Below are positions 1-64,000 of a stretch of 64,000 nucleotides of DNA, piece by piece. The number at the start of each line of letters is the position of its first letter. Position 1 is the stretch's first letter. The notes beneath the pieces were generated by a model that saw nothing but the letters and a program-made list of their open reading frames with translations, did no database searches and was not told where the DNA came from. Origin of the DNA: Eubacteriaceae bacterium (GTDB taxonomy: Bacteria > Bacillota > Clostridia > Lachnospirales > Lachnospiraceae); contig CAJTDQ010000001.1 of NCBI GenBank assembly GCA_910574895.1, positions 372,001 through 436,000 on the forward strand. Reading direction: 5' to 3'. The position numbers and the translations under genes were made by a program.

Positions 1-644
1 CTAGAGCGCCTTGCCATCTCAACCGCTCCATTTTCTTCAATCTCTACTTCCAGTAATGAAGCTGAACGGGTTATGATTTGCTTCAATTCATCTACCGAAT
101 AAAATTCCAACTTATTTATTACTCCAAAACGGTCTCTTAACGGAGCTGTTAGAAGCCCTGCTCTGGTTGTCGCTCCAACCAAAGTGAATTTCGGCAGGTC
201 TAATCTGATAGAGCGGGCTCCCTGCCCTTTTCCTATCATAATATCAATAGAGTAATCCTCCATTGCAGGATAAAGTACCTCTTCTACCTGCCTGTTCAAT
301 CTATGTATTTCATCAATAAATAAAATATCATTTTCTGAAAGATTATTCAGTATTGCTGCCATCTCTCCCGGTTTTTCTATTGCCGGTCCCGATGTAACTT
401 TTATATTGACTCCCATTTCATTTGCAATAATAGATGCCAACGTTGTCTTTCCCAGTCCCGGAGGTCCATAAAAAAGTACATGATCTAATGGTTCATTTCG
501 AGACTTTGCTGCCTCAATAAATATCTTCAGATTTGTTTTCGCTTTTTTCTGTCCTACATACTGTTCTAAATTTTCAGGACGCAGGCCTTTTTCAATCACA
601 ACATCTTCTGATGCCATTTCGGTTTGAATAATTCTCTTGCTCAT
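1..644 (-). CDS. ruvB: Holliday junction branch migration ATPase RuvB (partial, C-terminus outside window)
   Basis: RuvB is the hexameric AAA+ motor that, with RuvA, drives branch migration of Holliday junctions. The start is the ATG complementary to 642-644, and the frame stays open to the left edge, giving about 214 of the usual 330-345 residues. Visible in translation are the Walker A region (around 450-460), the Walker B region (around 310), and at the edge the conserved AVEMARRS segment of the lid domain. It follows ruvA after about 50 bases and is the last visible gene of the leftward nusG-II/Gx/ruvA/ruvB operon. The C-terminal winged-helix domain lies outside the window. Confidence 0.95.
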
Positions 645-694
645 ATTGTTCCTCTATTTTTATAACTCTTTCTATTATTGTCATCTCATAATGG

Positions 695-1285
695 CTACAT
701 AATGTTTTTTAAAGCAGCTTTCAATACCTTTTCCACATCCGTTTTCTCGGAAATATCCACTTTCTTTACTGCATTAAATGCATCTGTTCTGGAATATCCA
801 AGAGCCAGTAACGCTTCAATAACATCAGACTGCACTGTGGAATCTCTGACATCTGTGTCTGTCCCCTGAGTAGAAATCATGTCCTGAATATCAATCTTGT
901 CTTTTAGTTCAATAATAATACGCTGCGCTGTCTTTGCACCGATTCCCTGTGCTTTTGAGATAGCCTTTGCATCTCCTGAAATAATCGCCATCTGTAACAA
1001 ATCACCAGGACATGCAGAAATAATCGCTAACCCTCCCTTCGGGCCAACACCACTGACACCAATAAGTTTCTTAAATAACTCTAATTCATCCTTTGACAGG
1101 AAACCGTATAACTGCATCGCATCTTCTCTGACACTAAAATATGTATATATCTTTAACTTTTCGCCCACACCAATCATTTCCAATGATGCATTCGGCATAA
1201 AAATATTATATCCTGTCTCATTGTGTTCCAATACAACTCTGTCGCTTTCAATGGAATCGACCACACCAATAATATACGAAATCAT
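695..1285 (-). CDS. ruvA: Holliday junction branch migration protein RuvA
   Basis: RuvA tetramers bind the four-way junction and load RuvB rings on opposite arms. The 196-residue product has the normal length. It starts MISYIIGVV (OB-fold domain I), has helix-hairpin-helix motifs around GVSGVGPKGGLAI (78-90) and AQGIGAKTAQRII (112-124), and ends with the small RuvB-binding domain containing EALLALGYSRTDA (155-167). The start codon overlaps the stop of the upstream membrane-protein gene by four bases, indicating translational coupling. Confidence 0.97.
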   Translation of the reverse strand: MISYIIGVVDSIESDRVVLEHNETGYNIFMPNASLEMIGVGEKLKIYTYFSVREDAMQLYGFLSKDELELFKKLIGVSGVGPKGGLAIISACPGDLLQMAIISGDAKAISKAQGIGAKTAQRIIIELKDKIDIQDMISTQGTDTDVRDSTVQSDVIEALLALGYSRTDAFNAVKKVDISEKTDVEKVLKAALKNIM

Positions 1286-1791
1286 TTTATATCACTCCCA
1301 ATTTCTTTAAAAATATACTTATGCACTCTATTGTAAACAAATAAAGCTAATATTCCAATTAACATTCCTGTAATCATTCCCGAGAAAATCAATACTGGAA
1401 CATAAGCAAATACACTATATGTCTCCACTACCATACCCGCAACAATTATCTGACCTATATTATGGAATACACCTCCCAATATTGCTACGGTAACCATTGA
1501 CAATTTTATTTTTTTCGCTCCAATCATAATGATATAACTAAATCCTGCTCCGGCCAGACTGTATACAATGGCAAACATATTGCCAAACATAAAACCGACC
1601 AGCAATATCCGTACGATGTTAATAATCACAGCTTCCCTGTTACCTAATAAGTATAAAGCCAGCATAATAGAAAAATTTGCAAGACCTAATTTTACTCCCG
1701 GAATACCAATGACCGGAATAAACGTTTCAATATAACTTAGTATGACAGCAAACGCTGTAAATAATACTGTAACGGCTATTTTCTTACTCAT
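1282..1791 (-). CDS. Gx transporter family / heptaprenyl diphosphate synthase component I-like membrane protein
   Basis: A 169-residue, very hydrophobic protein with about five predicted membrane segments. Its overall pattern, including GVKLGLANFSIMLALYLLG (33-51) and GGVFHNIGQIIVAG (105-118), is that of the Pfam Hpre_diP_synt_I family, now often called Gx transporter. In Clostridia this family commonly sits next to NusG-domain-II, apbE and rnf genes, as it does here. The substrate is not known from sequence; the old synthase annotation is doubtful for a polytopic membrane protein. It overlaps both neighbours (8 bases upstream, 4 downstream), so it belongs to a tight operon. Confidence 0.8.
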   Translation of the reverse strand: MSKKIAVTVLFTAFAVILSYIETFIPVIGIPGVKLGLANFSIMLALYLLGNREAVIINIVRILLVGFMFGNMFAIVYSLAGAGFSYIIMIGAKKIKLSMVTVAILGGVFHNIGQIIVAGMVVETYSVFAYVPVLIFSGMITGMLIGILALFVYNRVHKYIFKEIGSDIK

Positions 1792-2143
1792 CGCTTTCCC
1801 TCTCTTCTGCTGATATTTTCACAACCACTTTATGAGGCAGACAAATAATACTTTCGCCACTTTTAGAGATTTTCCCCTGCTTCACGCATAATTTATCGGG
1901 ACAATCCGCTTTGTCCATATAAACTGTTCCCTGCTTTATAATAATACGATTAAAATTATTGTCTATTTTAATATCATATGCTCCATTTTTATTTAATGGA
2001 TATGTTTCAATCAGAGTATCTCCTTTGTATATGTGAACATATCGTGCTTCTTTATAATTCATGAGAAAAAAAACAAAATATGTTCCTATAACTGCGAGTA
2101 ATAAAATCACAATTATTATGATATCTTTTTTATATTTTTTCAT
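1784..2143 (-). CDS. NusG domain II-containing small membrane-anchored protein
   Basis: A 119-residue protein with one N-terminal membrane helix (about residues 8-28) followed by an extracytoplasmic domain typical of the NusG_II family: the ETYPLNKNGAYDI strand region (46-58) and a Cys-containing DCPDKLCVKQGKISKSGESI stretch with CLPHKVVV after it. The family is unrelated to transcriptional NusG function despite its name. It is first in the operon with the Gx protein, ruvA and ruvB, and is divergent from apbE. The conserved cysteine pair and its common genomic company suggest an accessory role for extracytoplasmic flavin or redox proteins such as Rnf; that is inference. Confidence 0.8.
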   Translation of the reverse strand: MKKYKKDIIIIVILLLAVIGTYFVFFLMNYKEARYVHIYKGDTLIETYPLNKNGAYDIKIDNNFNRIIIKQGTVYMDKADCPDKLCVKQGKISKSGESIICLPHKVVVKISAEERESDE

Positions 2144-2292
2144 AGTTTCTTTTTTTGCTCCTTTTCAGTACAAAAACAGAACGAATGTTTACCCTCTTCA
2201 TATCATAGCATATAAATTTTTATCTTACAAATCTTTTATTTGAATAAATATATTTCTATGCTATATTAATATTTAATTTAAGGAGAATTTCA

Positions 2293-3348
2293 ATGAGACA
2301 CAAAATCATTTATTTTTTATTTATTTTCATACTGATAACAACTCAATTTTTAGGGTGCGGCACAGAATCAAAATTCAATGACCCAAGAACTTATACGCAT
2401 TTTTGTTTTGACACTGTATGTACCATAACAATCTATTCAAGCAAACAAAACGACGAATCAAAGACTATTGATGCGTGTTTTAATTTGTGCGATAAATACG
2501 AAAATTTATTTGACAAGCATAATAAGAACAGCGATATTTCCAAAATCAATTCTGGCACTATGAACAAAGCAGGCACAAAAAAAACTGCATCAAACAATAT
2601 GATAGTGTCACCTGAAACACTTGAACTGATTCGGCAGAGCATATATTATTCCAAACTTTCAAAAGGGGCATTTGATATTACAATCTCCCCTATTGTTGAT
2701 TTATGGGATATCAATAATAATCCTCATATTCCGGAAAAAAACGAAATCTATAAAACTTTAAAATATGTTAATTACAAAGATATTATAATTAAAGATGATA
2801 CTATCAAACTTTCACATAAAAATCAGGCATTGGACTTAGGGGGTATTGCGAAAGGATATGCGGCTGACCAAATCAAAAATTTGTTACAGGACAAGCGAAT
2901 ATCTTCTGCTGTCATTAACTTTGGTGGCAATATCCTGACTATCGGCAGTAACAACGGTAAAGATTTTAATATCGGTATCACAAAGCCTTTTGGAGAAAAT
3001 GTTGGTAATTATTCTGCTAAACTCAAAATAAAAGATATGTCTGTCGTCACTTCAGGTATTTACGAAAGATATTTTAAAAAGAATAACAAAATTTATCATC
3101 ATATATTAAATCCCAAAACAGGATACCCTATAGAAAATAATCTGTATTCTGTAACTATTATTTCTGAAAAATCCATTGATGGTGACGCACTAAGCACATC
3201 TGCTTTTGTTTTGGGACTATCCAAGGGATTATCTCTAATTAACAGTTTAGACAATACCTATGCTGTATTTATTACCAAAGATTACAAAATATATTTGTCT
3301 GATGGCTTAAGTATTGATTCAGACAATATAATTACCATAACAAAATAA
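2293..3348 (+). CDS. apbE: FAD:protein FMN transferase ApbE (lipoprotein)
   Basis: ApbE transfers FMN from FAD onto a threonine of target proteins by a phosphoester bond. The 351-residue product has a lipoprotein signal peptide with lipobox FLGCG (Cys about residue 22), so it acts on the outer face of the membrane. Family motifs are visible: ALDLGGIAKGYAADQI (178-193), VINFGGNI (207-214), the substrate-adjacent HHILNPKTGYPIEN (271-284) and DGDALSTSAFVLG (297-309). An AGGAG ribosome site precedes the ATG. It is divergent from the NusG-II operon and about 1.5 kb from rnfB; RnfG and RnfD, its expected targets, are encoded nearby. Confidence 0.95.
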   Translation: MRHKIIYFLFIFILITTQFLGCGTESKFNDPRTYTHFCFDTVCTITIYSSKQNDESKTIDACFNLCDKYENLFDKHNKNSDISKINSGTMNKAGTKKTASNNMIVSPETLELIRQSIYYSKLSKGAFDITISPIVDLWDINNNPHIPEKNEIYKTLKYVNYKDIIIKDDTIKLSHKNQALDLGGIAKGYAADQIKNLLQDKRISSAVINFGGNILTIGSNNGKDFNIGITKPFGENVGNYSAKLKIKDMSVVTSGIYERYFKKNNKIYHHILNPKTGYPIENNLYSVTIISEKSIDGDALSTSAFVLGLSKGLSLINSLDNTYAVFITKDYKIYLSDGLSIDSDNIITITK

Positions 3349-3370
3349 CAAATAATTATTTTGTTCATTA

Positions 3371-3407
3371 AAAAAGGGGAATTGGTATTAACCGATTTCC
3401 CCTTTTT
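3371..3407. terminator. Bidirectional rho-independent terminator between apbE and spoVAF-like gene
   Basis: An A5-G4 left arm and a C4-T5 right arm form a hairpin with a short loop between two convergent genes. Poly-T follows the stem on both strands, so it can end both apbE and the leftward spore-germination gene. Confidence 0.9.
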
Positions 3408-3415
3408 ACATTAAC

Positions 3416-4825
3416 TTATTTATTTTTTATAGATACTCTGAAAAATCTAAGCATAAACTTCTTTAAATCAAATGGATATAATGGATATATATAACTTGTT
3501 CTTGCAATTGTTCTGTTTAATATGATTGCAAGCAGAGAAACAATAATTCCAATGATAAATCCTGTCAAGTTAAATAACTGTGTCAGTACTAATAATATTA
3601 ATCTCAGAAACTTAATCGAATATGCCAATTCATAATTTTCATGGGTAAAGTTTGCGATTGCAACAACAGCCATATATAACATGGTCTGTTCATTAAACCA
3701 TCCCGTATTTACAGCAAATTCTCCGATAATAATCGCAGCAATTAAACTGAGAGGGGTATTGAGTGTACTCGGAGTATTAATGGCAGCCAATTTCAAACCG
3801 TCAATCGCCAGTTCTAGTATCAATAACTGCCAGAATATCGGAACATACTGAGGGTCTGTTATTTTCGTAAAAAACAGCCAGTCAGGAACCATTCCCGGGT
3901 TATTTGCGTAAAGCAGGAACAAAGGTGTTAAAAGAAGTGATAACACAGTAATCGCTGTCCTCGCTAACCTTAAATAAGTTCCGGTTATCGGTGGAAAATA
4001 GTAATCATCTGCTTCTTCTATTACATCAAAGATAGTTGTCGGAAGCAACATTGCCGCCGGTGAATTATCCACTAAAATACAAATTTGTCCTTCTAATATC
4101 TCAGCCGCCACTGTGTCCGGTCGTTCTGTATAACGAAACTTCGGAAAAGGATTAAACCAATGTCCCTTGTGTAAACACTCTGATAAGCTTTCCTGATTCA
4201 TCGGCAGGGCATCTGTATCAATTTTGCTTAACTGTTCTTTAATATAATTTAGAAGTTTTTTATCAGCTCGTCCATTCATATAACAGATTGCAATATCTGT
4301 TCTGGAAGTCTTTCCAACACGAACTACTTCACACATATATTCCGGATCCCTGATTCGACGTCTGATTAATGCAGTATTCATTAATAACGTTTCTACAAAA
4401 CCGTCCCTTGAACCTCTTAAAACCTTATATTTTTCCGGTTCTGCTACATTTCTGGCAGGATAATTTCTAACATCCACAAGCATTGCTTTATCATAGCCAT
4501 CTACCATAAGACATACTACGCCGGATAGCAGTGATGTTAAAACATTATATTTATCATTATATAAATCAATCTGAATATATGGAATTTTATCATCTGCAAA
4601 ATCCTCGACATTTGGGGGCAGTTCTTCTTCTTTCATATTACAGAAAAATTCCTGAACCTTTTGAATCGTATCGCTATTACAAAATCCATTAATGTAATAC
4701 ATAACACATTGCCGGTTTTCTATTTTGAAGCTTCTCTTTAATATATCAAAACTTTCATTGATATGAAGAATCCTGTCCAACTCTTTTTCATTATTTTTAA
4801 GATTTTTTGTTATAAAATTTTCCAT
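3416..4825 (-). CDS. spoVAF: GerA-family spore germination protein, SpoVAF-like
   Basis: A 469-residue inner-membrane protein of the GerA family: a soluble N-terminal half (1-270) and about five C-terminal membrane helices (from about 285). The segments DVRNYPARNVAEPEKYKVLR (118-137), GSRDGFVETLLMNTALIRRR (138-157) and the following IRDP are closest to SpoVAF as I remember it, rather than to GerAA nutrient receptors. No gerB/gerC or other spoVA genes are next to it, so it appears as a solo gene. It acts in the spore membrane during germination. It follows the rnf operon in the same direction behind a perfect hairpin that covers its ribosome site. A GerAA-type receptor subunit cannot be fully excluded. 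Confidence 0.85.
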   Translation of the reverse strand: MENFITKNLKNNEKELDRILHINESFDILKRSFKIENRQCVMYYINGFCNSDTIQKVQEFFCNMKEEELPPNVEDFADDKIPYIQIDLYNDKYNVLTSLLSGVVCLMVDGYDKAMLVDVRNYPARNVAEPEKYKVLRGSRDGFVETLLMNTALIRRRIRDPEYMCEVVRVGKTSRTDIAICYMNGRADKKLLNYIKEQLSKIDTDALPMNQESLSECLHKGHWFNPFPKFRYTERPDTVAAEILEGQICILVDNSPAAMLLPTTIFDVIEEADDYYFPPITGTYLRLARTAITVLSLLLTPLFLLYANNPGMVPDWLFFTKITDPQYVPIFWQLLILELAIDGLKLAAINTPSTLNTPLSLIAAIIIGEFAVNTGWFNEQTMLYMAVVAIANFTHENYELAYSIKFLRLILLVLTQLFNLTGFIIGIIVSLLAIILNRTIARTSYIYPLYPFDLKKFMLRFFRVSIKNK

Positions 4826-4830
4826 AAAAA

Positions 4831-4859
4831 TACCTCACACTACTTTATAGTGTGAGGTA
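4831..4859 (-). promoter_or_regulatory. Perfect 12-bp hairpin covering the spoVAF ribosome-binding site / end of rnf operon
   Basis: TACCTCACACTA and its exact complement flank a five-base loop. Read leftward, the 3' arm contains the GAGGT Shine-Dalgarno sequence five bases before the ATG at 4825 and runs into TATTTTTATGG. It may be the rnf operon terminator, an operator palindrome, or a structure masking the ribosome site. Confidence 0.65.
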
Positions 4860-4892
4860 ATATTCTGAAAATATTCATATCTTTTTAATTGT

Positions 4893-5711
4893 TTATTTTA
4901 TTTCTTCAATAACTTTCTTTGGACATTTTTCTACGCATGTGCCACAGTCCTGGCACTTATCCTGCATGATTTTTGCAAGATTAAATTCAAAATCAATCGC
5001 TTCATGAGGACAGTTCTTCGCACACAATCCACAACCGATACAACCTGCACTACATGCCTGCATCACGTCTCTTCCCTTATCCTTAGAACTACATTTCACC
5101 ATGTATTTTGTGTCGTAAGGAATAATTGAAATCAGATTTTTCGGACACGCTTCAACACACTTACCACATGCCTTACATTTCTCTCTGTCTACAACAGCCT
5201 TTCCGTTTTCAATGTGAATCGCATCAAATTCACAAACCGTCACACAGGAGCCAAGTCCCAGACAGCCATAACTGCATGCTTTCGCTCCTCCTCCCGGAAT
5301 GTTGACTGCATCTTTACAGGACATATTTCCATGATAAACATATTTATCTTTTGCCTTGTCACAGTCACCGGAGCAGGCAACATACGCTGTTTTCCTCACG
5401 ACTTTCGCTTCCACACCCACGATTTCCGCAATCTGCTGCGCAACCTCTGCACCACCTACCGGACATGCACCGGGCCCGCTCTCTCCTTTTGCTATTGAAG
5501 CCGCCAGACCATCACATCCCGGATAGCCACAGCCCCCACAGTTATTTCCCGGAAGAACTTCTCTGATTGCCGCTTCCTTTTCATCCACCTGGACTGCCAG
5601 AAACTTTCCTGCAATTCCAAGTACAATACCAATTATCAATCCAACGCCGCCTACAATCATAATGGCATATAAAATACCTTGCATAGTAGCGCTCACTGCT
5701 AATATTCCCAT
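4893..5711 (-). CDS. rnfB: Rnf complex subunit RnfB (ferredoxin-type Fe-S protein)
   Basis: RnfB accepts electrons from reduced ferredoxin in the Na+- or H+-translocating ferredoxin:NAD+ oxidoreductase. The 272-residue protein has an N-terminal membrane helix (about 10-33), then a CGGCGYPGCDG cluster region (58-68) with a following CP, then two pairs of 4Fe-4S motifs including CKACGKCVEACP (179-190), CIGCGLCAKNCP (224-235) and CQDCGTCVEKCP (254-265). It is the last gene of rnfCDGEAB, the usual clostridial order; a 182-base gap holding a hairpin separates it from spoVAF. Confidence 0.97.
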   Translation of the reverse strand: MGILAVSATMQGILYAIMIVGGVGLIIGIVLGIAGKFLAVQVDEKEAAIREVLPGNNCGGCGYPGCDGLAASIAKGESGPGACPVGGAEVAQQIAEIVGVEAKVVRKTAYVACSGDCDKAKDKYVYHGNMSCKDAVNIPGGGAKACSYGCLGLGSCVTVCEFDAIHIENGKAVVDREKCKACGKCVEACPKNLISIIPYDTKYMVKCSSKDKGRDVMQACSAGCIGCGLCAKNCPHEAIDFEFNLAKIMQDKCQDCGTCVEKCPKKVIEEIK

Positions 5712-5722
5712 GTCTTACCTCC

Positions 5723-6298
5723 TTATATTACGCCGGTAAAACCGGTAAACGCGATTGCCATTAAACCTGATGCAAGAAGAACCATAGGTGTCCCCTGAAA
5801 AGCCTTTGGAATATTATTATTCTCTGACTTTTCCCTGATTCCTGCCAAAATTACAATCGCAATCAAAAAGCCTACAGATGTTCCAAGTGAACTTGCCATG
5901 CTTTCCCCAAAACCATATCCGGCATCAATATTAGAAATGGCAACACCAAGAACTGCACAGTTTGTTGTAATAAGCGGCAGGTATACGCCAAGCGCTTCAT
6001 ACAATGGTTTAATAAATTTCTTTAATATCATTTCAACCAACTGTACCAATGCGGCAATTACTAAAATAAAGACAATCGTCTGTAAATACTGCAATTTGAA
6101 AGGAACAAGTAACGCATAATAAAGTCCATAAGTTACAGCAGATGCAATCATAATAACGAAAATAACCGCTGCTCCCATTCCTGCCGCTGTATCTGTTTTT
6201 TTCGATACACCGATAAAAGGACATAAGCCTAAAAACTGACTAAGAACTACGTTATTTACTAATGCAGCCGCAACTGCAATTAACATACAATTCACCAT
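5723..6298 (-). CDS. rnfA: Rnf complex subunit RnfA
   Basis: An integral membrane subunit of 191 residues with six predicted helices. It starts with the family signature VNNVVLSQFLGLCPFIGVSK (15-34) and carries a second internal motif, LITTNCAVLGVAI (109-121), which in RnfA/RnfE holds the cysteines of the membrane [2Fe-2S] cluster shared between the two subunits. It directly abuts rnfE (no spacer) and precedes rnfB by 11 bases. Confidence 0.97.
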   Translation of the reverse strand: MVNCMLIAVAAALVNNVVLSQFLGLCPFIGVSKKTDTAAGMGAAVIFVIMIASAVTYGLYYALLVPFKLQYLQTIVFILVIAALVQLVEMILKKFIKPLYEALGVYLPLITTNCAVLGVAISNIDAGYGFGESMASSLGTSVGFLIAIVILAGIREKSENNNIPKAFQGTPMVLLASGLMAIAFTGFTGVI

Positions 6299-6985
6299 TT
6301 ACTTATCCTCCTTTTCCGGTTTCTCACATTTATCAAAGCTGGCACAACCTGCGCATCCTGCACACCCTTCTTCACAATGAAGTTTTCTAGGTTTCTTACC
6401 TTTGCTGATTCGAATCTGATTTTGAATAGCAATCAAAAATGCTAGTACAAAGAACGCTCCTGGAGCCATTACAAAGATGCCAATTCCATCCCAATGAGGA
6501 ATATTAATTCCAAGAATAGTTCCTGCACCTAAAATCTCTCTAAATCCTCCAAGTAATGATAATGCTATGGTAAATCCAAGTCCCATACCAATACCATCAA
6601 ATATAGATAACACTACTGAATTTTTTGAAGCATAACTTTCTGCTCTTCCTAAAATAATACAGTTTACAACAATCAGCGGAATATAAATCCCCAATGCACT
6701 GTTTAAAGATGGAAGATATGCCTGTAATAAAAACTGCAGAATTGTAACAAAACTTGCCACAATTACAATATATGCCGGCACACGGACACCATTTGGAATA
6801 ATCTTTCGAAGCAGTGAAATCACCAAATTGGACATGACAAGCACTGCCATCGTACTAAGTCCCATTCCCGCACCATTCATCAATGATGATGTAACCGCAA
6901 GTGTCGGACACATTCCAAGAACCAGCACGAAAGTCGGATTTTCTTTGATGATTCCGTTATATAATCTTTCAAATATCTTTCCCAT
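6299..6985 (-). CDS. rnfE: Rnf complex subunit RnfE with cysteine-rich C-terminal tail
   Basis: Membrane subunit (228 residues) homologous to RnfA, with LGMCPTLAVTSSLMNGAGMG (23-42) and VVNCIILGRAESYA (105-118), the cysteines placed to share a cluster with RnfA. The TAATG overlap with rnfG indicates translational coupling. After the last helix there is a basic stretch and a soluble tail containing CEEGCAGCAGCASFDKC (about 203-219), five cysteines with regular spacing. Some clostridial RnfE proteins have a Cys-rich tail; its role is unknown to me, and a metal or Fe-S site or disulfide is possible. Confidence 0.96.
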   Translation of the reverse strand: MGKIFERLYNGIIKENPTFVLVLGMCPTLAVTSSLMNGAGMGLSTMAVLVMSNLVISLLRKIIPNGVRVPAYIVIVASFVTILQFLLQAYLPSLNSALGIYIPLIVVNCIILGRAESYASKNSVVLSIFDGIGMGLGFTIALSLLGGFREILGAGTILGINIPHWDGIGIFVMAPGAFFVLAFLIAIQNQIRISKGKKPRKLHCEEGCAGCAGCASFDKCEKPEKEDK

Positions 6986-7626
6986 TATCTGCCACCTCCT
7001 GTAATATAATCTACACAGTAAATAGCTGCATTCACACCATGGGTTACTGCATTTGTCGTAATCGTGGCACTACTGATAGCATCAATCTCATTATCGCTTT
7101 CTGCTCCACTTTTTTCATATACAAAGTAATCTACTTTTTTATTTTGAAACTGTGACTTAAAGCTGTCTTCATCAGCTTTCATACCGAGTCCCGGTGTTTC
7201 GCTTAAAGATAAAAATGAGATTCCCATAACCGTACCATCTTCTTTAATACCTACTGTCATCTGCAAAGAACCTGAATAGGCTTCTTTGTCTGTTACCGTC
7301 ACGATATATCCCAAATTCTTTCCTTCTTTATTTTTTGCCAGAACGACCTCATCCACTTCGCCACTAAAAGCCTTAATGGTCGAAATATTATCTGCCTTCT
7401 CGTTTTCTTTCATTCGATTTTCAATATATTTCGCACACTCATTATCAATTTTCACATTTTCAAAACCATCCATGCCGGGCATAACAGACTCATAAGCAGA
7501 GAGTTTTGTTTTTTCCTCCTGGTCTGCTCTGGCATCTGATGTAACATTATAGACAAATCCCAAACCTAAACCGGCAACCAAGGTAATCGCAAATAATATC
7601 AATGTATTCTTTACTATTTTAATCAT
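6985..7626 (-). CDS. rnfG: Rnf complex subunit RnfG (covalent FMN protein)
   Basis: Periplasm-facing flavoprotein subunit. The start was placed at the ATG complementary to 7624-7626 (MIKIVKNTLILFAI), because an AAAGGGGG ribosome site lies just upstream and the reading frame extension beyond it would overlap rnfD by 59 bases. One N-terminal membrane helix (about 5-25) is followed by an FMN-binding domain; ISSATITTNAV (184-194) holds the threonine that ApbE flavinylates. The product is about 213 residues, a normal length. Confidence 0.95.
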   Translation of the reverse strand: MIKIVKNTLILFAITLVAGLGLGFVYNVTSDARADQEEKTKLSAYESVMPGMDGFENVKIDNECAKYIENRMKENEKADNISTIKAFSGEVDEVVLAKNKEGKNLGYIVTVTDKEAYSGSLQMTVGIKEDGTVMGISFLSLSETPGLGMKADEDSFKSQFQNKKVDYFVYEKSGAESDNEIDAISSATITTNAVTHGVNAAIYCVDYITGGGR

Positions 7627-7627
7627 A

Positions 7628-8611
7628 TTATCTGCCCCCTTTCTTTTTAACAATACCGAATGCTTTTGGAATGGACCATTTTTCAATTAATGGAACTAAC
7701 AGATTACAGAAAATAATCGCATAAGAAACACCCTCTGCTGTATTTCCAAAAGTTCTAAATATTGCTGTCAAGAGACCTAAACAAATTCCAAAGATATATC
7801 TTCCAGTCTTTGTGATCGGTGATGTAGAATAATCTGTTGCCATAAAGAATGCACCAAAAATCAATCCACCACCACATAAATGCATTGCTAAAAAGTTCAT
7901 ATCTGTACTACCGTTAAATAGCATAATACAAACAGCAAACACTACAATATATGTAAGTGGTATTCTTAAATCTATAATTTTTCTTACAGTAAGGTATAAC
8001 GCACCAATCAATAATGCGATAATGCTAGTCTCTCCGATTGTTCCTGCGTGTGTTCCAACAAACATATCTAACAGTGAAGAGGAACTCTCGCCAATATTCT
8101 TTAACGCAGTCAGAGGTGTCGCACTGGTTGCGGCATCCACACCACTGACATCTGCCGGATAAAAGGCTGTCATATTTCCTGCAAAACTAAGCATCAGAAA
8201 ACATCTGGCACCAAGTGCAGGATTCATAAAGTTCTGACCTAGTCCACCAAATAACTGTTTTACAATAATAATGGCAAATGCGCCACCTAATGCTGCTTTC
8301 CAGTATGGAAATGTACAAGAGAGATTTAATGCTAAAATCATACCCGTAACAACAGCACTTAAATCAAAGATGCTGACAGGATTATCTGTAATCTTGTTAT
8401 AGATGTATTCTGACGCAACACAGGTAATCACAGTGATTAAAATCAATAATGCTGAATGAATACCATATTTGATTCCGAATAAGTTACTATAATTATAAAT
8501 TCCAAAAATCGTAGCCGGCAGCAAGGCAATAATGACATCTCTCATGATAGATCTTGTTGTCATCTTTGCTTTTACATGAGGGCTTGATGATACATGATAC
8601 ATTTTATTCAC
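7628..8611 (-). CDS. rnfD: Rnf complex subunit RnfD
   Basis: A polytopic membrane subunit of 327 residues with about ten hydrophobic segments. It begins with the typical SSSPHVKAKMTTRSIMRDVI (8-27), and contains NPALGARCFL (130-139) and the FMN-attachment region TSATPLTALK (161-170), another ApbE target. The first possible start is GTG at 8611; ATG at 8602 is the alternative, both served by the AGGAAAGGG at the end of rnfC. It lies between rnfC and rnfG with almost no spacer. Confidence 0.96.
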   Translation of the reverse strand: MNKMYHVSSSPHVKAKMTTRSIMRDVIIALLPATIFGIYNYSNLFGIKYGIHSALLILITVITCVASEYIYNKITDNPVSIFDLSAVVTGMILALNLSCTFPYWKAALGGAFAIIIVKQLFGGLGQNFMNPALGARCFLMLSFAGNMTAFYPADVSGVDAATSATPLTALKNIGESSSSLLDMFVGTHAGTIGETSIIALLIGALYLTVRKIIDLRIPLTYIVVFAVCIMLFNGSTDMNFLAMHLCGGGLIFGAFFMATDYSTSPITKTGRYIFGICLGLLTAIFRTFGNTAEGVSYAIIFCNLLVPLIEKWSIPKAFGIVKKKGGR

Positions 8612-8613
8612 AC

Positions 8614-9927
8614 TTACCCTTTCCTACGTGCTGCCTGCACTTTTTTCTTCATTGTTCGAACTGACTGGGTAATATTTCTATTCGCCGGACAGTTATAGTT
8701 ACATGTTCCGCACTCGATACATTCCATACCATGCATCTTAATAAAACCTTCCATATCATCTGCGGCAGCAGCCTGAGCTAATTTTGCACAAATCAGGCCT
8801 TCTGGACAAACCTGTGCACACTTACCACAATTTAAACAGTTAGTCATTGTAGCGTGGGAAACCTCATCATATTTAAACGCCAACAATGCTGATGAACCTT
8901 TAATAACTGGAACATCTAATGTAAACATAGCCTGCCCCATCATTGGTCCACCGGATAAAATCTTTTCGACATTTTCATCCATTCCACCAGCCTCTTCCAC
9001 TACAGTCTGATGGCTGGTTCCAAATGGTACTTCCAGATTACATGGTGTATTGATTCCATCACCGGAAACAGTCACAATACGTTCTGTTAAAGGCTTATGG
9101 AATTTCACTGCCCTGTAAACATTGTATACAGTATCTACATTGTCCACGATGCATCCTGCATCTGCCGGAAGCATTGAGGAGTTTATTTTTCTTTTCGTTA
9201 CCGCATAAATAATATGTCTTTCAGAGCCCTGAGGATATTTGGTCTTCAGGGATGCCACTTCGATACGTGATTCATTCTCTGTAAGTTTTGTAAGAGTCTC
9301 AATCACATCTGGCTTATTATTTTCAACAGCAATAACACCTTTGGCATTATCAAATAACTGTAATATAATCTTTAAACCTTCTATTACTTCTTTTGGCTGT
9401 TCTACTAATCGCCTATAATCTGCTGTAATGTATGGCTCACATTCTGCCGCATTTACAATGACATAATCAATGGCATTTTCGTCCTTTGGAGTCAACTTGA
9501 CATGAGTAGGAAAACATGCTCCACCAAGACCTACAACACCACAGTCTTTTACAGCCTCTCTGATATACTCCTTTGTCCAAGGTTCTTTTGATGCTTCATA
9601 CTGCATTTCCTCGTATAATTCATCATTTTCTATAATAATAGAAAGTTCCTTATTTCCATTTGGAACTAATCGTTTCTCTATTTTCTTTACCGTACCTGAA
9701 ACGGATGAATGAATATTGGCTGAAACAAATCCACCTGCTTCTGCAATAAGCTGTCCTTTTAATACTCTCTCGCCAACATCAACCACTGGAACAGCCGGTG
9801 CTCCAATATGCTGAGACAATGGTATCACAACTTCTTTTCCTGGATTTATCTTTCTAACAGCCACATCTTTTGAAAGTTCTTTTCCATCGTATGGATGAAC
9901 TCCTCCCTTAAATGTTAGAATCGACAT
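8614..9927 (-). CDS. rnfC: Rnf complex subunit RnfC (NADH/FMN/Fe-S subunit)
   Basis: RnfC is the cytoplasmic NAD(H)-oxidising subunit with FMN and two 4Fe-4S clusters. The start is set at MSILTFKGGVHPYDGKEL (ATG at 9927), preceded by AGAGGT; an upstream in-frame ATG at 10005 adds 26 residues without family similarity. Visible are the barrel-sandwich region (35-95), the Complex1_51K-like nucleotide and flavin part (GLGGACFPTHVKL, about 128-140), the SLBB region, and the paired clusters CLNCGKCAQVCP (366-377) and CIECGTCNYNCP (405-416). First gene of the operon; about 437 residues. Confidence 0.95.
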   Translation of the reverse strand: MSILTFKGGVHPYDGKELSKDVAVRKINPGKEVVIPLSQHIGAPAVPVVDVGERVLKGQLIAEAGGFVSANIHSSVSGTVKKIEKRLVPNGNKELSIIIENDELYEEMQYEASKEPWTKEYIREAVKDCGVVGLGGACFPTHVKLTPKDENAIDYVIVNAAECEPYITADYRRLVEQPKEVIEGLKIILQLFDNAKGVIAVENNKPDVIETLTKLTENESRIEVASLKTKYPQGSERHIIYAVTKRKINSSMLPADAGCIVDNVDTVYNVYRAVKFHKPLTERIVTVSGDGINTPCNLEVPFGTSHQTVVEEAGGMDENVEKILSGGPMMGQAMFTLDVPVIKGSSALLAFKYDEVSHATMTNCLNCGKCAQVCPEGLICAKLAQAAAADDMEGFIKMHGMECIECGTCNYNCPANRNITQSVRTMKKKVQAARRKG

Positions 9928-10083
9928 TTTTTTACCTCTTTTCGCTTTTTTGCCTTCTTTATCATAATACTTTTCGACAATTTCTGCAATGTAAAACCAT
10001 TCCAAATAATTAAGTTTTATGTTTTAAAAATTCAATGTTTATTTAAATATATTAAGTGGCTGCTTTTATATTGCATTTTAATC

Positions 10084-10114
10084 ATAAAATGCTGCCACAA
10101 TCATGTGACAGCAT
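10084..10114 (-). terminator. Terminator after the 10141-11091 gene
   Basis: An ATGCTGCCAC/GTGACAGCAT imperfect stem with a six-base loop; read leftward it is followed by a short T-run (TTTTATG). It lies just past the stop of the secreted-protein gene and before rnfC. The rest of 9928-10140 is AT-rich and must hold the rnf promoter, but I cannot single out its boxes. Confidence 0.6.
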
Positions 10115-10140
10115 CAAACAATTTCTTCAATTATCTACTT

Positions 10141-11091
10141 TTAAGGTTTTACCTTTTTTATTTTTGACCATCTTCCTTTCTTTGTTCCGTTTACACCTCG
10201 TACCCTGATGTAATAAGTTTTATTCTTTGATAATTTCTTAATTATATATGAATATTTTTTCGTAGTCTTTATTTTGGCTTTCTTGAACTTCTTGTTTGTT
10301 GCATATTGAATCTGGTATTTCTTTGCATTTTTTGTTTTCTTAAACTTTACAAGAATTCTGTTCTTCTTACTTCGTTTCGTTGCTGTAATTTTTACTTTTT
10401 CTGGCCTCTTTCCACTTATACTACTAGTAGTTGTTTCTTCTAATTTTTTTCGTTTTTCTAAAAACTCTGCTTCCTCGTTTGGATTGTCGTTTTTGATTAA
10501 CTGATAATCTTTATCAATTAAATTTTTCACCATTGGTTCATGATCTTCTACATACCAAAGTGCGCCTACAACCCATTGTCCTTTACTATCCTTCTTGTAT
10601 CTTATCTTTGCTATCATTCCATCATCAAACCGATGATAACTTAAATAGACATCTTTCTCATAAACTGTTCCACCATATAAATTATAAGTATCTGGATCAA
10701 TCAATTTCACTACATCTAAGGAAACACCAACATCTATATATTTTTGAAAAAGAGTTTTTGATGGTAATTTTGAAACATACCATCTGTCCCATTTTTCCAG
10801 AATAAGATAATGTGGATTATTATCATTTATTTTGTATATTACATATTCGACATTTTCTCCTTTTCTCCAATATGGCATACCACCTATCTGAGTTACTAGT
10901 TTCTCTAAGTCTCCCCCCTCTATCTGTAAATACTCTTGCATAAAATAAGGAATTCCCCATTTTATTCCATCAATCTCTGATGTTTTCAAAATCTCTTCTT
11001 CATTATTATATAGTATCTCAGCCTTTAACTGTATATTGGGAGCAAAGGTCAATACTATCATTAATAATAATGCAACACTCCTTTTAATCAT
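10141..11091 (-). CDS. Secreted protein of unknown function with type A lysine-rich Fn3 C-terminus
   Basis: A 316-residue protein with a signal peptide (1-25), a unique domain (about 30-225) and a basic Fn3-like domain (about 232-316, ending KKGRWSKIKKVKP). I do not recognise the unique domain. It has aromatic motifs such as GGMPYWRKGEN, KLIDPDTYNLYGG and NDNPNEEAEFLEKRKKLEE that are shared with the upstream neighbour, so the two are tandem duplicates. The start overlaps the neighbour's stop by eight bases, so both are translated from one message. There is no LPXTG, SLH or dockerin; the basic Fn3 domain may bind anionic wall polymer (inference). Confidence 0.85.
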   Translation of the reverse strand: MIKRSVALLLMIVLTFAPNIQLKAEILYNNEEEILKTSEIDGIKWGIPYFMQEYLQIEGGDLEKLVTQIGGMPYWRKGENVEYVIYKINDNNPHYLILEKWDRWYVSKLPSKTLFQKYIDVGVSLDVVKLIDPDTYNLYGGTVYEKDVYLSYHRFDDGMIAKIRYKKDSKGQWVVGALWYVEDHEPMVKNLIDKDYQLIKNDNPNEEAEFLEKRKKLEETTTSSISGKRPEKVKITATKRSKKNRILVKFKKTKNAKKYQIQYATNKKFKKAKIKTTKKYSYIIKKLSKNKTYYIRVRGVNGTKKGRWSKIKKVKP

Positions 11092-12109
11092 GTTTTGAGC
11101 CCCCTTTCTTTATATCGTAAGAAACAACTTGATTCTTTACCTTTTTTACTTTCTTTATATTTGACCATAACCCCTTTTTTGTTCCGTTTTGACCTCGCAC
11201 CCTAATGTAATAAGTCTTATTCTTAAATAACTTTTTTATGATAAAAGAGCGTTTTTTTGTGGTTTTGATTTTAGCTTTCTTAAATTTCTTGTTTGTTGCA
11301 TATTGTATCTGATACTTCTTTGCATTTTTTGCTTTCTTGTACTTTACAATAATATTTTTTTTCTTAATTCGCTTTACTGATTTTATTTTTACCTTTGCCG
11401 GCTTCTTATACTTATCTTGATCTGTTGGAATTCCTTCTAACTTCTTTAATTTTTCTAGAAACTCTGCTTCCTCATTCGGGTTATCATTTTTAATCAACTC
11501 ATAATCGATATCCAAAAGATTTTTTGCTATATAGTATGGATCATTTCTATATTGCATATGACCTACAACCCAATTCCCTCGTGTATCTTTCTCAAAAGTC
11601 AAATCATAACCATTACCATCAGCAAATCGATGTTCTGTTATTCCCCAATCTTTTCCCAGCATAACAAATATGTCATAAGTATCTGGGTCTATCAAATTAA
11701 CAACTTCCATAGATGTACCTGGATGCACATATTTCTGAAAAAGTTCTTTTGATGGTATTTTTGATACATACCATGCTCCACCCAGGTTTTTACTCGGAGT
11801 TGAAAAATCCAAAATCAAATAGTGTATTCCTTTATCTTCTATTTTATAAATTGCATAATAATTATTGTTTTTTCCTAAGCGCCAATAAGGCTCTGCTCCT
11901 GCAAATTGCACAATGTTGTATATATTATATATGCTGCCAGAACCCATCTGATAGTCAAACCAATTGTTCCATCTTTTTTCAAGATTCGTTACACGAGTCA
12001 CTCTTTCTTCATTATTGTATTCTGGTAGTTCTAACTTATCATATGCTTGAATTTCTACTGTAAACATTAATGTAACAATGCATAAAATTACAATTATTCT
12101 TTTTATCAT
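11084..12109 (-). CDS. Secreted paralogue of the downstream protein, type A Fn3 C-terminus
   Basis: Start chosen at the ATG complementary to 12107-12109 (MIKRIIVILCIVTLMF), which has GGAG upstream and matches the paralogue's MIKR start; an in-frame ATG five codons earlier is less likely. Signal peptide 1-22, unique domain about 25-235 with the paralogue's conserved motifs (FAGAEPYWRLGKNN, NLIDPDTYDIF, NDNPNEEAEFLEKLKKLE), and a lysine-rich Fn3 domain 240-330 with a short extra tail. The function is unknown. Sequence similarity to its neighbour is highest in the Fn3 domain, consistent with tandem duplication and divergence of the N-terminal part. Confidence 0.85.
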   Translation of the reverse strand: MIKRIIVILCIVTLMFTVEIQAYDKLELPEYNNEERVTRVTNLEKRWNNWFDYQMGSGSIYNIYNIVQFAGAEPYWRLGKNNNYYAIYKIEDKGIHYLILDFSTPSKNLGGAWYVSKIPSKELFQKYVHPGTSMEVVNLIDPDTYDIFVMLGKDWGITEHRFADGNGYDLTFEKDTRGNWVVGHMQYRNDPYYIAKNLLDIDYELIKNDNPNEEAEFLEKLKKLEGIPTDQDKYKKPAKVKIKSVKRIKKKNIIVKYKKAKNAKKYQIQYATNKKFKKAKIKTTKKRSFIIKKLFKNKTYYIRVRGQNGTKKGLWSNIKKVKKVKNQVVSYDIKKGGSKHD

Positions 12110-12129
12110 ACCAATCCACTCCATTCATA

Positions 12130-12320
12130 TTTGTTTATTTTTCACATATAACCTTTTTGACCATATTCTTTTCTTTATTCCTTTTACATCACGTACTCTA
12201 ATATAATGAATCATAATATTCAGGATTTACAGTAGTACAAAAAACTTCATATTTCCCATCTTTACAATTCCATAAAGAGTAGAAGGAACATATATATTTC
12301 CTCCCCCATTTAATTTTTCG
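12130..12320 (-). pseudogene. Fossil of a third type A Fn3 secreted protein
   Basis: No open gene lies in 12110-12543, but leftward translation recovers a remnant. One frame reads NIYVPSTLYGIVK and then, after a one-base shift in an A-run, DGKYEVFCTTVNPEYYDS. A second shift gives HYIRVRDVKGIKKRIWSK, clearly the end of the Fn3 domain found in both neighbours (YYIRVRGVNGTKKGRWSK). The rest of the original gene is gone. The remainder of the gap (12321-12543) is AT-rich with nothing recognisable. Confidence 0.6.
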
Positions 12321-12543
12321 AACTTTATTGTTATTTATAGTATAACTTTATTGAAAAAATTTTACAATAATTAAAACATAATATATATTATTCTAAAACG
12401 ATTTTATTCTTCTAAACTGTAATTTTATATGTCAATTAAATCATTTTAACCAATAGCCAAAACTTCTTTTTCATTAATACTTAAACAAAAACCATAGATA
12501 AAAGATTTTAGTAATCTCATATCCATGGCTTTTCTATTTACAA

Positions 12544-15480
12544 CTATTTCATTTTTAGTTTCTTCCATGCCCCATAAATCTTCTTACCGTTAACCTTTTT
12601 GTATGCTCTTAGACGAACATTCATTTTCTTGTAACGTTTGATTTTTATAGCATGTTTTTTATTCGTTTTAATAGTCTTTTTAATATATATCTTCGTTGAT
12701 GCTTTTTTATATTTTACAATATATCCATCGGCTTTCTTATTACGCTTCCATGTAAGTTTAATTTTATTTTTATATTTCTTACATTTTAACTTTTTGATTT
12801 TTAGTGACTTTTTAATTTTATTTGTATTTGCTGTTTCTTTCACAGTATTTGTTGTAGTCACTGTAACAGTTGTTGTTTCCTGCGATGATTCCTTAGGTGT
12901 TGTCACTTCTTCTGTTGTAGTTTCTTCTCCTTTTGTTCCAAGAACTGTCACATCACATGTAACTGTCTGATTTTTCAATTTCGCAAGTTTTTCACCATAT
13001 ACTGCATCATCTGCATATTTATCAGCATATTTTTCAAACCCTTCATGAGTAATCATTGCGCCGACTGTAACCGTTTTATTATATTCAGGCTGAGTCACTC
13101 TCAAAGATTGATCTTCAATAATATCGACATCACTGGAAATCCAATATCTCTTGTTATCTGGTACGATCTCATCCGGATTAATTATTGTCGCAAGTATTCC
13201 ATTATTATTTGGTTTATCCACATAATTGCTTGAATACACATTGCCATTTTCATCTTCATAAATTCCGTAAAATGTCTTCAAGTCTGATGTAATATGTTCT
13301 TTATCTGCATTTTCACCTTTAATAAAATCAAAAAAGTTTTCCTTTGCTTTTTCCATAAATGCTACTGCATGATCAATCTCTTCATCTGTTAGTGGCACAA
13401 TTGTAAGAGTAAATTCCTTGGATGCAGTAATATTTGTATTTCCTTTATTTGTAATTGTTACCTTTAATGTGACATCCTTTGATTCGCTGTTTGGCAATGG
13501 TCTGTATGTAAATGTTCGATATCCATAAATATCTACAACCGATGTATCACTGCTTTCAACAGTAATATCATAATATTTCCCATCAATCCCTAAATCCCTT
13601 GGAATAGGTAATTGAATATCATTTGTAACAGCAGATGTATTTAATTTTTCTCCTGTTGCAAAATCCTTTAAGCCCTCATCATAAGAATCCAGCTTTTCAG
13701 CTAATTTTTTGCTTTCCTCTACAGCTTCATCATAGCCTAAAACCTTGATTGGAATTTCCTTAGTAATTGTTTCTGTAAGTGTATCTTCACCAGAATTTGT
13801 TGTATATCTGTCAAAAGTAAATGTGGCTGTAATCGTTACATCTTTATCTACGGTATCTCTATTTACAGAAGCCTTATAGTTCATGTTTGCAAAACTGCTA
13901 TCCCATTGTGCCTCCTCTGAAATAGACACAATACTATTATCACTTGATGTGTACGTCGTTTTCACCCATTTTAGTGTTTGCTCACCAGCGTTATACTTCA
14001 CCTTTGGATAAACCGGAAGTGATAACTCACCTGTTACTTCCTCAAACGAATCATTATTTGCAAGTATTTGCTCTGTAATATAATTCTCTGCGACTGTCTC
14101 CATATCTGCTTTTACTTTATCAACATCCCAATAAATCTGAACGCATGAAGGCTTATATTCTACAGAAACATTATTTAATCCAAGTTCAAAAACCACATCT
14201 ACATTTTCAAAATTCATCGTAGATGTTGGATTCTCAAATAAATTCTTATAGAAATAATTAATTGTTCCATCTTCTTCTATATATGTAACATCCTGATTCA
14301 TTCTGTTACTAACCGATTTCACAGAAACAGCAATATTCTGATCTGCATAAGCTTCTTTTGCTTCTATTAAATTACGAATATATGTATTAATATTTTTGTC
14401 TGTATAGAATTTTGGACGAATCACTCCACTTGGTAATTCTTTTACAAGAGCTTCCAATGTAGCTGTATCTTCTGCATCTGTATTTTCTTCTACCTTTTGC
14501 CATGTAAGAATTGGATAACCATTATTTATCGTTTCATCTGTAATGTACACATCACCCAAAGTATCTGATAATGCTTTCAATTCATCGGAAGATACCTTTG
14601 TAATTCCCGAATCATCGAAATTATATCCAAAACCATAAGCATTTTCATGTGTATTCTCTAAATATGCACAATTTGTTACCTTTGTTGTTGCTGAAACATA
14701 GCCAAAAACAGAACCTACTTGTCCACTACCGGTAACAGTTCCTACATTATAACAACTGCTTATAATACTCTCTGCGGAAGATGCGGTGTTGACATATCCT
14801 GCAAGACCACCAACTCTTGGAGCGGATGTACATGTTGTAGAAATTTCTCCTGCATTATAACAATTTTCAACATTGGCAAATGTCTGAATCTGTCCCACAA
14901 TACCAGCAGTATTTTTTATTTTTCCAGTAATTGTTCCATTATTATAACAGTTTAATATATTAGCTCTTTGAGCATAACCCACAATTCCTGCTATACACTG
15001 TTGATTGTTACCACTTACGCTAATCTGAACCTCACTTCCACAATTAGAAATCGTAGAATCAATTGCTTTTGGTGTAATTCCTGCCGCATAGCCAAGGGTG
15101 GAGGTTATCTTTCCTTTTACGATAACATTTTTAACAATTGCATTTTCTATTGTTCCAATAAGTCCCTGATAAGTTTTCTCGGCATTAATATTTAGTGTCA
15201 CACTATGTCCATCTCCATCAAATTTTCCTGTAAATGATGTTGGATTTATGCCTTCTCCCTGACCGATTGTTGTAGTTACATTTTCAATATCATTTACCAA
15301 TTTGTAACTACCATCAAGAGGATAGGCATCATCATTTCCGATTTTTGCCAACTCCTCTGCACTTGATATTTCAATTATTGCATCGTCTTCTGCGTTCGTC
15401 TGATAAATATTGACTGAAATGCCAGATATTATCATAACCATTGACAAAATAATTGAAATCCCTTTCTTTGTTACTTTCAT
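12544..15480 (-). CDS. Large GLUG-repeat/atrophied-Ig surface protein under a cobalamin riboswitch
   Basis: A 978-residue secreted protein: signal peptide 1-30; GLUG-type repeats about 31-285 (recurring AGIVGYAQ, NCYNNGTITG, GGLAGYVN, NCYNAGEI units); then about 340-870 of beta-rich repeats resembling atrophied bacterial Ig domains (SSDTSVVDIYG, SSDNSIVSIS); a Thr-rich linker about 870-890; and a lysine-rich Fn3 domain to the end (type A). A GGAG ribosome site precedes the ATG. The leader of 440 bases contains a cobalamin riboswitch and intrinsic terminator in the same orientation, so expression should fall when cobalamin is plentiful. No enzyme motif is visible; a surface corrinoid capture or adhesion role is inference. 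Confidence 0.88.
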   Translation of the reverse strand: MKVTKKGISIILSMVMIISGISVNIYQTNAEDDAIIEISSAEELAKIGNDDAYPLDGSYKLVNDIENVTTTIGQGEGINPTSFTGKFDGDGHSVTLNINAEKTYQGLIGTIENAIVKNVIVKGKITSTLGYAAGITPKAIDSTISNCGSEVQISVSGNNQQCIAGIVGYAQRANILNCYNNGTITGKIKNTAGIVGQIQTFANVENCYNAGEISTTCTSAPRVGGLAGYVNTASSAESIISSCYNVGTVTGSGQVGSVFGYVSATTKVTNCAYLENTHENAYGFGYNFDDSGITKVSSDELKALSDTLGDVYITDETINNGYPILTWQKVEENTDAEDTATLEALVKELPSGVIRPKFYTDKNINTYIRNLIEAKEAYADQNIAVSVKSVSNRMNQDVTYIEEDGTINYFYKNLFENPTSTMNFENVDVVFELGLNNVSVEYKPSCVQIYWDVDKVKADMETVAENYITEQILANNDSFEEVTGELSLPVYPKVKYNAGEQTLKWVKTTYTSSDNSIVSISEEAQWDSSFANMNYKASVNRDTVDKDVTITATFTFDRYTTNSGEDTLTETITKEIPIKVLGYDEAVEESKKLAEKLDSYDEGLKDFATGEKLNTSAVTNDIQLPIPRDLGIDGKYYDITVESSDTSVVDIYGYRTFTYRPLPNSESKDVTLKVTITNKGNTNITASKEFTLTIVPLTDEEIDHAVAFMEKAKENFFDFIKGENADKEHITSDLKTFYGIYEDENGNVYSSNYVDKPNNNGILATIINPDEIVPDNKRYWISSDVDIIEDQSLRVTQPEYNKTVTVGAMITHEGFEKYADKYADDAVYGEKLAKLKNQTVTCDVTVLGTKGEETTTEEVTTPKESSQETTTVTVTTTNTVKETANTNKIKKSLKIKKLKCKKYKNKIKLTWKRNKKADGYIVKYKKASTKIYIKKTIKTNKKHAIKIKRYKKMNVRLRAYKKVNGKKIYGAWKKLKMK

Positions 15481-15519
15481 TTTCTGTTCTCCTTTACATT
15501 AAAATATTGGAGCAACACG

Positions 15520-15550
15520 AAAAAATCCCTAAAACAACATAGTTTTAGGG
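15520..15550 (-). terminator. Riboswitch expression-platform terminator
   Basis: A perfect 9-bp stem (CCCTAAAAC/GTTTTAGGG) with a six-base loop followed leftward by ATTTTTT. It lies between the B12 box and the start codon of the GLUG protein gene, as expected of a transcription-terminating riboswitch. Confidence 0.85.
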
Positions 15551-15606
15551 TCAATAAATAAACTATCGAAGTCCTTTATCAATTCCCCGTGATATAACTC
15601 CTAAAC

Positions 15607-15772
15607 TCTATGCAGGTCTCCTGGCTTACATCTCATCACATTTTCTTCCCTTCCCAGTTTCCCAGTGGGTGATATTTTATCTTAAGAAAATACTCCTTGC
15701 TCACAGTGGCGGGACCGTACAGGATTTGCACCTGTTTCCCTCTTAGCTGATTTTTACATCAGAACATAAAGC
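15607..15772 (-). ncRNA. Cobalamin riboswitch
   Basis: Read leftward, the strand carries in order GGGAAACAGGTGCAAATCCT, the GGTCCCGCCACTGTGAGC core, CACCCACTGGGAA, GGGAAG and the B12 box AAGCCAGGAGACCTGCA (about 15612-15628). All conserved blocks of the cobalamin aptamer are present in the right order. It precedes an intrinsic terminator and the GLUG surface-protein gene; no cobalamin synthesis or transport gene is next to it. Confidence 0.95.
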
Positions 15773-15921
15773 TTATTTTCTTGAAATATTAAATTTCAAA
15801 CCATGAAATATACTATCACTCATGTAATTTATTGTCAAATATGATCAATCTTCTTAGCGAAGCAAAGTAATTTTTTCAACCAACGGCTGAATTTTTTCTC
15901 AATTTGTGCTAATATATCTCC

Positions 15922-17022
15922 ATGATAGTTATAAAAAATAAAGCAGAGGTAAAAATTGAATATCCTATAGAACAAATTGCAGATAAAGAAAAGGTCCTTT
16001 TCTTTGATATTGAAACGACCGGATTTTCCAGAAAATACTGTAATATTTATTTAATCGGCTGTATGTATTATGCAGGCGATGAATTAATGTACACGCAGTG
16101 GCTGGCAGAGAATTTTAATGATGAAGCCAATGTTTTAATGGCATTCCATAAATTTGTCAAAAGATTTGATACAATTATTCATTTTAATGGAAATAGTTTT
16201 GATATTCCTTTTATAACAGAGCGTGGTAAAAAATATATGCTAGATTTTGATTTTGATAAATTTAGGCATATTGACATCTATAAATCTGTAAATACTCTAA
16301 ACCATATTTTAAAAATGGAAAATCAGAAACAAAAATCCTTTGAAATCTTACTTGGAATCAAACGTACTGACCCATTTAGCGGTGGAGATTTAATTGAAGT
16401 ATTTAAACATTTCGTAGAATCGAAAGACGAACGATTATTAATGCCACTTCTATTACATAATAAAGAAGATGTATTTAATATGGCACATTTACTTTCACTC
16501 CTTGCATTTCAGGACTTGTTTGCGCACAAATATGCCGTTACAGATTATGCGTTTAATGAATATCAAGATTATCATGAAAATACACACAAAGAATTAACAA
16601 TAAACTTCAAACTTTCCAATGCTCTCCCTTTTAATATTTCTTATAATACGGATAACATTGCATTAATTATCAAAGAAGATATTGGATATTTTTCTGTAGA
16701 AATACGACAAGGAACATACAAATATTTTTACAATAATTATAAAGATTATTATTATTTGACAACAGAGGATGTTGCCATACATAAAAGTGTTGCACAGTAT
16801 GTGGACAGCAAATACCGAAAACAGGCGACTGCCAGTACTTGTTATGAAAAGCACTCCGGAGAGTTTCTTCCTATAAAAGATTCTGATAATTTTCAATATT
16901 CTTTCAGAGAAGAATATAAAGATAAGGAAAAATTTATCAGAACCTCAGATATTTCAAATGATAATATTCTAGATTATCTAAATACTATGATTGATTTTAT
17001 AAAATTAAAACCAAAACAATAA
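15922..17022 (+). CDS. DEDD-type 3'-5' exonuclease (YprB-like ribonuclease H fold)
   Basis: A 366-residue protein with an N-terminal ribonuclease-H-like exonuclease domain: FFDIETTGFS (28-37, first D and E), IIHFNGNSFDIPF (85-97) and LLHNKEDVFNM (176-186) supply the acidic residues. The C-terminal 160 residues are not recognised. The family (PF13482) is found in Firmicutes, usually of unknown physiological substrate. The start has no clear Shine-Dalgarno sequence, and a TAATAT box lies only a few bases upstream, so a leaderless or nearly leaderless message is possible. The gene is divergent from the riboswitch and convergent with the SASP gene. Confidence 0.85.
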   Translation: MIVIKNKAEVKIEYPIEQIADKEKVLFFDIETTGFSRKYCNIYLIGCMYYAGDELMYTQWLAENFNDEANVLMAFHKFVKRFDTIIHFNGNSFDIPFITERGKKYMLDFDFDKFRHIDIYKSVNTLNHILKMENQKQKSFEILLGIKRTDPFSGGDLIEVFKHFVESKDERLLMPLLLHNKEDVFNMAHLLSLLAFQDLFAHKYAVTDYAFNEYQDYHENTHKELTINFKLSNALPFNISYNTDNIALIIKEDIGYFSVEIRQGTYKYFYNNYKDYYYLTTEDVAIHKSVAQYVDSKYRKQATASTCYEKHSGEFLPIKDSDNFQYSFREEYKDKEKFIRTSDISNDNILDYLNTMIDFIKLKPKQ

Positions 17023-17026
17023 AGAA

Positions 17027-17058
17027 AGAGACTCACATTTAAGTGAGCCTCTTTTTTA
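17027..17058. terminator. Terminator between exonuclease and SASP genes
   Basis: GAGACTCAC and GTGAGCCTC pair around a six-base loop, followed by T6 on the plus strand; a weaker T-rich run on the other strand may serve the convergent SASP gene. Confidence 0.85.
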
Positions 17059-17075
17059 CTCCGAAAGCGTCTGAA

Positions 17076-17276
17076 CTATTTACCGCTCATCTGTCTTTCC
17101 TGAGCTTCAATCATCTTCTTAACCATCTGTCCACCAACAGAACCAGCCTGAGCTGATGTTAAGTTACCATTGTATCCATCTGTAAGCTGAACACCTACTT
17201 CAGATGCACACTCCATTTTAAATCTGTTCATTGCACTCTTTGCTTCTGGAACATTAACTTTGTTTGTGTTACTCAT
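17076..17276 (-). CDS. Alpha/beta-type small acid-soluble spore protein
   Basis: A 66-residue SASP that coats and protects spore DNA. It has both family signatures: the N-terminal KSAMNRFKMECASEVGV (about 14-30), where the E-x-A/S protease (GPR) cleavage region lies, and the C-terminal GNLTSAQAGSVGGQMVKKMI (37-56). Its length is typical. GGAGG precedes the ATG. It is monocistronic, with its own terminator and a candidate forespore promoter upstream. It shows that the organism can sporulate. Confidence 0.95.
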   Translation of the reverse strand: MSNTNKVNVPEAKSAMNRFKMECASEVGVQLTDGYNGNLTSAQAGSVGGQMVKKMIEAQERQMSGK

Positions 17277-17345
17277 GACATACCTCCATTTTTCATTTCA
17301 AAAAATTTTAGTAACCAACCTTCAATTGAATTTTTGTTACACTAC

Positions 17346-17374
17346 TATTATGTGAAAAATGAAAAATAATAAAC
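17346..17374 (-). promoter_or_regulatory. Candidate sigma-G/F forespore promoter of the SASP gene
   Basis: Read leftward, GTTTA is followed by 17 bases and CATAATA. The latter fits the CATNNTA -10 element of sigma-G/F promoters; the -35 is a weak match. It lies about 70 bases before the SASP start, as expected for a forespore gene. Confidence 0.4.
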
Positions 17375-17412
17375 TGGTAACTTGTTGTTGTTCTGACATT
17401 TTCTGCAAATTA

Positions 17413-18783
17413 TTAAATCGAATGAAATCTTTCTACAATTTCTTTAAATTTCATTCCGTTAGATGCCTTTATTAATACAGTATCGCCTTTTTCTAAAATA
17501 GAATCCATTTTTCCGAAAAAATCTTCTTTTGTTTCAAAATATAAAACACTGCTGTCTCCTCCACTTGCACCATAATAGATATTTTTTGCCAATTCACCAA
17601 TACAAACCACTACGTCAATACCTAATGACTTCGCCGTTTCTCCAACCTGTCTGTGCATCGCTACTTCTTTAACACCTAATTCAAACATGTCTCCCAATAT
17701 CGCAACTTTCCTTCCGTGTGCCTGTGACAGAACCTCCAGACTTGCTTTCATAGACATTGGATTTGCATTGTAACAATCGTCAATGATTGTCATTCCCTTC
17801 GCATCAAAAATATTATTTCTGCCACCAATTGCTTTTAATTTTCTGATGCCTGCATCAATCTCCTCTAGAGTCATGCCAAAATGAACACCAATACACGTAG
17901 CAGCCATCGCATTGTAAAGCATATGAAATCCCGGAATTGGAATCACCGTATCAAAAGTTTTATCAAAATATCTGATTGTTGTTTCTGTTCCTTTTACTCC
18001 AATTGTATGATATTTTTCAACTAAAACGTTTTGGTCTGTTTCGATGCCAAAGAAAACAGGTCTGCTTCCTTTTACTTCCTCCACCTGCGTCAATTTGTCA
18101 TCATCTCCATTTAATACAACAAGGCATCCGTCTTTTGCATAATCAAAAATTTCTGTTTTAGCTTTGTATACACCATCTCTGTCGCCCAGATTTTCCAGAT
18201 GACATGTTCCAATATTAGTAATCACACAAACATCAGGTTTGGATACTTTCGCCAGACGATGCATCTCTTCAAAATCACTGATTCCCATTTCAATAACCGC
18301 AATCTCATGATAATCACGAATTTTAAGAATTGTCAGCGGCATTCCTATCTCATTATTATAATTCCCTTCTGTCTTTAAAACATGAAACTTTTCCTGCAAA
18401 ACAGAAGCAATGATTTCTTTTGTGCTGGTTTTTCCAACACTTCCTGTGATTCCGATAATCTGACAATCTAATTGTTCTCTATAAAATTCTGCGATATCTT
18501 TTAACGCCTGTGCTGTAGATTCAACTTTTATGTAAGGACCTTTTGCATCGGTCAGTTCTTTTTCGCTGAGTGTACACAATGCGCCTTTATCAAAAACCTG
18601 ATTGATAAAATCATGCCCGTCTACTCTTGCACCAACAAAAGGAATGTACATAAATCCGTCTTCAATCAGCCTGCTGTCCTTTTCAGCTCCTGTAATACAC
18701 TCTGACTTTAAAGACTCATCTCCAAAGTACTCTCCATTACAGGCTTTTGTTATATTTTCCAATGTCATATTTTTTAATTTCAT
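17413..18783 (-). CDS. murF: UDP-N-acetylmuramoyl-tripeptide--D-alanyl-D-alanine ligase MurF
   Basis: MurF adds D-Ala-D-Ala to UDP-MurNAc-tripeptide, the last cytoplasmic step of the muropeptide precursor. The 456-residue product has the N-terminal UDP-binding domain (1-95), the ATP loop GITGSVGKTSTKEII (110-124), TEGNYNNEIGMPLT (138-151), NIGTCHLENLG (191-201) and the C-terminal DDCYNANPMSMKASL (326-340). It follows ddl, whose product supplies D-Ala-D-Ala, so the two form a functional pair. Confidence 0.96.
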   Translation of the reverse strand: MKLKNMTLENITKACNGEYFGDESLKSECITGAEKDSRLIEDGFMYIPFVGARVDGHDFINQVFDKGALCTLSEKELTDAKGPYIKVESTAQALKDIAEFYREQLDCQIIGITGSVGKTSTKEIIASVLQEKFHVLKTEGNYNNEIGMPLTILKIRDYHEIAVIEMGISDFEEMHRLAKVSKPDVCVITNIGTCHLENLGDRDGVYKAKTEIFDYAKDGCLVVLNGDDDKLTQVEEVKGSRPVFFGIETDQNVLVEKYHTIGVKGTETTIRYFDKTFDTVIPIPGFHMLYNAMAATCIGVHFGMTLEEIDAGIRKLKAIGGRNNIFDAKGMTIIDDCYNANPMSMKASLEVLSQAHGRKVAILGDMFELGVKEVAMHRQVGETAKSLGIDVVVCIGELAKNIYYGASGGDSSVLYFETKEDFFGKMDSILEKGDTVLIKASNGMKFKEIVERFHSI

Positions 18784-18864
18784 GTTTTGTTTTCCTTATT
18801 CTTCTTCATAAAAAATTTTCTATTTTTATAAGTTTACACTTCTGAAAAAATCACAAACGACTTC

Positions 18865-19890
18865 TTATTTTTTTAGCGATAACATAACGATGTTTTCACA
18901 CAAAGTCGGATAATCAATGCCAATGGCTCTCGCCTCGTCCGGTATCAGACTGGTAGAAGTCATTCCCGGTAATGTATTTACTTCCAGACAATACATATTA
19001 CCTGCTTTGTCCATCATAATATCAACTCTGGCATATGGTGCGCACCCGATTGCCTCATATGCCTCTTCTGCTGTTCTTTGCATTCTATCTGTTAATTCTT
19101 GATTTAATTCTGCAGGACACACATGTGTTGTTGCTCCATCTTTATATTTGTTTTCATAATCATACCAGCCTTCATTTGGAATAATTTCAACAATCGGTAA
19201 TGCCTTTCCATCAATAACTCCAACGGAAAATTCTCTGCCATCAATGTAATCCTCTACTAACACCTGATTATCCAGTGCAAAACATTCCTCCAATGCTGCT
19301 TCATATTCAGAATCTTTTTTTACTAATACAACTCCCACACTGGAACCGCCATTACATGCTTTCACCACAACCGGTATTTTCATTTCATGTTTTTTAAGAG
19401 AAGTGTCCTCACCTTTTTTCATCCAGACACTCTTTGCTGTAGGAACCTGTTTTGACATAAAAATCTGTTTTGTAATTGCTTTGTCCATTCCCATTCCACT
19501 GGCAAGTGCACCGGAACCGGTATATTTTATTCCGAATAAGTCAAAGGCTGCCTGACATTTGCCATCTTCGCCGTTTTTTCCATGAAGCGCCATAAAAACA
19601 ATATCTGCCTCAGAGCAAAGTTTAATTACATTTTCTCCAAAAAAACTCTTTCTCTTCGCTTCCTCTTCTTTTAATTTTGCTGACAATTCACGAATCGCAT
19701 CTCTTTCTTTTCTAACATCATAATCTGTTTTTGCCTCATCAAATAAATTTTCATGATATGTACCAAAGAAAACATCAAGCAACACTGCATTATGCCCCTT
19801 GCTTCTCAATGCCTCACAGACATTGGTTCCTGAATTAATTGAAACTTCTCTCTCTGTACTATTTCCACCACATAAAACAACAATATTCAT
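18865..19890 (-). CDS. ddl: D-alanine--D-alanine ligase
   Basis: ATP-grasp ligase (341 residues) that joins two D-alanines for the peptidoglycan precursor. Motifs: VLCGGNSTEREVSINSG (5-21), ALHGKNGEDGKCQ (101-113), the ATP-grasp region VVKACNGGSSVGVV (174-187) and the metal-binding CLEVNTLPGMTSTSLIP (299-315). AGAGG precedes the ATG. It lies 12 bases after recG and 81 before murF, all leftward, so the three are probably cotranscribed. Confidence 0.96.
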   Translation of the reverse strand: MNIVVLCGGNSTEREVSINSGTNVCEALRSKGHNAVLLDVFFGTYHENLFDEAKTDYDVRKERDAIRELSAKLKEEEAKRKSFFGENVIKLCSEADIVFMALHGKNGEDGKCQAAFDLFGIKYTGSGALASGMGMDKAITKQIFMSKQVPTAKSVWMKKGEDTSLKKHEMKIPVVVKACNGGSSVGVVLVKKDSEYEAALEECFALDNQVLVEDYIDGREFSVGVIDGKALPIVEIIPNEGWYDYENKYKDGATTHVCPAELNQELTDRMQRTAEEAYEAIGCAPYARVDIMMDKAGNMYCLEVNTLPGMTSTSLIPDEARAIGIDYPTLCENIVMLSLKK

Positions 19891-19902
19891 ATTCTTACCT
19901 CT

Positions 19903-21927
19903 TTATATATTAATCATTTTATTTTCATTTTTATACAATTCTCTTCTCTCTTCCTCAGAGATGTAAACTTCATTATTTTCAATTAAGTCTACTGCATGTG
20001 CCGCATTTTTCAAAACGTCTGCATCATTCATAATATCTCCCAGACGAAATTCAAAATCTCCGCTCTGCCTTACACCAAAGAAATCTCCCGGTCCACGCAG
20101 TTTTAAATCTTCACTGGCAATAAAAAAGCCATCATTGGAGCGATTCAAAATCTCCAGCCTTTCGCTGGCATCTTTCTTTCCTGTACCATTTATAAAGATA
20201 CAATAAGACTGATTGCCGCCTCTTCCTACACGGCCTCTCAGCTGGTGAAGCTGTGCCAGTCCAAAACGCTCTGCATTTTCTACCATCATAACGGTAGCAT
20301 TTGGTACGTTCACACCTACCTCAACTACCGTAGTAGAAACTAAAACCTGTATTTTATTTTCGGCAAATGCTTCCATCTTCTCATTTTTTTCAGCCGCTTT
20401 CATTCTTCCATGTAAAAAATCTACATGGATACTTGGAGATAAAACTGCCTGTAACTTCTTGGCATATTCAATAACATTTTCACCTTCCACCGCTTCGCTG
20501 TATTCTACTGTAGGGCAGATAATATATGCCTGTCTGCCTTCTTGCACCTGCTTTTCAATAAAGTTATATGCATTTGGACGATAGTCTGTTCCTACAACAC
20601 AGTTTGCGATTGGCTTTCTTCCTGCCGGAAGTTCGTCAATAATTGATATATCCAAATCTCCATACATAATAATTGCCAACGTTCTAGGTATTGGTGTAGC
20701 ACTCATGACCATCGTATGTGGCGAATCTCCTTTTTCGGAAATAGTCTCTCTTTGTTTTACGCCAAAACGATGCTGCTCATCTGTTACGACTAGTGCAAGT
20801 TTATGGTAATTTACCTTATCCTGTATCAGTGCATGCGTTCCAATAATAATATCCGCCTCTCCTGACTCTATTAACTGATATGCCCCTCTTTTTTCTTTTG
20901 CTGTCATAGAGCCTACCAGTACAACCGGTGTCAGTTTCAGATTGTTTTTTCTTATTATATCTTTGATATCTTCAAAATGCTGTCTTGCCAAAACTTCTGT
21001 TGGAGCCATCATTGCTCCCTGCTCTTTATTCAGTGCCGCAGTCAGCAGCGCCAGAACCGCCACAATCGTTTTTCCTGAACCTACATCACCCTGAATCAAT
21101 CTGTTCATAACTTTATCCGAAGAGATATCATGTTTTATTTCCTGCCATGTTTTCATCTGGGCATTTGTCAACTGAAATCCAAGATTATCTATAATATGCT
21201 CTAATTCTTTCGGTTCGTTTAAAATATGCTTATTATGAATAATTTCATTTTTCTCTTTCAATGCTCGAAGGGTTAAAATAAACTGAAAAAATTCTTCAAA
21301 AACCAATCGTTTCCTTGCAATCATAAAGTCCTTTTGATTTTTTGGAAAATGTATGTTATGTATTGAGTCCTCAGCATTCTGCAGTCCAATTCTCTCACGA
21401 ATCGCCAATGGAATATTCTCATTTTTAGAAACGATTTGAAATGCCTGTTTTACTGCCTTTAATACCATATTATTCGTAAGTCCCGAAACTAATGGATAAA
21501 CCGGCTGCATCTCTCCCATTTTTTTCTGATATTGTACAAAAGAAAATGTTTTGGGCTGGTCTATTACATAGGAACCTTTATTTTCATGTACAAATCCTCT
21601 AAAAATCAATACATCTCCCTGATGTAGGGTATTTTTGATATAAGGTGCATTAAACCAGGTTGCTTTGATGCCATTTCCTTCTTCATCTCTAATATATGCA
21701 TCTACAATTTGAAGATTTCTAACTCTTCTCACAGAAATCTCTCTTACAATGGTTCCTTTCACAGCCTGCGTTCTGTCTGCTTCCAAATTTTGAACGAGAA
21801 CAGGCTCCTCAAAAGTATCATAATACCTAGGGTAATATGATAGCAAATCTTCCACTGTATTAACACCTGCACGCTGGAATATTTTTTCTGTTTTTTCACC
21901 AATTCCATTTAATTCTTTTAACTGCAT
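19903..21927 (-). CDS. recG: ATP-dependent DNA helicase RecG
   Basis: RecG reverses stalled forks and processes branched DNA. The 674-residue protein has the wedge/OB domain (about 55-150), Walker A GDVGSGKT (282-289), the DEQH box VTDEQHRFG (384-392), a SATPIPRT motif (413-420), and QLRGRVGRGG (about 565) in the second RecA-like domain. Length and domain order are normal. First gene of recG-ddl-murF. Confidence 0.97.
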   Translation of the reverse strand: MQLKELNGIGEKTEKIFQRAGVNTVEDLLSYYPRYYDTFEEPVLVQNLEADRTQAVKGTIVREISVRRVRNLQIVDAYIRDEEGNGIKATWFNAPYIKNTLHQGDVLIFRGFVHENKGSYVIDQPKTFSFVQYQKKMGEMQPVYPLVSGLTNNMVLKAVKQAFQIVSKNENIPLAIRERIGLQNAEDSIHNIHFPKNQKDFMIARKRLVFEEFFQFILTLRALKEKNEIIHNKHILNEPKELEHIIDNLGFQLTNAQMKTWQEIKHDISSDKVMNRLIQGDVGSGKTIVAVLALLTAALNKEQGAMMAPTEVLARQHFEDIKDIIRKNNLKLTPVVLVGSMTAKEKRGAYQLIESGEADIIIGTHALIQDKVNYHKLALVVTDEQHRFGVKQRETISEKGDSPHTMVMSATPIPRTLAIIMYGDLDISIIDELPAGRKPIANCVVGTDYRPNAYNFIEKQVQEGRQAYIICPTVEYSEAVEGENVIEYAKKLQAVLSPSIHVDFLHGRMKAAEKNEKMEAFAENKIQVLVSTTVVEVGVNVPNATVMMVENAERFGLAQLHQLRGRVGRGGNQSYCIFINGTGKKDASERLEILNRSNDGFFIASEDLKLRGPGDFFGVRQSGDFEFRLGDIMNDADVLKNAAHAVDLIENNEVYISEEERRELYKNENKMINI

Positions 21928-21983
21928 ACCTTTAACCTCAACATGAAATATTCTACCATATATAACATATTTTTTCTATACGA

Positions 21984-22028
21984 ACAAAAAATAGACTGTT
22001 CATATGATTGTTTCATACAAACAGTCTA
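21984..22028 (-). terminator. Terminator after the beta-helix protein gene
   Basis: Read leftward, a TAGACTGTT/AACAGTCTA stem with a long loop is followed by TTTTTTG, nine bases past the stop codon of the gene ending at 22037. Confidence 0.85.
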
Positions 22029-22036
22029 CTCATTAA

Positions 22037-24712
22037 TTATTTAATTCTAACTTTTTTTGTGTACTTACTATAATAATACTTCTTGCCTACTTTCTTGTAG
22101 CTTCGAATTCTAACATAATATGCACCTTTCACTTTTCTCTTAAATGTAAGTTTTGTCTTCTTTGTCTTCTTTACAGTTGTATATTTCTTCTTAAAGTTTT
22201 TCTTTGTAGAATATGCCACTTCATATCCACTGGCACCTTTACTCTTACTATATTTTACTGTAATTTTTTTCTTTGTTGCTTTTTTCTTTGTTATCTTTGT
22301 CTTCGCCGGTCTGATCTTTAATTTGATTGTCGCAGTATTCTTGTATGCATTGATACCTTTGACAACAATCTTACCATTACCAATTTTCTTATTATTAGAA
22401 TATGTAACAGTATAATCTGTACCCTGACGAAGAGTCACGCCATTAATTACAACTTTCACTTTTGGTGTAATTGCTTTTCCGGTGTATGCCTTAGTCATTT
22501 CCGTATCATATTTTCCTTTTCCGGAAATTTCAACATATGTAGAATAAATATTCTTTCTTGCCTGCTCGTAAGTCTTATCTGCAGTGTATTTACCATTGCT
22601 ATATGACATAATCTTACACATGTCACCACTGCCATATACACCATATCCGGCTTTATTGATAGCATAATCAATACCGCCATTACCACTTAAACTGTAGCTG
22701 CATACATTTGTAAACTTAACATTTGGTGTATCCGGACACTCTACTGCAGATTTCACGAAACATGTAGCTTTCTGATAACAGGAATAGATTCCAAGTCCAT
22801 AACCTTCATGACTTGTTACATGATTCGCAACCTTATAATCTGTGTATCCATAAGAACCTGGTGCATTCCATACCCCCTGACTTGTTATATCATATGGAAG
22901 TTCACTCTGATACATATAGCATTTGCCGCCATTACCATTCCAGATTGTCTGGTATTTCTGGAAATGCTCTACCATCAGTCCATAAGTAGTAATATTATCA
23001 CCATTAAAGATTACTCCGGTATCACAAGTATTCTTGTCCCATGCAACACCTGCTCCATGGTCAGCTCTCCAAATCCAGAAGTTATCTCCAATAACATTAT
23101 TGCTGTTAATAATTACACAATTTGTTGTCTTACAAGGTGTGGCATCTGCTCCACCTACTCTATAGAATGTATCAACAAGACATGTTGGATTTGCTGAATT
23201 ATCTGCATTATTTTTAGCAGTTCCTACTGTTAACAGTGTATCTGATTTCTTTCTTCCCGCATCAAATAATACACCTGCCACCTTGACACCTGCCACATCT
23301 CCAATCATCATACACTGATTGCCTTCTGTAGGCTTTAATGTTGCATATCCTAATCCTAAAACAACTGTATCCTGATTCTCAATTTTAATTGGTTCACTGA
23401 TTTCATAAATACCCGGTGTTAAAATCAAGTTTTTACCAGTTTTAATCTGTTCATTAATCTTTGCTGCAGAATCACTTGGTTTTGCTACATAAAACTCTTC
23501 CAGACCAATGATTTCTCCATCTATCTCTTCAGCATCCCATGAAACACCTTTTGCATTCTTTCTTAATGCAGGAACAAATACACCATAATCTCCATATTCA
23601 TCAACTGTAAGGAATGGTTTTTCCTGTACTTCGGGTGCTTCTGAAACTTTTGTATATGCCTGATATGGCCACTCGCCATCCGGGCCATTCTTTACTGTTC
23701 CTGCTGTGTCATATAATGACTTCACTTCACAGCCTACAAAAACATAATTCCAGACACTTCCATCCCACTTATTCATCTCAACATTTCTAGATAGCCACTG
23801 TTGTTGTGAACCGGCAGAAATACCACTTTCTGTATCCACTTTCTTGCCTGTTTTCTTGTCTGTATACTGATATTTTCTTCCGGCAATCTTTGAATCTGCT
23901 AAAAATCCACCACTGGCATATCCACCATTCTGATGTAAATCAAGATTACCTTTAATATTCATTCTTCTCATTGATGTAGCCTGTGATACCGCCCACATTG
24001 TTCTGTCTGCCGTTGTAGTTAAATTTTCAACTGAACGCCAGAAGTTACATAAAGCATTATAATTAATTGAACCGTCATATTTTTTTCCCAGCATCCATTC
24101 CGCTTTACAATTAATATTTCCAATCACTGTATCTTCAGGAGAGAGTCCCATTCCTGCTACCTGTGTATAGAAACCAATCTCTACCTGTAAATCATTGCTA
24201 TATGTACCAGGTGCAAAAAGTAATGCATTTCTGTCCGATATAAACTGACCTCTTTCTGTAGTCCCATAAATACTGTTAATACGTGACTGAATTTCTTTTG
24301 CATTATCAGTTGGTTCAAAAATCGTTGTATCTGCACCAAATGTATCAATTTCATATGATGTAATACCATTCATCTGTTTTACTTCTTTATTTCCATCTAC
24401 AAGTCTTACTTCATAATAGCCGCCATCATAATCTTCATCTACATATTCTCTGTCAGTTGTACTGGCAATCTTTGTATATGCTGCATATCTACTATCTGCT
24501 CTGTAAATATTAAATGTGCAGCCGTTTGCAATAGAACAATTCCAGAAAATCCTGCAAGTTCCATCTTCATTTTCTTCAAATCTTAAATTTGTAACGGATT
24601 GTGTTGTTAACTCCAATGCACTTACCTGTGAAACAGGTATCGCTGTAATACTTGTTACAACTAATGTACAAACTAAAATTAAAGAAAATAAGCTACGTTT
24701 AAAATCTTTCAT
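22037..24712 (-). CDS. Secreted twin beta-helix protein, candidate GH55-like exo-beta-1,3-glucanase
   Basis: An 891-residue secreted protein: signal peptide 1-33; Fn3-like domain about 40-120; two tandem right-handed beta-helix halves (about 130-400 and 410-710), each opening with an asymmetric 'residues that define a finite list, then a pathway start' pattern (NAKEIQSRINSIYG then LLFAPGTYS; SAAKINEQIKTGKN then LILTPGIYE); a bacterial Ig-like domain about 730-800 (GKAITPKVKV, GTDYTVTYSNN); and a type A lysine-rich Fn3 end. The segment NFWIWRADHGAGVAWDKN and FQKYQTIWNGNGGKCYMYQ is familiar to me from actinobacterial proteins annotated loosely as 'adenylyl cyclase' or 'coagulation factor 5/8'. 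The double beta-helix is the architecture of GH55. Enzyme activity is not proven; another polysaccharide lyase or hydrolase is possible. Confidence 0.7.
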   Translation of the reverse strand: MKDFKRSLFSLILVCTLVVTSITAIPVSQVSALELTTQSVTNLRFEENEDGTCRIFWNCSIANGCTFNIYRADSRYAAYTKIASTTDREYVDEDYDGGYYEVRLVDGNKEVKQMNGITSYEIDTFGADTTIFEPTDNAKEIQSRINSIYGTTERGQFISDRNALLFAPGTYSNDLQVEIGFYTQVAGMGLSPEDTVIGNINCKAEWMLGKKYDGSINYNALCNFWRSVENLTTTADRTMWAVSQATSMRRMNIKGNLDLHQNGGYASGGFLADSKIAGRKYQYTDKKTGKKVDTESGISAGSQQQWLSRNVEMNKWDGSVWNYVFVGCEVKSLYDTAGTVKNGPDGEWPYQAYTKVSEAPEVQEKPFLTVDEYGDYGVFVPALRKNAKGVSWDAEEIDGEIIGLEEFYVAKPSDSAAKINEQIKTGKNLILTPGIYEISEPIKIENQDTVVLGLGYATLKPTEGNQCMMIGDVAGVKVAGVLFDAGRKKSDTLLTVGTAKNNADNSANPTCLVDTFYRVGGADATPCKTTNCVIINSNNVIGDNFWIWRADHGAGVAWDKNTCDTGVIFNGDNITTYGLMVEHFQKYQTIWNGNGGKCYMYQSELPYDITSQGVWNAPGSYGYTDYKVANHVTSHEGYGLGIYSCYQKATCFVKSAVECPDTPNVKFTNVCSYSLSGNGGIDYAINKAGYGVYGSGDMCKIMSYSNGKYTADKTYEQARKNIYSTYVEISGKGKYDTEMTKAYTGKAITPKVKVVINGVTLRQGTDYTVTYSNNKKIGNGKIVVKGINAYKNTATIKLKIRPAKTKITKKKATKKKITVKYSKSKGASGYEVAYSTKKNFKKKYTTVKKTKKTKLTFKRKVKGAYYVRIRSYKKVGKKYYYSKYTKKVRIK

Positions 24713-24842
24713 TTCTTTTCTCCTTTTCTCTTAAAATGTATTTTCATTGTAACATATTTACACAATCATTCCAATTATAAAAATGTTTTTATGCATAATC
24801 ACAATTTTCTCTCACAATTCGTTCTCCAAATACAAATATTTT

Positions 24843-25028
24843 TTATAATACCAGTGCTTTTTTCGGACAAAAGTTTGAGCATTTACCACATCTGATACAC
24901 TTATCATGATTAATCTGTGGTGCCTCAAAATCTTTCTGTGTCAATGCTCCCACCGGACAAATTTTCACGGCCGGACATTTATGATTCTGAGGACAATTCT
25001 CTATTACCAATTTTAACTTCTTTTCCAT
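24843..25028 (-). CDS. Small 4Fe-4S ferredoxin-type protein
   Basis: A 61-residue protein with one canonical cluster motif, CIRCGKCSNFCP (43-54), and a variant upstream one, CPQNHKCPAVKICPVGAL (12-29), whose spacing (C-x5-C-x4-CP) differs from the usual C-x2-C-x2-C-x3-CP. It probably carries one or two Fe-S clusters and acts in the cytoplasm as an electron carrier; the partner is unknown. GGAG precedes the ATG. It stands alone between the beta-helix gene and the inverted-repeat element. Confidence 0.85.
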   Translation of the reverse strand: MEKKLKLVIENCPQNHKCPAVKICPVGALTQKDFEAPQINHDKCIRCGKCSNFCPKKALVL

Positions 25029-25077
25029 TTCTCTTCTCCTTTTTCTTTAAGTGTATTCTTATTATAACACGTATATT

Positions 25078-25233
25078 CTAACATTCCAATTTATCGCACT
25101 CAAGAGAAAGGCGAGTAGCTGCGTAAGCCAACATTTGCTCTTCTTGGTGCAATACCGACAAAATCATAAGTGCAATTTCGATTTGTCGAGGTGATTTGAG
25201 TATAAAAGGATACACTTGGAAACTGAATTTCAT
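25078..25233 (-). CDS. Possible 51-residue small ORF adjoining the inverted-repeat element
   Basis: An open frame from the ATG complementary to 25231-25233 to a TAG at 25078-25080 encodes 51 residues, with a central QIEIALMILSVLHQEEQM (19-36) and a C-terminal end LSLECDKLEC. No Shine-Dalgarno sequence is evident; the nested inverted repeat starts three bases upstream. I do not recognise it. It may be part of a repeated element rather than a true gene. Confidence 0.3.
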   Translation of the reverse strand: MKFSFQVYPFILKSPRQIEIALMILSVLHQEEQMLAYAATRLSLECDKLEC

Positions 25234-25235
25234 AA

Positions 25236-25390
25236 ACATTTATAAAATAAAAATAATATTGAATATTAAGCGGACATTTGATTCACAAAATCAAATGTCC
25301 AGACTTACCTGAGAAAAAATCATCAGGATTTTTTCGAAGATGAAGTCGGTACTTAAAATATTCAATATTATTTTTATTTTCTATAAATGT
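25236..25390. repeat. Nested inverted-repeat element (MITE-like or structured RNA)
   Basis: A 32-base outer left arm (25236-25267) and its near-exact complement (25357-25390, two extra bases) enclose two further hairpins: a perfect 12-bp stem with loop CACAA (25272-25300) and a perfect 9-bp stem with loop ATCAG (25313-25335). The whole folds as a three-way junction on either strand. No clear target-site duplication is visible. It lies between groEL and the ferredoxin gene; 25391-25466 is otherwise unremarkable. Confidence 0.75.
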
Positions 25391-25466
25391 TCAAGAATCG
25401 AGGTGAAGATATTCTCTGTCTGTATTTTTTCAGCAGGAAAGTCACTCCCCTACAAACCGAATTTTA

Positions 25467-27101
<1,635 letters not shown>

Positions 27102-27197
27102 CTAAGATAATTTTAACAATATAATTAACAAAAATTCTTTCAACTTATAACAGTTCAGCCATCAGCCCGAAAATCCTTCGGATCTTCTTCGCTGTTC

Positions 27198-27482
27198 TTA
27201 TTCAACAATCGCAAGAATATCTGACTGTTTTACTATGATATATTCTTCGTCATCTAATTTTACTTCATTTCCTGCGTACTTTGAATAAATAACCATATCG
27301 CCTGCCTTCACGCTCATGGTAACTTCTTTTCCATCTACCATTCCACCGGGACCTACAGCAACAACTTCTGCCTGCTGTGGTTTCTCCTGTGACTGACTTG
27401 TCAAAATAATTCCTGATTTTGTTTTCTCTTCCGGAGTAGACTGTTTTAATACTACTCTATCTGCTAATGGTACTAATTTCAT
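27198..27482 (-). CDS. groES: Co-chaperonin GroES
   Basis: A 94-residue 10-kDa lid subunit for GroEL. It has the typical start MKLVPLADRVVLKQ, the mobile loop around EEKTKSGIILTSQSQEKPQQ (18-37), GPGGMVDGKEV and the end EYIIVKQSDILAIVE. It lies 108 bases upstream of groEL and just after a perfect CIRCE element. Confidence 0.98.
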   Translation of the reverse strand: MKLVPLADRVVLKQSTPEEKTKSGIILTSQSQEKPQQAEVVAVGPGGMVDGKEVTMSVKAGDMVIYSKYAGNEVKLDDEEYIIVKQSDILAIVE

Positions 27483-27506
27483 TACATAACCTCCAACTCA
27501 TATTTT

Positions 27507-27533
27507 TTAGCACTCTGTGCTTATGAGTGCTAA
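27507..27533 (-). promoter_or_regulatory. CIRCE operator (HrcA binding site)
   Basis: TTAGCACTC, nine bases, GAGTGCTAA: an exact match to the CIRCE consensus, in the groES leader. It predicts repression of groESL by HrcA at normal temperature; hrcA itself is not in the window. Confidence 0.97.
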
Positions 27534-27545
27534 TCGCTAATACAT

Positions 27546-27573
27546 ATACTATCACTTTTTTTAATAAATGCAA
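27546..27573 (-). promoter_or_regulatory. Probable sigma-A promoter of groESL
   Basis: Read leftward, TTGCAT, a 16-base spacer and TAGTAT lie immediately upstream of the CIRCE operator, placing the operator at or just after the transcription start. Confidence 0.6.
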
Positions 27574-27616
27574 CCCTCATAACAAAAAATTAACAAAACT
27601 GTAACAATTAAACATT

Positions 27617-28495
27617 TTACTTTCCAACATTATTATCTCTTCCATAACAAAATAAATACTGCTGGGCATATCCGCCGTACTCTCCATACATCTCTTTTGC
27701 AAAATCTGCTATCAACTCTTTTTTTGTATCTTTGCCCTGGAAATATAAAGTTTCCATGATACGTTTCATCCACACGTCGATAGGAAAGGCACTCCTATAT
27801 CCTAGTCCAAAAAGCATTACACAATTTGCAACTTTTTCTCCGACACCTTTTATCTCCATTAATTTTTTGCGGGCATCATCTTCATCCATTCCCTGAAAAT
27901 CAACGACACTTATCACATTTTTACTTAGTTTTTCCACTGCATCTGCCAGATAAGGAGCTCTGAAACCTGTCTTCATCTCCCGAAACTGTTCTTCTGTTAT
28001 TGTTCCTAAAATCTCAACTTCCGGAAACGAATAATACTTCTCTCCATTAATTTCTCCGAGATATTCCCCATATTCTTCGCTGATACGTCTCACTAATTGT
28101 TTTATATGGGGAATCTGCTTGTTTTGGGATATAATAAAAGATATCAACATCTCATGAAATTCCTGATTTAAAATCCGCACACCATATTTTTCATTGATGG
28201 AATCCCGTAAAAGATTATCCTTCTCTAAAAGAAACCTTTTTATTTCCGCATAATCCCTGTCAAGATCAAAATAAGGAATCCATATAGTCTTCACACTATT
28301 GATATCGCAATCATAAAATATTAATGTGTCGTTTTCCTGTTTCATATGTAACAGATTTTTATAAGCAACAATCACATAATCATTTTCATCCTGCTTATAA
28401 AAACGAAAACATTGCCCACATTCCAATGTCTGCGATAACCTGAAATCTTCTATTCCCTCTATTATTGTATTTTGCTTTTCTGTATATATTCTCAT
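27617..28495 (-). CDS. 8-oxoguanine DNA glycosylase, OGG1-type
   Basis: A 292-residue bifunctional glycosylase/AP lyase that removes 8-oxoguanine from DNA. The N-terminal OGG domain includes LECGQCFRFY (25-34), and the HhH-GPD domain has the hairpin LMEIKGVGEKVANCVMLFGL (211-230) with the catalytic lysine in GEK, and the catalytic aspartate in AFPIDVWM (235-242). This combination is typical of the OGG1-like enzymes of Firmicutes. It is upstream of groES and separately transcribed; the intervening region carries the groES promoter. Confidence 0.93.
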   Translation of the reverse strand: MRIYTEKQNTIIEGIEDFRLSQTLECGQCFRFYKQDENDYVIVAYKNLLHMKQENDTLIFYDCDINSVKTIWIPYFDLDRDYAEIKRFLLEKDNLLRDSINEKYGVRILNQEFHEMLISFIISQNKQIPHIKQLVRRISEEYGEYLGEINGEKYYSFPEVEILGTITEEQFREMKTGFRAPYLADAVEKLSKNVISVVDFQGMDEDDARKKLMEIKGVGEKVANCVMLFGLGYRSAFPIDVWMKRIMETLYFQGKDTKKELIADFAKEMYGEYGGYAQQYLFCYGRDNNVGK

Positions 28496-28668
28496 TTTCC
28501 TAGAAACCTTCCTTAGAATACATAATCTTATCTTTTCGACAAGATTAGACTAACATTTTTATTTGTTATATTCAAGTAATCAAATATATTTGTGTATTAC
28601 GTCTTTATTTTAGGCTAAAATAGTATTATAATATTTTAAAAAGTAAATGGAATTGGAGGATTTTGGAT

Positions 28669-29265
28669 ATGGGATTTTTTAAAAAATTATTTGGAACAGC
28701 TGCCGTGACAGGTGCTGCTGTTGGTGGTGCTTTATATGTTAAAAAGCGCAAAGATGAAAAGGAAATGAATAAAGATTTTTTTGAAGACTTTGATGACAGT
28801 AAAGCTTTTGAAATTCAAAAAGATGACAATACAGATGGTACAACAAAAGTTACTTTAACAATCAACAAAAGAAAAGTTAAAAATATGGCGGATATGGCTG
28901 CTGATAAAGTGATTGATGCTTCTGACAAATTAAAAGATACTGTTTCTGAAAAAATTGGCGAGGAGAAAATGGAAGCTGTAAAAGACAAAATTGATACTGC
29001 CAAAGAAAAAGTCTCGGATGTTGCTGATATGGCAAAAGAGAAATTCTATGATGCAAAAGATGTTGTTGTAGAAACCGTAGGCGAAGATAAAATTGATGCA
29101 GCGAAAGAAAAAGTAAGCGAAGTTGCCAGCATGGCAAAAGACAAAGTTTCTGAAACACTCAACAAAGTTACAATGCCTTCCAAAGAAACAGAAGACTTTG
29201 AGGATGATTTATTTGAAGAAGACTTAGATGATGATTTTTTGGAAGATGAATTAAAAGATATCTAA
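28669..29265 (+). CDS. YtxH-like coiled-coil protein with acidic C-terminus
   Basis: About 198 residues. The start is placed at the ATG at 28669, eight bases after GGAGGA; a TTG at 28663 lies too close to that site. A short glycine/alanine-rich N-terminal hydrophobic segment (about 8-22, GTAAVTGAAVGGALYVKK) is followed by repeats of the DKIDTAKEKVSDVADMAKEK type (about 105-165) that form an amphipathic coiled coil, and an acidic tail. The pattern resembles YtxH/apolipoprotein-like stress proteins. Function unknown. Monocistronic, with a terminator directly after it. Confidence 0.75.
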   Translation: MGFFKKLFGTAAVTGAAVGGALYVKKRKDEKEMNKDFFEDFDDSKAFEIQKDDNTDGTTKVTLTINKRKVKNMADMAADKVIDASDKLKDTVSEKIGEEKMEAVKDKIDTAKEKVSDVADMAKEKFYDAKDVVVETVGEDKIDAAKEKVSEVASMAKDKVSETLNKVTMPSKETEDFEDDLFEEDLDDDFLEDELKDI

Positions 29266-29282
29266 ATATCTGAAAACAAAAA

Positions 29283-29315
29283 GCAGGAATTCCCACATAT
29301 TGCGGGAGTTCCTGC
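29283..29315. terminator. Bidirectional terminator
   Basis: GCAGGAATTCCC pairs with GGGAGTTCCTGC (one G-U) around a nine-base loop between two convergent genes; short T-runs follow on both strands. Confidence 0.9.
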
Positions 29316-29339
29316 TTTCCTTAAAAACGTATAATTCTA

Positions 29340-30392
29340 TTATTTCTTAATTATCTTTCTGGCACTCCATTTACCATAGTATGTCTTCTTATCTACTACT
29401 TTATAAGCTCTTGCCTTAATATAATATTTTTTCTTTGCTTTTAACTTTTTCAGTGTAAAGGTTACTTTTTTCACCTTCTTTGTTATGGTTGTTTTTTTAC
29501 CAAATCCCTTTTTGATAGAATACTTAATTACATATCCTGTTGCACCTTTCACTGATTTTAAAGTAATTTTTGCTTTTGTCTTCTTTACCCGTTTTACTTT
29601 TTTAACCTTTGTTTTGCCTACTGTTATCTTCTCCGGTACTACGATTGTATTTTTATTTTTTGTAAACCCTACAACAGTAATCACTTCATCAGAAGTAAGT
29701 CTGACTGTAGCAAATCCTTCTGAAACCGGAGCTTCCACTATACCTTTTGATGTATAAACTTCCACCTTGTCTGCTTTTGTATCCACTGGAACAGACACAA
29801 GTATTTCTCCTTCATATGGAATATATTTTCCTGTGTATTCTCCGGTAACCGTTTCTGTTATAGCACCATTTGTTCCAGTAACTGTACGCTTGTTATAAGT
29901 TGTCGTCAATGTCGCATCACTTGTAACGGCATATGATATTACAGATGTTGCTGTATATCCATCCAGTTTATAACCCGCTGTTTTTCCATTTGTCTTTGTA
30001 ACTGCAAATTCTGTATCCTGCATTACTTTATCACCATAAATAATTACACCACTTGCTTTATCTTCATATGTTTTGCTATCTATCGTATATCCGTATGTTT
30101 CATAAAATAACTGTGTATACCACTTATAATAAAGATCCGGACGATAATCATATGGATTATCACTATAGAACTTGTAAAGTGTTGCTTTTGACAGATCGAA
30201 ATCACCAACATAATATTTGTTGAATGTATCTGGTGTAATATTCATGTATGGATATCTTATTCCATCTGATGTAACACCTGATTCTGTATAGTTACCAAAC
30301 ACATAAGTTCCTGTAGGTGTTGTCTCATCTAACCCAATGCAAACAGAAGCTCCTGGGAAAATATATGTTCTTGCTGAAATTCTTCCATTACT
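29340..30392 (-). pseudogene. C-terminal part of the tandem nitrilase protein, separated by a frameshift
   Basis: The open frame 29340-30302 has no ribosome site of its own, and reading it backwards past its first ATG gives SNGRISARTYIFPGASVCIG, a direct continuation of the upstream nitrilase domain. Adding one A to the AAAA run complementary to 30392-30395 would join the two frames into one protein of about 960 residues. This fragment carries the end of nitrilase domain 2, a beta-rich linker (EGEILVSVPVDT) and a type A lysine-rich Fn3 domain (end YGKWSARKIIKK). So either the gene is decaying or the read has a homopolymer error. Confidence 0.8.
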
Positions 30393-32212
30393 TTTAATCC
30401 ATATAAATTTGTCACTTCATTAAAGATAGCTTTTTTTTCGTCATCTGCAAACCATGTTGTATCCATGTCATCTACAGTATATCCATAACCTGCAAGTACA
30501 TCTATTACCGATTTTGTAACTGGTCCTTCATATCCTACCAAATTGGATGTAATCATAAAACTGTCATCACGAAGCATGAAACTTTCCAATCTATTCTGAT
30601 ATGTTAACTGCCATGAACCATCAAAACAGTTGTTACTTGCGGCACCTGCTGTACAATTCACTGCAATTCTACATCCCTTTTCAGCATATGTTCTCTGCAG
30701 TTCCTGATAGTTATAGATATCCGCACAGATTGCTACACCAACATAACCAAATGGTGTTTCAAAAATACCATCATTTTCTGTAGCATACGCAGACCAGTTT
30801 GGCTCTGGGGATGCAAGGTTTACTTTTCTGTATGACTGTATTAGCTGTGGACCTAATATTGCAACAGAATTCCAATATAAGTCCTCATCTACTTCATCCT
30901 TTTCCGGCAGACCAATCAATACATACATTCCATAACTTTCTGCTAACTTCTGAATGTCTGTAATCACTTTAGACGGTTTATCTCCACGAATAGTCTGAGC
31001 CAATACATGCTGCATATATTTGTCTCCAAACTTTGCTTTTAATTCGTCATCATAGCTGTCAGGAACAACCACATCGTATCCTGTCAATGCCATTTCCGGA
31101 AATACCAGAAGTTCTACACCATCTTTGTGGGCATCCTCCATAATATCTTTTATCAATTTCACATTTGTCTCTAAGTCTCCCCATACCGGATGGAAGTTTA
31201 CAGAAGCTGCTTTTACATCATCTTTATATTTGCTTCCTTTACCATATGTTGGTAAGTTATATTTTGTTAATTTACCATACCAGTCTGCTAACTGATTTAA
31301 CCTTCTGGAACTCATTCCATTTGTGGTATCTCTGGAACTAGGTAAAACAGTGCCGCTTACAACCCCTGCTTCTGTGGTTGCTGCCGGTTTTACATCTCCA
31401 TTACATCCTGCTATCCATCCACTTATACTACCATAAGATGTACATGCATGGCTCTCTCCAAAATATCTTGTATTTCCATTGACTGTATATAAATTGGCAA
31501 CAGCCACATATCTGGAATACATTCTCACATACGCATAAGTCGTAATGTACATATCATACTCTGCCTGACTGAACTTTGTATTATTTCCTGTTTCATATCC
31601 ATAAGACTGTGATACAAGAATCATTCTCACAGATGATCCATAATAATATTTTCCAAGTTCCGCAACATCTGAAAATTCCTGACCTAATGCTAATCCAAAC
31701 TTACCATATTCTGTTGATAATACATAAGGTGTATCTCCTACACTCAAACCTTCAGCATATTCTTCATCTGTCAAATGTGTTTTCTCATAAGTATCCACGG
31801 TTCCATCCGGAGTACAGATAACAGTTGCCGAATAATATTTTCCATTTTTCTGTATCATTGCTCCAAACAGAATATACATATCATAGATCTCTGCCAATGT
31901 ACTGATTGTTGTAACAGACTTATCTGTGTCAACATTTATTGCCTCTTTTTTGTTTGATGTTAAAGCATATTCCGGAAATACTAAAATTTCATCTCCTGCT
32001 GTATAAGCGTCTTTAATATACTTTTTCATTTTGGTTAGATTATCTTTTTTCATATTTTCCCCACTTAATGTAGCATCGAAATTCACTAACCCAATGTCAA
32101 ATTCCGATTCTGTCGCACTGACAGTAACACCTTCTTTTGTTTCCGGCATAAGTGTTAACACCAATGCTATTATCACTAACAGCGATAATATTTTTTTCAT
32201 TTCTTCTCTCAT
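30329..32212 (-). CDS. Secreted tandem carbon-nitrogen hydrolase (nitrilase superfamily), truncated by frameshift
   Basis: A 627-residue frame with a signal peptide (about 1-32) and two nitrilase-superfamily domains, which normally hydrolyse amides with a Glu-Lys-Cys triad. Domain 2 (about 332-600) keeps all three: E in LLVFPEMALTGY, K in QSYRKVNLASPE and C in GVAICADIYNY. Domain 1 (about 38-290) keeps E (ILVFPEYALTS) and K (TYEKTHLTDEE) but has glycine in place of the nucleophile (GLALGQEFSD), so it is probably inactive. Secretion is unusual for this superfamily. The substrate is unknown. A frameshift removes the type A Fn3 end (see the downstream fragment). Confidence 0.85.
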   Translation of the reverse strand: MREEMKKILSLLVIIALVLTLMPETKEGVTVSATESEFDIGLVNFDATLSGENMKKDNLTKMKKYIKDAYTAGDEILVFPEYALTSNKKEAINVDTDKSVTTISTLAEIYDMYILFGAMIQKNGKYYSATVICTPDGTVDTYEKTHLTDEEYAEGLSVGDTPYVLSTEYGKFGLALGQEFSDVAELGKYYYGSSVRMILVSQSYGYETGNNTKFSQAEYDMYITTYAYVRMYSRYVAVANLYTVNGNTRYFGESHACTSYGSISGWIAGCNGDVKPAATTEAGVVSGTVLPSSRDTTNGMSSRRLNQLADWYGKLTKYNLPTYGKGSKYKDDVKAASVNFHPVWGDLETNVKLIKDIMEDAHKDGVELLVFPEMALTGYDVVVPDSYDDELKAKFGDKYMQHVLAQTIRGDKPSKVITDIQKLAESYGMYVLIGLPEKDEVDEDLYWNSVAILGPQLIQSYRKVNLASPEPNWSAYATENDGIFETPFGYVGVAICADIYNYQELQRTYAEKGCRIAVNCTAGAASNNCFDGSWQLTYQNRLESFMLRDDSFMITSNLVGYEGPVTKSVIDVLAGYGYTVDDMDTTWFADDEKKAIFNEVTNLYGLKVMEEFQQEHIFSQELLFALG

Positions 32213-32286
32213 ATTTCTCTCCTTTGTATTCCATATTCCGCAGTATATTTTGTCTTTCTTTAAAATACTGTCTATATTTTATGGCA

Positions 32287-32331
32287 AACAAAAACGGGAA
32301 GCTATGTTGCATAAGCTCCATTGCTTCCCGT
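32287..32331 (-). terminator. Terminator after glnS, upstream of the nitrilase gene
   Basis: Read leftward, ACGGGAAGC and GCTTCCCGT form the stem with a 20-base loop and TTTTTGTTTG follows. The rest of the 304-base gap 32213-32516 is AT-rich; the nitrilase promoter must lie in 32213-32286, but I cannot place it. Confidence 0.8.
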
Positions 32332-32516
32332 CTGCGTTGACACAAATATTACGCTGAATTTATTTCTGTGTCAATAAATTTTTGAGAGTTTTAATTATAT
32401 AACCTGTTTTCTTAATTTTATTATGCTTAAAGTTTAGAAAGTTTTTTGAAAAGTGAAGAATTATAAGAAAATATAATTCAAATCAAGCCGTTCATTATTC
32501 CTCTATTTATACTGTT

Positions 32517-34214
32517 CTATTTTGGCAATTTAAAAGAACTCTTTAGAGATACAATTCTGTTAAATACAGGCTTTTCGCTACTGTAGTCTTTTAAATCTGC
32601 ACAAAAATATCCCTGTCTTACAAACTGGAATTTGTCTTCCGGTTTAACATCTGCAATATTTGGCTCAATATAGCACTCTTTTAAAACCGTTAATGAATTT
32701 GGATTTAAATTGAGCGTTCCATCCTCATTTAACTTACCTTTCTCTTCATCAACAATATTTTCATATAAACGTACTTCTGACTGAATACCATGTCTTGCAG
32801 AAACCCAATGTATCGTTCCTTTTACCTTTCTTCCGGTAAAGCCACTTCCACTTCTGGTTTCCGGATCATAAGTTACATGTATTTCTGTAACCTTTCCATT
32901 TTTATCTTTCTTGTAATCTACACATTTTACAAAATATGCATTCATCAGACGAACTTCATTTCCCGGAAACAGTCTGAAATATTTCTTCGGTGGTTCTTCC
33001 ATAAAATCATCTCTGTCAATATAAAGTTCTTTACAGAATGGTACTTTTCTTGTACCAAGTTCCGGACATTCTACATTGTTTACTACATCAAACCACTCTA
33101 CCTGATCTTCCGGATAATTATCAATAATCACCTTAATTGGATCTAATACAGCCATTAGTCGTGGTTTCTTTGCCTTCAAATCTTCTCTGATGCAATATTC
33201 AAGCATTGCATAGTCTACAGAACTGTTACTTTTAGATATTCCACATAACTCAACAAACATCTTTATGGATTCCGGTGTAAAACCTCTTCTTCTAAGTGCC
33301 GCAATCGATACCAGTCTTGGGTCATCCCAGCCATCTACAATTCCATCTTCCACCAGTTTTTTAATATATCTCTTTCCTGTAACTACATTTGTAACATATA
33401 GCTTAGCAAACTCAATCTGCTTTGGTGGATTTTCATATTCCAGTTCATTTACCACCCAATCATAGAGAGGTCTGTGATCCTCAAACTCTAATGTACAGAT
33501 AGAATGGGTAATTCCCTCAATAGCATCTTCGATAGGATGAGCAAAATCATACATAGGGTAAATACACCACTTGTCGCCTGTATTATGATGTGTCATATGT
33601 GCCACTCTGTATATAATCGGATCTCTCATGTTAATGTTAGGACTCGACATATCAATCTTTGCACGTAACACCTTTTCGCCGTCCTGATATACACCATTCT
33701 TCATATTTTCAAACAGGTCAAGATTCTCTTCAACACTTCTTTCTCTATATGGGCTGTTCTTTCCCGGTTCTGTTAATGTTCCACGATACTCTCTGATTTC
33801 TTCCGCAGATAAATCGCAGACATAAGCTTTTCCCTTTTTAATAAGTTTTACTGCAGCTTCATACATCTGCTCAAAATAATTCGATGCAAAAAATAATCTG
33901 TCTTCCCAATCTGCTCCAAGCCATTTAATATCCTGTAATATAGATTCTACAAACTCTTCCTTTTCCTTTGTCGGATTTGTATCATCAAATCTCATATTAA
34001 ATTTTCCATGATACTGGTTTGCCAGACCATAATTTAATAAAATAGATTTGGCATGTCCTATATGAAGATAACCATTTGGCTCAGGTGGAAATCTGGTCTG
34101 CACATGATCAAATCTTCCTTCCTCTAAATCTTTTTCAATAATCTGCTCAATAAAATTTTTAGACTCTGTTTTTTCTAACTCAGTATTATCTGTATTTGTG
34201 CGTTCCATATCCAT
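32517..34214 (-). CDS. glnS: Glutaminyl-tRNA synthetase
   Basis: A 565-residue class I synthetase that charges tRNA-Gln directly. The HIGH-box region reads [17 protein letters not shown] (41-57), and the KMSKS-like loop reads [16 protein letters not shown]; the C-terminal half has the anticodon-binding beta-barrels. Its length is normal. It lacks a T-box leader: only 75 bases separate it from the next gene. It is a housekeeping gene lodged between two secreted-protein loci. Confidence 0.96.
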
Positions 34215-34289
34215 TTTCTGCCTCCAGTATTATTTTTTCTCACAATGTTATGAATTATACAATAAATGGACTTTATTTTCAATAAAATT

Positions 34290-36569
34290 CTACTTTATCA
34301 TCGTATTAGACCATGCATAATCGACCTCTTTATAAGCAGGATTTACCTTTGTTAAAATCTTGGTATAGATTGCATTGTGACCAACTGCCGTACTCATAAG
34401 ATCATTGTCATACAACGCTGATGCCACATCATGAATGCTATATGAATATACATCACTATATACGATATTACCATCACTGGTCTTTGCGTAAGCTCTTACC
34501 AGATATGATATAGTATACCCCGTCTTATTCAATCCGCCTACATTCATAGTTCTTGCATAATACTGTGCTGTCTTTGATAAACCTAGTTGTGCATTGAGTT
34601 TTCCTGTTTCTGTTGCCGCATAAGTTTTCACATATGTACTGTCATTATCTATAACCAGATCTTCTGATGTGATTGGTGTATTTCCATATACAAGTCCATA
34701 TATTAAACCTAATTCCTCATATTCTCCTTCCACAGAATAAACCACTCTAAGTCCTAATTTTCCTTCTTCGCCTCCCATATTACTTGACATCTGATATCCT
34801 TCAATCTTCACTTCACTATAAACCACACTCCCATCAGACAGTTTTGCATAAGCTCTCACATGATAATCTATATTATATCCTCCAGCGATATCCATTGTCC
34901 GTACATAATATAATGCCGTCTCTGAATCTCCCATCTGCACTTCTGACTTACCTGCTTCTGTAGCCTGATAAGAAACAACAAACTCACTTCTTCCATCAAC
35001 AATCATTTCTTTATCTGCATCTGTTATCCCATCTGCTAATCCGATAACCAGTCCAAACTCTGATATTTCCTGACCTTCAACCAGATTTTCTCTCTGATAT
35101 ACCGTTCTGATTCCCACATCATCTGTCGCACCATCCAATGATGTAGATATCTGGTATCCTGTGATTCCAACATCCTGTGAAATCAGATTTCCTGAAATAT
35201 CCCACTGTTCTCTTAACCAGTTATCCCTGCTCTGCAACCAGTCCCTTAAAAATTCTACAGAATCATCATATGTATTCCATTCTCTAAAGTTTGCGTAACT
35301 ATATGCATCTGCCATATCCGGATTTGTGATACTCCATCCTGCTCCTAACTGTTCCTTTGAAATATAATTTCTTTCAAAAGAGTTTCTATACTGCTTTACA
35401 AAAGCGTCTATTCCAAATCCTTCATCAGCCTTACTTCCGTCATAGATCGCCTGAATATATGGAAGATACTGTTTATAATATTTCACCACAAGATTTTTGA
35501 ACTTTTCATTTTTCATTAAGTAACTATACCATACAAGTTCTTGTGCCTTGAAACTATTATAGGTCACACCATCTTTATATTCTCCGCTATAATATTCACC
35601 AAGATTTCCTGATGAAAGATCATAATCCCAACAAGGACCACCATACATAATATTGTCTTTTACATAAAACCTTGTAGAACTGAAATTAAAATCATTATTT
35701 CTAAAAATTTCATTTACTAAATAGAACTTTGCAAACGAATCCATATCTACATATTTCGATGCTTCCTCATAATCGTCCTTCTTTAAAGCCTCTTCGAAAT
35801 TTGCAATCAGATTTTGTGTGTTGATAATTTTATCCTGATATAACGCAATCTTATCAGTCTCATCCGGTCCAAACTCAGGTTCACCTAACATAAACAATAT
35901 CCCCAGACCACTTCTTTCCAAATGAAATGTCTCTGCCGCATCTCTTCCATTATTATCAACTTCCAATACGACATCATTGTTTGTTATTTCTTACGGGTCA
36001 TTAATTTCAATACGTCCTGAACCTGTTTCTACTGATTCAATTAATAAATAGTTTCCTGAATAGGTTCCATTGATATATATATCGACAAATCGGCATTCAC
36101 TGGTATAATCAAGACCCATTGTAGTCGCTAACTGCATTACTAACGCATTCCTGATTAATGCTTTATCAAATGCATTTGCCAACAGACTCCATTTTTTCGC
36201 TTTGCCTTTCATTCCCAGCAATTCCTGTTTTTTACTCAACTTAAAATTATATGGTTTCTTTTCAGCTCCTGCCGTAGAATTTCCACGAATCTTAATATCA
36301 CTGGCGAAATCAACAACGTCTTTATTGTTTCCTGTATTATCCGCAATTGTAATACCTACATTCGCTTTTCCACCCGGCTGTTTTGCAAAATATGTGCCAC
36401 TGATATCTCTTCCGCCTGTAGAAATATAAATTTGCGGAATATCATTATAATCTTTTACTGCATCCTCTATCGTAATCTTTGCTGTAGTCCCTTCTGTCTC
36501 CTGTCCTTCTGTTCCCACTGCCTTAACCATGATGTCATGCTCACCAAGGGCAACGCCTTCTACATCCAT
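34290..36569 (-). pseudogene. C-terminal half of a broken double-CotH protein, with two type B modules
   Basis: Two open pieces in the same frame (35991-36569 and 34290-35966) are separated only by a TAA at 35991-35993 inside a conserved CotH stretch (RIEINDP, stop, EITNNDVVLEVDNNG; intact relatives read RIDIDAYNAESNDILLEL). Together they encode the end of an Ig-like domain, a complete CotH domain (IKIRGNSTAGAEKKPYNFKL, NAFDKALIRN, GPCWDYDLSSGN) and two tandem GYQIS (type B) modules ending AWSNTMIK. The 5' end overlaps the upstream frame by ten bases and lacks a ribosome site. I read it as the 3' part of the gene that starts at 40468. Confidence 0.8.
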
Positions 36570-39500
36570 TCTTTCTGTTCATCTGCACCATATACTGCTA
36601 TTTCCCAAATAGAATGACCGTAACCTGTAACACGTGCAGTTCCATGTATTTTAATGAATCGTGCTTCAACTGCATCCGTAAGAACAATTCTGTCATATCT
36701 GTTGGCGACTTCACTCTGATCCTTGATTATTGCTGCTGTTACGTAATTTTGTCCGTCTGTTGAAGTCTGTACTGTATAGTCTTTTGCCGCAGCATTCTCC
36801 CACACTGCGGCAATCTCTTTTACAGAATATACTGCACCTAAGTTTACAATAATCTCCTGTGGATCGCTCGACAGGGATTCCCATCTGGTATCAGCATTAT
36901 TATCAATTGCCAGACTTGCATCTCCAGAAGATGCCTCTGCCTTAATACCAGTATATCTTAAATAATTGTTTCCGTTTTCATTTACATCCGGCAATACTCT
37001 TCCCGCTAAAGCATCCTGTGTAAATGTAAATGCTGACTGTACATACACCTGAATGCTTACACTCTGTGAACTTCCACCATTATAATTTGCTCTTACAGAT
37101 ACCGTATGCTCCCCTTCTTCCACATCAGTAAAAGTATACACTCCTGCCTTTACATCCTTTTCTACCTGTTTTCCATCAATTGCAATTGTGTATGTATAAT
37201 TTTCCTGTCCCGTTACCTCTGCGATTATTACTCTAATTGTATTATATGTATCTGATACTGCTGTCATCTCAGGAGCATCTACATCTATCTGCTCTCTGTC
37301 TGCTCCCGCATTACCAGTCTTGTCCAATACCGCAATTTCTCTTGCCTGAATACCCCAGCCTACATTTCCATTATAAAGAACTCTGATTGCTTTTACTGTT
37401 CTTACATCAGATACGATATCACTCATGTCTGCTATAGTCACATAAGGCAATGCATCCTGATTTTTATTTTCTGAAGGCATTTCATTCGCTGTTACTATTT
37501 TAACATTGTAAAATCTGTCTCCATCATCTGAATACTGTATTGTATAACCAATATCCGTTGGGGCAAGATTATTTCTTCCATCACGATACCACACTACAAC
37601 CTCATCAATTGCGCTGACACTGACTGTTTCGTTTAAATTAATCTGATAATATCCTGTATTGTTATGTGCTCCATCTACATGAATACCTACATAATTATCA
37701 TGATTATTGATAATACCATCTGTAATCGCCTTGCTGTTATTAATCCCTTCTTTCCATGAACTATAAGTAGAATCTGTTCCAAATGCTATATTATAATTAT
37801 TATTTCCTACCATTTCTTCTAACGAAATCGAACCCGTCACCATTACTGTACCACTGACACCTTCTGATACAAATCCATTAACATTCATTACCTGAACCTT
37901 AACTGTATGCTTTCCTGTTGACACATCTTGAATGACATTCACTTCTTCTGCTCTTGCATCAGATACTGCCTCTTTATCATCTACAAAAATTGTATAAGTA
38001 ACATTTTCTGTTGTACTCGCATTAAACTGTACTCCTATCTGATTGTCCTGTGGCGTTGTTAATAGCAAATTTGTCACATCTGCAACTTCTTCACCTTCTA
38101 CCGTTTCAGCATTTTTATCTGTATCCAGTACTGCAAACTCTCGAATCTGCATACCATATCCCGCCTGTTTTGGAAAATAAAGCCTTACATATCTCACAGT
38201 TCCGGAAACACCGCTCACATCATCAATTGTTCTATTATCTGCATCCAAAACTGCTTTATCTGCCGATGCCACATCACGGAAATTTTTTCCGTCAATAGAA
38301 TACTGTATACGATATGCCTTATTTAAAACAGTATCGTTCTCCTGACCATCTTTATACTGTACAACAACCTTATCGATAGATTCTGCTTTATAATATTTTC
38401 CTAAATCAATCGTTGCATATACCGGCTCTCCATTTTCATTTCCCCATGCACTGGATGTTTCTGCGTTGGTCAGTGCCAGATAGCCGTTCGTCAACTCTCC
38501 ATCGTTTAAGTATTCTATTTTTCCTTCATTATGACAATTCTTATATATTACTGCTTTTTTCTTTTTTGCCAGATTGTATGCATAACTTCCCATCTGGTCT
38601 CCTATATCCGTGAGAACCTCTTCATAATCCGTTGCATCAAACTGTTTTTTCAGATATTTTATTCTGCCTGTCATATATGATTTAAAATCATTTAAATATC
38701 CGTCGTAATTATTATATATTTTTAAAGAACCTGAAACATTTCCTGTTGCTCTCGCTTCATCTGCTGTTGCACATTCATGATGTCCTGCTGTATATAACTT
38801 ATCAATTCCCCATCCTGTATTTACACCTTTTGCATCAACAGAAAACTGATTATATGCCAAATCACTATAATTAGCATCAATAGATTTTCTGAGTGTATTT
38901 ACCACAGTATCAATCGTTCCATTCTCAGCTACCAGCTTATTAATCTCTGGAAGAACTTCATTAAATCTTTCCGTTACTCTTGCTGAAAACTCTTTATTTT
39001 TCATTAAGGCTCCAAACCAAGGATTATTCTGGGCGTGCATATCATTATCAGGATTTGCCGCTGCACCTTCTGCATTACCACTGGACAAATCCAAATCCCA
39101 GAGAGGTCCTGCATATAATTTTTCAATTCCTTCTGATGATTTTTTTATAAAAAATCGAACAGAACTGAAACTTACATCTGTAATACGGAAGAGTTCCGCT
39201 GTGATATAGTAATTTACAAAAGAATCTATATCAATTAACTCTCCAATTTCATCTAAAGTTCCATTTCCACCATTTTGTATTTTAGACTCCAGATTATTTA
39301 AGTAATTCAGCGTATATGTTTTCTTTGCTGCATATGTTTCATTAAATTCCAACCATTCCTGATGATCCTCATTGTTTGGATTTGCTGCATCAGTACCCGG
39401 TCCTTCCGGTTCATTAATCGTAAATCCTACATTCATTAATGTTATATGTGCATCTAAATGAGCATCTTTTCCAGCATCTCTATCTGTCATATCTAACTCT

Positions 39501-40468
39501 AGAAGAATGTCATGATTGTCCGGATTTTCTGCATCAATATCAACACGCGTAGAACCTGCTTCTACTGATTCCAGAAGAAGATATGATCCCATATAATGAC
39601 CATCCAAATAAAAATCAAACGGCTCACATTCACTTGTATACTGATATTCCTGATTTGCCTCCATTACTTTATGATGAAATTGTACACCAATCTGATTTCT
39701 TATTAATGCCTTATCAAATGTGTTTGATAATAAACTCCATTTTTTTGCTTTCCCGAACCCAAACACATTTGTCTTACTGTCAAATTTAATGTTAAATGGC
39801 TTCTTTTGTCCAGACGATGTAGAATTGCCACGAAGTTTAATTGTTCCACTTCCCTCAGAATCAATATTACCATCCGCATCATATATTACCAGTGATGACT
39901 TTACATCCACTTTATCTCCGGATTTATATAAATCATGGTCACATGTCTTTGCATCTCTTGTAGTTGTTACATATATTTTTGCAATGCCTGTATCAATATT
40001 ATCAGCTTCTTTCGTAGTATATGTAAAATAATTTACTGCCGAAGCTTTACTTTCAAGGATTTCTTCCTCACCAGCTGCATTCGTTCTCTTTAAAACCTGT
40101 TTTACTGTAATTTCATAAGTTTCTCCGTCAACAAATCCCCAATCACTGATATCAACCATTGTACCCGATTTACTGACTGTCGCTTTTTTCTCTGTACCTA
40201 CATAAATATCAAATGTTTTTTGATCCGTTCCTGTCATTTGATATGTATCTTCATCTGCATCATTAAAAACAATTTTAAATCCACCGCTTCCCGTTCTAAA
40301 GTCGCACAGATACGCTTTCTTTGGTGCATTGAGTGATGTTATCTCTGTACTGCTAGGCAGATTTATTGTTTCCTCCGCCTTTGTTTCTGTTGGTGCATAA
40401 CTAATACCTGATAAAACAATTACCAGGCTTAAAATCATTGCTAACACCTTTTTGATTTCTCTCTTCAT
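36560..40468 (-). CDS. Secreted CotH-kinase family protein with discoidin domains (5' part of a broken giant)
   Basis: A 1302-residue frame: signal peptide 1-32; Ig/Fn3-like domain about 35-150; CotH domain about 160-615 with IKLRGNSTSSGQKKPFNIKF, NTFDKALIRN and GPLWDLDLSSGN, the W-D-x-D region being probably the metal-binding site; then three F5/8-type (discoidin, CBM32-like) domains (about 626-780, 890-1050, 1160-1296) separated by Ig-like domains (GKHTVKVQVMN, GEHTVSVRANY). CotH proteins of Bacillus spores are atypical protein kinases; the role of secreted clostridial relatives is unknown. The frame ends abruptly after the third discoidin domain (YGADEQKEWM), where about 40 residues of an Ig domain appear missing before the next frame. 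Good GGAG ribosome site. Confidence 0.85.
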   Translation of the reverse strand: MKREIKKVLAMILSLVIVLSGISYAPTETKAEETINLPSSTEITSLNAPKKAYLCDFRTGSGGFKIVFNDADEDTYQMTGTDQKTFDIYVGTEKKATVSKSGTMVDISDWGFVDGETYEITVKQVLKRTNAAGEEEILESKASAVNYFTYTTKEADNIDTGIAKIYVTTTRDAKTCDHDLYKSGDKVDVKSSLVIYDADGNIDSEGSGTIKLRGNSTSSGQKKPFNIKFDSKTNVFGFGKAKKWSLLSNTFDKALIRNQIGVQFHHKVMEANQEYQYTSECEPFDFYLDGHYMGSYLLLESVEAGSTRVDIDAENPDNHDILLELDMTDRDAGKDAHLDAHITLMNVGFTINEPEGPGTDAANPNNEDHQEWLEFNETYAAKKTYTLNYLNNLESKIQNGGNGTLDEIGELIDIDSFVNYYITAELFRITDVSFSSVRFFIKKSSEGIEKLYAGPLWDLDLSSGNAEGAAANPDNDMHAQNNPWFGALMKNKEFSARVTERFNEVLPEINKLVAENGTIDTVVNTLRKSIDANYSDLAYNQFSVDAKGVNTGWGIDKLYTAGHHECATADEARATGNVSGSLKIYNNYDGYLNDFKSYMTGRIKYLKKQFDATDYEEVLTDIGDQMGSYAYNLAKKKKAVIYKNCHNEGKIEYLNDGELTNGYLALTNAETSSAWGNENGEPVYATIDLGKYYKAESIDKVVVQYKDGQENDTVLNKAYRIQYSIDGKNFRDVASADKAVLDADNRTIDDVSGVSGTVRYVRLYFPKQAGYGMQIREFAVLDTDKNAETVEGEEVADVTNLLLTTPQDNQIGVQFNASTTENVTYTIFVDDKEAVSDARAEEVNVIQDVSTGKHTVKVQVMNVNGFVSEGVSGTVMVTGSISLEEMVGNNNYNIAFGTDSTYSSWKEGINNSKAITDGIINNHDNYVGIHVDGAHNNTGYYQINLNETVSVSAIDEVVVWYRDGRNNLAPTDIGYTIQYSDDGDRFYNVKIVTANEMPSENKNQDALPYVTIADMSDIVSDVRTVKAIRVLYNGNVGWGIQAREIAVLDKTGNAGADREQIDVDAPEMTAVSDTYNTIRVIIAEVTGQENYTYTIAIDGKQVEKDVKAGVYTFTDVEEGEHTVSVRANYNGGSSQSVSIQVYVQSAFTFTQDALAGRVLPDVNENGNNYLRYTGIKAEASSGDASLAIDNNADTRWESLSSDPQEIIVNLGAVYSVKEIAAVWENAAAKDYTVQTSTDGQNYVTAAIIKDQSEVANRYDRIVLTDAVEARFIKIHGTARVTGYGHSIWEIAVYGADEQKEWM

Positions 40469-40668
40469 ATTTCTCTCCTTTTCTTTTTTTTTATTCCGAG
40501 AGCAACTGCTCTTTTTATCCTAAATATATCTTACCATTTTTTAATCTGCAACGATATGAGAACGATACCATAAAAACACTTTTAGCCCTTTGAACAACCA
40601 TAATATTTAAAATCGCTATTATACAGCTTTTTCCCCAATTTTATTTTTATTTTTTTGTATATAATGCA

Positions 40669-40711
40669 CAAAAAAATAGTGGATAATAAAAATGTTTTAT
40701 TACCCACTATT
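40669..40711 (-). terminator. Terminator after the 40715-43312 CotH gene
   Basis: Read leftward, AATAGTGGGTAATAAAA pairs with TTTTATTATCCACTATT around a three-base loop (one unpaired G) and is followed by TTTTTT. The remainder of 40469-40668 is AT-rich and should hold the promoter of the giant CotH gene. Confidence 0.9.
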
Positions 40712-40714
40712 CTA

Positions 40715-43312
40715 CTATTTTATTTTTATAACTTTTCTATTACTCCAGGCTCCAAAATACCGAATCTTTTTAACAACTCTTACACCTCTAACTTTAACAT
40801 ACAACTTTTTAAACTTTCTTAATTTCTTAACGGCCAGATTAACTTTTGTTTTTTTAACTAATTTTGTAACTGTTTTTTTCTTAGTGAATTTCTTAGAAGA
40901 AGAAATTCTTACCTGATATTTTGTTACATTCTTCAATTTCTTAAAAATTAACTTGATTTTCTTTGCATTTTTCTTTTTTATTGCTTTCTTAACTTTTCCC
41001 TTAGCCACTTTAATCGGAGCAGTTAATTTATTATCCATATTTGAAACTTTTGATGTAGTCGGTTTCTGTGTATTTTGCTCTCCGGTTGCTTGTGGTGTTG
41101 TTTCCTCCGGTGTCGTCGCTTCCGGTGTAGTTGGTGCTTCAATAACCGGCTTACTTTCTTCATATGCCTTTACCATGTCAATTCCCCACTGATCACAAAG
41201 CCATATGTTTCTATTTTCCATCCAGTCACGCAAAAACTCTATAGGCTCCTGCCAAATCTTCCAGCCTGATTCTGCCGCATAACTATACCCGTCATCATTC
41301 GTTAAAAACCACCCTGCCCCCAATTCATTTTCAGGTCTGTAATTTCTCTCAAATGATGCTCCATAATTATCAACTAGATATTTTACACTTATTATTGTTT
41401 CAGAATCATTCTTATAAATATTCTGAATCTTATATTGCAATTCTCTATATCGCTCTTTCACTTTATTATAAAAAGTATCATTTCTAAATAACTGTTTATA
41501 CCAGTTCATATTCTGACAATAATACCCTTTATAACTGACACCATCTACGTAATAATCTTTATAATAAGATGATTTACAATTTCCACTGGATAAATCGTAA
41601 TCCCAGCATGGTCCTGCGTATATCTTGTTGTCCTTAACAAAAAATCTTGTTGAACTAAAATTAAAATCAACGTTTTTAAATAATTCATTTACTATATAGA
41701 AATTTACAAAACTGTCTTCATCGATATATTGTAAAATTTCTTCGTAACTCTGGTTGCGTAATGATGTTTCAAAACCATTCAAATATTGTTTAATTCGCTC
41801 AATTTTTTCATCTACCTGAGCATCTGTTAAGTCGTCTCCCTTTTCGGGATCATTTACATCAAATGTCGTGCTAAGAACATCTGTTGTAAAATGATCCACA
41901 TCCGGTTCATTTCTTGTACCAAGCTCTAATAATATATCATTGCTCTCTGCATTATATGCATCAATGTCAATTCTTTCCTTCTTTGCCTCAACTGCTTCTG
42001 TAATCAAATAATTTCCATTAAACTTGCCATTTAAATAAACTTCCACAAATCTATTGTCACAGGGATAAGGAACTCCAACCTCTTCAGCAAAATCGTGGAC
42101 TAAACTATTTCTTATTAACGCCTTATCAAAAGCATTTGCTAACAGACACCATTTCTTTCCTTTTTCCATACCTAATAAACTTTGTTTTTTGCTAAGTTTA
42201 ATATTCCATGGTTTCTTTGGTGCCCCTGCTGTAGTATTACCACGAATTTTTATGTTACATCCGCTATCAACAAAATCTTTACTATTTCCTCCATTTTTAT
42301 CAATTACTGACACTGTAACATCTGCATTCTCATGATAACTGCTTGATATATTCCCTTCTGTGTAAATATATATCTGTGCAATATCTGTATTAGTTCCTGC
42401 ATTTCCCTGTACAGTAAATTTTGCACTAGCCATAGTAGACTCTTTTCCTGTTTCATCTGTATTGGCAACATACAAAATATGTTCTCCCGGAGATAAATCT
42501 CCGATTTCCTTTTCTGAAAGATAGTAACCGGAACCTTTTACAGTTTTCACTTTATTATCTTTATTATCAATATAAAAATTATATCCTGCTGACTCCCCAG
42601 CCTCATTAAAATATACGATATATTTTCCGGTATATCTGTAATAATCTCTGATTCTTAAGTTTGACAAAACAGGGATAAGCTCTCCCTGAGGGTCATTTCC
42701 AAAAAATCCAATTTCAAATATGGAATCGCCATAATTCGTTGTTCTGGCAGTACAGTTAATTCTGACTGTTCTTACACGAATTTCATCAGACAATTTCAGA
42801 TTATCTGTTCTCTTTCCATGTGTATCCGTAATCTGTGTCAATGTCTGAAAATTTATTCCATCTGCCGAAACTTCTACAGTATATTCTTTTGCAGAAGCTC
42901 CCTCCCAGTAAATGGCAATATCTTTAATCGAATATAGATTACCTAAATCTACAGTTAAATGTTGTGGATCTACTCCATGCTCTGACTCCCATCTGCTGTC
43001 TGTATTTCCATCAATTGCTTTTTTTGCTGCATTCTTCTCTGATGAAGCAGATGCTGTTACACCTTCATATTTCGTATAGTTTTTGTAAGAAATACCATCT
43101 ATCATCATACTATCCGACCCTAAAGCTCTGATGATTTCAGCATCTCCGCCATTTACAATGTCTGCATCAACTGTAACATTGTCTAAATTTACCTTGATTT
43201 CTTCTGCTTTTACCTTTTTTATCACAGTATCTGCCGGAAGAACATTGATTGATGTTACAACCAATGCAAAAGATAAAAATAAAGATGCAATTTTGTGAAT
43301 AGTTACTTTCAT
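40715..43312 (-). CDS. Secreted CotH-kinase family protein with discoidin domain and type A Fn3 end
   Basis: An 865-residue protein: signal peptide 1-34; F5/8 (discoidin/CBM32-like) domain about 74-207 (ASASSEKNAAKKAIDGNTDS, IFEIGFFG); Ig-like domain 215-300; CotH domain about 305-715 with IKIRGNTTAGAPKKPWNIKL, NAFDKALIRN, STRFFVKDNK and GPCWDYDLSSGN all intact; a Thr/Pro-rich linker about 720-755; lysine-rich Fn3 domain 770-865 ending FGAWSNRKVIKIK. Its own promoter and terminator are likely, since there are gaps of about 190 bases on one side and 250 on the other. The target of the putative kinase is unknown; the discoidin domain suggests carbohydrate binding. Confidence 0.88.
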   Translation of the reverse strand: MKVTIHKIASLFLSFALVVTSINVLPADTVIKKVKAEEIKVNLDNVTVDADIVNGGDAEIIRALGSDSMMIDGISYKNYTKYEGVTASASSEKNAAKKAIDGNTDSRWESEHGVDPQHLTVDLGNLYSIKDIAIYWEGASAKEYTVEVSADGINFQTLTQITDTHGKRTDNLKLSDEIRVRTVRINCTARTTNYGDSIFEIGFFGNDPQGELIPVLSNLRIRDYYRYTGKYIVYFNEAGESAGYNFYIDNKDNKVKTVKGSGYYLSEKEIGDLSPGEHILYVANTDETGKESTMASAKFTVQGNAGTNTDIAQIYIYTEGNISSSYHENADVTVSVIDKNGGNSKDFVDSGCNIKIRGNTTAGAPKKPWNIKLSKKQSLLGMEKGKKWCLLANAFDKALIRNSLVHDFAEEVGVPYPCDNRFVEVYLNGKFNGNYLITEAVEAKKERIDIDAYNAESNDILLELGTRNEPDVDHFTTDVLSTTFDVNDPEKGDDLTDAQVDEKIERIKQYLNGFETSLRNQSYEEILQYIDEDSFVNFYIVNELFKNVDFNFSSTRFFVKDNKIYAGPCWDYDLSSGNCKSSYYKDYYVDGVSYKGYYCQNMNWYKQLFRNDTFYNKVKERYRELQYKIQNIYKNDSETIISVKYLVDNYGASFERNYRPENELGAGWFLTNDDGYSYAAESGWKIWQEPIEFLRDWMENRNIWLCDQWGIDMVKAYEESKPVIEAPTTPEATTPEETTPQATGEQNTQKPTTSKVSNMDNKLTAPIKVAKGKVKKAIKKKNAKKIKLIFKKLKNVTKYQVRISSSKKFTKKKTVTKLVKKTKVNLAVKKLRKFKKLYVKVRGVRVVKKIRYFGAWSNRKVIKIK

Positions 43313-43401
43313 GTTTGTTTACCTCCTTTATTAATATCCGAACCCTTTCTATTTCACATTATAACAACTTCATTATATGTTTGCATCTACTTTTTTCACA
43401 C

Positions 43402-43459
43402 ATAAAAAAAATGGCAATATCTACAAATGTTACTACAAAACACCTGTAAATATTACCAT
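43402..43459 (-). terminator. Terminator of the GH16-CotH operon
   Basis: Read leftward, TGGTAATATTTACA pairs with TGTAGATATTGCCA (two G-U pairs) and is followed by eight T's. It lies about 47 bases past the stop of the CotH gene at 43506. Confidence 0.85.
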
Positions 43460-43505
43460 AACTTTGTCATTAAAACGGTTTTATTTTCACTGTTAAAACA
43501 TCATG

Positions 43506-46106
43506 TTATTTTACAATCGTGCTGTTCCAGTTAAAATCTCCCTCTTTATAAGTACTGTCTACTTTCTTCAATATCTTATTGTAAATGTAGTCATATGCAC
43601 TCTTTCGAGGTGTCAAATTTTTCTGATATATATAGTCTGCTACTTTATAAACAGTATAAGTTCTTACATCACTGTATACAATTGAACCATCACTTAATTT
43701 CGCATAGACTCTGATATAATACTTCGCTGTATATGCCTCTTTTGAAAGAGAATCACTACACTCCATTGTTCGGGCATAATATTCTGCAGTTTTAGACTCG
43801 CCCATAACAGCTCCTATCTTTCCTGCATCAGTTGCTACGTATGATTTTACAAACTCACTCTCTGAACCATATACAACATCCTGTTTGTTAATCGGATTAT
43901 CTCCATAAACTAAGCCATAAATAATTCCTAATTCCTGAACTTCTTTTCCTTCTACAAGAGGTTCTGTCTGATAAATAGTTCTAAATCCCATATTACCATC
44001 TACTCCATTATAAGAAGTACTAATCTGATAACCTGTAATATCAATATCCTCACTGATTAATTCCTCATAATCAGACGGATTAATCCCCCACTGACTGCAA
44101 ATCCACTCATTTCTGTTCTGCATCCATGTTGTCAGATATTCTAGATGCTGATCATATGTGTATGTATTATATGGAGATACTGTGCTGTAACTGTACTGCC
44201 AGCCTGTCTGCTCATATGTATCGGCAATACTCTCACTCCATCCTGCTCCACCCTGTGATACTGCAGTATAATTTCTCACTCTGGATTCTCCCATAATATC
44301 AATATTCTTTTGTATCTGGCTCTTTCCTAACTGGTTGTCTTTATAAATGTTCTGAATTCTTGGCTGAACTTCTTTATATCTTTCAATAACCTTGTTCTTA
44401 AATGTCGCATTTTTCATCAAATAATGAAACCATTTATTCTTTTCCTGTCCCATAAATGTATTATAAGTTCTATATTCTGGTGCAATAGAGTTTCCAGATG
44501 ATAAGTCAAAATCCCATAAAGGCCCTGCGTGTATCGTAGGTGCACCATTGACATCATATGTAATATAAAACTTAACTGAAGAGTATGCAAAATCTACCGT
44601 CTGAAATAACTCATTTACTATATACATGCTCACAAAAGAATCCACATCCATATATTGAAGAACTTCATCTGATGATGTGTTTGTTAAAGCATTCTCAAAA
44701 TTTGTAAGTGTACTTACCCATTTCTGATATCTCGATGAATTAGTATCCAATGTATCCTCTGTTACAAACCTTACTCCTGTTACCGGAGTCTTGTAATACA
44801 AACATTCATCTTCATTCTTATCATTGTCTTCCCATTCAAATAAAATATCATCAGAAGTATCCTCATCATTATATTCACATCCGGAACGTCCATTTTCTGC
44901 CGGCTCACTGATGACATAACTACCCATCCGCTTACCGTCGATAAATAATTCAGCATAATGTTCTTCTGGTGCTGCGATTCCTCCAATTGCTGCACCTAAA
45001 TCCATTGCAAGTTTATTTCTCATCAATGTTTTTTCATATGCATTTGCTAAAAGACACCATTTCTTTCCTTTACTCTTTCCCTTCATAACTTCTTTCTTAG
45101 AATTAAAAGAAATATTATATGCCTTCTTGGCTGCCAGTGATGTAGAATTTCCTCTTAATTTAATTGTTCCACCATCATTGACTGTATTAATCTGACCGTC
45201 ATTGCTGATAATTGTCAGCGATGCCGATGTTTTTGTTGCCTTAATAATATCAGAACCGCCTTTTGTTCCATCATTTGTAACTACATAGATTCTGGAAATA
45301 TCTGCCGGGTCTGATGCAGCACTTGTCTCCTGCAGTACACGAACTTTTGCTGCTTCTGATTTTGCTGATACCTTTCCCTGTGCATCTACAGACTGAAGAT
45401 ATAAATTATGTAATTGTCCATCAGCATACTGCTGAAAAACTGATGCGTCAATATATTCTCCTGACTCAGTAATCGTTTTTAAGATTTCTGAATTATCTAA
45501 ATAAACATTATATGATACAGCTCCCTCTACAGGAGTAAATGTTATCTGATATCCTTTCTCCTGGGCATAGAAATTATATCCCGCTACTTTGGTTGGTGCT
45601 GCAATAACCCCCGGATCAACCGGTTCTGTCGGGTCTGGAGTTTCTGTCGGTATCTCTGAAGATGTACCGTTTTTATTATAAATATACATCTCAGCCTTAA
45701 TACTTCCGGCAGAATTTTTTACAACAAGACTGTTATACTGTTCCTTAAATGCAGAAACATGAAAAATTACTCCTGCCCCCTGTTTGTCAAAAGCTGTAGT
45801 TACTTCATCATTAATCATAATATCTCCGAAATCTGCATCAGAAAACGTCATATAAATACCTGCCACAGATGCAAAACCGGGATGCTGTATATTTACAATC
45901 TCAGCTTTACCTTGACCAACTGCAATTTTGAAAACATCTGTGTAACTCTGGTCACCTGAACCATTTCCTAAAAAGCTCACCGATGACCAGTCATAATTTT
46001 GTGCATCATTCTGACTCGCCTCAGTTTTAGAAGGTAAATAATTGAATGCTGCTGTTACTAGAGTTAAAACCAGTAATGAGGCTACTATTTTTTTCCACAT
46101 CTTCAT
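43506..46106 (-). CDS. Secreted CotH-kinase family protein with CBM56-like beta-1,3-glucan-binding domain and type B end
   Basis: An 866-residue protein: signal peptide 1-30; about 37-140 a domain with YDWSSVSFLGNGSGDQSY, VNIQHPGFASVAGIYMTF and KQGAGVIFHVSAF, which match my memory of CBM56 domains attached to bacterial beta-1,3-glucanases; Pro/Glu/Thr linker; Fn3-like domain 165-255; CotH domain about 265-675 (IKLRGNSTSLAAKKAYNISF, NAYEKTLMRN, GPLWDFDLSSGN); type B module about 687-866 starting GYQISTSYNG and ending WNSTIVK. Its start is two bases after the GH16 stop, and its GGAGG is inside the last GH16 codons, so the two are translationally coupled. This is the best evidence that CotH works on or with beta-glucan. 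Confidence 0.88.
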   Translation of the reverse strand: MKMWKKIVASLLVLTLVTAAFNYLPSKTEASQNDAQNYDWSSVSFLGNGSGDQSYTDVFKIAVGQGKAEIVNIQHPGFASVAGIYMTFSDADFGDIMINDEVTTAFDKQGAGVIFHVSAFKEQYNSLVVKNSAGSIKAEMYIYNKNGTSSEIPTETPDPTEPVDPGVIAAPTKVAGYNFYAQEKGYQITFTPVEGAVSYNVYLDNSEILKTITESGEYIDASVFQQYADGQLHNLYLQSVDAQGKVSAKSEAAKVRVLQETSAASDPADISRIYVVTNDGTKGGSDIIKATKTSASLTIISNDGQINTVNDGGTIKLRGNSTSLAAKKAYNISFNSKKEVMKGKSKGKKWCLLANAYEKTLMRNKLAMDLGAAIGGIAAPEEHYAELFIDGKRMGSYVISEPAENGRSGCEYNDEDTSDDILFEWEDNDKNEDECLYYKTPVTGVRFVTEDTLDTNSSRYQKWVSTLTNFENALTNTSSDEVLQYMDVDSFVSMYIVNELFQTVDFAYSSVKFYITYDVNGAPTIHAGPLWDFDLSSGNSIAPEYRTYNTFMGQEKNKWFHYLMKNATFKNKVIERYKEVQPRIQNIYKDNQLGKSQIQKNIDIMGESRVRNYTAVSQGGAGWSESIADTYEQTGWQYSYSTVSPYNTYTYDQHLEYLTTWMQNRNEWICSQWGINPSDYEELISEDIDITGYQISTSYNGVDGNMGFRTIYQTEPLVEGKEVQELGIIYGLVYGDNPINKQDVVYGSESEFVKSYVATDAGKIGAVMGESKTAEYYARTMECSDSLSKEAYTAKYYIRVYAKLSDGSIVYSDVRTYTVYKVADYIYQKNLTPRKSAYDYIYNKILKKVDSTYKEGDFNWNSTIVK

Positions 46107-46108
46107 CT

Positions 46109-48022
46109 TTAATCCTCCACTTCCTCTGGTTTCACAACCGTGTTATTCCATATAAAATCAACTTCCTCATAATCTTTAAATACTTTTGACAAAATATTTT
46201 CATACAAATAACTATGAGAAGATTTTGTATTCATTAGTTTACCTTGATATAACTTGTCCGCAACTTTTGCAATCGAATAATCGCTTACATCACTATAAGC
46301 ATAACTTCCATCAGCTAAAACTGCATATGCTCTGACTTTATAATCTGCAGTCAAAGCTATTACGGTACTTCCTCCAAACTTCATTGTTCTTGCGAAATAT
46401 GTTGCTGTCGCTGAATCTCCTAACTGACTCTGTAATGTTCCTGCACTTGTAGACTCATAAGATTTTACATATGAATTAGTAGTTCCTACATACATATCAT
46501 CATCCGTAATTCCTGTATCTTTATTACCATAATTTTTTAACCCATAAATAAATCCCCATTTTTTAACCTGCTGTCCATCAATTACCGGTTCGACATTTGC
46601 AGCAACTCTTACCCCTTCATAGGATGTACTGATCTGATAGCCTAGCAGATTAATTTCCTTATTAGTAATTTGAGCAGGTGTAGTTGTCTCTTCCGGAGTT
46701 GTTACTTCTAATGTTGTCGTTTCTGGTGTTGTCACTTCCGGTGTCGTCGTTTCCACTACAGGCGGCGTTCCATATTTAATAACAAAATGGAATTCATTTT
46801 CATTGTTATCCTGAACTGTAACCAGATTATAAGCGTTCTTCTTTAATGCCGACATTGGAATCCAGAAATTTGCCCCTGGCGAAGGCGACTCCTGCACATC
46901 TCCATTACATTCTACACGTTTAAATTGAGGTTTTACCTTTTTTCCCCATGTTGCAACATAAAATTTATCTCCCTGATCCAAACAATAATTAACTTCATCA
47001 TCCGTTTTTCCTTCATAAAATGCAACCGATAAATCCTGATTATTATTTGATGCTTTATATGTCAACCCTGAGAAATCTCCATCCGGAGAAACAATTTCTC
47101 TTGTAGTTGTCTCAATTTCTGTCGAACCTCCCTGATATACTCTGACATAATCAACATGCATTGTAGCCGACTGAAAATTATCATCTACCGTAGTGTTACC
47201 TGTATATCCGGTACCCGGACCGCCAAGTGCAAGATTAAATAAGAAGAAATGTTCTTTCTGAAATGCATACTTATTACCTTCATTCAGATATGCAACCAGA
47301 TACACATTATCATCTACATACCACTGAATTTTATCTTCATCCCATATAACCCCATATGTATGCCATCCATTTATTCCATTCTCTTCATTGTTATCAAAAT
47401 AGTAATATTCACCATTACTATAACTTCCCCAATACTCATGATTATCTTTGATGGGACCCACACCGCCTCGTCTCCAGTGAATAGTTCCTTCAGTATAATT
47501 TCTGTCGTTGGCATGTTCCATAATATCCAACTCACCACAAGAAGGCCAGATAATACCTTCATCTGTAGTTCCGTCACTATAGTCATGTCCCATCATCCAG
47601 AAAGCAGGCCAGACTCCCTTTTGATTTCCACCTTCTACTTTAATTCTCGCCTCCATTTTTCCATACTGAAAAGACTTCTTTTTCCATGTGGTAATTCTTC
47701 CTGATGTATAATTGCGATTTTCATACTGCTCTTTTTTTGCAGTTATCTTTAATTCACCATCAGATACACTGACATTATCTGTTCTGTCAGTATAATACTG
47801 TATTTCTTCATTTCCCCAACCATTTCCTTCAGGGCCTATTCCCACATCATAACACCAGACATCAGTGTCTAATGAATCCCCTTCAAATTCATCACTCCAT
47901 ACCAATTCCCAGTCTGAATCAACAGCAAGAACTTTATCAGAATCAGAAAGATTAATAATCTGTAATCCTGTTATAGTTAAAATTGTTGCCATCAAAATAG
48001 ACAAGATTTTCTTTTTTAACAT
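46109..48022 (-). CDS. GH16 endo-beta-1,3-glucanase (laminarinase type) with type B end
   Basis: A 637-residue secreted enzyme: signal peptide about 1-34; GH16 domain about 35-302 with WSDEFEGDSLD, catalytic GELDIMEHAND (about 160-170, nucleophile and acid glutamates), WHTYGVIWDEDKIQWYVDD and FFLFNLALGG, the pattern of bacterial laminarinases. Then an unrecognised domain of about 100 residues (317-420, GLTYKASNNNQDLSVAFYEG, CLDQGDKFYVATWG), a Thr-rich linker, and a type B module (about 455-637) ending WNNTVVKPEEVED. It hydrolyses beta-1,3-glucan outside the cell. First gene of a two-gene operon with the CBM56-CotH protein. Confidence 0.92.
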   Translation of the reverse strand: MLKKKILSILMATILTITGLQIINLSDSDKVLAVDSDWELVWSDEFEGDSLDTDVWCYDVGIGPEGNGWGNEEIQYYTDRTDNVSVSDGELKITAKKEQYENRNYTSGRITTWKKKSFQYGKMEARIKVEGGNQKGVWPAFWMMGHDYSDGTTDEGIIWPSCGELDIMEHANDRNYTEGTIHWRRGGVGPIKDNHEYWGSYSNGEYYYFDNNEENGINGWHTYGVIWDEDKIQWYVDDNVYLVAYLNEGNKYAFQKEHFFLFNLALGGPGTGYTGNTTVDDNFQSATMHVDYVRVYQGGSTEIETTTREIVSPDGDFSGLTYKASNNNQDLSVAFYEGKTDDEVNYCLDQGDKFYVATWGKKVKPQFKRVECNGDVQESPSPGANFWIPMSALKKNAYNLVTVQDNNENEFHFVIKYGTPPVVETTTPEVTTPETTTLEVTTPEETTTPAQITNKEINLLGYQISTSYEGVRVAANVEPVIDGQQVKKWGFIYGLKNYGNKDTGITDDDMYVGTTNSYVKSYESTSAGTLQSQLGDSATATYFARTMKFGGSTVIALTADYKVRAYAVLADGSYAYSDVSDYSIAKVADKLYQGKLMNTKSSHSYLYENILSKVFKDYEEVDFIWNNTVVKPEEVED

Positions 48023-48140
48023 AAAAATCCGCTCCTTTTCCTTTCACTTTTCCTTAAATCTATAAAAACACATTTTCATTTATTATATCAATTTTTTCCA
48101 TAGAATGACAGTTTAAATACAAATATTTTAAACGAGACTT

Positions 48141-48236
48141 TTAAAAAATATCGCATCAGTAATTAGTATTATCATAGCTGCTCCCCAATAGCACTTAAAC
48201 ATTTCTATAATAATTTCTAATTTCTGATACGATATT
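48141..48236 (-). terminator. Possible long-loop terminator after the 48262-50670 GH16 gene
   Basis: A 13-base inverted repeat (48147-48159 and 48224-48236, one mismatch) with a 64-base loop is followed leftward by TTTTTT. Other than this, 48023-48261 is AT-rich and should hold the promoter of the GH16-CotH operon. Confidence 0.45.
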
Positions 48237-48261
48237 ATTTATTACTGATCTATGTTAAAAA

Positions 48262-50670
48262 CTATTTTTTAATTTTTACTTTTTTTCGATTACTCCATTT
48301 ACCATAATATTTCTTTTTATTTACTACTTTAATTGCTCTCGCTTTTACATAGTAATTTTTAGATTTCTTCAATCTCTTTATTTTTATTGTAAATATCGTT
48401 TTCTTGACTGTTTTTGTAATTGTAATTTTCTTCTTATTATTAAATTTCTTCTTTATTGAAACTTTTACCTGATAAGAAGATGCTCCCTTAATTCTCTTGA
48501 GAGTTATCTTTATTTTCTTTGCAGATTTTCTCTTAATTGCCTTCTTCACCTTTGTTTTTTTAACTACAACATTTGTTGTAACTTTAGATGGTGTTATTGT
48601 AACAGGCAAATCTGTTGTTGTCTGCTTTTGCGTTTCCGTTGTTTGTTTTGGTTCCTCTGTTGTCTGGGACACCACTGTTGTCTGTGGTACTGGTGTTGTC
48701 TGTGGTACCGGTGTTGTCTGTGGTACTGGTGTTGTCTGTGGTGGTACTACTGTTGTCTGTGGTGGTACTACTGTTGTCTGTGGTGGCACTACCGGTGTAT
48801 CTCCAACAACATTTCCTTTCGAATCCCTGACCACAACATTTGAAAAGTCAAGGACAACTCCTATTCCTACCTGACCTGCTCCAATTGTAAACACAATATT
48901 TCCATTCGCATCAGCTTTGGCCTTACGTGTTAATGTTACATTTGTTGCTTCTTTTAAATCAACACTCTGCTTATCTCCATCAGTAGAAAGAACACCGTCA
49001 TTTCCACTCGCTTTCAAATCTACAGAAATTGTATATTCTTCACCCGGTTTCAAACCCGCTCTTTTAACTTTATACTGTACAGCCCATGGATCCCAGTTGT
49101 TGTTATTACTTACAATCTTTCCCTGAATATGATTTGCATCTGAAGGATCCACTGCAATATCCATAGTATTTGTTTCATTAATCCACATTCCGAAATTACC
49201 TTTTGTAATCTCCTGATTCTTACCCGCAATCTGCTCAAATTTCATATCTGATGAAACAGTAGTGTCCGGCGGTACTATAGGAGCGGTTGTCTGCACCTGA
49301 CCCGCATTTGTAGTTACCACCTGGCCTGGGGTAATATCTATAACTTTCACATTACTAAACTTCAATGTAGTTCCGGCATTTACCTCAGTAAGATTGAACA
49401 TCAATTGTAATTTACCATTGTCTGATGCCTTACATGTTCCCTCAAAAACATTATTTCCGGCAGTCAATCCTTTCGTTACAAATTCTGTTCCGCCTACTTC
49501 GTCTTTCATAAGAATCGCACCGGAAGCCGCATCTGAATTTATCTCTACACTGCACTTGTATGTATGTCCTGGTGTTACATCCATTTCTTTCGTAAACGCC
49601 TGTGTGTTCCACGCTGCCTTATTATTACTTACAATTTTTAAAGTAAACGGCTCTGACAAAGATGTTCCGCCGGAATATCTTCCGGAGTTTCCTCCAAGCA
49701 GATAATATCCCCAGCCGCCAAGGTTTGTCTTTTGACTGGATGTTGCAGTTAATCCATCACCCGGATCTACCGGATTTGTTGGCACAGTAACACCTCCTGA
49801 ACCTCCTGCCTGATAAGCTCTTACATAATCCACATACATTGTAGCTGATGAAAAACTTCCATCAGGTGCTGTATTTCCGGTATAACCTGTCTGTGGTCCA
49901 CCCAAAGCAAGATTTAATAAAAAGAACTGCTCCTTTTGAAATGCATATGCATTATCTGCAGTAATATATCCTGTCAGATAAATATTGTCATCCACATACC
50001 ACTGTATTTTCTGTTCATCCCATATTACTCCATATGTATGCCATCCATTAATACCGTTATTTGCATTATCCGGGAAATAATAATATTGTCCCCCACTATA
50101 ACTTCCCCAAAAAACATGATTATATCCTGCGCCTATTCCGCCTGCATTCCAATGAAGTGTTCCCTCTACATAATTTCTACTATTAGCATGCTCCATAATA
50201 TCTAACTCACCACAATAAGGCCAATTAGTTCCTGATGCCATGTTATTCCCCATCATCCAGAATGCCGGCCATACACCATTTTGATTACCGCCTTCTACTT
50301 TAATCCTTGCTTCCATCTTTCCGTATTTGAAAGCTTTTTTTCCCAAAGTGTTGATTCTGCCTGATGTATATGCTGAACCATTATAGTTTTCTCTTTTTGC
50401 TGTTATTTTTAAAGAACCGTCAGATACACTGACATTATCTGCCTTGTCTGTGTAATATTGAACTTCTCCATTTCCCCAGCCCCAGTCACCGGTTCCAATA
50501 TCATAATTCCATACACTTCTGTCAAGTGATGTTCCATTAAATTCATCACTCCATACCAGTGTCCATCCTGTGTCTGCCGCATCGACTTTTAAAGAATTTG
50601 ATGGAGTAATCTGAATTCCTGCTACTGTCAGAATCACCGCTACTGCCAATGATAAAATCCTTTTCAACAT
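48262..50670 (-). CDS. GH16 endo-beta-1,3-glucanase with two CBM4/9-like domains and type A Fn3 end
   Basis: An 802-residue secreted enzyme: signal peptide 1-32; GH16 domain about 35-295 with WSDEFNGTSLD, catalytic GELDIMEHANSRNY (about 155-168), WHTYGVIWDEQKIQWYVDD and LNLALGGPQTGYTG; two carbohydrate-binding domains of CBM4/9 type (about 310-447 and 477-620); a linker of perfect PQTT repeats (about 625-690); a lysine-rich Fn3 domain (about 703-802) ending YGKWSNRKKVKIKK. The catalytic domain is closely similar to that of the other GH16 gene, but their accessory and terminal modules differ completely. It has its own ribosome site (AAAGGA) and is transcribed separately. Confidence 0.93.
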   Translation of the reverse strand: MLKRILSLAVAVILTVAGIQITPSNSLKVDAADTGWTLVWSDEFNGTSLDRSVWNYDIGTGDWGWGNGEVQYYTDKADNVSVSDGSLKITAKRENYNGSAYTSGRINTLGKKAFKYGKMEARIKVEGGNQNGVWPAFWMMGNNMASGTNWPYCGELDIMEHANSRNYVEGTLHWNAGGIGAGYNHVFWGSYSGGQYYYFPDNANNGINGWHTYGVIWDEQKIQWYVDDNIYLTGYITADNAYAFQKEQFFLLNLALGGPQTGYTGNTAPDGSFSSATMYVDYVRAYQAGGSGGVTVPTNPVDPGDGLTATSSQKTNLGGWGYYLLGGNSGRYSGGTSLSEPFTLKIVSNNKAAWNTQAFTKEMDVTPGHTYKCSVEINSDAASGAILMKDEVGGTEFVTKGLTAGNNVFEGTCKASDNGKLQLMFNLTEVNAGTTLKFSNVKVIDITPGQVVTTNAGQVQTTAPIVPPDTTVSSDMKFEQIAGKNQEITKGNFGMWINETNTMDIAVDPSDANHIQGKIVSNNNNWDPWAVQYKVKRAGLKPGEEYTISVDLKASGNDGVLSTDGDKQSVDLKEATNVTLTRKAKADANGNIVFTIGAGQVGIGVVLDFSNVVVRDSKGNVVGDTPVVPPQTTVVPPQTTVVPPQTTPVPQTTPVPQTTPVPQTTVVSQTTEEPKQTTETQKQTTTDLPVTITPSKVTTNVVVKKTKVKKAIKRKSAKKIKITLKRIKGASSYQVKVSIKKKFNNKKKITITKTVKKTIFTIKIKRLKKSKNYYVKARAIKVVNKKKYYGKWSNRKKVKIKK
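48674..48797. repeat. Coding minisatellite for the PQTT linker of the GH16 enzyme
   Basis: Three 18-base units (encoding VPQTTP) adjoin three 21-base units (encoding VVPPQTT), nearly identical in DNA. They lie in frame inside the 48262-50670 gene and give a flexible, probably extended linker between the carbohydrate-binding and Fn3 domains. Confidence 0.9.
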
Positions 50671-50795
50671 AATATTCTTTCCTTTCTTTCCTCTAAATAT
50701 TTTATATATGCACTTTTACTGCATGCTAAACCTATTTTATTCTATCATATTATCTATAATAGACAAGGTTTCCTAAAATTTGACCCCCTATTCTA

Positions 50796-50836
50796 AAAAA
50801 TGAGGTAGCATATTTTTTATATATGCTACCTCATTA
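50796..50836 (-). terminator. Terminator after the large GH81 gene
   Basis: A perfect 14-bp stem (ATGAGGTAGCATAT and complement) with a short loop, followed leftward by TTTTTT, 17 bases past the stop codon at 50854. Confidence 0.95.
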
Positions 50837-50853
50837 CTATGGTTCTGTAATAA

Positions 50854-53800
50854 CTATTTTCTAATTTTTACCTTTTTACCTTTGCTCCACTTACCATAAT
50901 ACTTTCTTCCTGCAACAACTCTGACTGCTCTTGCCTTTACATAGTATTTCTTTGATTTCTTTAATTTCTTAAGTTTTATGGTAAACTTCACTTTTTTCAC
51001 CATTTTTGTAATTGTAATTTTTTTCTTATTTTTGAATCTCTTCTTTATTGAAACTTTTACCTGATAAGAAGATGCCCCTTTTATCTTTTTAAGAGTTATT
51101 TTTATCTTCTTTGCTGTTTTTTTCTTAATAGCCTTCTTAACTTTTGTCTTTCCAACACTTATCTTAGCCGTAACTTTCTGTTTTGTTGTTACATTACCAT
51201 TATCTGATGTTGTAGACTTCTGTCCAGAGGCTGTTGTCGATTCATTATCATTACTTGTCACATCCGGTGTAGTTACTATTGTTGTATCATTTTCATCTGT
51301 AGTTACCTGTGGTGTTGTATCATTTTCACCAGTCGTAACATTCGGTGTACTCTGCTGTGGTGTTGTTGCAGGAGGTGTTGTTGGTACAGGTGTTGTCGTT
51401 GGTACTGGCGTTGTCGTCGGTGCCTGTTCTACAGTAATATCCTGTGTTACACCTTTTGACTCAATTCCGCCCAGCATAGCTGTTACCTTAACTGTATGTT
51501 TACCTCCGTCGATTCCATTATATGTATAAGTTCCTGCCTGAACATTCATGCCCTTAATAACGCCATCTACATATACATTATATAACTGACTTGTTTCACC
51601 GTTAAATGATACTGTTATCTTATTATACTCTGTTGATGAAACTGCAAGACCTTCTGCCTCTTTTGGCATAAACGCCTCCGTTCCCATAACTGCAATCTCC
51701 GAAATCTGGTAACCCCAGTTTGCATTACCATCTGTCAGATTAATCTGTACATATCTTACTGTATCTTTAGAATACTTCTGTGGATCAAACTTGTCTTCTA
51801 AAGCCTCTTTGTATGCTGCTCCTGTCTTATCAATTACTTTCTCATAATTTACTCCATCTTCTGAGAACTGAATATTATAAGCAGTAGCATTTGTATTATT
51901 TGCCTTAAATGCAATTAAAACTTCATCAATTAAGTTTTTGTCAACTGCGCTTCCAAGGTCAAGCATAATTGTTGCTGTTTTAGAACCCCATGTTGTTTCT
52001 ACACATCTGTCAGTATTCGCAGAAATTTCTCCATCTGTCAATGTCTGAGGGTCCTTGCTTCCTTCCTGCTGTACTGCTTCAATAGCATCTACTGTAACTT
52101 TTGCTCCCTTGGATAAATTTCTGACACTATCCACATATGGGACTAATGAACCATCATCTACAGTTACCTCTTTCGTAATACCTTCTGATGTCAATCCATT
52201 ATAGAAAGATACTACTTTCACTTTATGTGTTCCTGCTGTTACTTCTTCAATTGTACCGCTTCCTGCAGTAATTAAATCTGTAACTTTGTTCCCATCTAAA
52301 TAAACTACATATTTGTAGTCACTCTGGTCTGCACCAGCTGTAATTGTGTAATCAATCTGGCAAATCTTTTCAGATGTCACCGTGAAATCTGCCGGATCTG
52401 CACAACGTTCAATTTCTACAGTCTTTGCATTTTGTTCTGTACTAAGTACTGCCATTTCACATACCTGTATTCCATATCCTGCACTTTGCGGATAATAAAT
52501 CTTAACGTATCTTACAGCACCTTTCTGTCCTGCAACATCTGCAATCACACAATTCTGAGCATCCATATCTGCTGTTGTAACCTTATCTGATTTATAAACA
52601 GAAGTAAAATCCAATCCATTGGTTGAATATAATATTTCATATGTTCTGCCCATAACTGTATCATTTTCTGCCTGATCTTTATATTGAACTAAAATCTGGT
52701 CTATAGTTGATGCATCATATGTATCACCTAAATCAATAATTGCATAACACTCACCATTGTAATTCCATCCGGTCTTACCTAATGCTGCATGATTGCCACC
52801 TGCTGTCAATGCACCATCTGTAATATATGAAATATTACCTTCTGCAATTCCCGGATAAGCTGTTACCGGTTTCTTAAGTGCTACATTGTATTTTGCACTT
52901 GCAGCCATCTCTACATTCGATGCTGCCGGTCCTACCAGAACTTCACATGTTGCTGTAAAATTACCTACCTTGACAGTAATCGTTGCCGTTCCTTCACCTT
53001 TTGCTGTAAGTGTTCCATTTTCGTTCACAGCAACAACATGCTCATTGGATGTTGTCCAGACAGCTGTTGTATCATCTGTAGTATCTGCCGGATGAATAAC
53101 AAGTTTCATTGTCTCTGATGTCTTGTTTCTCATCTCCAATGCTGCCAGAATACTAATAGATGTAATATGTACAGGTTCTGTAACTGTCACATTACATGTC
53201 GCTGTCTTTCCACTGGCAGTTTTTGCAGTAATCACTGCCAATCCTGCATTTTTACCTGTAACAAGACCATTTGCATTTACTGTTGCCACAGATGTGTTGC
53301 TGCTGGTCCATGTCACACTTTCATTTGTAATTGCAGAAAGCTGTACTGTTCTGTCAATCGCAATCTTTGCTGATGTTTTATTTAATGCAATTGTTCCGGC
53401 AATTACAATACTTGATTCTGTCGGTTCTGAAAGCATCATTCCTTTTCTATACGTTACTGCTCTTACAATTGTTGATTTATTAATTGTAATTGGTGCTGTA
53501 TAAGTTGGAGAATCCTCCGTTGGTGTCGTTCCATCTAATGTATACTTAATTTCGGCACCTTTCACTGTAGTTGACATTGTCACTGTCTGCGGACCATTAT
53601 ATGTTCCGCTAATTGGCGAAATTGTTGGCGCATTTGCCTGCACTGCTCCATATACTTCTAATTCAAAGATGGAATAGCCATATGCTGTTCCTCTGGAAAC
53701 ACCCTGCATTCTTACATAACGTGCTTCTGTAGCAGAGAAACTCGATGTAATTTCTCCTACACGTCCACTCTCTTTTGCTACTGTTGTCCATTCTTCTCCA

Positions 53801-56800
53801 TCTACAGATGTCCAAATTTCATACTTTTCAGCATAAGCTGCTTCCCATGTAATTTTAACTGTATTGATTGTCTGTACTCTTCCAAGGTCAATATCAATAT
53901 ATTCATCATTGTTATCTTTTGCCTGCCATCTTGTTGTCATATCACCATCAATGGCATTTCCTGCTTTACTTACGTCATTTGCTTCTGATGAAGCTGTAGC
54001 TGTAGCACCAAGCGCGAAATTATCGCTGCTCTGTACCACATCTCCCTCAATCTGTATTGCTGCAGAACCATACGCTGAATCAATATAATTATCTTTAACC
54101 GCTATTGCCTTAATTGTTGTGTCACTCGATACTAAGAACTTCTCTGTATATACTTTTGACTCTGTTGTCGGAACTGTTCCATCTGTTGTATAGTAAATCT
54201 TTGCCCCGTTTTCAGCTGTTGAAAGTTCTACAATCTGAGTATCCTCAAACTTCTTTGTTCCTGTAACATTGTTTGTCACCTGTCCACCTGCTAATGATGT
54301 TGCTTTAATAACCGGTGTGGCAACCTGTGTCAAATCAAATTTCTTCGCTGTATCAATCGTAAACGCAACCGTGGCCATAGAACCGACCTTTGCTGTTCCT
54401 GCTACAGTTCCATCTGCTTTCTTTATCGTAACAGTTTGTGTTGTTGCTGTCGGATTCCAAACCTCTGCGGTATAAGTTGTTTTATTTCCTTCATCTTTTC
54501 TATATACAGAGCCTTGAATATTTCCAACAATTGAGTAATCATTTGTACGATATCCCAACTGATCCATCGCTGCAATAAACCAGAGAGTATTTGCTCTGTC
54601 TTCTGTCTGCACTTTTGCTACATTTGCTTCAAATTTCTCATAAGCTCTCTGTGCACTCGTCTGTGAAAGGAACGGCCATGTAATATGCTGCCATCCATTA
54701 TCCGGAGTAACATACTTATCCGGATCATGCCATGTGTCAGCCTCTTCCTGTTTTCCTTCCGCAACCAATTGGTCATATATTCTTCTCTCTATGTTTTGTG
54801 CGTAAACCGTATCATCTTCTAATCCCTGATAAATCTTTGCACATTTTTCCTGATTCATACCATAGTTTGTAAGATACTCTGAAATCGGCAGCCATTGAAT
54901 ACCATATACATATACCGGCTGTCCACCAAAATATGTACCATATCCCATAGATGCACCATAGATCTGTCCTGTTGCCTGGAACGGATATTCCGGCAGCCAG
55001 TTATCTTCATCATAGTCAAACCAGTACTGTTCTACTGCATCCATCTCAGTCGTAAATCCATAGGCACCGGCATCAATATATTTCTGATTTCCTGTAGCTT
55101 CACCCCAGAGATACATACCTACCCAGCTGAATAATGCCTCCGATGCAGATTCCTGATTGTTACCGGAATCACTATCTGCATATCCACCAGCCCATGAATG
55201 TCCTGTATATTGATCAAATGCTCTGAATTTACAGAACATATTCCCGTCATCTTCCGGCTCTAATGGATCTGCATAATCTCTTACAAGCAGCTCTACCATG
55301 TCTTTATAATCGTTATAGAACTCCTTGTCATATGCCGCTAGAACAGCAGCACCAAACATAAAATATCCATATGTAAAATGATGGTCACAGATAGCCGCAT
55401 TCGCTCCATACGCACTGTCCGGATAATATAATGTTCCCCAGTCTTTATTATATATCAAGTAGCATCTGTCATCTCCACCATCATAATTAAACCAGTCAAC
55501 CATAATGCTCTTTAATTTTGCTAATATCTGTTCTTTAACTTCTGTCTCCCCTAACTGATCTGCCATAATAGCACTGATAGCTAATGGATGAACATTTTTT
55601 CCTTCCCAGTATGCATCTGATACCGGTGCTGTGTTTAATTTTGATGCAACCACCTGATTTAAGTAATCAATCATTTCACTGCTGTCAAACATCTCACTGT
55701 CCGGTTTTGCAAATGTTGGGAGAAGTCCTGAGAACTGCTGTGTTGTTTCAAATTTATTTGCCCAGACAGACTTCATATTACCACGAACAGATGTGTATAT
55801 AGCAGCCGGATTATTTGCCGCACTGGAATGTTTCCACTGATGTGGGAATAAACAATGCATTGTCACATTTGAAAATCCACTTCTCATTACTTTTGTAGAA
55901 GCTGTATAAGTTGTAATAATCTTTGAATTGTCTTTATTATATGAATAATCTACTGCTGTATCTGTTACAAATGCATAACCATGTTTATAGTATGTATCAA
56001 TGTCCGTCTTCTTTGTCATCGCAGCTACTGACATATAATTGTCTCTTGCTGATGGGAAAGTTACCTTTAATTTATAATTACCGGCACCAATCATAACTTT
56101 AAATTCTGTTCCTGCCGGTACATTTACTTCAAAATATGATCCCTCATTCTTAGCCTTTGTATTTTCATCATCAAACGATTTAAATCCAATATGATCTGTG
56201 ACAATGGTATCCCCTTTATTTGTAAGAATTTTATTACCATTTCCATCAAAAAATTCTGTAATAGACGCACCACTTAAAAATGCTACTGTATTATCGCAAA
56301 ACTCATTATAAATATAAGGAGATCCTTTTACGATGGTAGATTTCATCTGAAGTGCATCATCATCCATCAGTCCCAGCTGTACATGATAATCACCGTGAGT
56401 TTCAACCCTGTCATATGCTGTTGTACCGTCAAGGTTTTCCGGACTAATATAAAAGTCTCTTCCTGTCTCACTGCTCTGATCTGTTCCTAAATCATTTTCT
56501 GTTCTGACTCCTACCCAGCCGGATGTTGCAAGTAATACCCCTAGTCCTTTCTTTGTAAAACTAGCTTTTAATGGTGTTGAACAAAGTAAGTTACTAAATG
56601 TCTGCACCAACGCTGAAGACCACCAGCTATTAGAATCTATCGGTGTTTTCATTGTTTCTTCATTAATAAAGGTTGGAAGTTTATTCTTCTCATTATACAT
56701 TTCTCCTGAAACATAAGAACCTTTTCCATTCGCATTATTAATAATCTGTCTTGTCGGAAGATCAGCAACCGTCTCATTCTCCTTGCTGTCTCCTTCATTA

Positions 56801-58101
56801 TATTTGTACACAGACAGTTCTGCGATACCAATACCGCTTCCACTTTCTACCTTTGTATATCCAAGTACTTTTACATAACGGACATTTTGTCTATATAACG
56901 TAAAATTATCTATTTTATATGCATAACCTCTTGTTACACGATGTACTGTTGTCCAGTTCTTATTATCTGCCGACACCAATACATCATAAATTTTTCCTGC
57001 ATCTGCATTCCAATTAATAACTATTCTTCCAAGAGTATACGCCTGTCCCAAATCTACTGTAAGCCACTGGTCATCACCCTGATAAGATGTAAACGCTGTG
57101 GATGTATTTCCATCTACTGCATTCTCCGGTTTCACATTGTTATACGCATCCGGTCTTATATTACCTTCCTCGTCTTTCATCCACCATTCATCTCTTGTTC
57201 CTGAACATGTTACTTCTTTATTCAATGCCAAATTCTCGCCATAATCTTTCGGTGGCTTTGCCGAACCACCTGTACCATAAACCTGAAATTCATACAAAGA
57301 GCATCCATAGGCTATTGCTCTCTCTACACATAATACTCTGACATATCTAGCCTTCGTTGCACTTAAATCTGTTTTATTGATGGTCTGCTTTAAGTTTGCA
57401 CCGGAATCAACAACAATACCATTGTCGCCCTTGCTTCCTTCTGCAACGTTTACTTCACAAATTCCACTGCCAAGTTCTTCGTTTGTAGACGGATTAAAAG
57501 CAACAACTTTTAATGTATGTTTTCCGGCACTCAACTTAATATTTCCCTGAGTACCGCCATGATTTGTAAATTTATAATTATCCGGCGCTACTGCAATCTG
57601 ATCTCCATCATATACTTTATAATGTGCATCTTCAACTGAAGTCCAGTTTGCACTAATCTGGCCAAATCCATCTGTTAAACTATTTACAGTGTAGGAAACA
57701 GCCATATCGACATATTCACCCTTTTTCTTACCCTTTGTATAAACAGTTGTCCAGTTATCTTCATCATTTGAAAACTGAATCTCATAAGTTTTTGCATGAG
57801 CAGCCTCCCAGTGAAGATAAATATGGTCAATATCTGCCTCTTTTCCAAGATCCACATACATCCACTCATTTTTATCATCCTGTTTTGCCTGCCACCTTGT
57901 TTCATCGTCACCATCTACTGCGAGTTCCGCTGCATCATTTCCATTCTGGGAACTTGCATAAACCGGTCTGCCATAGGAAAGGTTATATGGTTTCTCTGTA
58001 TCCGCCGCCTGAATGTCAAATAATTCACTCTGTGGGCAGACTGTTACAACCATAGTTAATGTAAGTACTATTGATGTAATTTTTCTCATAATTTTAGACA
58101 T
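50854..58101 (-). CDS. Giant GH81 endo-beta-1,3-glucanase with discoidin, chitobiase-type and Big_2 domains, type A Fn3 end
   Basis: A 2415-residue secreted protein. Signal peptide 1-32; discoidin domain about 37-277, interrupted by an Ig-like insert (about 112-220); second discoidin 290-437; GH81 catalytic domain about 445-1190 with CDHHFTYGYFMFGAA (about 905) and NNQESASEALFSW (about 980), the conserved acid and glutamate regions of GH81; CHB_HEX_C-type domain about 1260-1345 (GAKIYYTTDGTVPTTES); third discoidin 1360-1485; second CHB_HEX_C domain 1488-1560; two Big_2 domains (about 1572-1735); two more discoidin domains (1743-1887, 1992-2143) each followed by an Ig-like domain; a Pro/Thr linker; and a lysine-rich Fn3 end. 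It cleaves beta-1,3-glucan at the cell surface or outside. It has its own promoter region and terminator. Confidence 0.93.
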   Translation of the reverse strand: MSKIMRKITSIVLTLTMVVTVCPQSELFDIQAADTEKPYNLSYGRPVYASSQNGNDAAELAVDGDDETRWQAKQDDKNEWMYVDLGKEADIDHIYLHWEAAHAKTYEIQFSNDEDNWTTVYTKGKKKGEYVDMAVSYTVNSLTDGFGQISANWTSVEDAHYKVYDGDQIAVAPDNYKFTNHGGTQGNIKLSAGKHTLKVVAFNPSTNEELGSGICEVNVAEGSKGDNGIVVDSGANLKQTINKTDLSATKARYVRVLCVERAIAYGCSLYEFQVYGTGGSAKPPKDYGENLALNKEVTCSGTRDEWWMKDEEGNIRPDAYNNVKPENAVDGNTSTAFTSYQGDDQWLTVDLGQAYTLGRIVINWNADAGKIYDVLVSADNKNWTTVHRVTRGYAYKIDNFTLYRQNVRYVKVLGYTKVESGSGIGIAELSVYKYNEGDSKENETVADLPTRQIINNANGKGSYVSGEMYNEKNKLPTFINEETMKTPIDSNSWWSSALVQTFSNLLCSTPLKASFTKKGLGVLLATSGWVGVRTENDLGTDQSSETGRDFYISPENLDGTTAYDRVETHGDYHVQLGLMDDDALQMKSTIVKGSPYIYNEFCDNTVAFLSGASITEFFDGNGNKILTNKGDTIVTDHIGFKSFDDENTKAKNEGSYFEVNVPAGTEFKVMIGAGNYKLKVTFPSARDNYMSVAAMTKKTDIDTYYKHGYAFVTDTAVDYSYNKDNSKIITTYTASTKVMRSGFSNVTMHCLFPHQWKHSSAANNPAAIYTSVRGNMKSVWANKFETTQQFSGLLPTFAKPDSEMFDSSEMIDYLNQVVASKLNTAPVSDAYWEGKNVHPLAISAIMADQLGETEVKEQILAKLKSIMVDWFNYDGGDDRCYLIYNKDWGTLYYPDSAYGANAAICDHHFTYGYFMFGAAVLAAYDKEFYNDYKDMVELLVRDYADPLEPEDDGNMFCKFRAFDQYTGHSWAGGYADSDSGNNQESASEALFSWVGMYLWGEATGNQKYIDAGAYGFTTEMDAVEQYWFDYDEDNWLPEYPFQATGQIYGASMGYGTYFGGQPVYVYGIQWLPISEYLTNYGMNQEKCAKIYQGLEDDTVYAQNIERRIYDQLVAEGKQEEADTWHDPDKYVTPDNGWQHITWPFLSQTSAQRAYEKFEANVAKVQTEDRANTLWFIAAMDQLGYRTNDYSIVGNIQGSVYRKDEGNKTTYTAEVWNPTATTQTVTIKKADGTVAGTAKVGSMATVAFTIDTAKKFDLTQVATPVIKATSLAGGQVTNNVTGTKKFEDTQIVELSTAENGAKIYYTTDGTVPTTESKVYTEKFLVSSDTTIKAIAVKDNYIDSAYGSAAIQIEGDVVQSSDNFALGATATASSEANDVSKAGNAIDGDMTTRWQAKDNNDEYIDIDLGRVQTINTVKITWEAAYAEKYEIWTSVDGEEWTTVAKESGRVGEITSSFSATEARYVRMQGVSRGTAYGYSIFELEVYGAVQANAPTISPISGTYNGPQTVTMSTTVKGAEIKYTLDGTTPTEDSPTYTAPITINKSTIVRAVTYRKGMMLSEPTESSIVIAGTIALNKTSAKIAIDRTVQLSAITNESVTWTSSNTSVATVNANGLVTGKNAGLAVITAKTASGKTATCNVTVTEPVHITSISILAALEMRNKTSETMKLVIHPADTTDDTTAVWTTSNEHVVAVNENGTLTAKGEGTATITVKVGNFTATCEVLVGPAASNVEMAASAKYNVALKKPVTAYPGIAEGNISYITDGALTAGGNHAALGKTGWNYNGECYAIIDLGDTYDASTIDQILVQYKDQAENDTVMGRTYEILYSTNGLDFTSVYKSDKVTTADMDAQNCVIADVAGQKGAVRYVKIYYPQSAGYGIQVCEMAVLSTEQNAKTVEIERCADPADFTVTSEKICQIDYTITAGADQSDYKYVVYLDGNKVTDLITAGSGTIEEVTAGTHKVKVVSFYNGLTSEGITKEVTVDDGSLVPYVDSVRNLSKGAKVTVDAIEAVQQEGSKDPQTLTDGEISANTDRCVETTWGSKTATIMLDLGSAVDKNLIDEVLIAFKANNTNATAYNIQFSEDGVNYEKVIDKTGAAYKEALEDKFDPQKYSKDTVRYVQINLTDGNANWGYQISEIAVMGTEAFMPKEAEGLAVSSTEYNKITVSFNGETSQLYNVYVDGVIKGMNVQAGTYTYNGIDGGKHTVKVTAMLGGIESKGVTQDITVEQAPTTTPVPTTTPVPTTPPATTPQQSTPNVTTGENDTTPQVTTDENDTTIVTTPDVTSNDNESTTASGQKSTTSDNGNVTTKQKVTAKISVGKTKVKKAIKKKTAKKIKITLKKIKGASSYQVKVSIKKRFKNKKKITITKMVKKVKFTIKLKKLKKSKKYYVKARAVRVVAGRKYYGKWSKGKKVKIRK

Positions 58102-58308
58102 AAGAATTCCTCCGTATCTTAATAATATACTTATATTATAAGATGTTTTACCGCCCCCCTCAACAATAAAAAAGTTTTTCCGATATTTTTGTAAAATTTA
58201 ATGAATATTTATTTTTACATCCCTTTAAAACGCTTATAAATAAAAAAATATTAGAACAAATATACTATAAAAATTTTTCTTACTAAAAATATTTTTATTG
58301 TTTTTTAT

Positions 58309-58351
58309 AAAAAAAAGAAATCTGGTAATTAAATTTAACTACCAAATTCCT
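58309..58351 (-). terminator. Terminator after the 3D-domain gene
   Basis: Read leftward, GGAATTTGGTAGTTA pairs with TAATTACCAGATTTC, followed by eight T's. The rest of 58102-58308 is extremely AT-rich; nothing else is recognisable beyond a probable promoter zone for the GH81 gene. Confidence 0.85.
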
Positions 58352-58356
58352 TTTTA

Positions 58357-58959
58357 CTATTTTGCAACATACACATCACAATATCTGACTCCCCACTGCA
58401 AAGCCTTTGAATGTGAACTGAAATATACATCAATCTTATTTCCTTTAATCGCTCCACCTCGGTCTTCTACCGTATAAGTATGTCCGTCGATTACCACCTT
58501 TGTTCCAAATGGTAATTTTGTAGTGTCAGCAGCAATTGTTCTGCCTGCTGTTGCCTGTGTACCTGAAGCAGTAACTCCGTCTGTCTTACCACAACAGCTG
58601 CTACATCCACAATATCCTGTGATTTTATATGTTCCAATGTTTTTTAATTTGTTCTTTTTCTTTTTATAATTGCTCTTTTTCTTCGATTTCTTTTTTGCTT
58701 TTTCATTATATGAAAGAACTATTTTCTGCTTTTTCACACTAACTGTCTTTGTATTTTTCTTTGTTTTGTTTGCTAAAAGTTTATCCGTCTTATTATCTGA
58801 TTTCAGAACATTCTCTTTATTCACCGATTTATCTGTCGTCTGGGTTTCTGCCACTTTATTTTCAGTATAGTTTTTTACAATCATTGTACTGCCTATGACT
58901 GCAATAACAAGTGTTAAAGTTAATAATACGAAACCAATAACTAGTCTGGTCTTTTTCAT
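58357..58959 (-). CDS. 3D-domain cell-wall protein (YocH/MltA-like core)
   Basis: A 200-residue protein with one N-terminal membrane segment or signal (about 7-28), a long Lys-rich linker (about 55-110), and a C-terminal 3D domain with the three conserved aspartates: DTTKLPFGTKVVID, TVEDRGGAIKGNKIDVYF. The 3D domain is the catalytic core of MltA-like lytic transglycosylases and of YocH/Rpf2-type proteins that remodel peptidoglycan. Before it is a CGCSSCCGKTDG segment, a Cys-rich insert common in clostridial relatives. It stands alone between two GH81 genes and could open the wall for large secreted proteins (inference). Confidence 0.88.
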   Translation of the reverse strand: MKKTRLVIGFVLLTLTLVIAVIGSTMIVKNYTENKVAETQTTDKSVNKENVLKSDNKTDKLLANKTKKNTKTVSVKKQKIVLSYNEKAKKKSKKKSNYKKKKNKLKNIGTYKITGYCGCSSCCGKTDGVTASGTQATAGRTIAADTTKLPFGTKVVIDGHTYTVEDRGGAIKGNKIDVYFSSHSKALQWGVRYCDVYVAK

Positions 58960-59150
58960 AAATCTACTCCTTTACTGCATTTATATCATGCAAGGAGTAT
59001 ATTACATCTTTTATTACACTTTGTCAATAAAATATTACATTTTTGTTACATTTATATTTGTTTTGTTAATATAAAATGTCATATTTTTTTAGTTTTGAAA
59101 CAAAGATAAGGAGAGAAACTGCCCCTATCTTATATAATACATCCAATATT

Positions 59151-62100
59151 CTATGGTAATGTTTTAACAATCGTACCGCTCCAATCGTAATCTACCTCTT
59201 TGTAATCTGCATCTACTACTTTAAGAATATTTTGATATAAATATTTATGTCCTGATAAATTATTCATTAATGTCTTCTCATATAGCACCTTTGCAATATC
59301 AGCTACCCGGTAAGAACAGACATCACTATAATAATATGTACCATCCTCCATCAAAGCATATGCTCTCACTTTATATTTTGCCTGAAATTCTCTGGCATTT
59401 TTAGCCGAAAACAAAGTAGTTCTTGCAAAATACGTAGCTGTCTTTGAAATGCCCATTGTAACAGATAATGTCCCTACATTTGTTGATTCCATAGAAACTA
59501 TATATGGATTTTTAACACCTACATACATCTCACTGTCATCTACAGAATATGTCTGCTTTCCATTTTCAATAATTGCATATACAAACCCCCACTTAGAAAC
59601 TTTTTTGCCCTCAATTATTGGTTCTACAGAACCTATCACTCTGCTTCCCTCCGAGACCGAACTAATCTGATACCCCTCAACTTTAACATTTGGGTTGACT
59701 CGAATTGCAGGGGTTGGCTGCGTTGTTGTTTCCGGTGAAGTTATCTCCGATGTAGTCGTCTGTTCCGTTGTCTCAGGCTCTGTAACTGTTCCATCACTTT
59801 CATTATTAATCTTTCCATATGCATAATCAGACTTGAAACCGCCACTTTCTGAATATCTGATAAAGTAAAATACAATATATTTTCCTTTCCTTGATGTGAA
59901 ATCTTCCGTTCTTGACCACACACCGGAAACAGAATCCAATCCCCACGAAACAAATCCCATTTCTGCTTTATTTTCTGCAAGCTGTTTTGCTTCACTTTCT
60001 GTTTCAACAATTTTATATAAAACATTCACTGCATTATACTTTGTATCTCCTACAATATTGAATGTACCGTTCATATTCCTATCAAATGACAAATACATAT
60101 CCTCATTTATCATAATCGTTCCAGCCGGAATCCACTTTGCATAAAGAGTAAGATTTCCATTTGTCTTCTCTGTAATTTCTACAACTTTTGTATCATATGA
60201 ACTTTCCCGATACCAGCCATAGAAATCATATCCTTCTTTTTGAGGTGTATCCAGTTTTTTGTTTTCCCCAAAAATATATGTATTTGGATAGAGGCTGTCA
60301 TCACTCCTGCTTCCACCTGCCAAATCATAAGAAACCGCATAAGTGTTTCTTGAATAGTAAACCTTAAGTACCAACCCTCCATCTGACTGTACAACACCTG
60401 TTGTAATATTATTCAGATTAGATTTGTCAAAAGTGAATCCTGTAAAGTTTTTTATATCAGCTGTAACCTGTGTTTCTGCACCAGCATATTTAATATTGCT
60501 CTTAAGTAAAGAATACTCATCTGAATTCAAGTCTTTTCCATAATATTCTATAATATAAGATGATTTTTGAATGTCTTCTGAATTTACTATCGTCATCGCA
60601 TTTGGCACAGCATTTACAGATATTGTTTTCCCATCATCACCTGTAAAGTTTACTACCTCTGTGGAACCAGACGGATTATATACCGCATATGTATACACAT
60701 CATTTTTCTTAAATACAGTGCCCATAGCACTACTGCTTGTAAAACTCAAATCCGGCACACCGTAATCCTGTAATGCTCTGATATAATGATATGTATGAGC
60801 CTGTGATTCACCATCATTCACGGCCTCTTTTGTCCATATTGTATTCATAGCTTCATCCGGATCTGCCAGCGCATAATAAGAAGCCCACATATCATTCCAC
60901 AATGATGTACTTCCCCCATTTGCCTGCTCAAATGTCTTATCTGCATTGTAATATTTCTTTATATAATCACTGCCGGAAATATTGTTTGCATCATTTGCCA
61001 GATAAAATGACCATGACTGCATTGGACAAATCTGGATTCCCTGTGTATACTCTGCTCCAAACCATGTACCATAATCTGCTTTTCCTCCCCAGACCATTGA
61101 CGCCATTGGAGCAGCATAATTTGACTCATCTATTTTATAGGTGTCTTCATCCTTGTCGAACCAATAATCATCTGCAGCAGCAATTTCCGTTGTATACAAA
61201 TAAATACCTAAATCCCTTATTTTTGTATCTCCGGTTAACTCCCCGAAAAGAATTATTCCTGCCCATGCATTTACTGCCTCAGACGTTGATTCCTGATTAT
61301 TACCTGTTCTTTCATCTTCATATCCCGAAGCCCATGAGTGTCCTTCATAAGGAGAAAAACTTCTAAGATATGGATATGCATTCCCACAATCAGAAACGCA
61401 CTCCTCATTGCTTCTGTAAGGACATGCAATATCATATATCAACTGTTTTACAATATCCTTATAATTGTTCAGCCATGCTTTATCATACAAACCTATACTT
61501 GCTGCAGCTTCAATAAAATATCCATAATGAAAATGATGGTCATTAAACTGATCTACTGCATTAAATGAAGTTTGAAAACCTAAAAGAACTCCAACACCTT
61601 CACCTAAATATGTAAAATAATGTTTATCGTTGCTGCCTGAGTACGTAAACCAATCTTCAAGATTTTTTTCTAATCCATTTAATACTTTTTCGACACTTTC
61701 TTCATCTCCCACTGATTTTGCAGCCGCCACTACCTGTGCCGAACGGTTTAATTTCTTTCCATGATAATATGTCTCATGCCCTTCATCATTAGCCAGTGTC
61801 CAGCTTCCTGCCCCTGTCATATGTTTACTTACAAAATCATCAACATATTTTTGTAATTGCTGCCTGCCTTGTGCATCATCCTCTTTTAATGGCGGCATAT
61901 ATGGTAAAATACCTTTATATGTCATGTGTGTAGTATATGAATCTCCTTTCATAAACTTCATATACCCTCTCAGAGTTATCGCATTATTCTCCATATAAGA
62001 ATATCCTGACATATTCTTATACTGATGAGACTGAATCCCCATAATCGTCCCGTCAGCTGTGCTTTCATCCTTCTTATTTACTGTGTATGTATACTTTGTG

Positions 62101-63140
62101 CTGACATCACCTGTTTTTTCATTATAAATATAATCCGCAGTTGTATTTGTAATAAAATTAAACGCATAAGGTCTATACTCTTTTGCATAACTAATTCCCA
62201 GTTCGTCATTATGTGTTTTACTTTCATAAACCCATGCGAAAGACATATATGCTTTATCTTTTGACGAAAATGTAATTTTTAACTTTCCAATTTTATCATT
62301 ATGCGTTGTATCTGTTGTTCCTTCATGGCTTACCGAAGCACTTTCCGGTAGAAACAATGCATAATATTGATATGTAGCACCTGGAAAACCATTTACTGAA
62401 CTTGTTATATCATTTGTTCTGAACACTACCATCTTTGCTCCATTATATGTATCCTCATATACAATTTCACTCGGAAATGTCACGCGGAGTTTTTCCAGAT
62501 AAATAACATTTGAATCCTCTAATTCTAAAAACATAAAGGGACTTCCCTGTGTCATTGTCGTAACCATTTTCTGACTATCTTTAGATGGATTAGAAGTTAC
62601 TGCTCTGTATGACCAAGCTGTAATCTCATCTATATTATTATTCGTACATGTCCACTCCGGTGTAATTTTAAAATCACATAAAGTATCATTATCTTTTATA
62701 TTATAAGCACTGACATTTGTTGCATTACTGGTCATTGCAGGTTTCGTTACTCTTAAACCATCTTTTTTCATCAGATAACATAACGGAAATGCATAAGCCG
62801 TACCCGATAATGCCTCTGTTTTATCACTGTCTTTATCTCCTTCTAAATCCCATAACCAGTTACTTGCCCAGTCATTCGTATCAAGCGCCAAGTGATTTTT
62901 ATTATAATTTTCTGTTGTAAATCTATACTTTCCCTGTGTAGAAATTCTTGGCAGTTTTGCCGCCTCTGTTTCATTGGAACCTATTCCAATACTTCCCCCT
63001 CCTATTGCCTGTACCGGTAATGTATCCGCACTGACTTTTTCTGAAAACGCCCCCTCTCTCACATTAGAAAAAGCAAATGTTAAAAGCATTACCAGACAAA
63101 GAATAATTGCTATAACTTTCTTTATTTTTTTAATATTCAT
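59151..63140 (-). CDS. GH81 endo-beta-1,3-glucanase with type B end
   Basis: The start is set at MNIKKIKKVIAIILCLVMLL (ATG at 63140), seven bases after GGAGG; an in-frame ATG at 63206 would add 22 residues ahead of a normal signal peptide. About 1329 residues: signal peptide 1-35; GH81 domain about 65-800 with DHHFHYGYFIEAAA, GHSWASGYEDERTGN and NQESTSEAVNAW (about 613); a Listeria/Bacteroides repeat (Flg_new) about 937-1000 (YDLAGGSRSD, YDFYGWYRES, LTLYAKWI); an unrecognised domain 1010-1110; a Thr-rich linker; type B module about 1150-1329 ending WSGTIVKTLP. A weak stem near 59107-59139 may terminate it. Confidence 0.92.
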   Translation of the reverse strand: MNIKKIKKVIAIILCLVMLLTFAFSNVREGAFSEKVSADTLPVQAIGGGSIGIGSNETEAAKLPRISTQGKYRFTTENYNKNHLALDTNDWASNWLWDLEGDKDSDKTEALSGTAYAFPLCYLMKKDGLRVTKPAMTSNATNVSAYNIKDNDTLCDFKITPEWTCTNNNIDEITAWSYRAVTSNPSKDSQKMVTTMTQGSPFMFLELEDSNVIYLEKLRVTFPSEIVYEDTYNGAKMVVFRTNDITSSVNGFPGATYQYYALFLPESASVSHEGTTDTTHNDKIGKLKITFSSKDKAYMSFAWVYESKTHNDELGISYAKEYRPYAFNFITNTTADYIYNEKTGDVSTKYTYTVNKKDESTADGTIMGIQSHQYKNMSGYSYMENNAITLRGYMKFMKGDSYTTHMTYKGILPYMPPLKEDDAQGRQQLQKYVDDFVSKHMTGAGSWTLANDEGHETYYHGKKLNRSAQVVAAAKSVGDEESVEKVLNGLEKNLEDWFTYSGSNDKHYFTYLGEGVGVLLGFQTSFNAVDQFNDHHFHYGYFIEAAASIGLYDKAWLNNYKDIVKQLIYDIACPYRSNEECVSDCGNAYPYLRSFSPYEGHSWASGYEDERTGNNQESTSEAVNAWAGIILFGELTGDTKIRDLGIYLYTTEIAAADDYWFDKDEDTYKIDESNYAAPMASMVWGGKADYGTWFGAEYTQGIQICPMQSWSFYLANDANNISGSDYIKKYYNADKTFEQANGGSTSLWNDMWASYYALADPDEAMNTIWTKEAVNDGESQAHTYHYIRALQDYGVPDLSFTSSSAMGTVFKKNDVYTYAVYNPSGSTEVVNFTGDDGKTISVNAVPNAMTIVNSEDIQKSSYIIEYYGKDLNSDEYSLLKSNIKYAGAETQVTADIKNFTGFTFDKSNLNNITTGVVQSDGGLVLKVYYSRNTYAVSYDLAGGSRSDDSLYPNTYIFGENKKLDTPQKEGYDFYGWYRESSYDTKVVEITEKTNGNLTLYAKWIPAGTIMINEDMYLSFDRNMNGTFNIVGDTKYNAVNVLYKIVETESEAKQLAENKAEMGFVSWGLDSVSGVWSRTEDFTSRKGKYIVFYFIRYSESGGFKSDYAYGKINNESDGTVTEPETTEQTTTSEITSPETTTQPTPAIRVNPNVKVEGYQISSVSEGSRVIGSVEPIIEGKKVSKWGFVYAIIENGKQTYSVDDSEMYVGVKNPYIVSMESTNVGTLSVTMGISKTATYFARTTLFSAKNAREFQAKYKVRAYALMEDGTYYYSDVCSYRVADIAKVLYEKTLMNNLSGHKYLYQNILKVVDADYKEVDYDWSGTIVKTLP

Positions 63141-63243
63141 CTTTTCCTCCATATAAGATTTTTCTATGATTGCCAAAATAAATTTTAACATAATGTGCCT
63201 ATGCATTTCAGTGCATTTTTTTTATTCAGGTGTTCTTTTTATA

Positions 63244-63291
63244 TATATAAAAACTACTATTCTACAATTTCAAAATATAAAATAGTAGTTT
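63244..63291 (-). terminator. Terminator after the right-edge CotH gene
   Basis: Read leftward, AAACTACTATT pairs with AATAGTAGTTT around a 19-base loop and is followed by a T-rich run (TTTTATATAT), just past the stop at 63298. Confidence 0.75.
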
Positions 63292-63297
63292 CGCTAC

Positions 63298-64000
63298 TTA
63301 CTTACTAATGATTTTTTTACCTGCATGTTTTACATATGCTTTTACTTTATATCTCTTTTTACTTTTTGTATTTTTTAATACAAACTTATATTTCTTATTT
63401 CCCTTTATAATAGCAACTTTTTTATTTTTTCTATAAATAATATATCCATCAGCACCTTTTATTTTATTCCATGATATACGAACACCTTTGTCTATTTTTT
63501 TCACTTTACATTTTGGTGATTTTAACTTTATAGTCTTATTTACAAAAACAAAATCTGAATATATTTTCCCACCGCCATTCTTAATAAATGACCGCACTTT
63601 AAAAGTATATTTTATTCCAGGTTTCAACTTCTTTATAGTATATTCTCCGGCATATCCATTAAAAATTGTTTTTACAAGTTTATATTTTCCTTTTTGTGCC
63701 CTGCACCAGATTTCATTTCCATCTGCCTCTCCCGAATTGTACCATGATAAAGCAATACTTTTATAAGATTTCTTTACAGCTTCTAAGTCTTCTACTTTGT
63801 TATTTCTGATACCTGCCCATTCTTTACGTAAATAATCAACCCTGTTCTTTAACCAGTTTCTTAACATCGTAACATTTTCGCTGTAAGTTTTCGGATGATT
63901 TTCAAATTCCAATCCGATAGGATTATCGCAAATGGAATACCTCTTTGTCATACTCCATCCGGCACCGCCATTTGATACAGGTTGATAATTTCTTTCAAAA
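63298..64000 (-). CDS. CotH-kinase family protein (partial, N-terminus outside window)
   Basis: Only the C-terminal part is in view. At the right edge the frame is open and reads FERNYQPVSNGGAGWSMTK, matching the conserved CotH region (FERNYRPENELGAGW) of the neighbouring gene at 40715, so the first in-frame ATG at 63951 is internal. After the CotH end (LRNWLKNRVDYLRKEW) come two Fn3-like domains, the last one lysine-rich (YKVKAYVKHAGKKIISK), a divergent type A end. About 233 residues are seen. Confidence 0.85.
   Translation of the reverse strand, partial: FERNYQPVSNGGAGWSMTKRYSICDNPIGLEFENHPKTYSENVTMLRNWLKNRVDYLRKEWAGIRNNKVEDLEAVKKSYKSIALSWYNSGEADGNEIWCRAQKGKYKLVKTIFNGYAGEYTIKKLKPGIKYTFKVRSFIKNGGGKIYSDFVFVNKTIKLKSPKCKVKKIDKGVRISWNKIKGADGYIIYRKNKKVAIIKGNKKYKFVLKNTKSKKRYKVKAYVKHAGKKIISK

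Follow-up and report, generated by a model that had tools for sequence, protein, structure and literature searches.

The closest described counterpart of the module analysed here, hereafter type B, is CBM37 of Ruminococcus albus, which occurs in 51-102 copies per genome and for which binding to many polysaccharides and to the cell surface has been demonstrated by experiment (PMC4081043). Compared by description (PMC4081043), the likeness extends to restriction to one lineage, to the many copies, to attachment to many secreted proteins (glycoside hydrolases, GH, and others), sometimes in tandem, and to the presence of a different module on orthologs found elsewhere. The difference is that CBM37 binding is experimental, while type B is known here from its sequence and predicted fold. 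Plasmid pRUMAL01 of R. albus 7 had no glycoside hydrolase among the products listed for five of its stretches.

A second comparison is with dockerins and X-dockerin ends which, like type B, are C-terminal tags on many secreted enzymes of one organism and combine a sandwich with two helices. However, no Pfam dockerin match was obtained in the four carriers of the window, nor among the 25 commonest families listed for wider sets of 56 and 43 carriers, and the type B alignment shows no repeats of the DxDxDG type, the motif of dockerins. The type B family is new to the libraries searched; lineage-specific terminal targeting modules are, as a kind, already known.

Type B copies in the window

The window, the whole 64,000-nucleotide stretch of Lachnospiraceae DNA that was analysed, contains five type B copies in four minus-strand ORFs, with 33-51% pairwise identity in the alignment:

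34290-35966, minus strand: ORF with the type B tandem, the 3′ portion of a disrupted CotH gene (PF08757 positions 144-322)
35991-35993, minus strand: in-frame TAA upstream of that ORF, splitting the CotH gene (sequence)
34806-35159, minus strand: type B copy 1 of the tandem, FN3-like half only, without the helical hairpin (alignment, profile positions 1-123)
34293-34799, minus strand: type B copy 2 of the tandem, full length, C-terminal (alignment; profile E 1e-78)
43506-46106, minus strand: CotH carrier, 866 aa (PF08757 E 6e-37)
43509-44033, minus strand: type B at the C-terminus of the CotH protein (alignment; profile E 2.5e-85)
46109-48022, minus strand: GH16 carrier, 637 aa (PF00722 E 2.8e-16)
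46130-46642, minus strand: type B, 6 residues before the C-terminus of the GH16 protein; sequence used for fold prediction (alignment, profile)
59151-63206, minus strand: GH81 carrier, 1351 aa (PF17652 E 1.6e-48)
59163-59675, minus strand: type B, 3 residues before the C-terminus of the GH81 protein (alignment, profile)

All pairs of these copies matched by BLASTP (weakest E 7e-18, far beyond chance), bearing out the claim of an earlier, sequence-only reading that a shared module exists; none of 4073 reversed ORFs matched the family profile at E 1e-3. That reading had placed every copy at the C-terminus. This holds for four copies, which end 0, 0, 6 and 3 residues before the stop, but not for copy 1 of the tandem, which is non-terminal and partial, the last ~50 residues (the helical hairpin) being absent. 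The motifs it listed for the window copies drift in the wider family, where 'ART' is mostly 'AMT', and its extension of the module region to 63690 has to be withdrawn, since no copy was found between 63207 and 63690.

The genome to which the window belongs holds seven full copies, a half copy, one copy belonging to a CotH-like protein of 3436 aa and a divergent copy in a nearly stand-alone secreted protein. A further match (C2:31976) lies in an ORF that we take to be phosphomutase-like, and was set aside as due to chance.

Predicted fold and database matches

When the four window carriers were scanned against Pfam (2025) and NCBIfam (2026) at E values up to 10, no family covered type B, in agreement with its description as an undescribed domain; the single match over the module was Peptidase_M4, below threshold with 8.5 bits (E 3.5) against a cut-off of 22.4. 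A 67-row type B profile likewise found no match among PDB chains at E up to 10. AlphaFold gave a confident prediction for the copy at 46130-46642 (pLDDT 93.6), consisting of a fibronectin-III-like (FN3-like) sandwich (residues 1-122) and a helical hairpin. According to this model, type B would be an independently folding terminal tag of ~165 residues, built of an FN3-like beta sandwich, a two-helix hairpin and a short tail. The predicted sandwich aligns with FN3 domains and with CBM56. H143, Y147, Y158 and W165 are conserved in the hairpin and tail. Most copies are acidic (median pI 5.3, range 4.1-9.3; 67 copies). A GH16-like protein present in six genomes bears the sandwich without the hairpin.

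Taxonomic range

A divergent group of sequences was joined to the main type B group by hhalign (99.9%, E 4e-32). In the window's genus, 21 of 23 genomes matched type B at E ≤ 0.001; four of them had 35-41 matches and many had one to three, the latter partly divergent or sandwich-only. The range was searched in samples, at most 9-12 candidates being scored per genome. Among 299 genomes of the family, only one of another genus (G318) matched strongly, with 58 matches, and 391 class and 299 phylum genomes (the window's own included) rendered no strong match outside the family, weak ones only. Matches of 19.5-24.5 bits arose in 3 of the 299 family and 9 of the 391 class genomes; several of them resemble DNA polymerase I in a motif, and others look like remote FN3-like domains. 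In 200 genomes of the family, the divergent-group profile gave two weak matches (E 1e-7 and 2e-6). When a collection of 84,980 species was scanned with one pattern, 81 matches were obtained, of which 77 loci were kept, all in records titled Lachnospiraceae or Eubacterium; the labels RUG, RUI and Lapin presumably point to rumen and rabbit as their sources. No type B match was found in the plasmids searched.

Position within proteins

Position was scored in 192 ORFs made non-redundant by module sequence (identical or same-module ORFs were collapsed). The locus truncates one of them at the 3′ end, leaving 191, and 165 of these finish within 12 residues of type B, which upholds the proposed C-terminal bias. 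The remaining 26 include fourteen of the divergent group (where L135 repeats the L004 protein), many with an insert between the hairpin and a Y-x-x-V-x-Y-x-W-like tail that is itself terminal, whereas in L221 and L222 of this group ~240 residues lie beyond the module. Five more are weak matches from outside the lineage (L116, L117, L139-L141). In five ORFs (L196-L199, L215) type B is N-terminal and directly follows the signal segment, in one case preceding a GH64 domain. The other two are the nearly stand-alone protein of L153 and L082, with a 33-residue tail. Tandem copies are present in three ORFs, and 47 of 57 G318 proteins have type B at the C-terminus. The two findings that the sequence-only reading had named as counting against it fared differently: a match to a characterised Pfam domain did not occur, but non-terminal copies exist in part, as a few long tails and the five N-terminal cases.

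Cargo and N-termini of the carriers

An N-terminal hydrophobic stretch is present in all 56 G318 carriers, and a stricter start-plus-signal rule was passed by 50 of 57 G318 ORFs. Given those 56 stretches, a role of type B in export is unlikely, and an export signal of the T9SS kind was set aside. A lipobox-like motif was seen in 2 of the 56 carriers. LPxTG, taken as the sortase criterion, was sought in the C-terminal 60 residues of 197 ORFs with type B and found in none, and no SLH, LysM or similar anchor was among the 25 commonest Pfam families listed for the carriers.

Pfam families were tallied in two sets of carriers. The first comprised 56 of the 57 from G318 (the 117-aa fragment L183 was left out) and the second 43 of the 83 complete carriers found outside SVDZ01 (Lachnospiraceae MAG SIG293), taken up to a length limit after similar ones had been removed. 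Of 45, 45 and 59 families, the tallies give the 25 most frequent, which makes the counts for rare families lower bounds. Among the families listed for the first set (n = 56), GH18 was present in 7 carriers, GH81 in 4, GH16 in 4 and GH43 in 3, alpha-1,3-glucanase and Glyco_hydro_cc in at least 2 each, and GH64, GH76, GH115, GH5, subtilase, M64 and CotH in at least 1 each; CBM6 was found in 7 of the 56 and F5/8C in 10, most carriers having neither. Those listed for the second set (n = 43) included GH81 in 6, GH16 in 5, GH43 in 4, CotH in 4 and GH18 in 3, with alpha-1,3-glucanase, Glyco_hydro_cc and CBM5/12 in at least 2 each. The window's own genome has two further carriers, one a Glyco_hydro_cc enzyme and the other an additional GH81. 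The catalytic folds are unrelated, as first claimed, and the cargo covers chitinases, beta- and alpha-1,3-glucanases, an alpha-mannanase family, proteases, GDSL lipases, LRR proteins and CotH proteins.

Families acting on chitin, beta-1,3-glucan, alpha-1,3-glucan and alpha-mannan together indicate fungal walls. GH18, GH81, GH16, GH64, GH76, Glyco_hydro_cc and alpha-1,3-glucanases account for no more than 21 carriers of the first set (n = 56) and 18 of the second (n = 43), as listed; fungal-wall types are the commonest recognised enzyme group, but for over half of the carriers none of them is among the families listed. These assignments suggest that the cargo may be directed at fungal walls. 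It is not purely fungal, since carriers also bear GH5, GH115, GH43 and a rhamnogalacturonase-like family, all more familiar in connection with plant polysaccharides; a plant-fibre secretome was rejected, GH9 being present in 0 of 7 genomes. GH81 was found in all 10 genomes tested, including one with no type B match (G022), and is therefore a trait independent of the tag. Earlier work on the lysis of fungal walls by rumen clostridia is reported in PMC7200989; no paper on GH81 of rumen Lachnospiraceae and fungal walls was found in the open-licence literature.

Exchange of type B with a second terminal module

Each of three type B carriers in the window has a counterpart with a lysine-rich FN3 module (type A) at its end:

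40718-41005, minus strand: type A terminal module of the CotH counterpart at 40715-43312 (sequence)
48265-48561, minus strand: type A terminal module of the GH16 counterpart at 48262-50670 (sequence; fold)
50857-51153, minus strand: type A terminal module of the GH81 counterpart at 50854-58101 (sequence)

The matched B/A pairs, named by first coordinate, are 43506/40715 (CotH), 46109/48262 (GH16) and 59151/50854 (GH81). Neither these alternative ends on the same enzyme kinds nor fungal-wall enzymes as the commonest recognised cargo had figured in the sequence-only reading. Types A and B occupy the same C-terminal slot in the same enzyme families and never occur on one ORF (48 A, 199 B); homology between them was sought and not found (hhalign 0.3%). 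On a tree of GH81 catalytic domains the terminal state changes at least 10 times, and type B shows at least 7 gains or losses (L011, broken by a stop, was not counted), in line with the mobility first proposed. Since 9 of 29 GH81 ORFs (seven genomes) have neither module, the slot is optional.

Type B is thus a genuine, unclassified and mobile module. Its predicted fold, terminal position, cargo, mobility and exclusivity with type A, and the signal-like N-termini of its carriers, are directly supported. What is new beyond the first finding are the lineage limits in the samples searched, the cargo, the predicted fold with its helical hairpin and the exchange with type A.

Possible roles of type B

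Type B probably holds the tagged proteins where they are needed. We tentatively favour, with somewhat less than an even chance of being right, the view that type B is a retention module, open to swapping and comparable in its action to CBM37 of Ruminococcus albus. Exported proteins of one Lachnospiraceae lineage bear it at the C-terminus, rarely at the N-terminus, and it would keep them on the surface of the producing cell via a wall glycan or a surface protein, and one cell would thereby carry a whole enzyme set, as CBM37 allows in R. albus. We infer that type B binds something, that it finds its partner on the surface of the bacterium and that fungi are the target. The producer's surface is favoured because the variety of the cargo exceeds that of any single ligand, because no LPxTG and few lipoboxes were seen, and because CBM37 is a tested precedent with a like genomic signature. 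The C-terminal position in 165 of 191 ORFs, the 58 matches in one genome, and the carriers already provided with CBM6 or F5/8C are consistent with this idea, and so are the sharing of one slot with type A, seen in the matched pairs and in their mutual exclusion, and the changes of terminal state, at least 10, on the GH81 tree. Speaking against a dedicated anchor are the acidic pI, which denies type B the charge-based mechanism that suggests itself for type A, the existence of GH81 proteins bearing neither module, and the genomes that retain type B with one to three matches, in which a requirement for a receptor would be odd. The open-licence literature provided no paper on a C-terminal anchor in Lachnospiraceae.

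The main rival, close behind retention although itself rather unlikely, is a new carbohydrate-binding module that would fix enzymes to the fungal wall, e.g. to beta-1,3-glucan or chitin. The sandwich without hairpin on the GH16-like protein fits sugar binding equally well, and in the majority of carriers, which lack CBM6 and F5/8C, the tag could be the substrate binder; the cargo, however, is too varied for one substrate, and some carriers already have one of those modules.

A considerably less probable proposal, embracing either docking or surface retention, is that type B would be the signal of a large cell-bound, fungus-eating machine (a 'mycosome') in herbivore-gut Lachnospiraceae, a recognition module unrelated to dockerin on up to ~58 chitinases, glucanases, mannanases, proteases and helpers. 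The share of recognised fungal-wall enzymes, at most 21 of 56 carriers, lowers its likelihood. The boldest reading, improbable as it stands, is that of a protein-docking module plugging into a scaffold receptor, which would form an extracellular complex, equivalent for fungal walls to the cellulosome: the sandwich and helix pair carried C-terminally by tens of proteins in a genome resemble X-module-dockerin ends, and exclusivity with type A and divergent copies within one cluster of large secreted proteins would suit it, but the window carriers lack a Pfam dockerin match and some genomes contain just one match. An FN3 domain that has no partner and acts as an ordinary stabiliser or spacer is the least probable, since, although the predicted fold is FN3-like and secreted enzymes often contain FN3 and Ig-like linkers, the terminal position, the four conserved hairpin and tail residues, and repeated gain and loss in one slot would not be expected of it.

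A ready natural swap experiment is provided by the matched A/B pairs of enzymes within one gene cluster. If type B is such a retention module, one profile would mark a large part of the secreted arsenal of a poorly known group of gut bacteria, and two questions could be put to the test: which organisms digest fungi or fungal feed in the guts of herbivores, and by what means Gram-positive bacteria that lack cellulosomes keep large sets of enzymes within reach.

Interrupted and paired ORFs in the window

The CotH gene that bears the tandem copy (the two type B modules of ORF 34290-35966, minus strand) is interrupted by an in-frame stop at 35991-35993, a split that reflects either decay of the gene or an error of assembly. 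The ORF upstream of it (36560-40468) ends in an F5/8C domain. Type A, the lysine-rich FN3 module, was also found at the C-terminus of other proteins of the window, as listed here together with a riboswitch.

Further type A modules and a riboswitch in the window
10144-10407, type A C-terminal module
11096-11401, type A C-terminal module
22040-22312, type A C-terminal module
29343-29618, type A C-terminal module
15594-15784, cobalamin riboswitch on the minus strand, matching Rfam RF00174 at 120 bits, upstream of ORF 12544-15480

Of the two ORFs 29340-30302 and 30329-32212, one is nitrilase-like by a motif, and the other, directly after it, has a GTG start and a type A end; the two are possibly a single gene disrupted by a frameshift. 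Within the glucanase cluster, 58357-58959 encodes a small lysine-rich secreted protein, the end of which is 3D-domain-like by a motif.

Divergent type B modules and the ends of GH81 proteins

Divergent type B ends are carried by a cluster of secreted proteins, some of them very large, at loci L004, L151, L153 and L192, and a nearly stand-alone type B copy adjoins this cluster. Inside it, at L153 (7754-8785), lies an ORF with long, partly masked EEGR repeats at its end. Genomes with few type B matches also hold divergent copies.

A genus member, G022 (one contig, 2.86 Mb), has five GH81 genes; type B gave no match in this genome, and type A ends three of the five GH81 proteins. Two GH81 proteins, L245 and L253, have other lysine-rich C-terminal domains, LRR-like and Big_2-like when judged by eye; it is as though cationic ends had evolved on more than one occasion.
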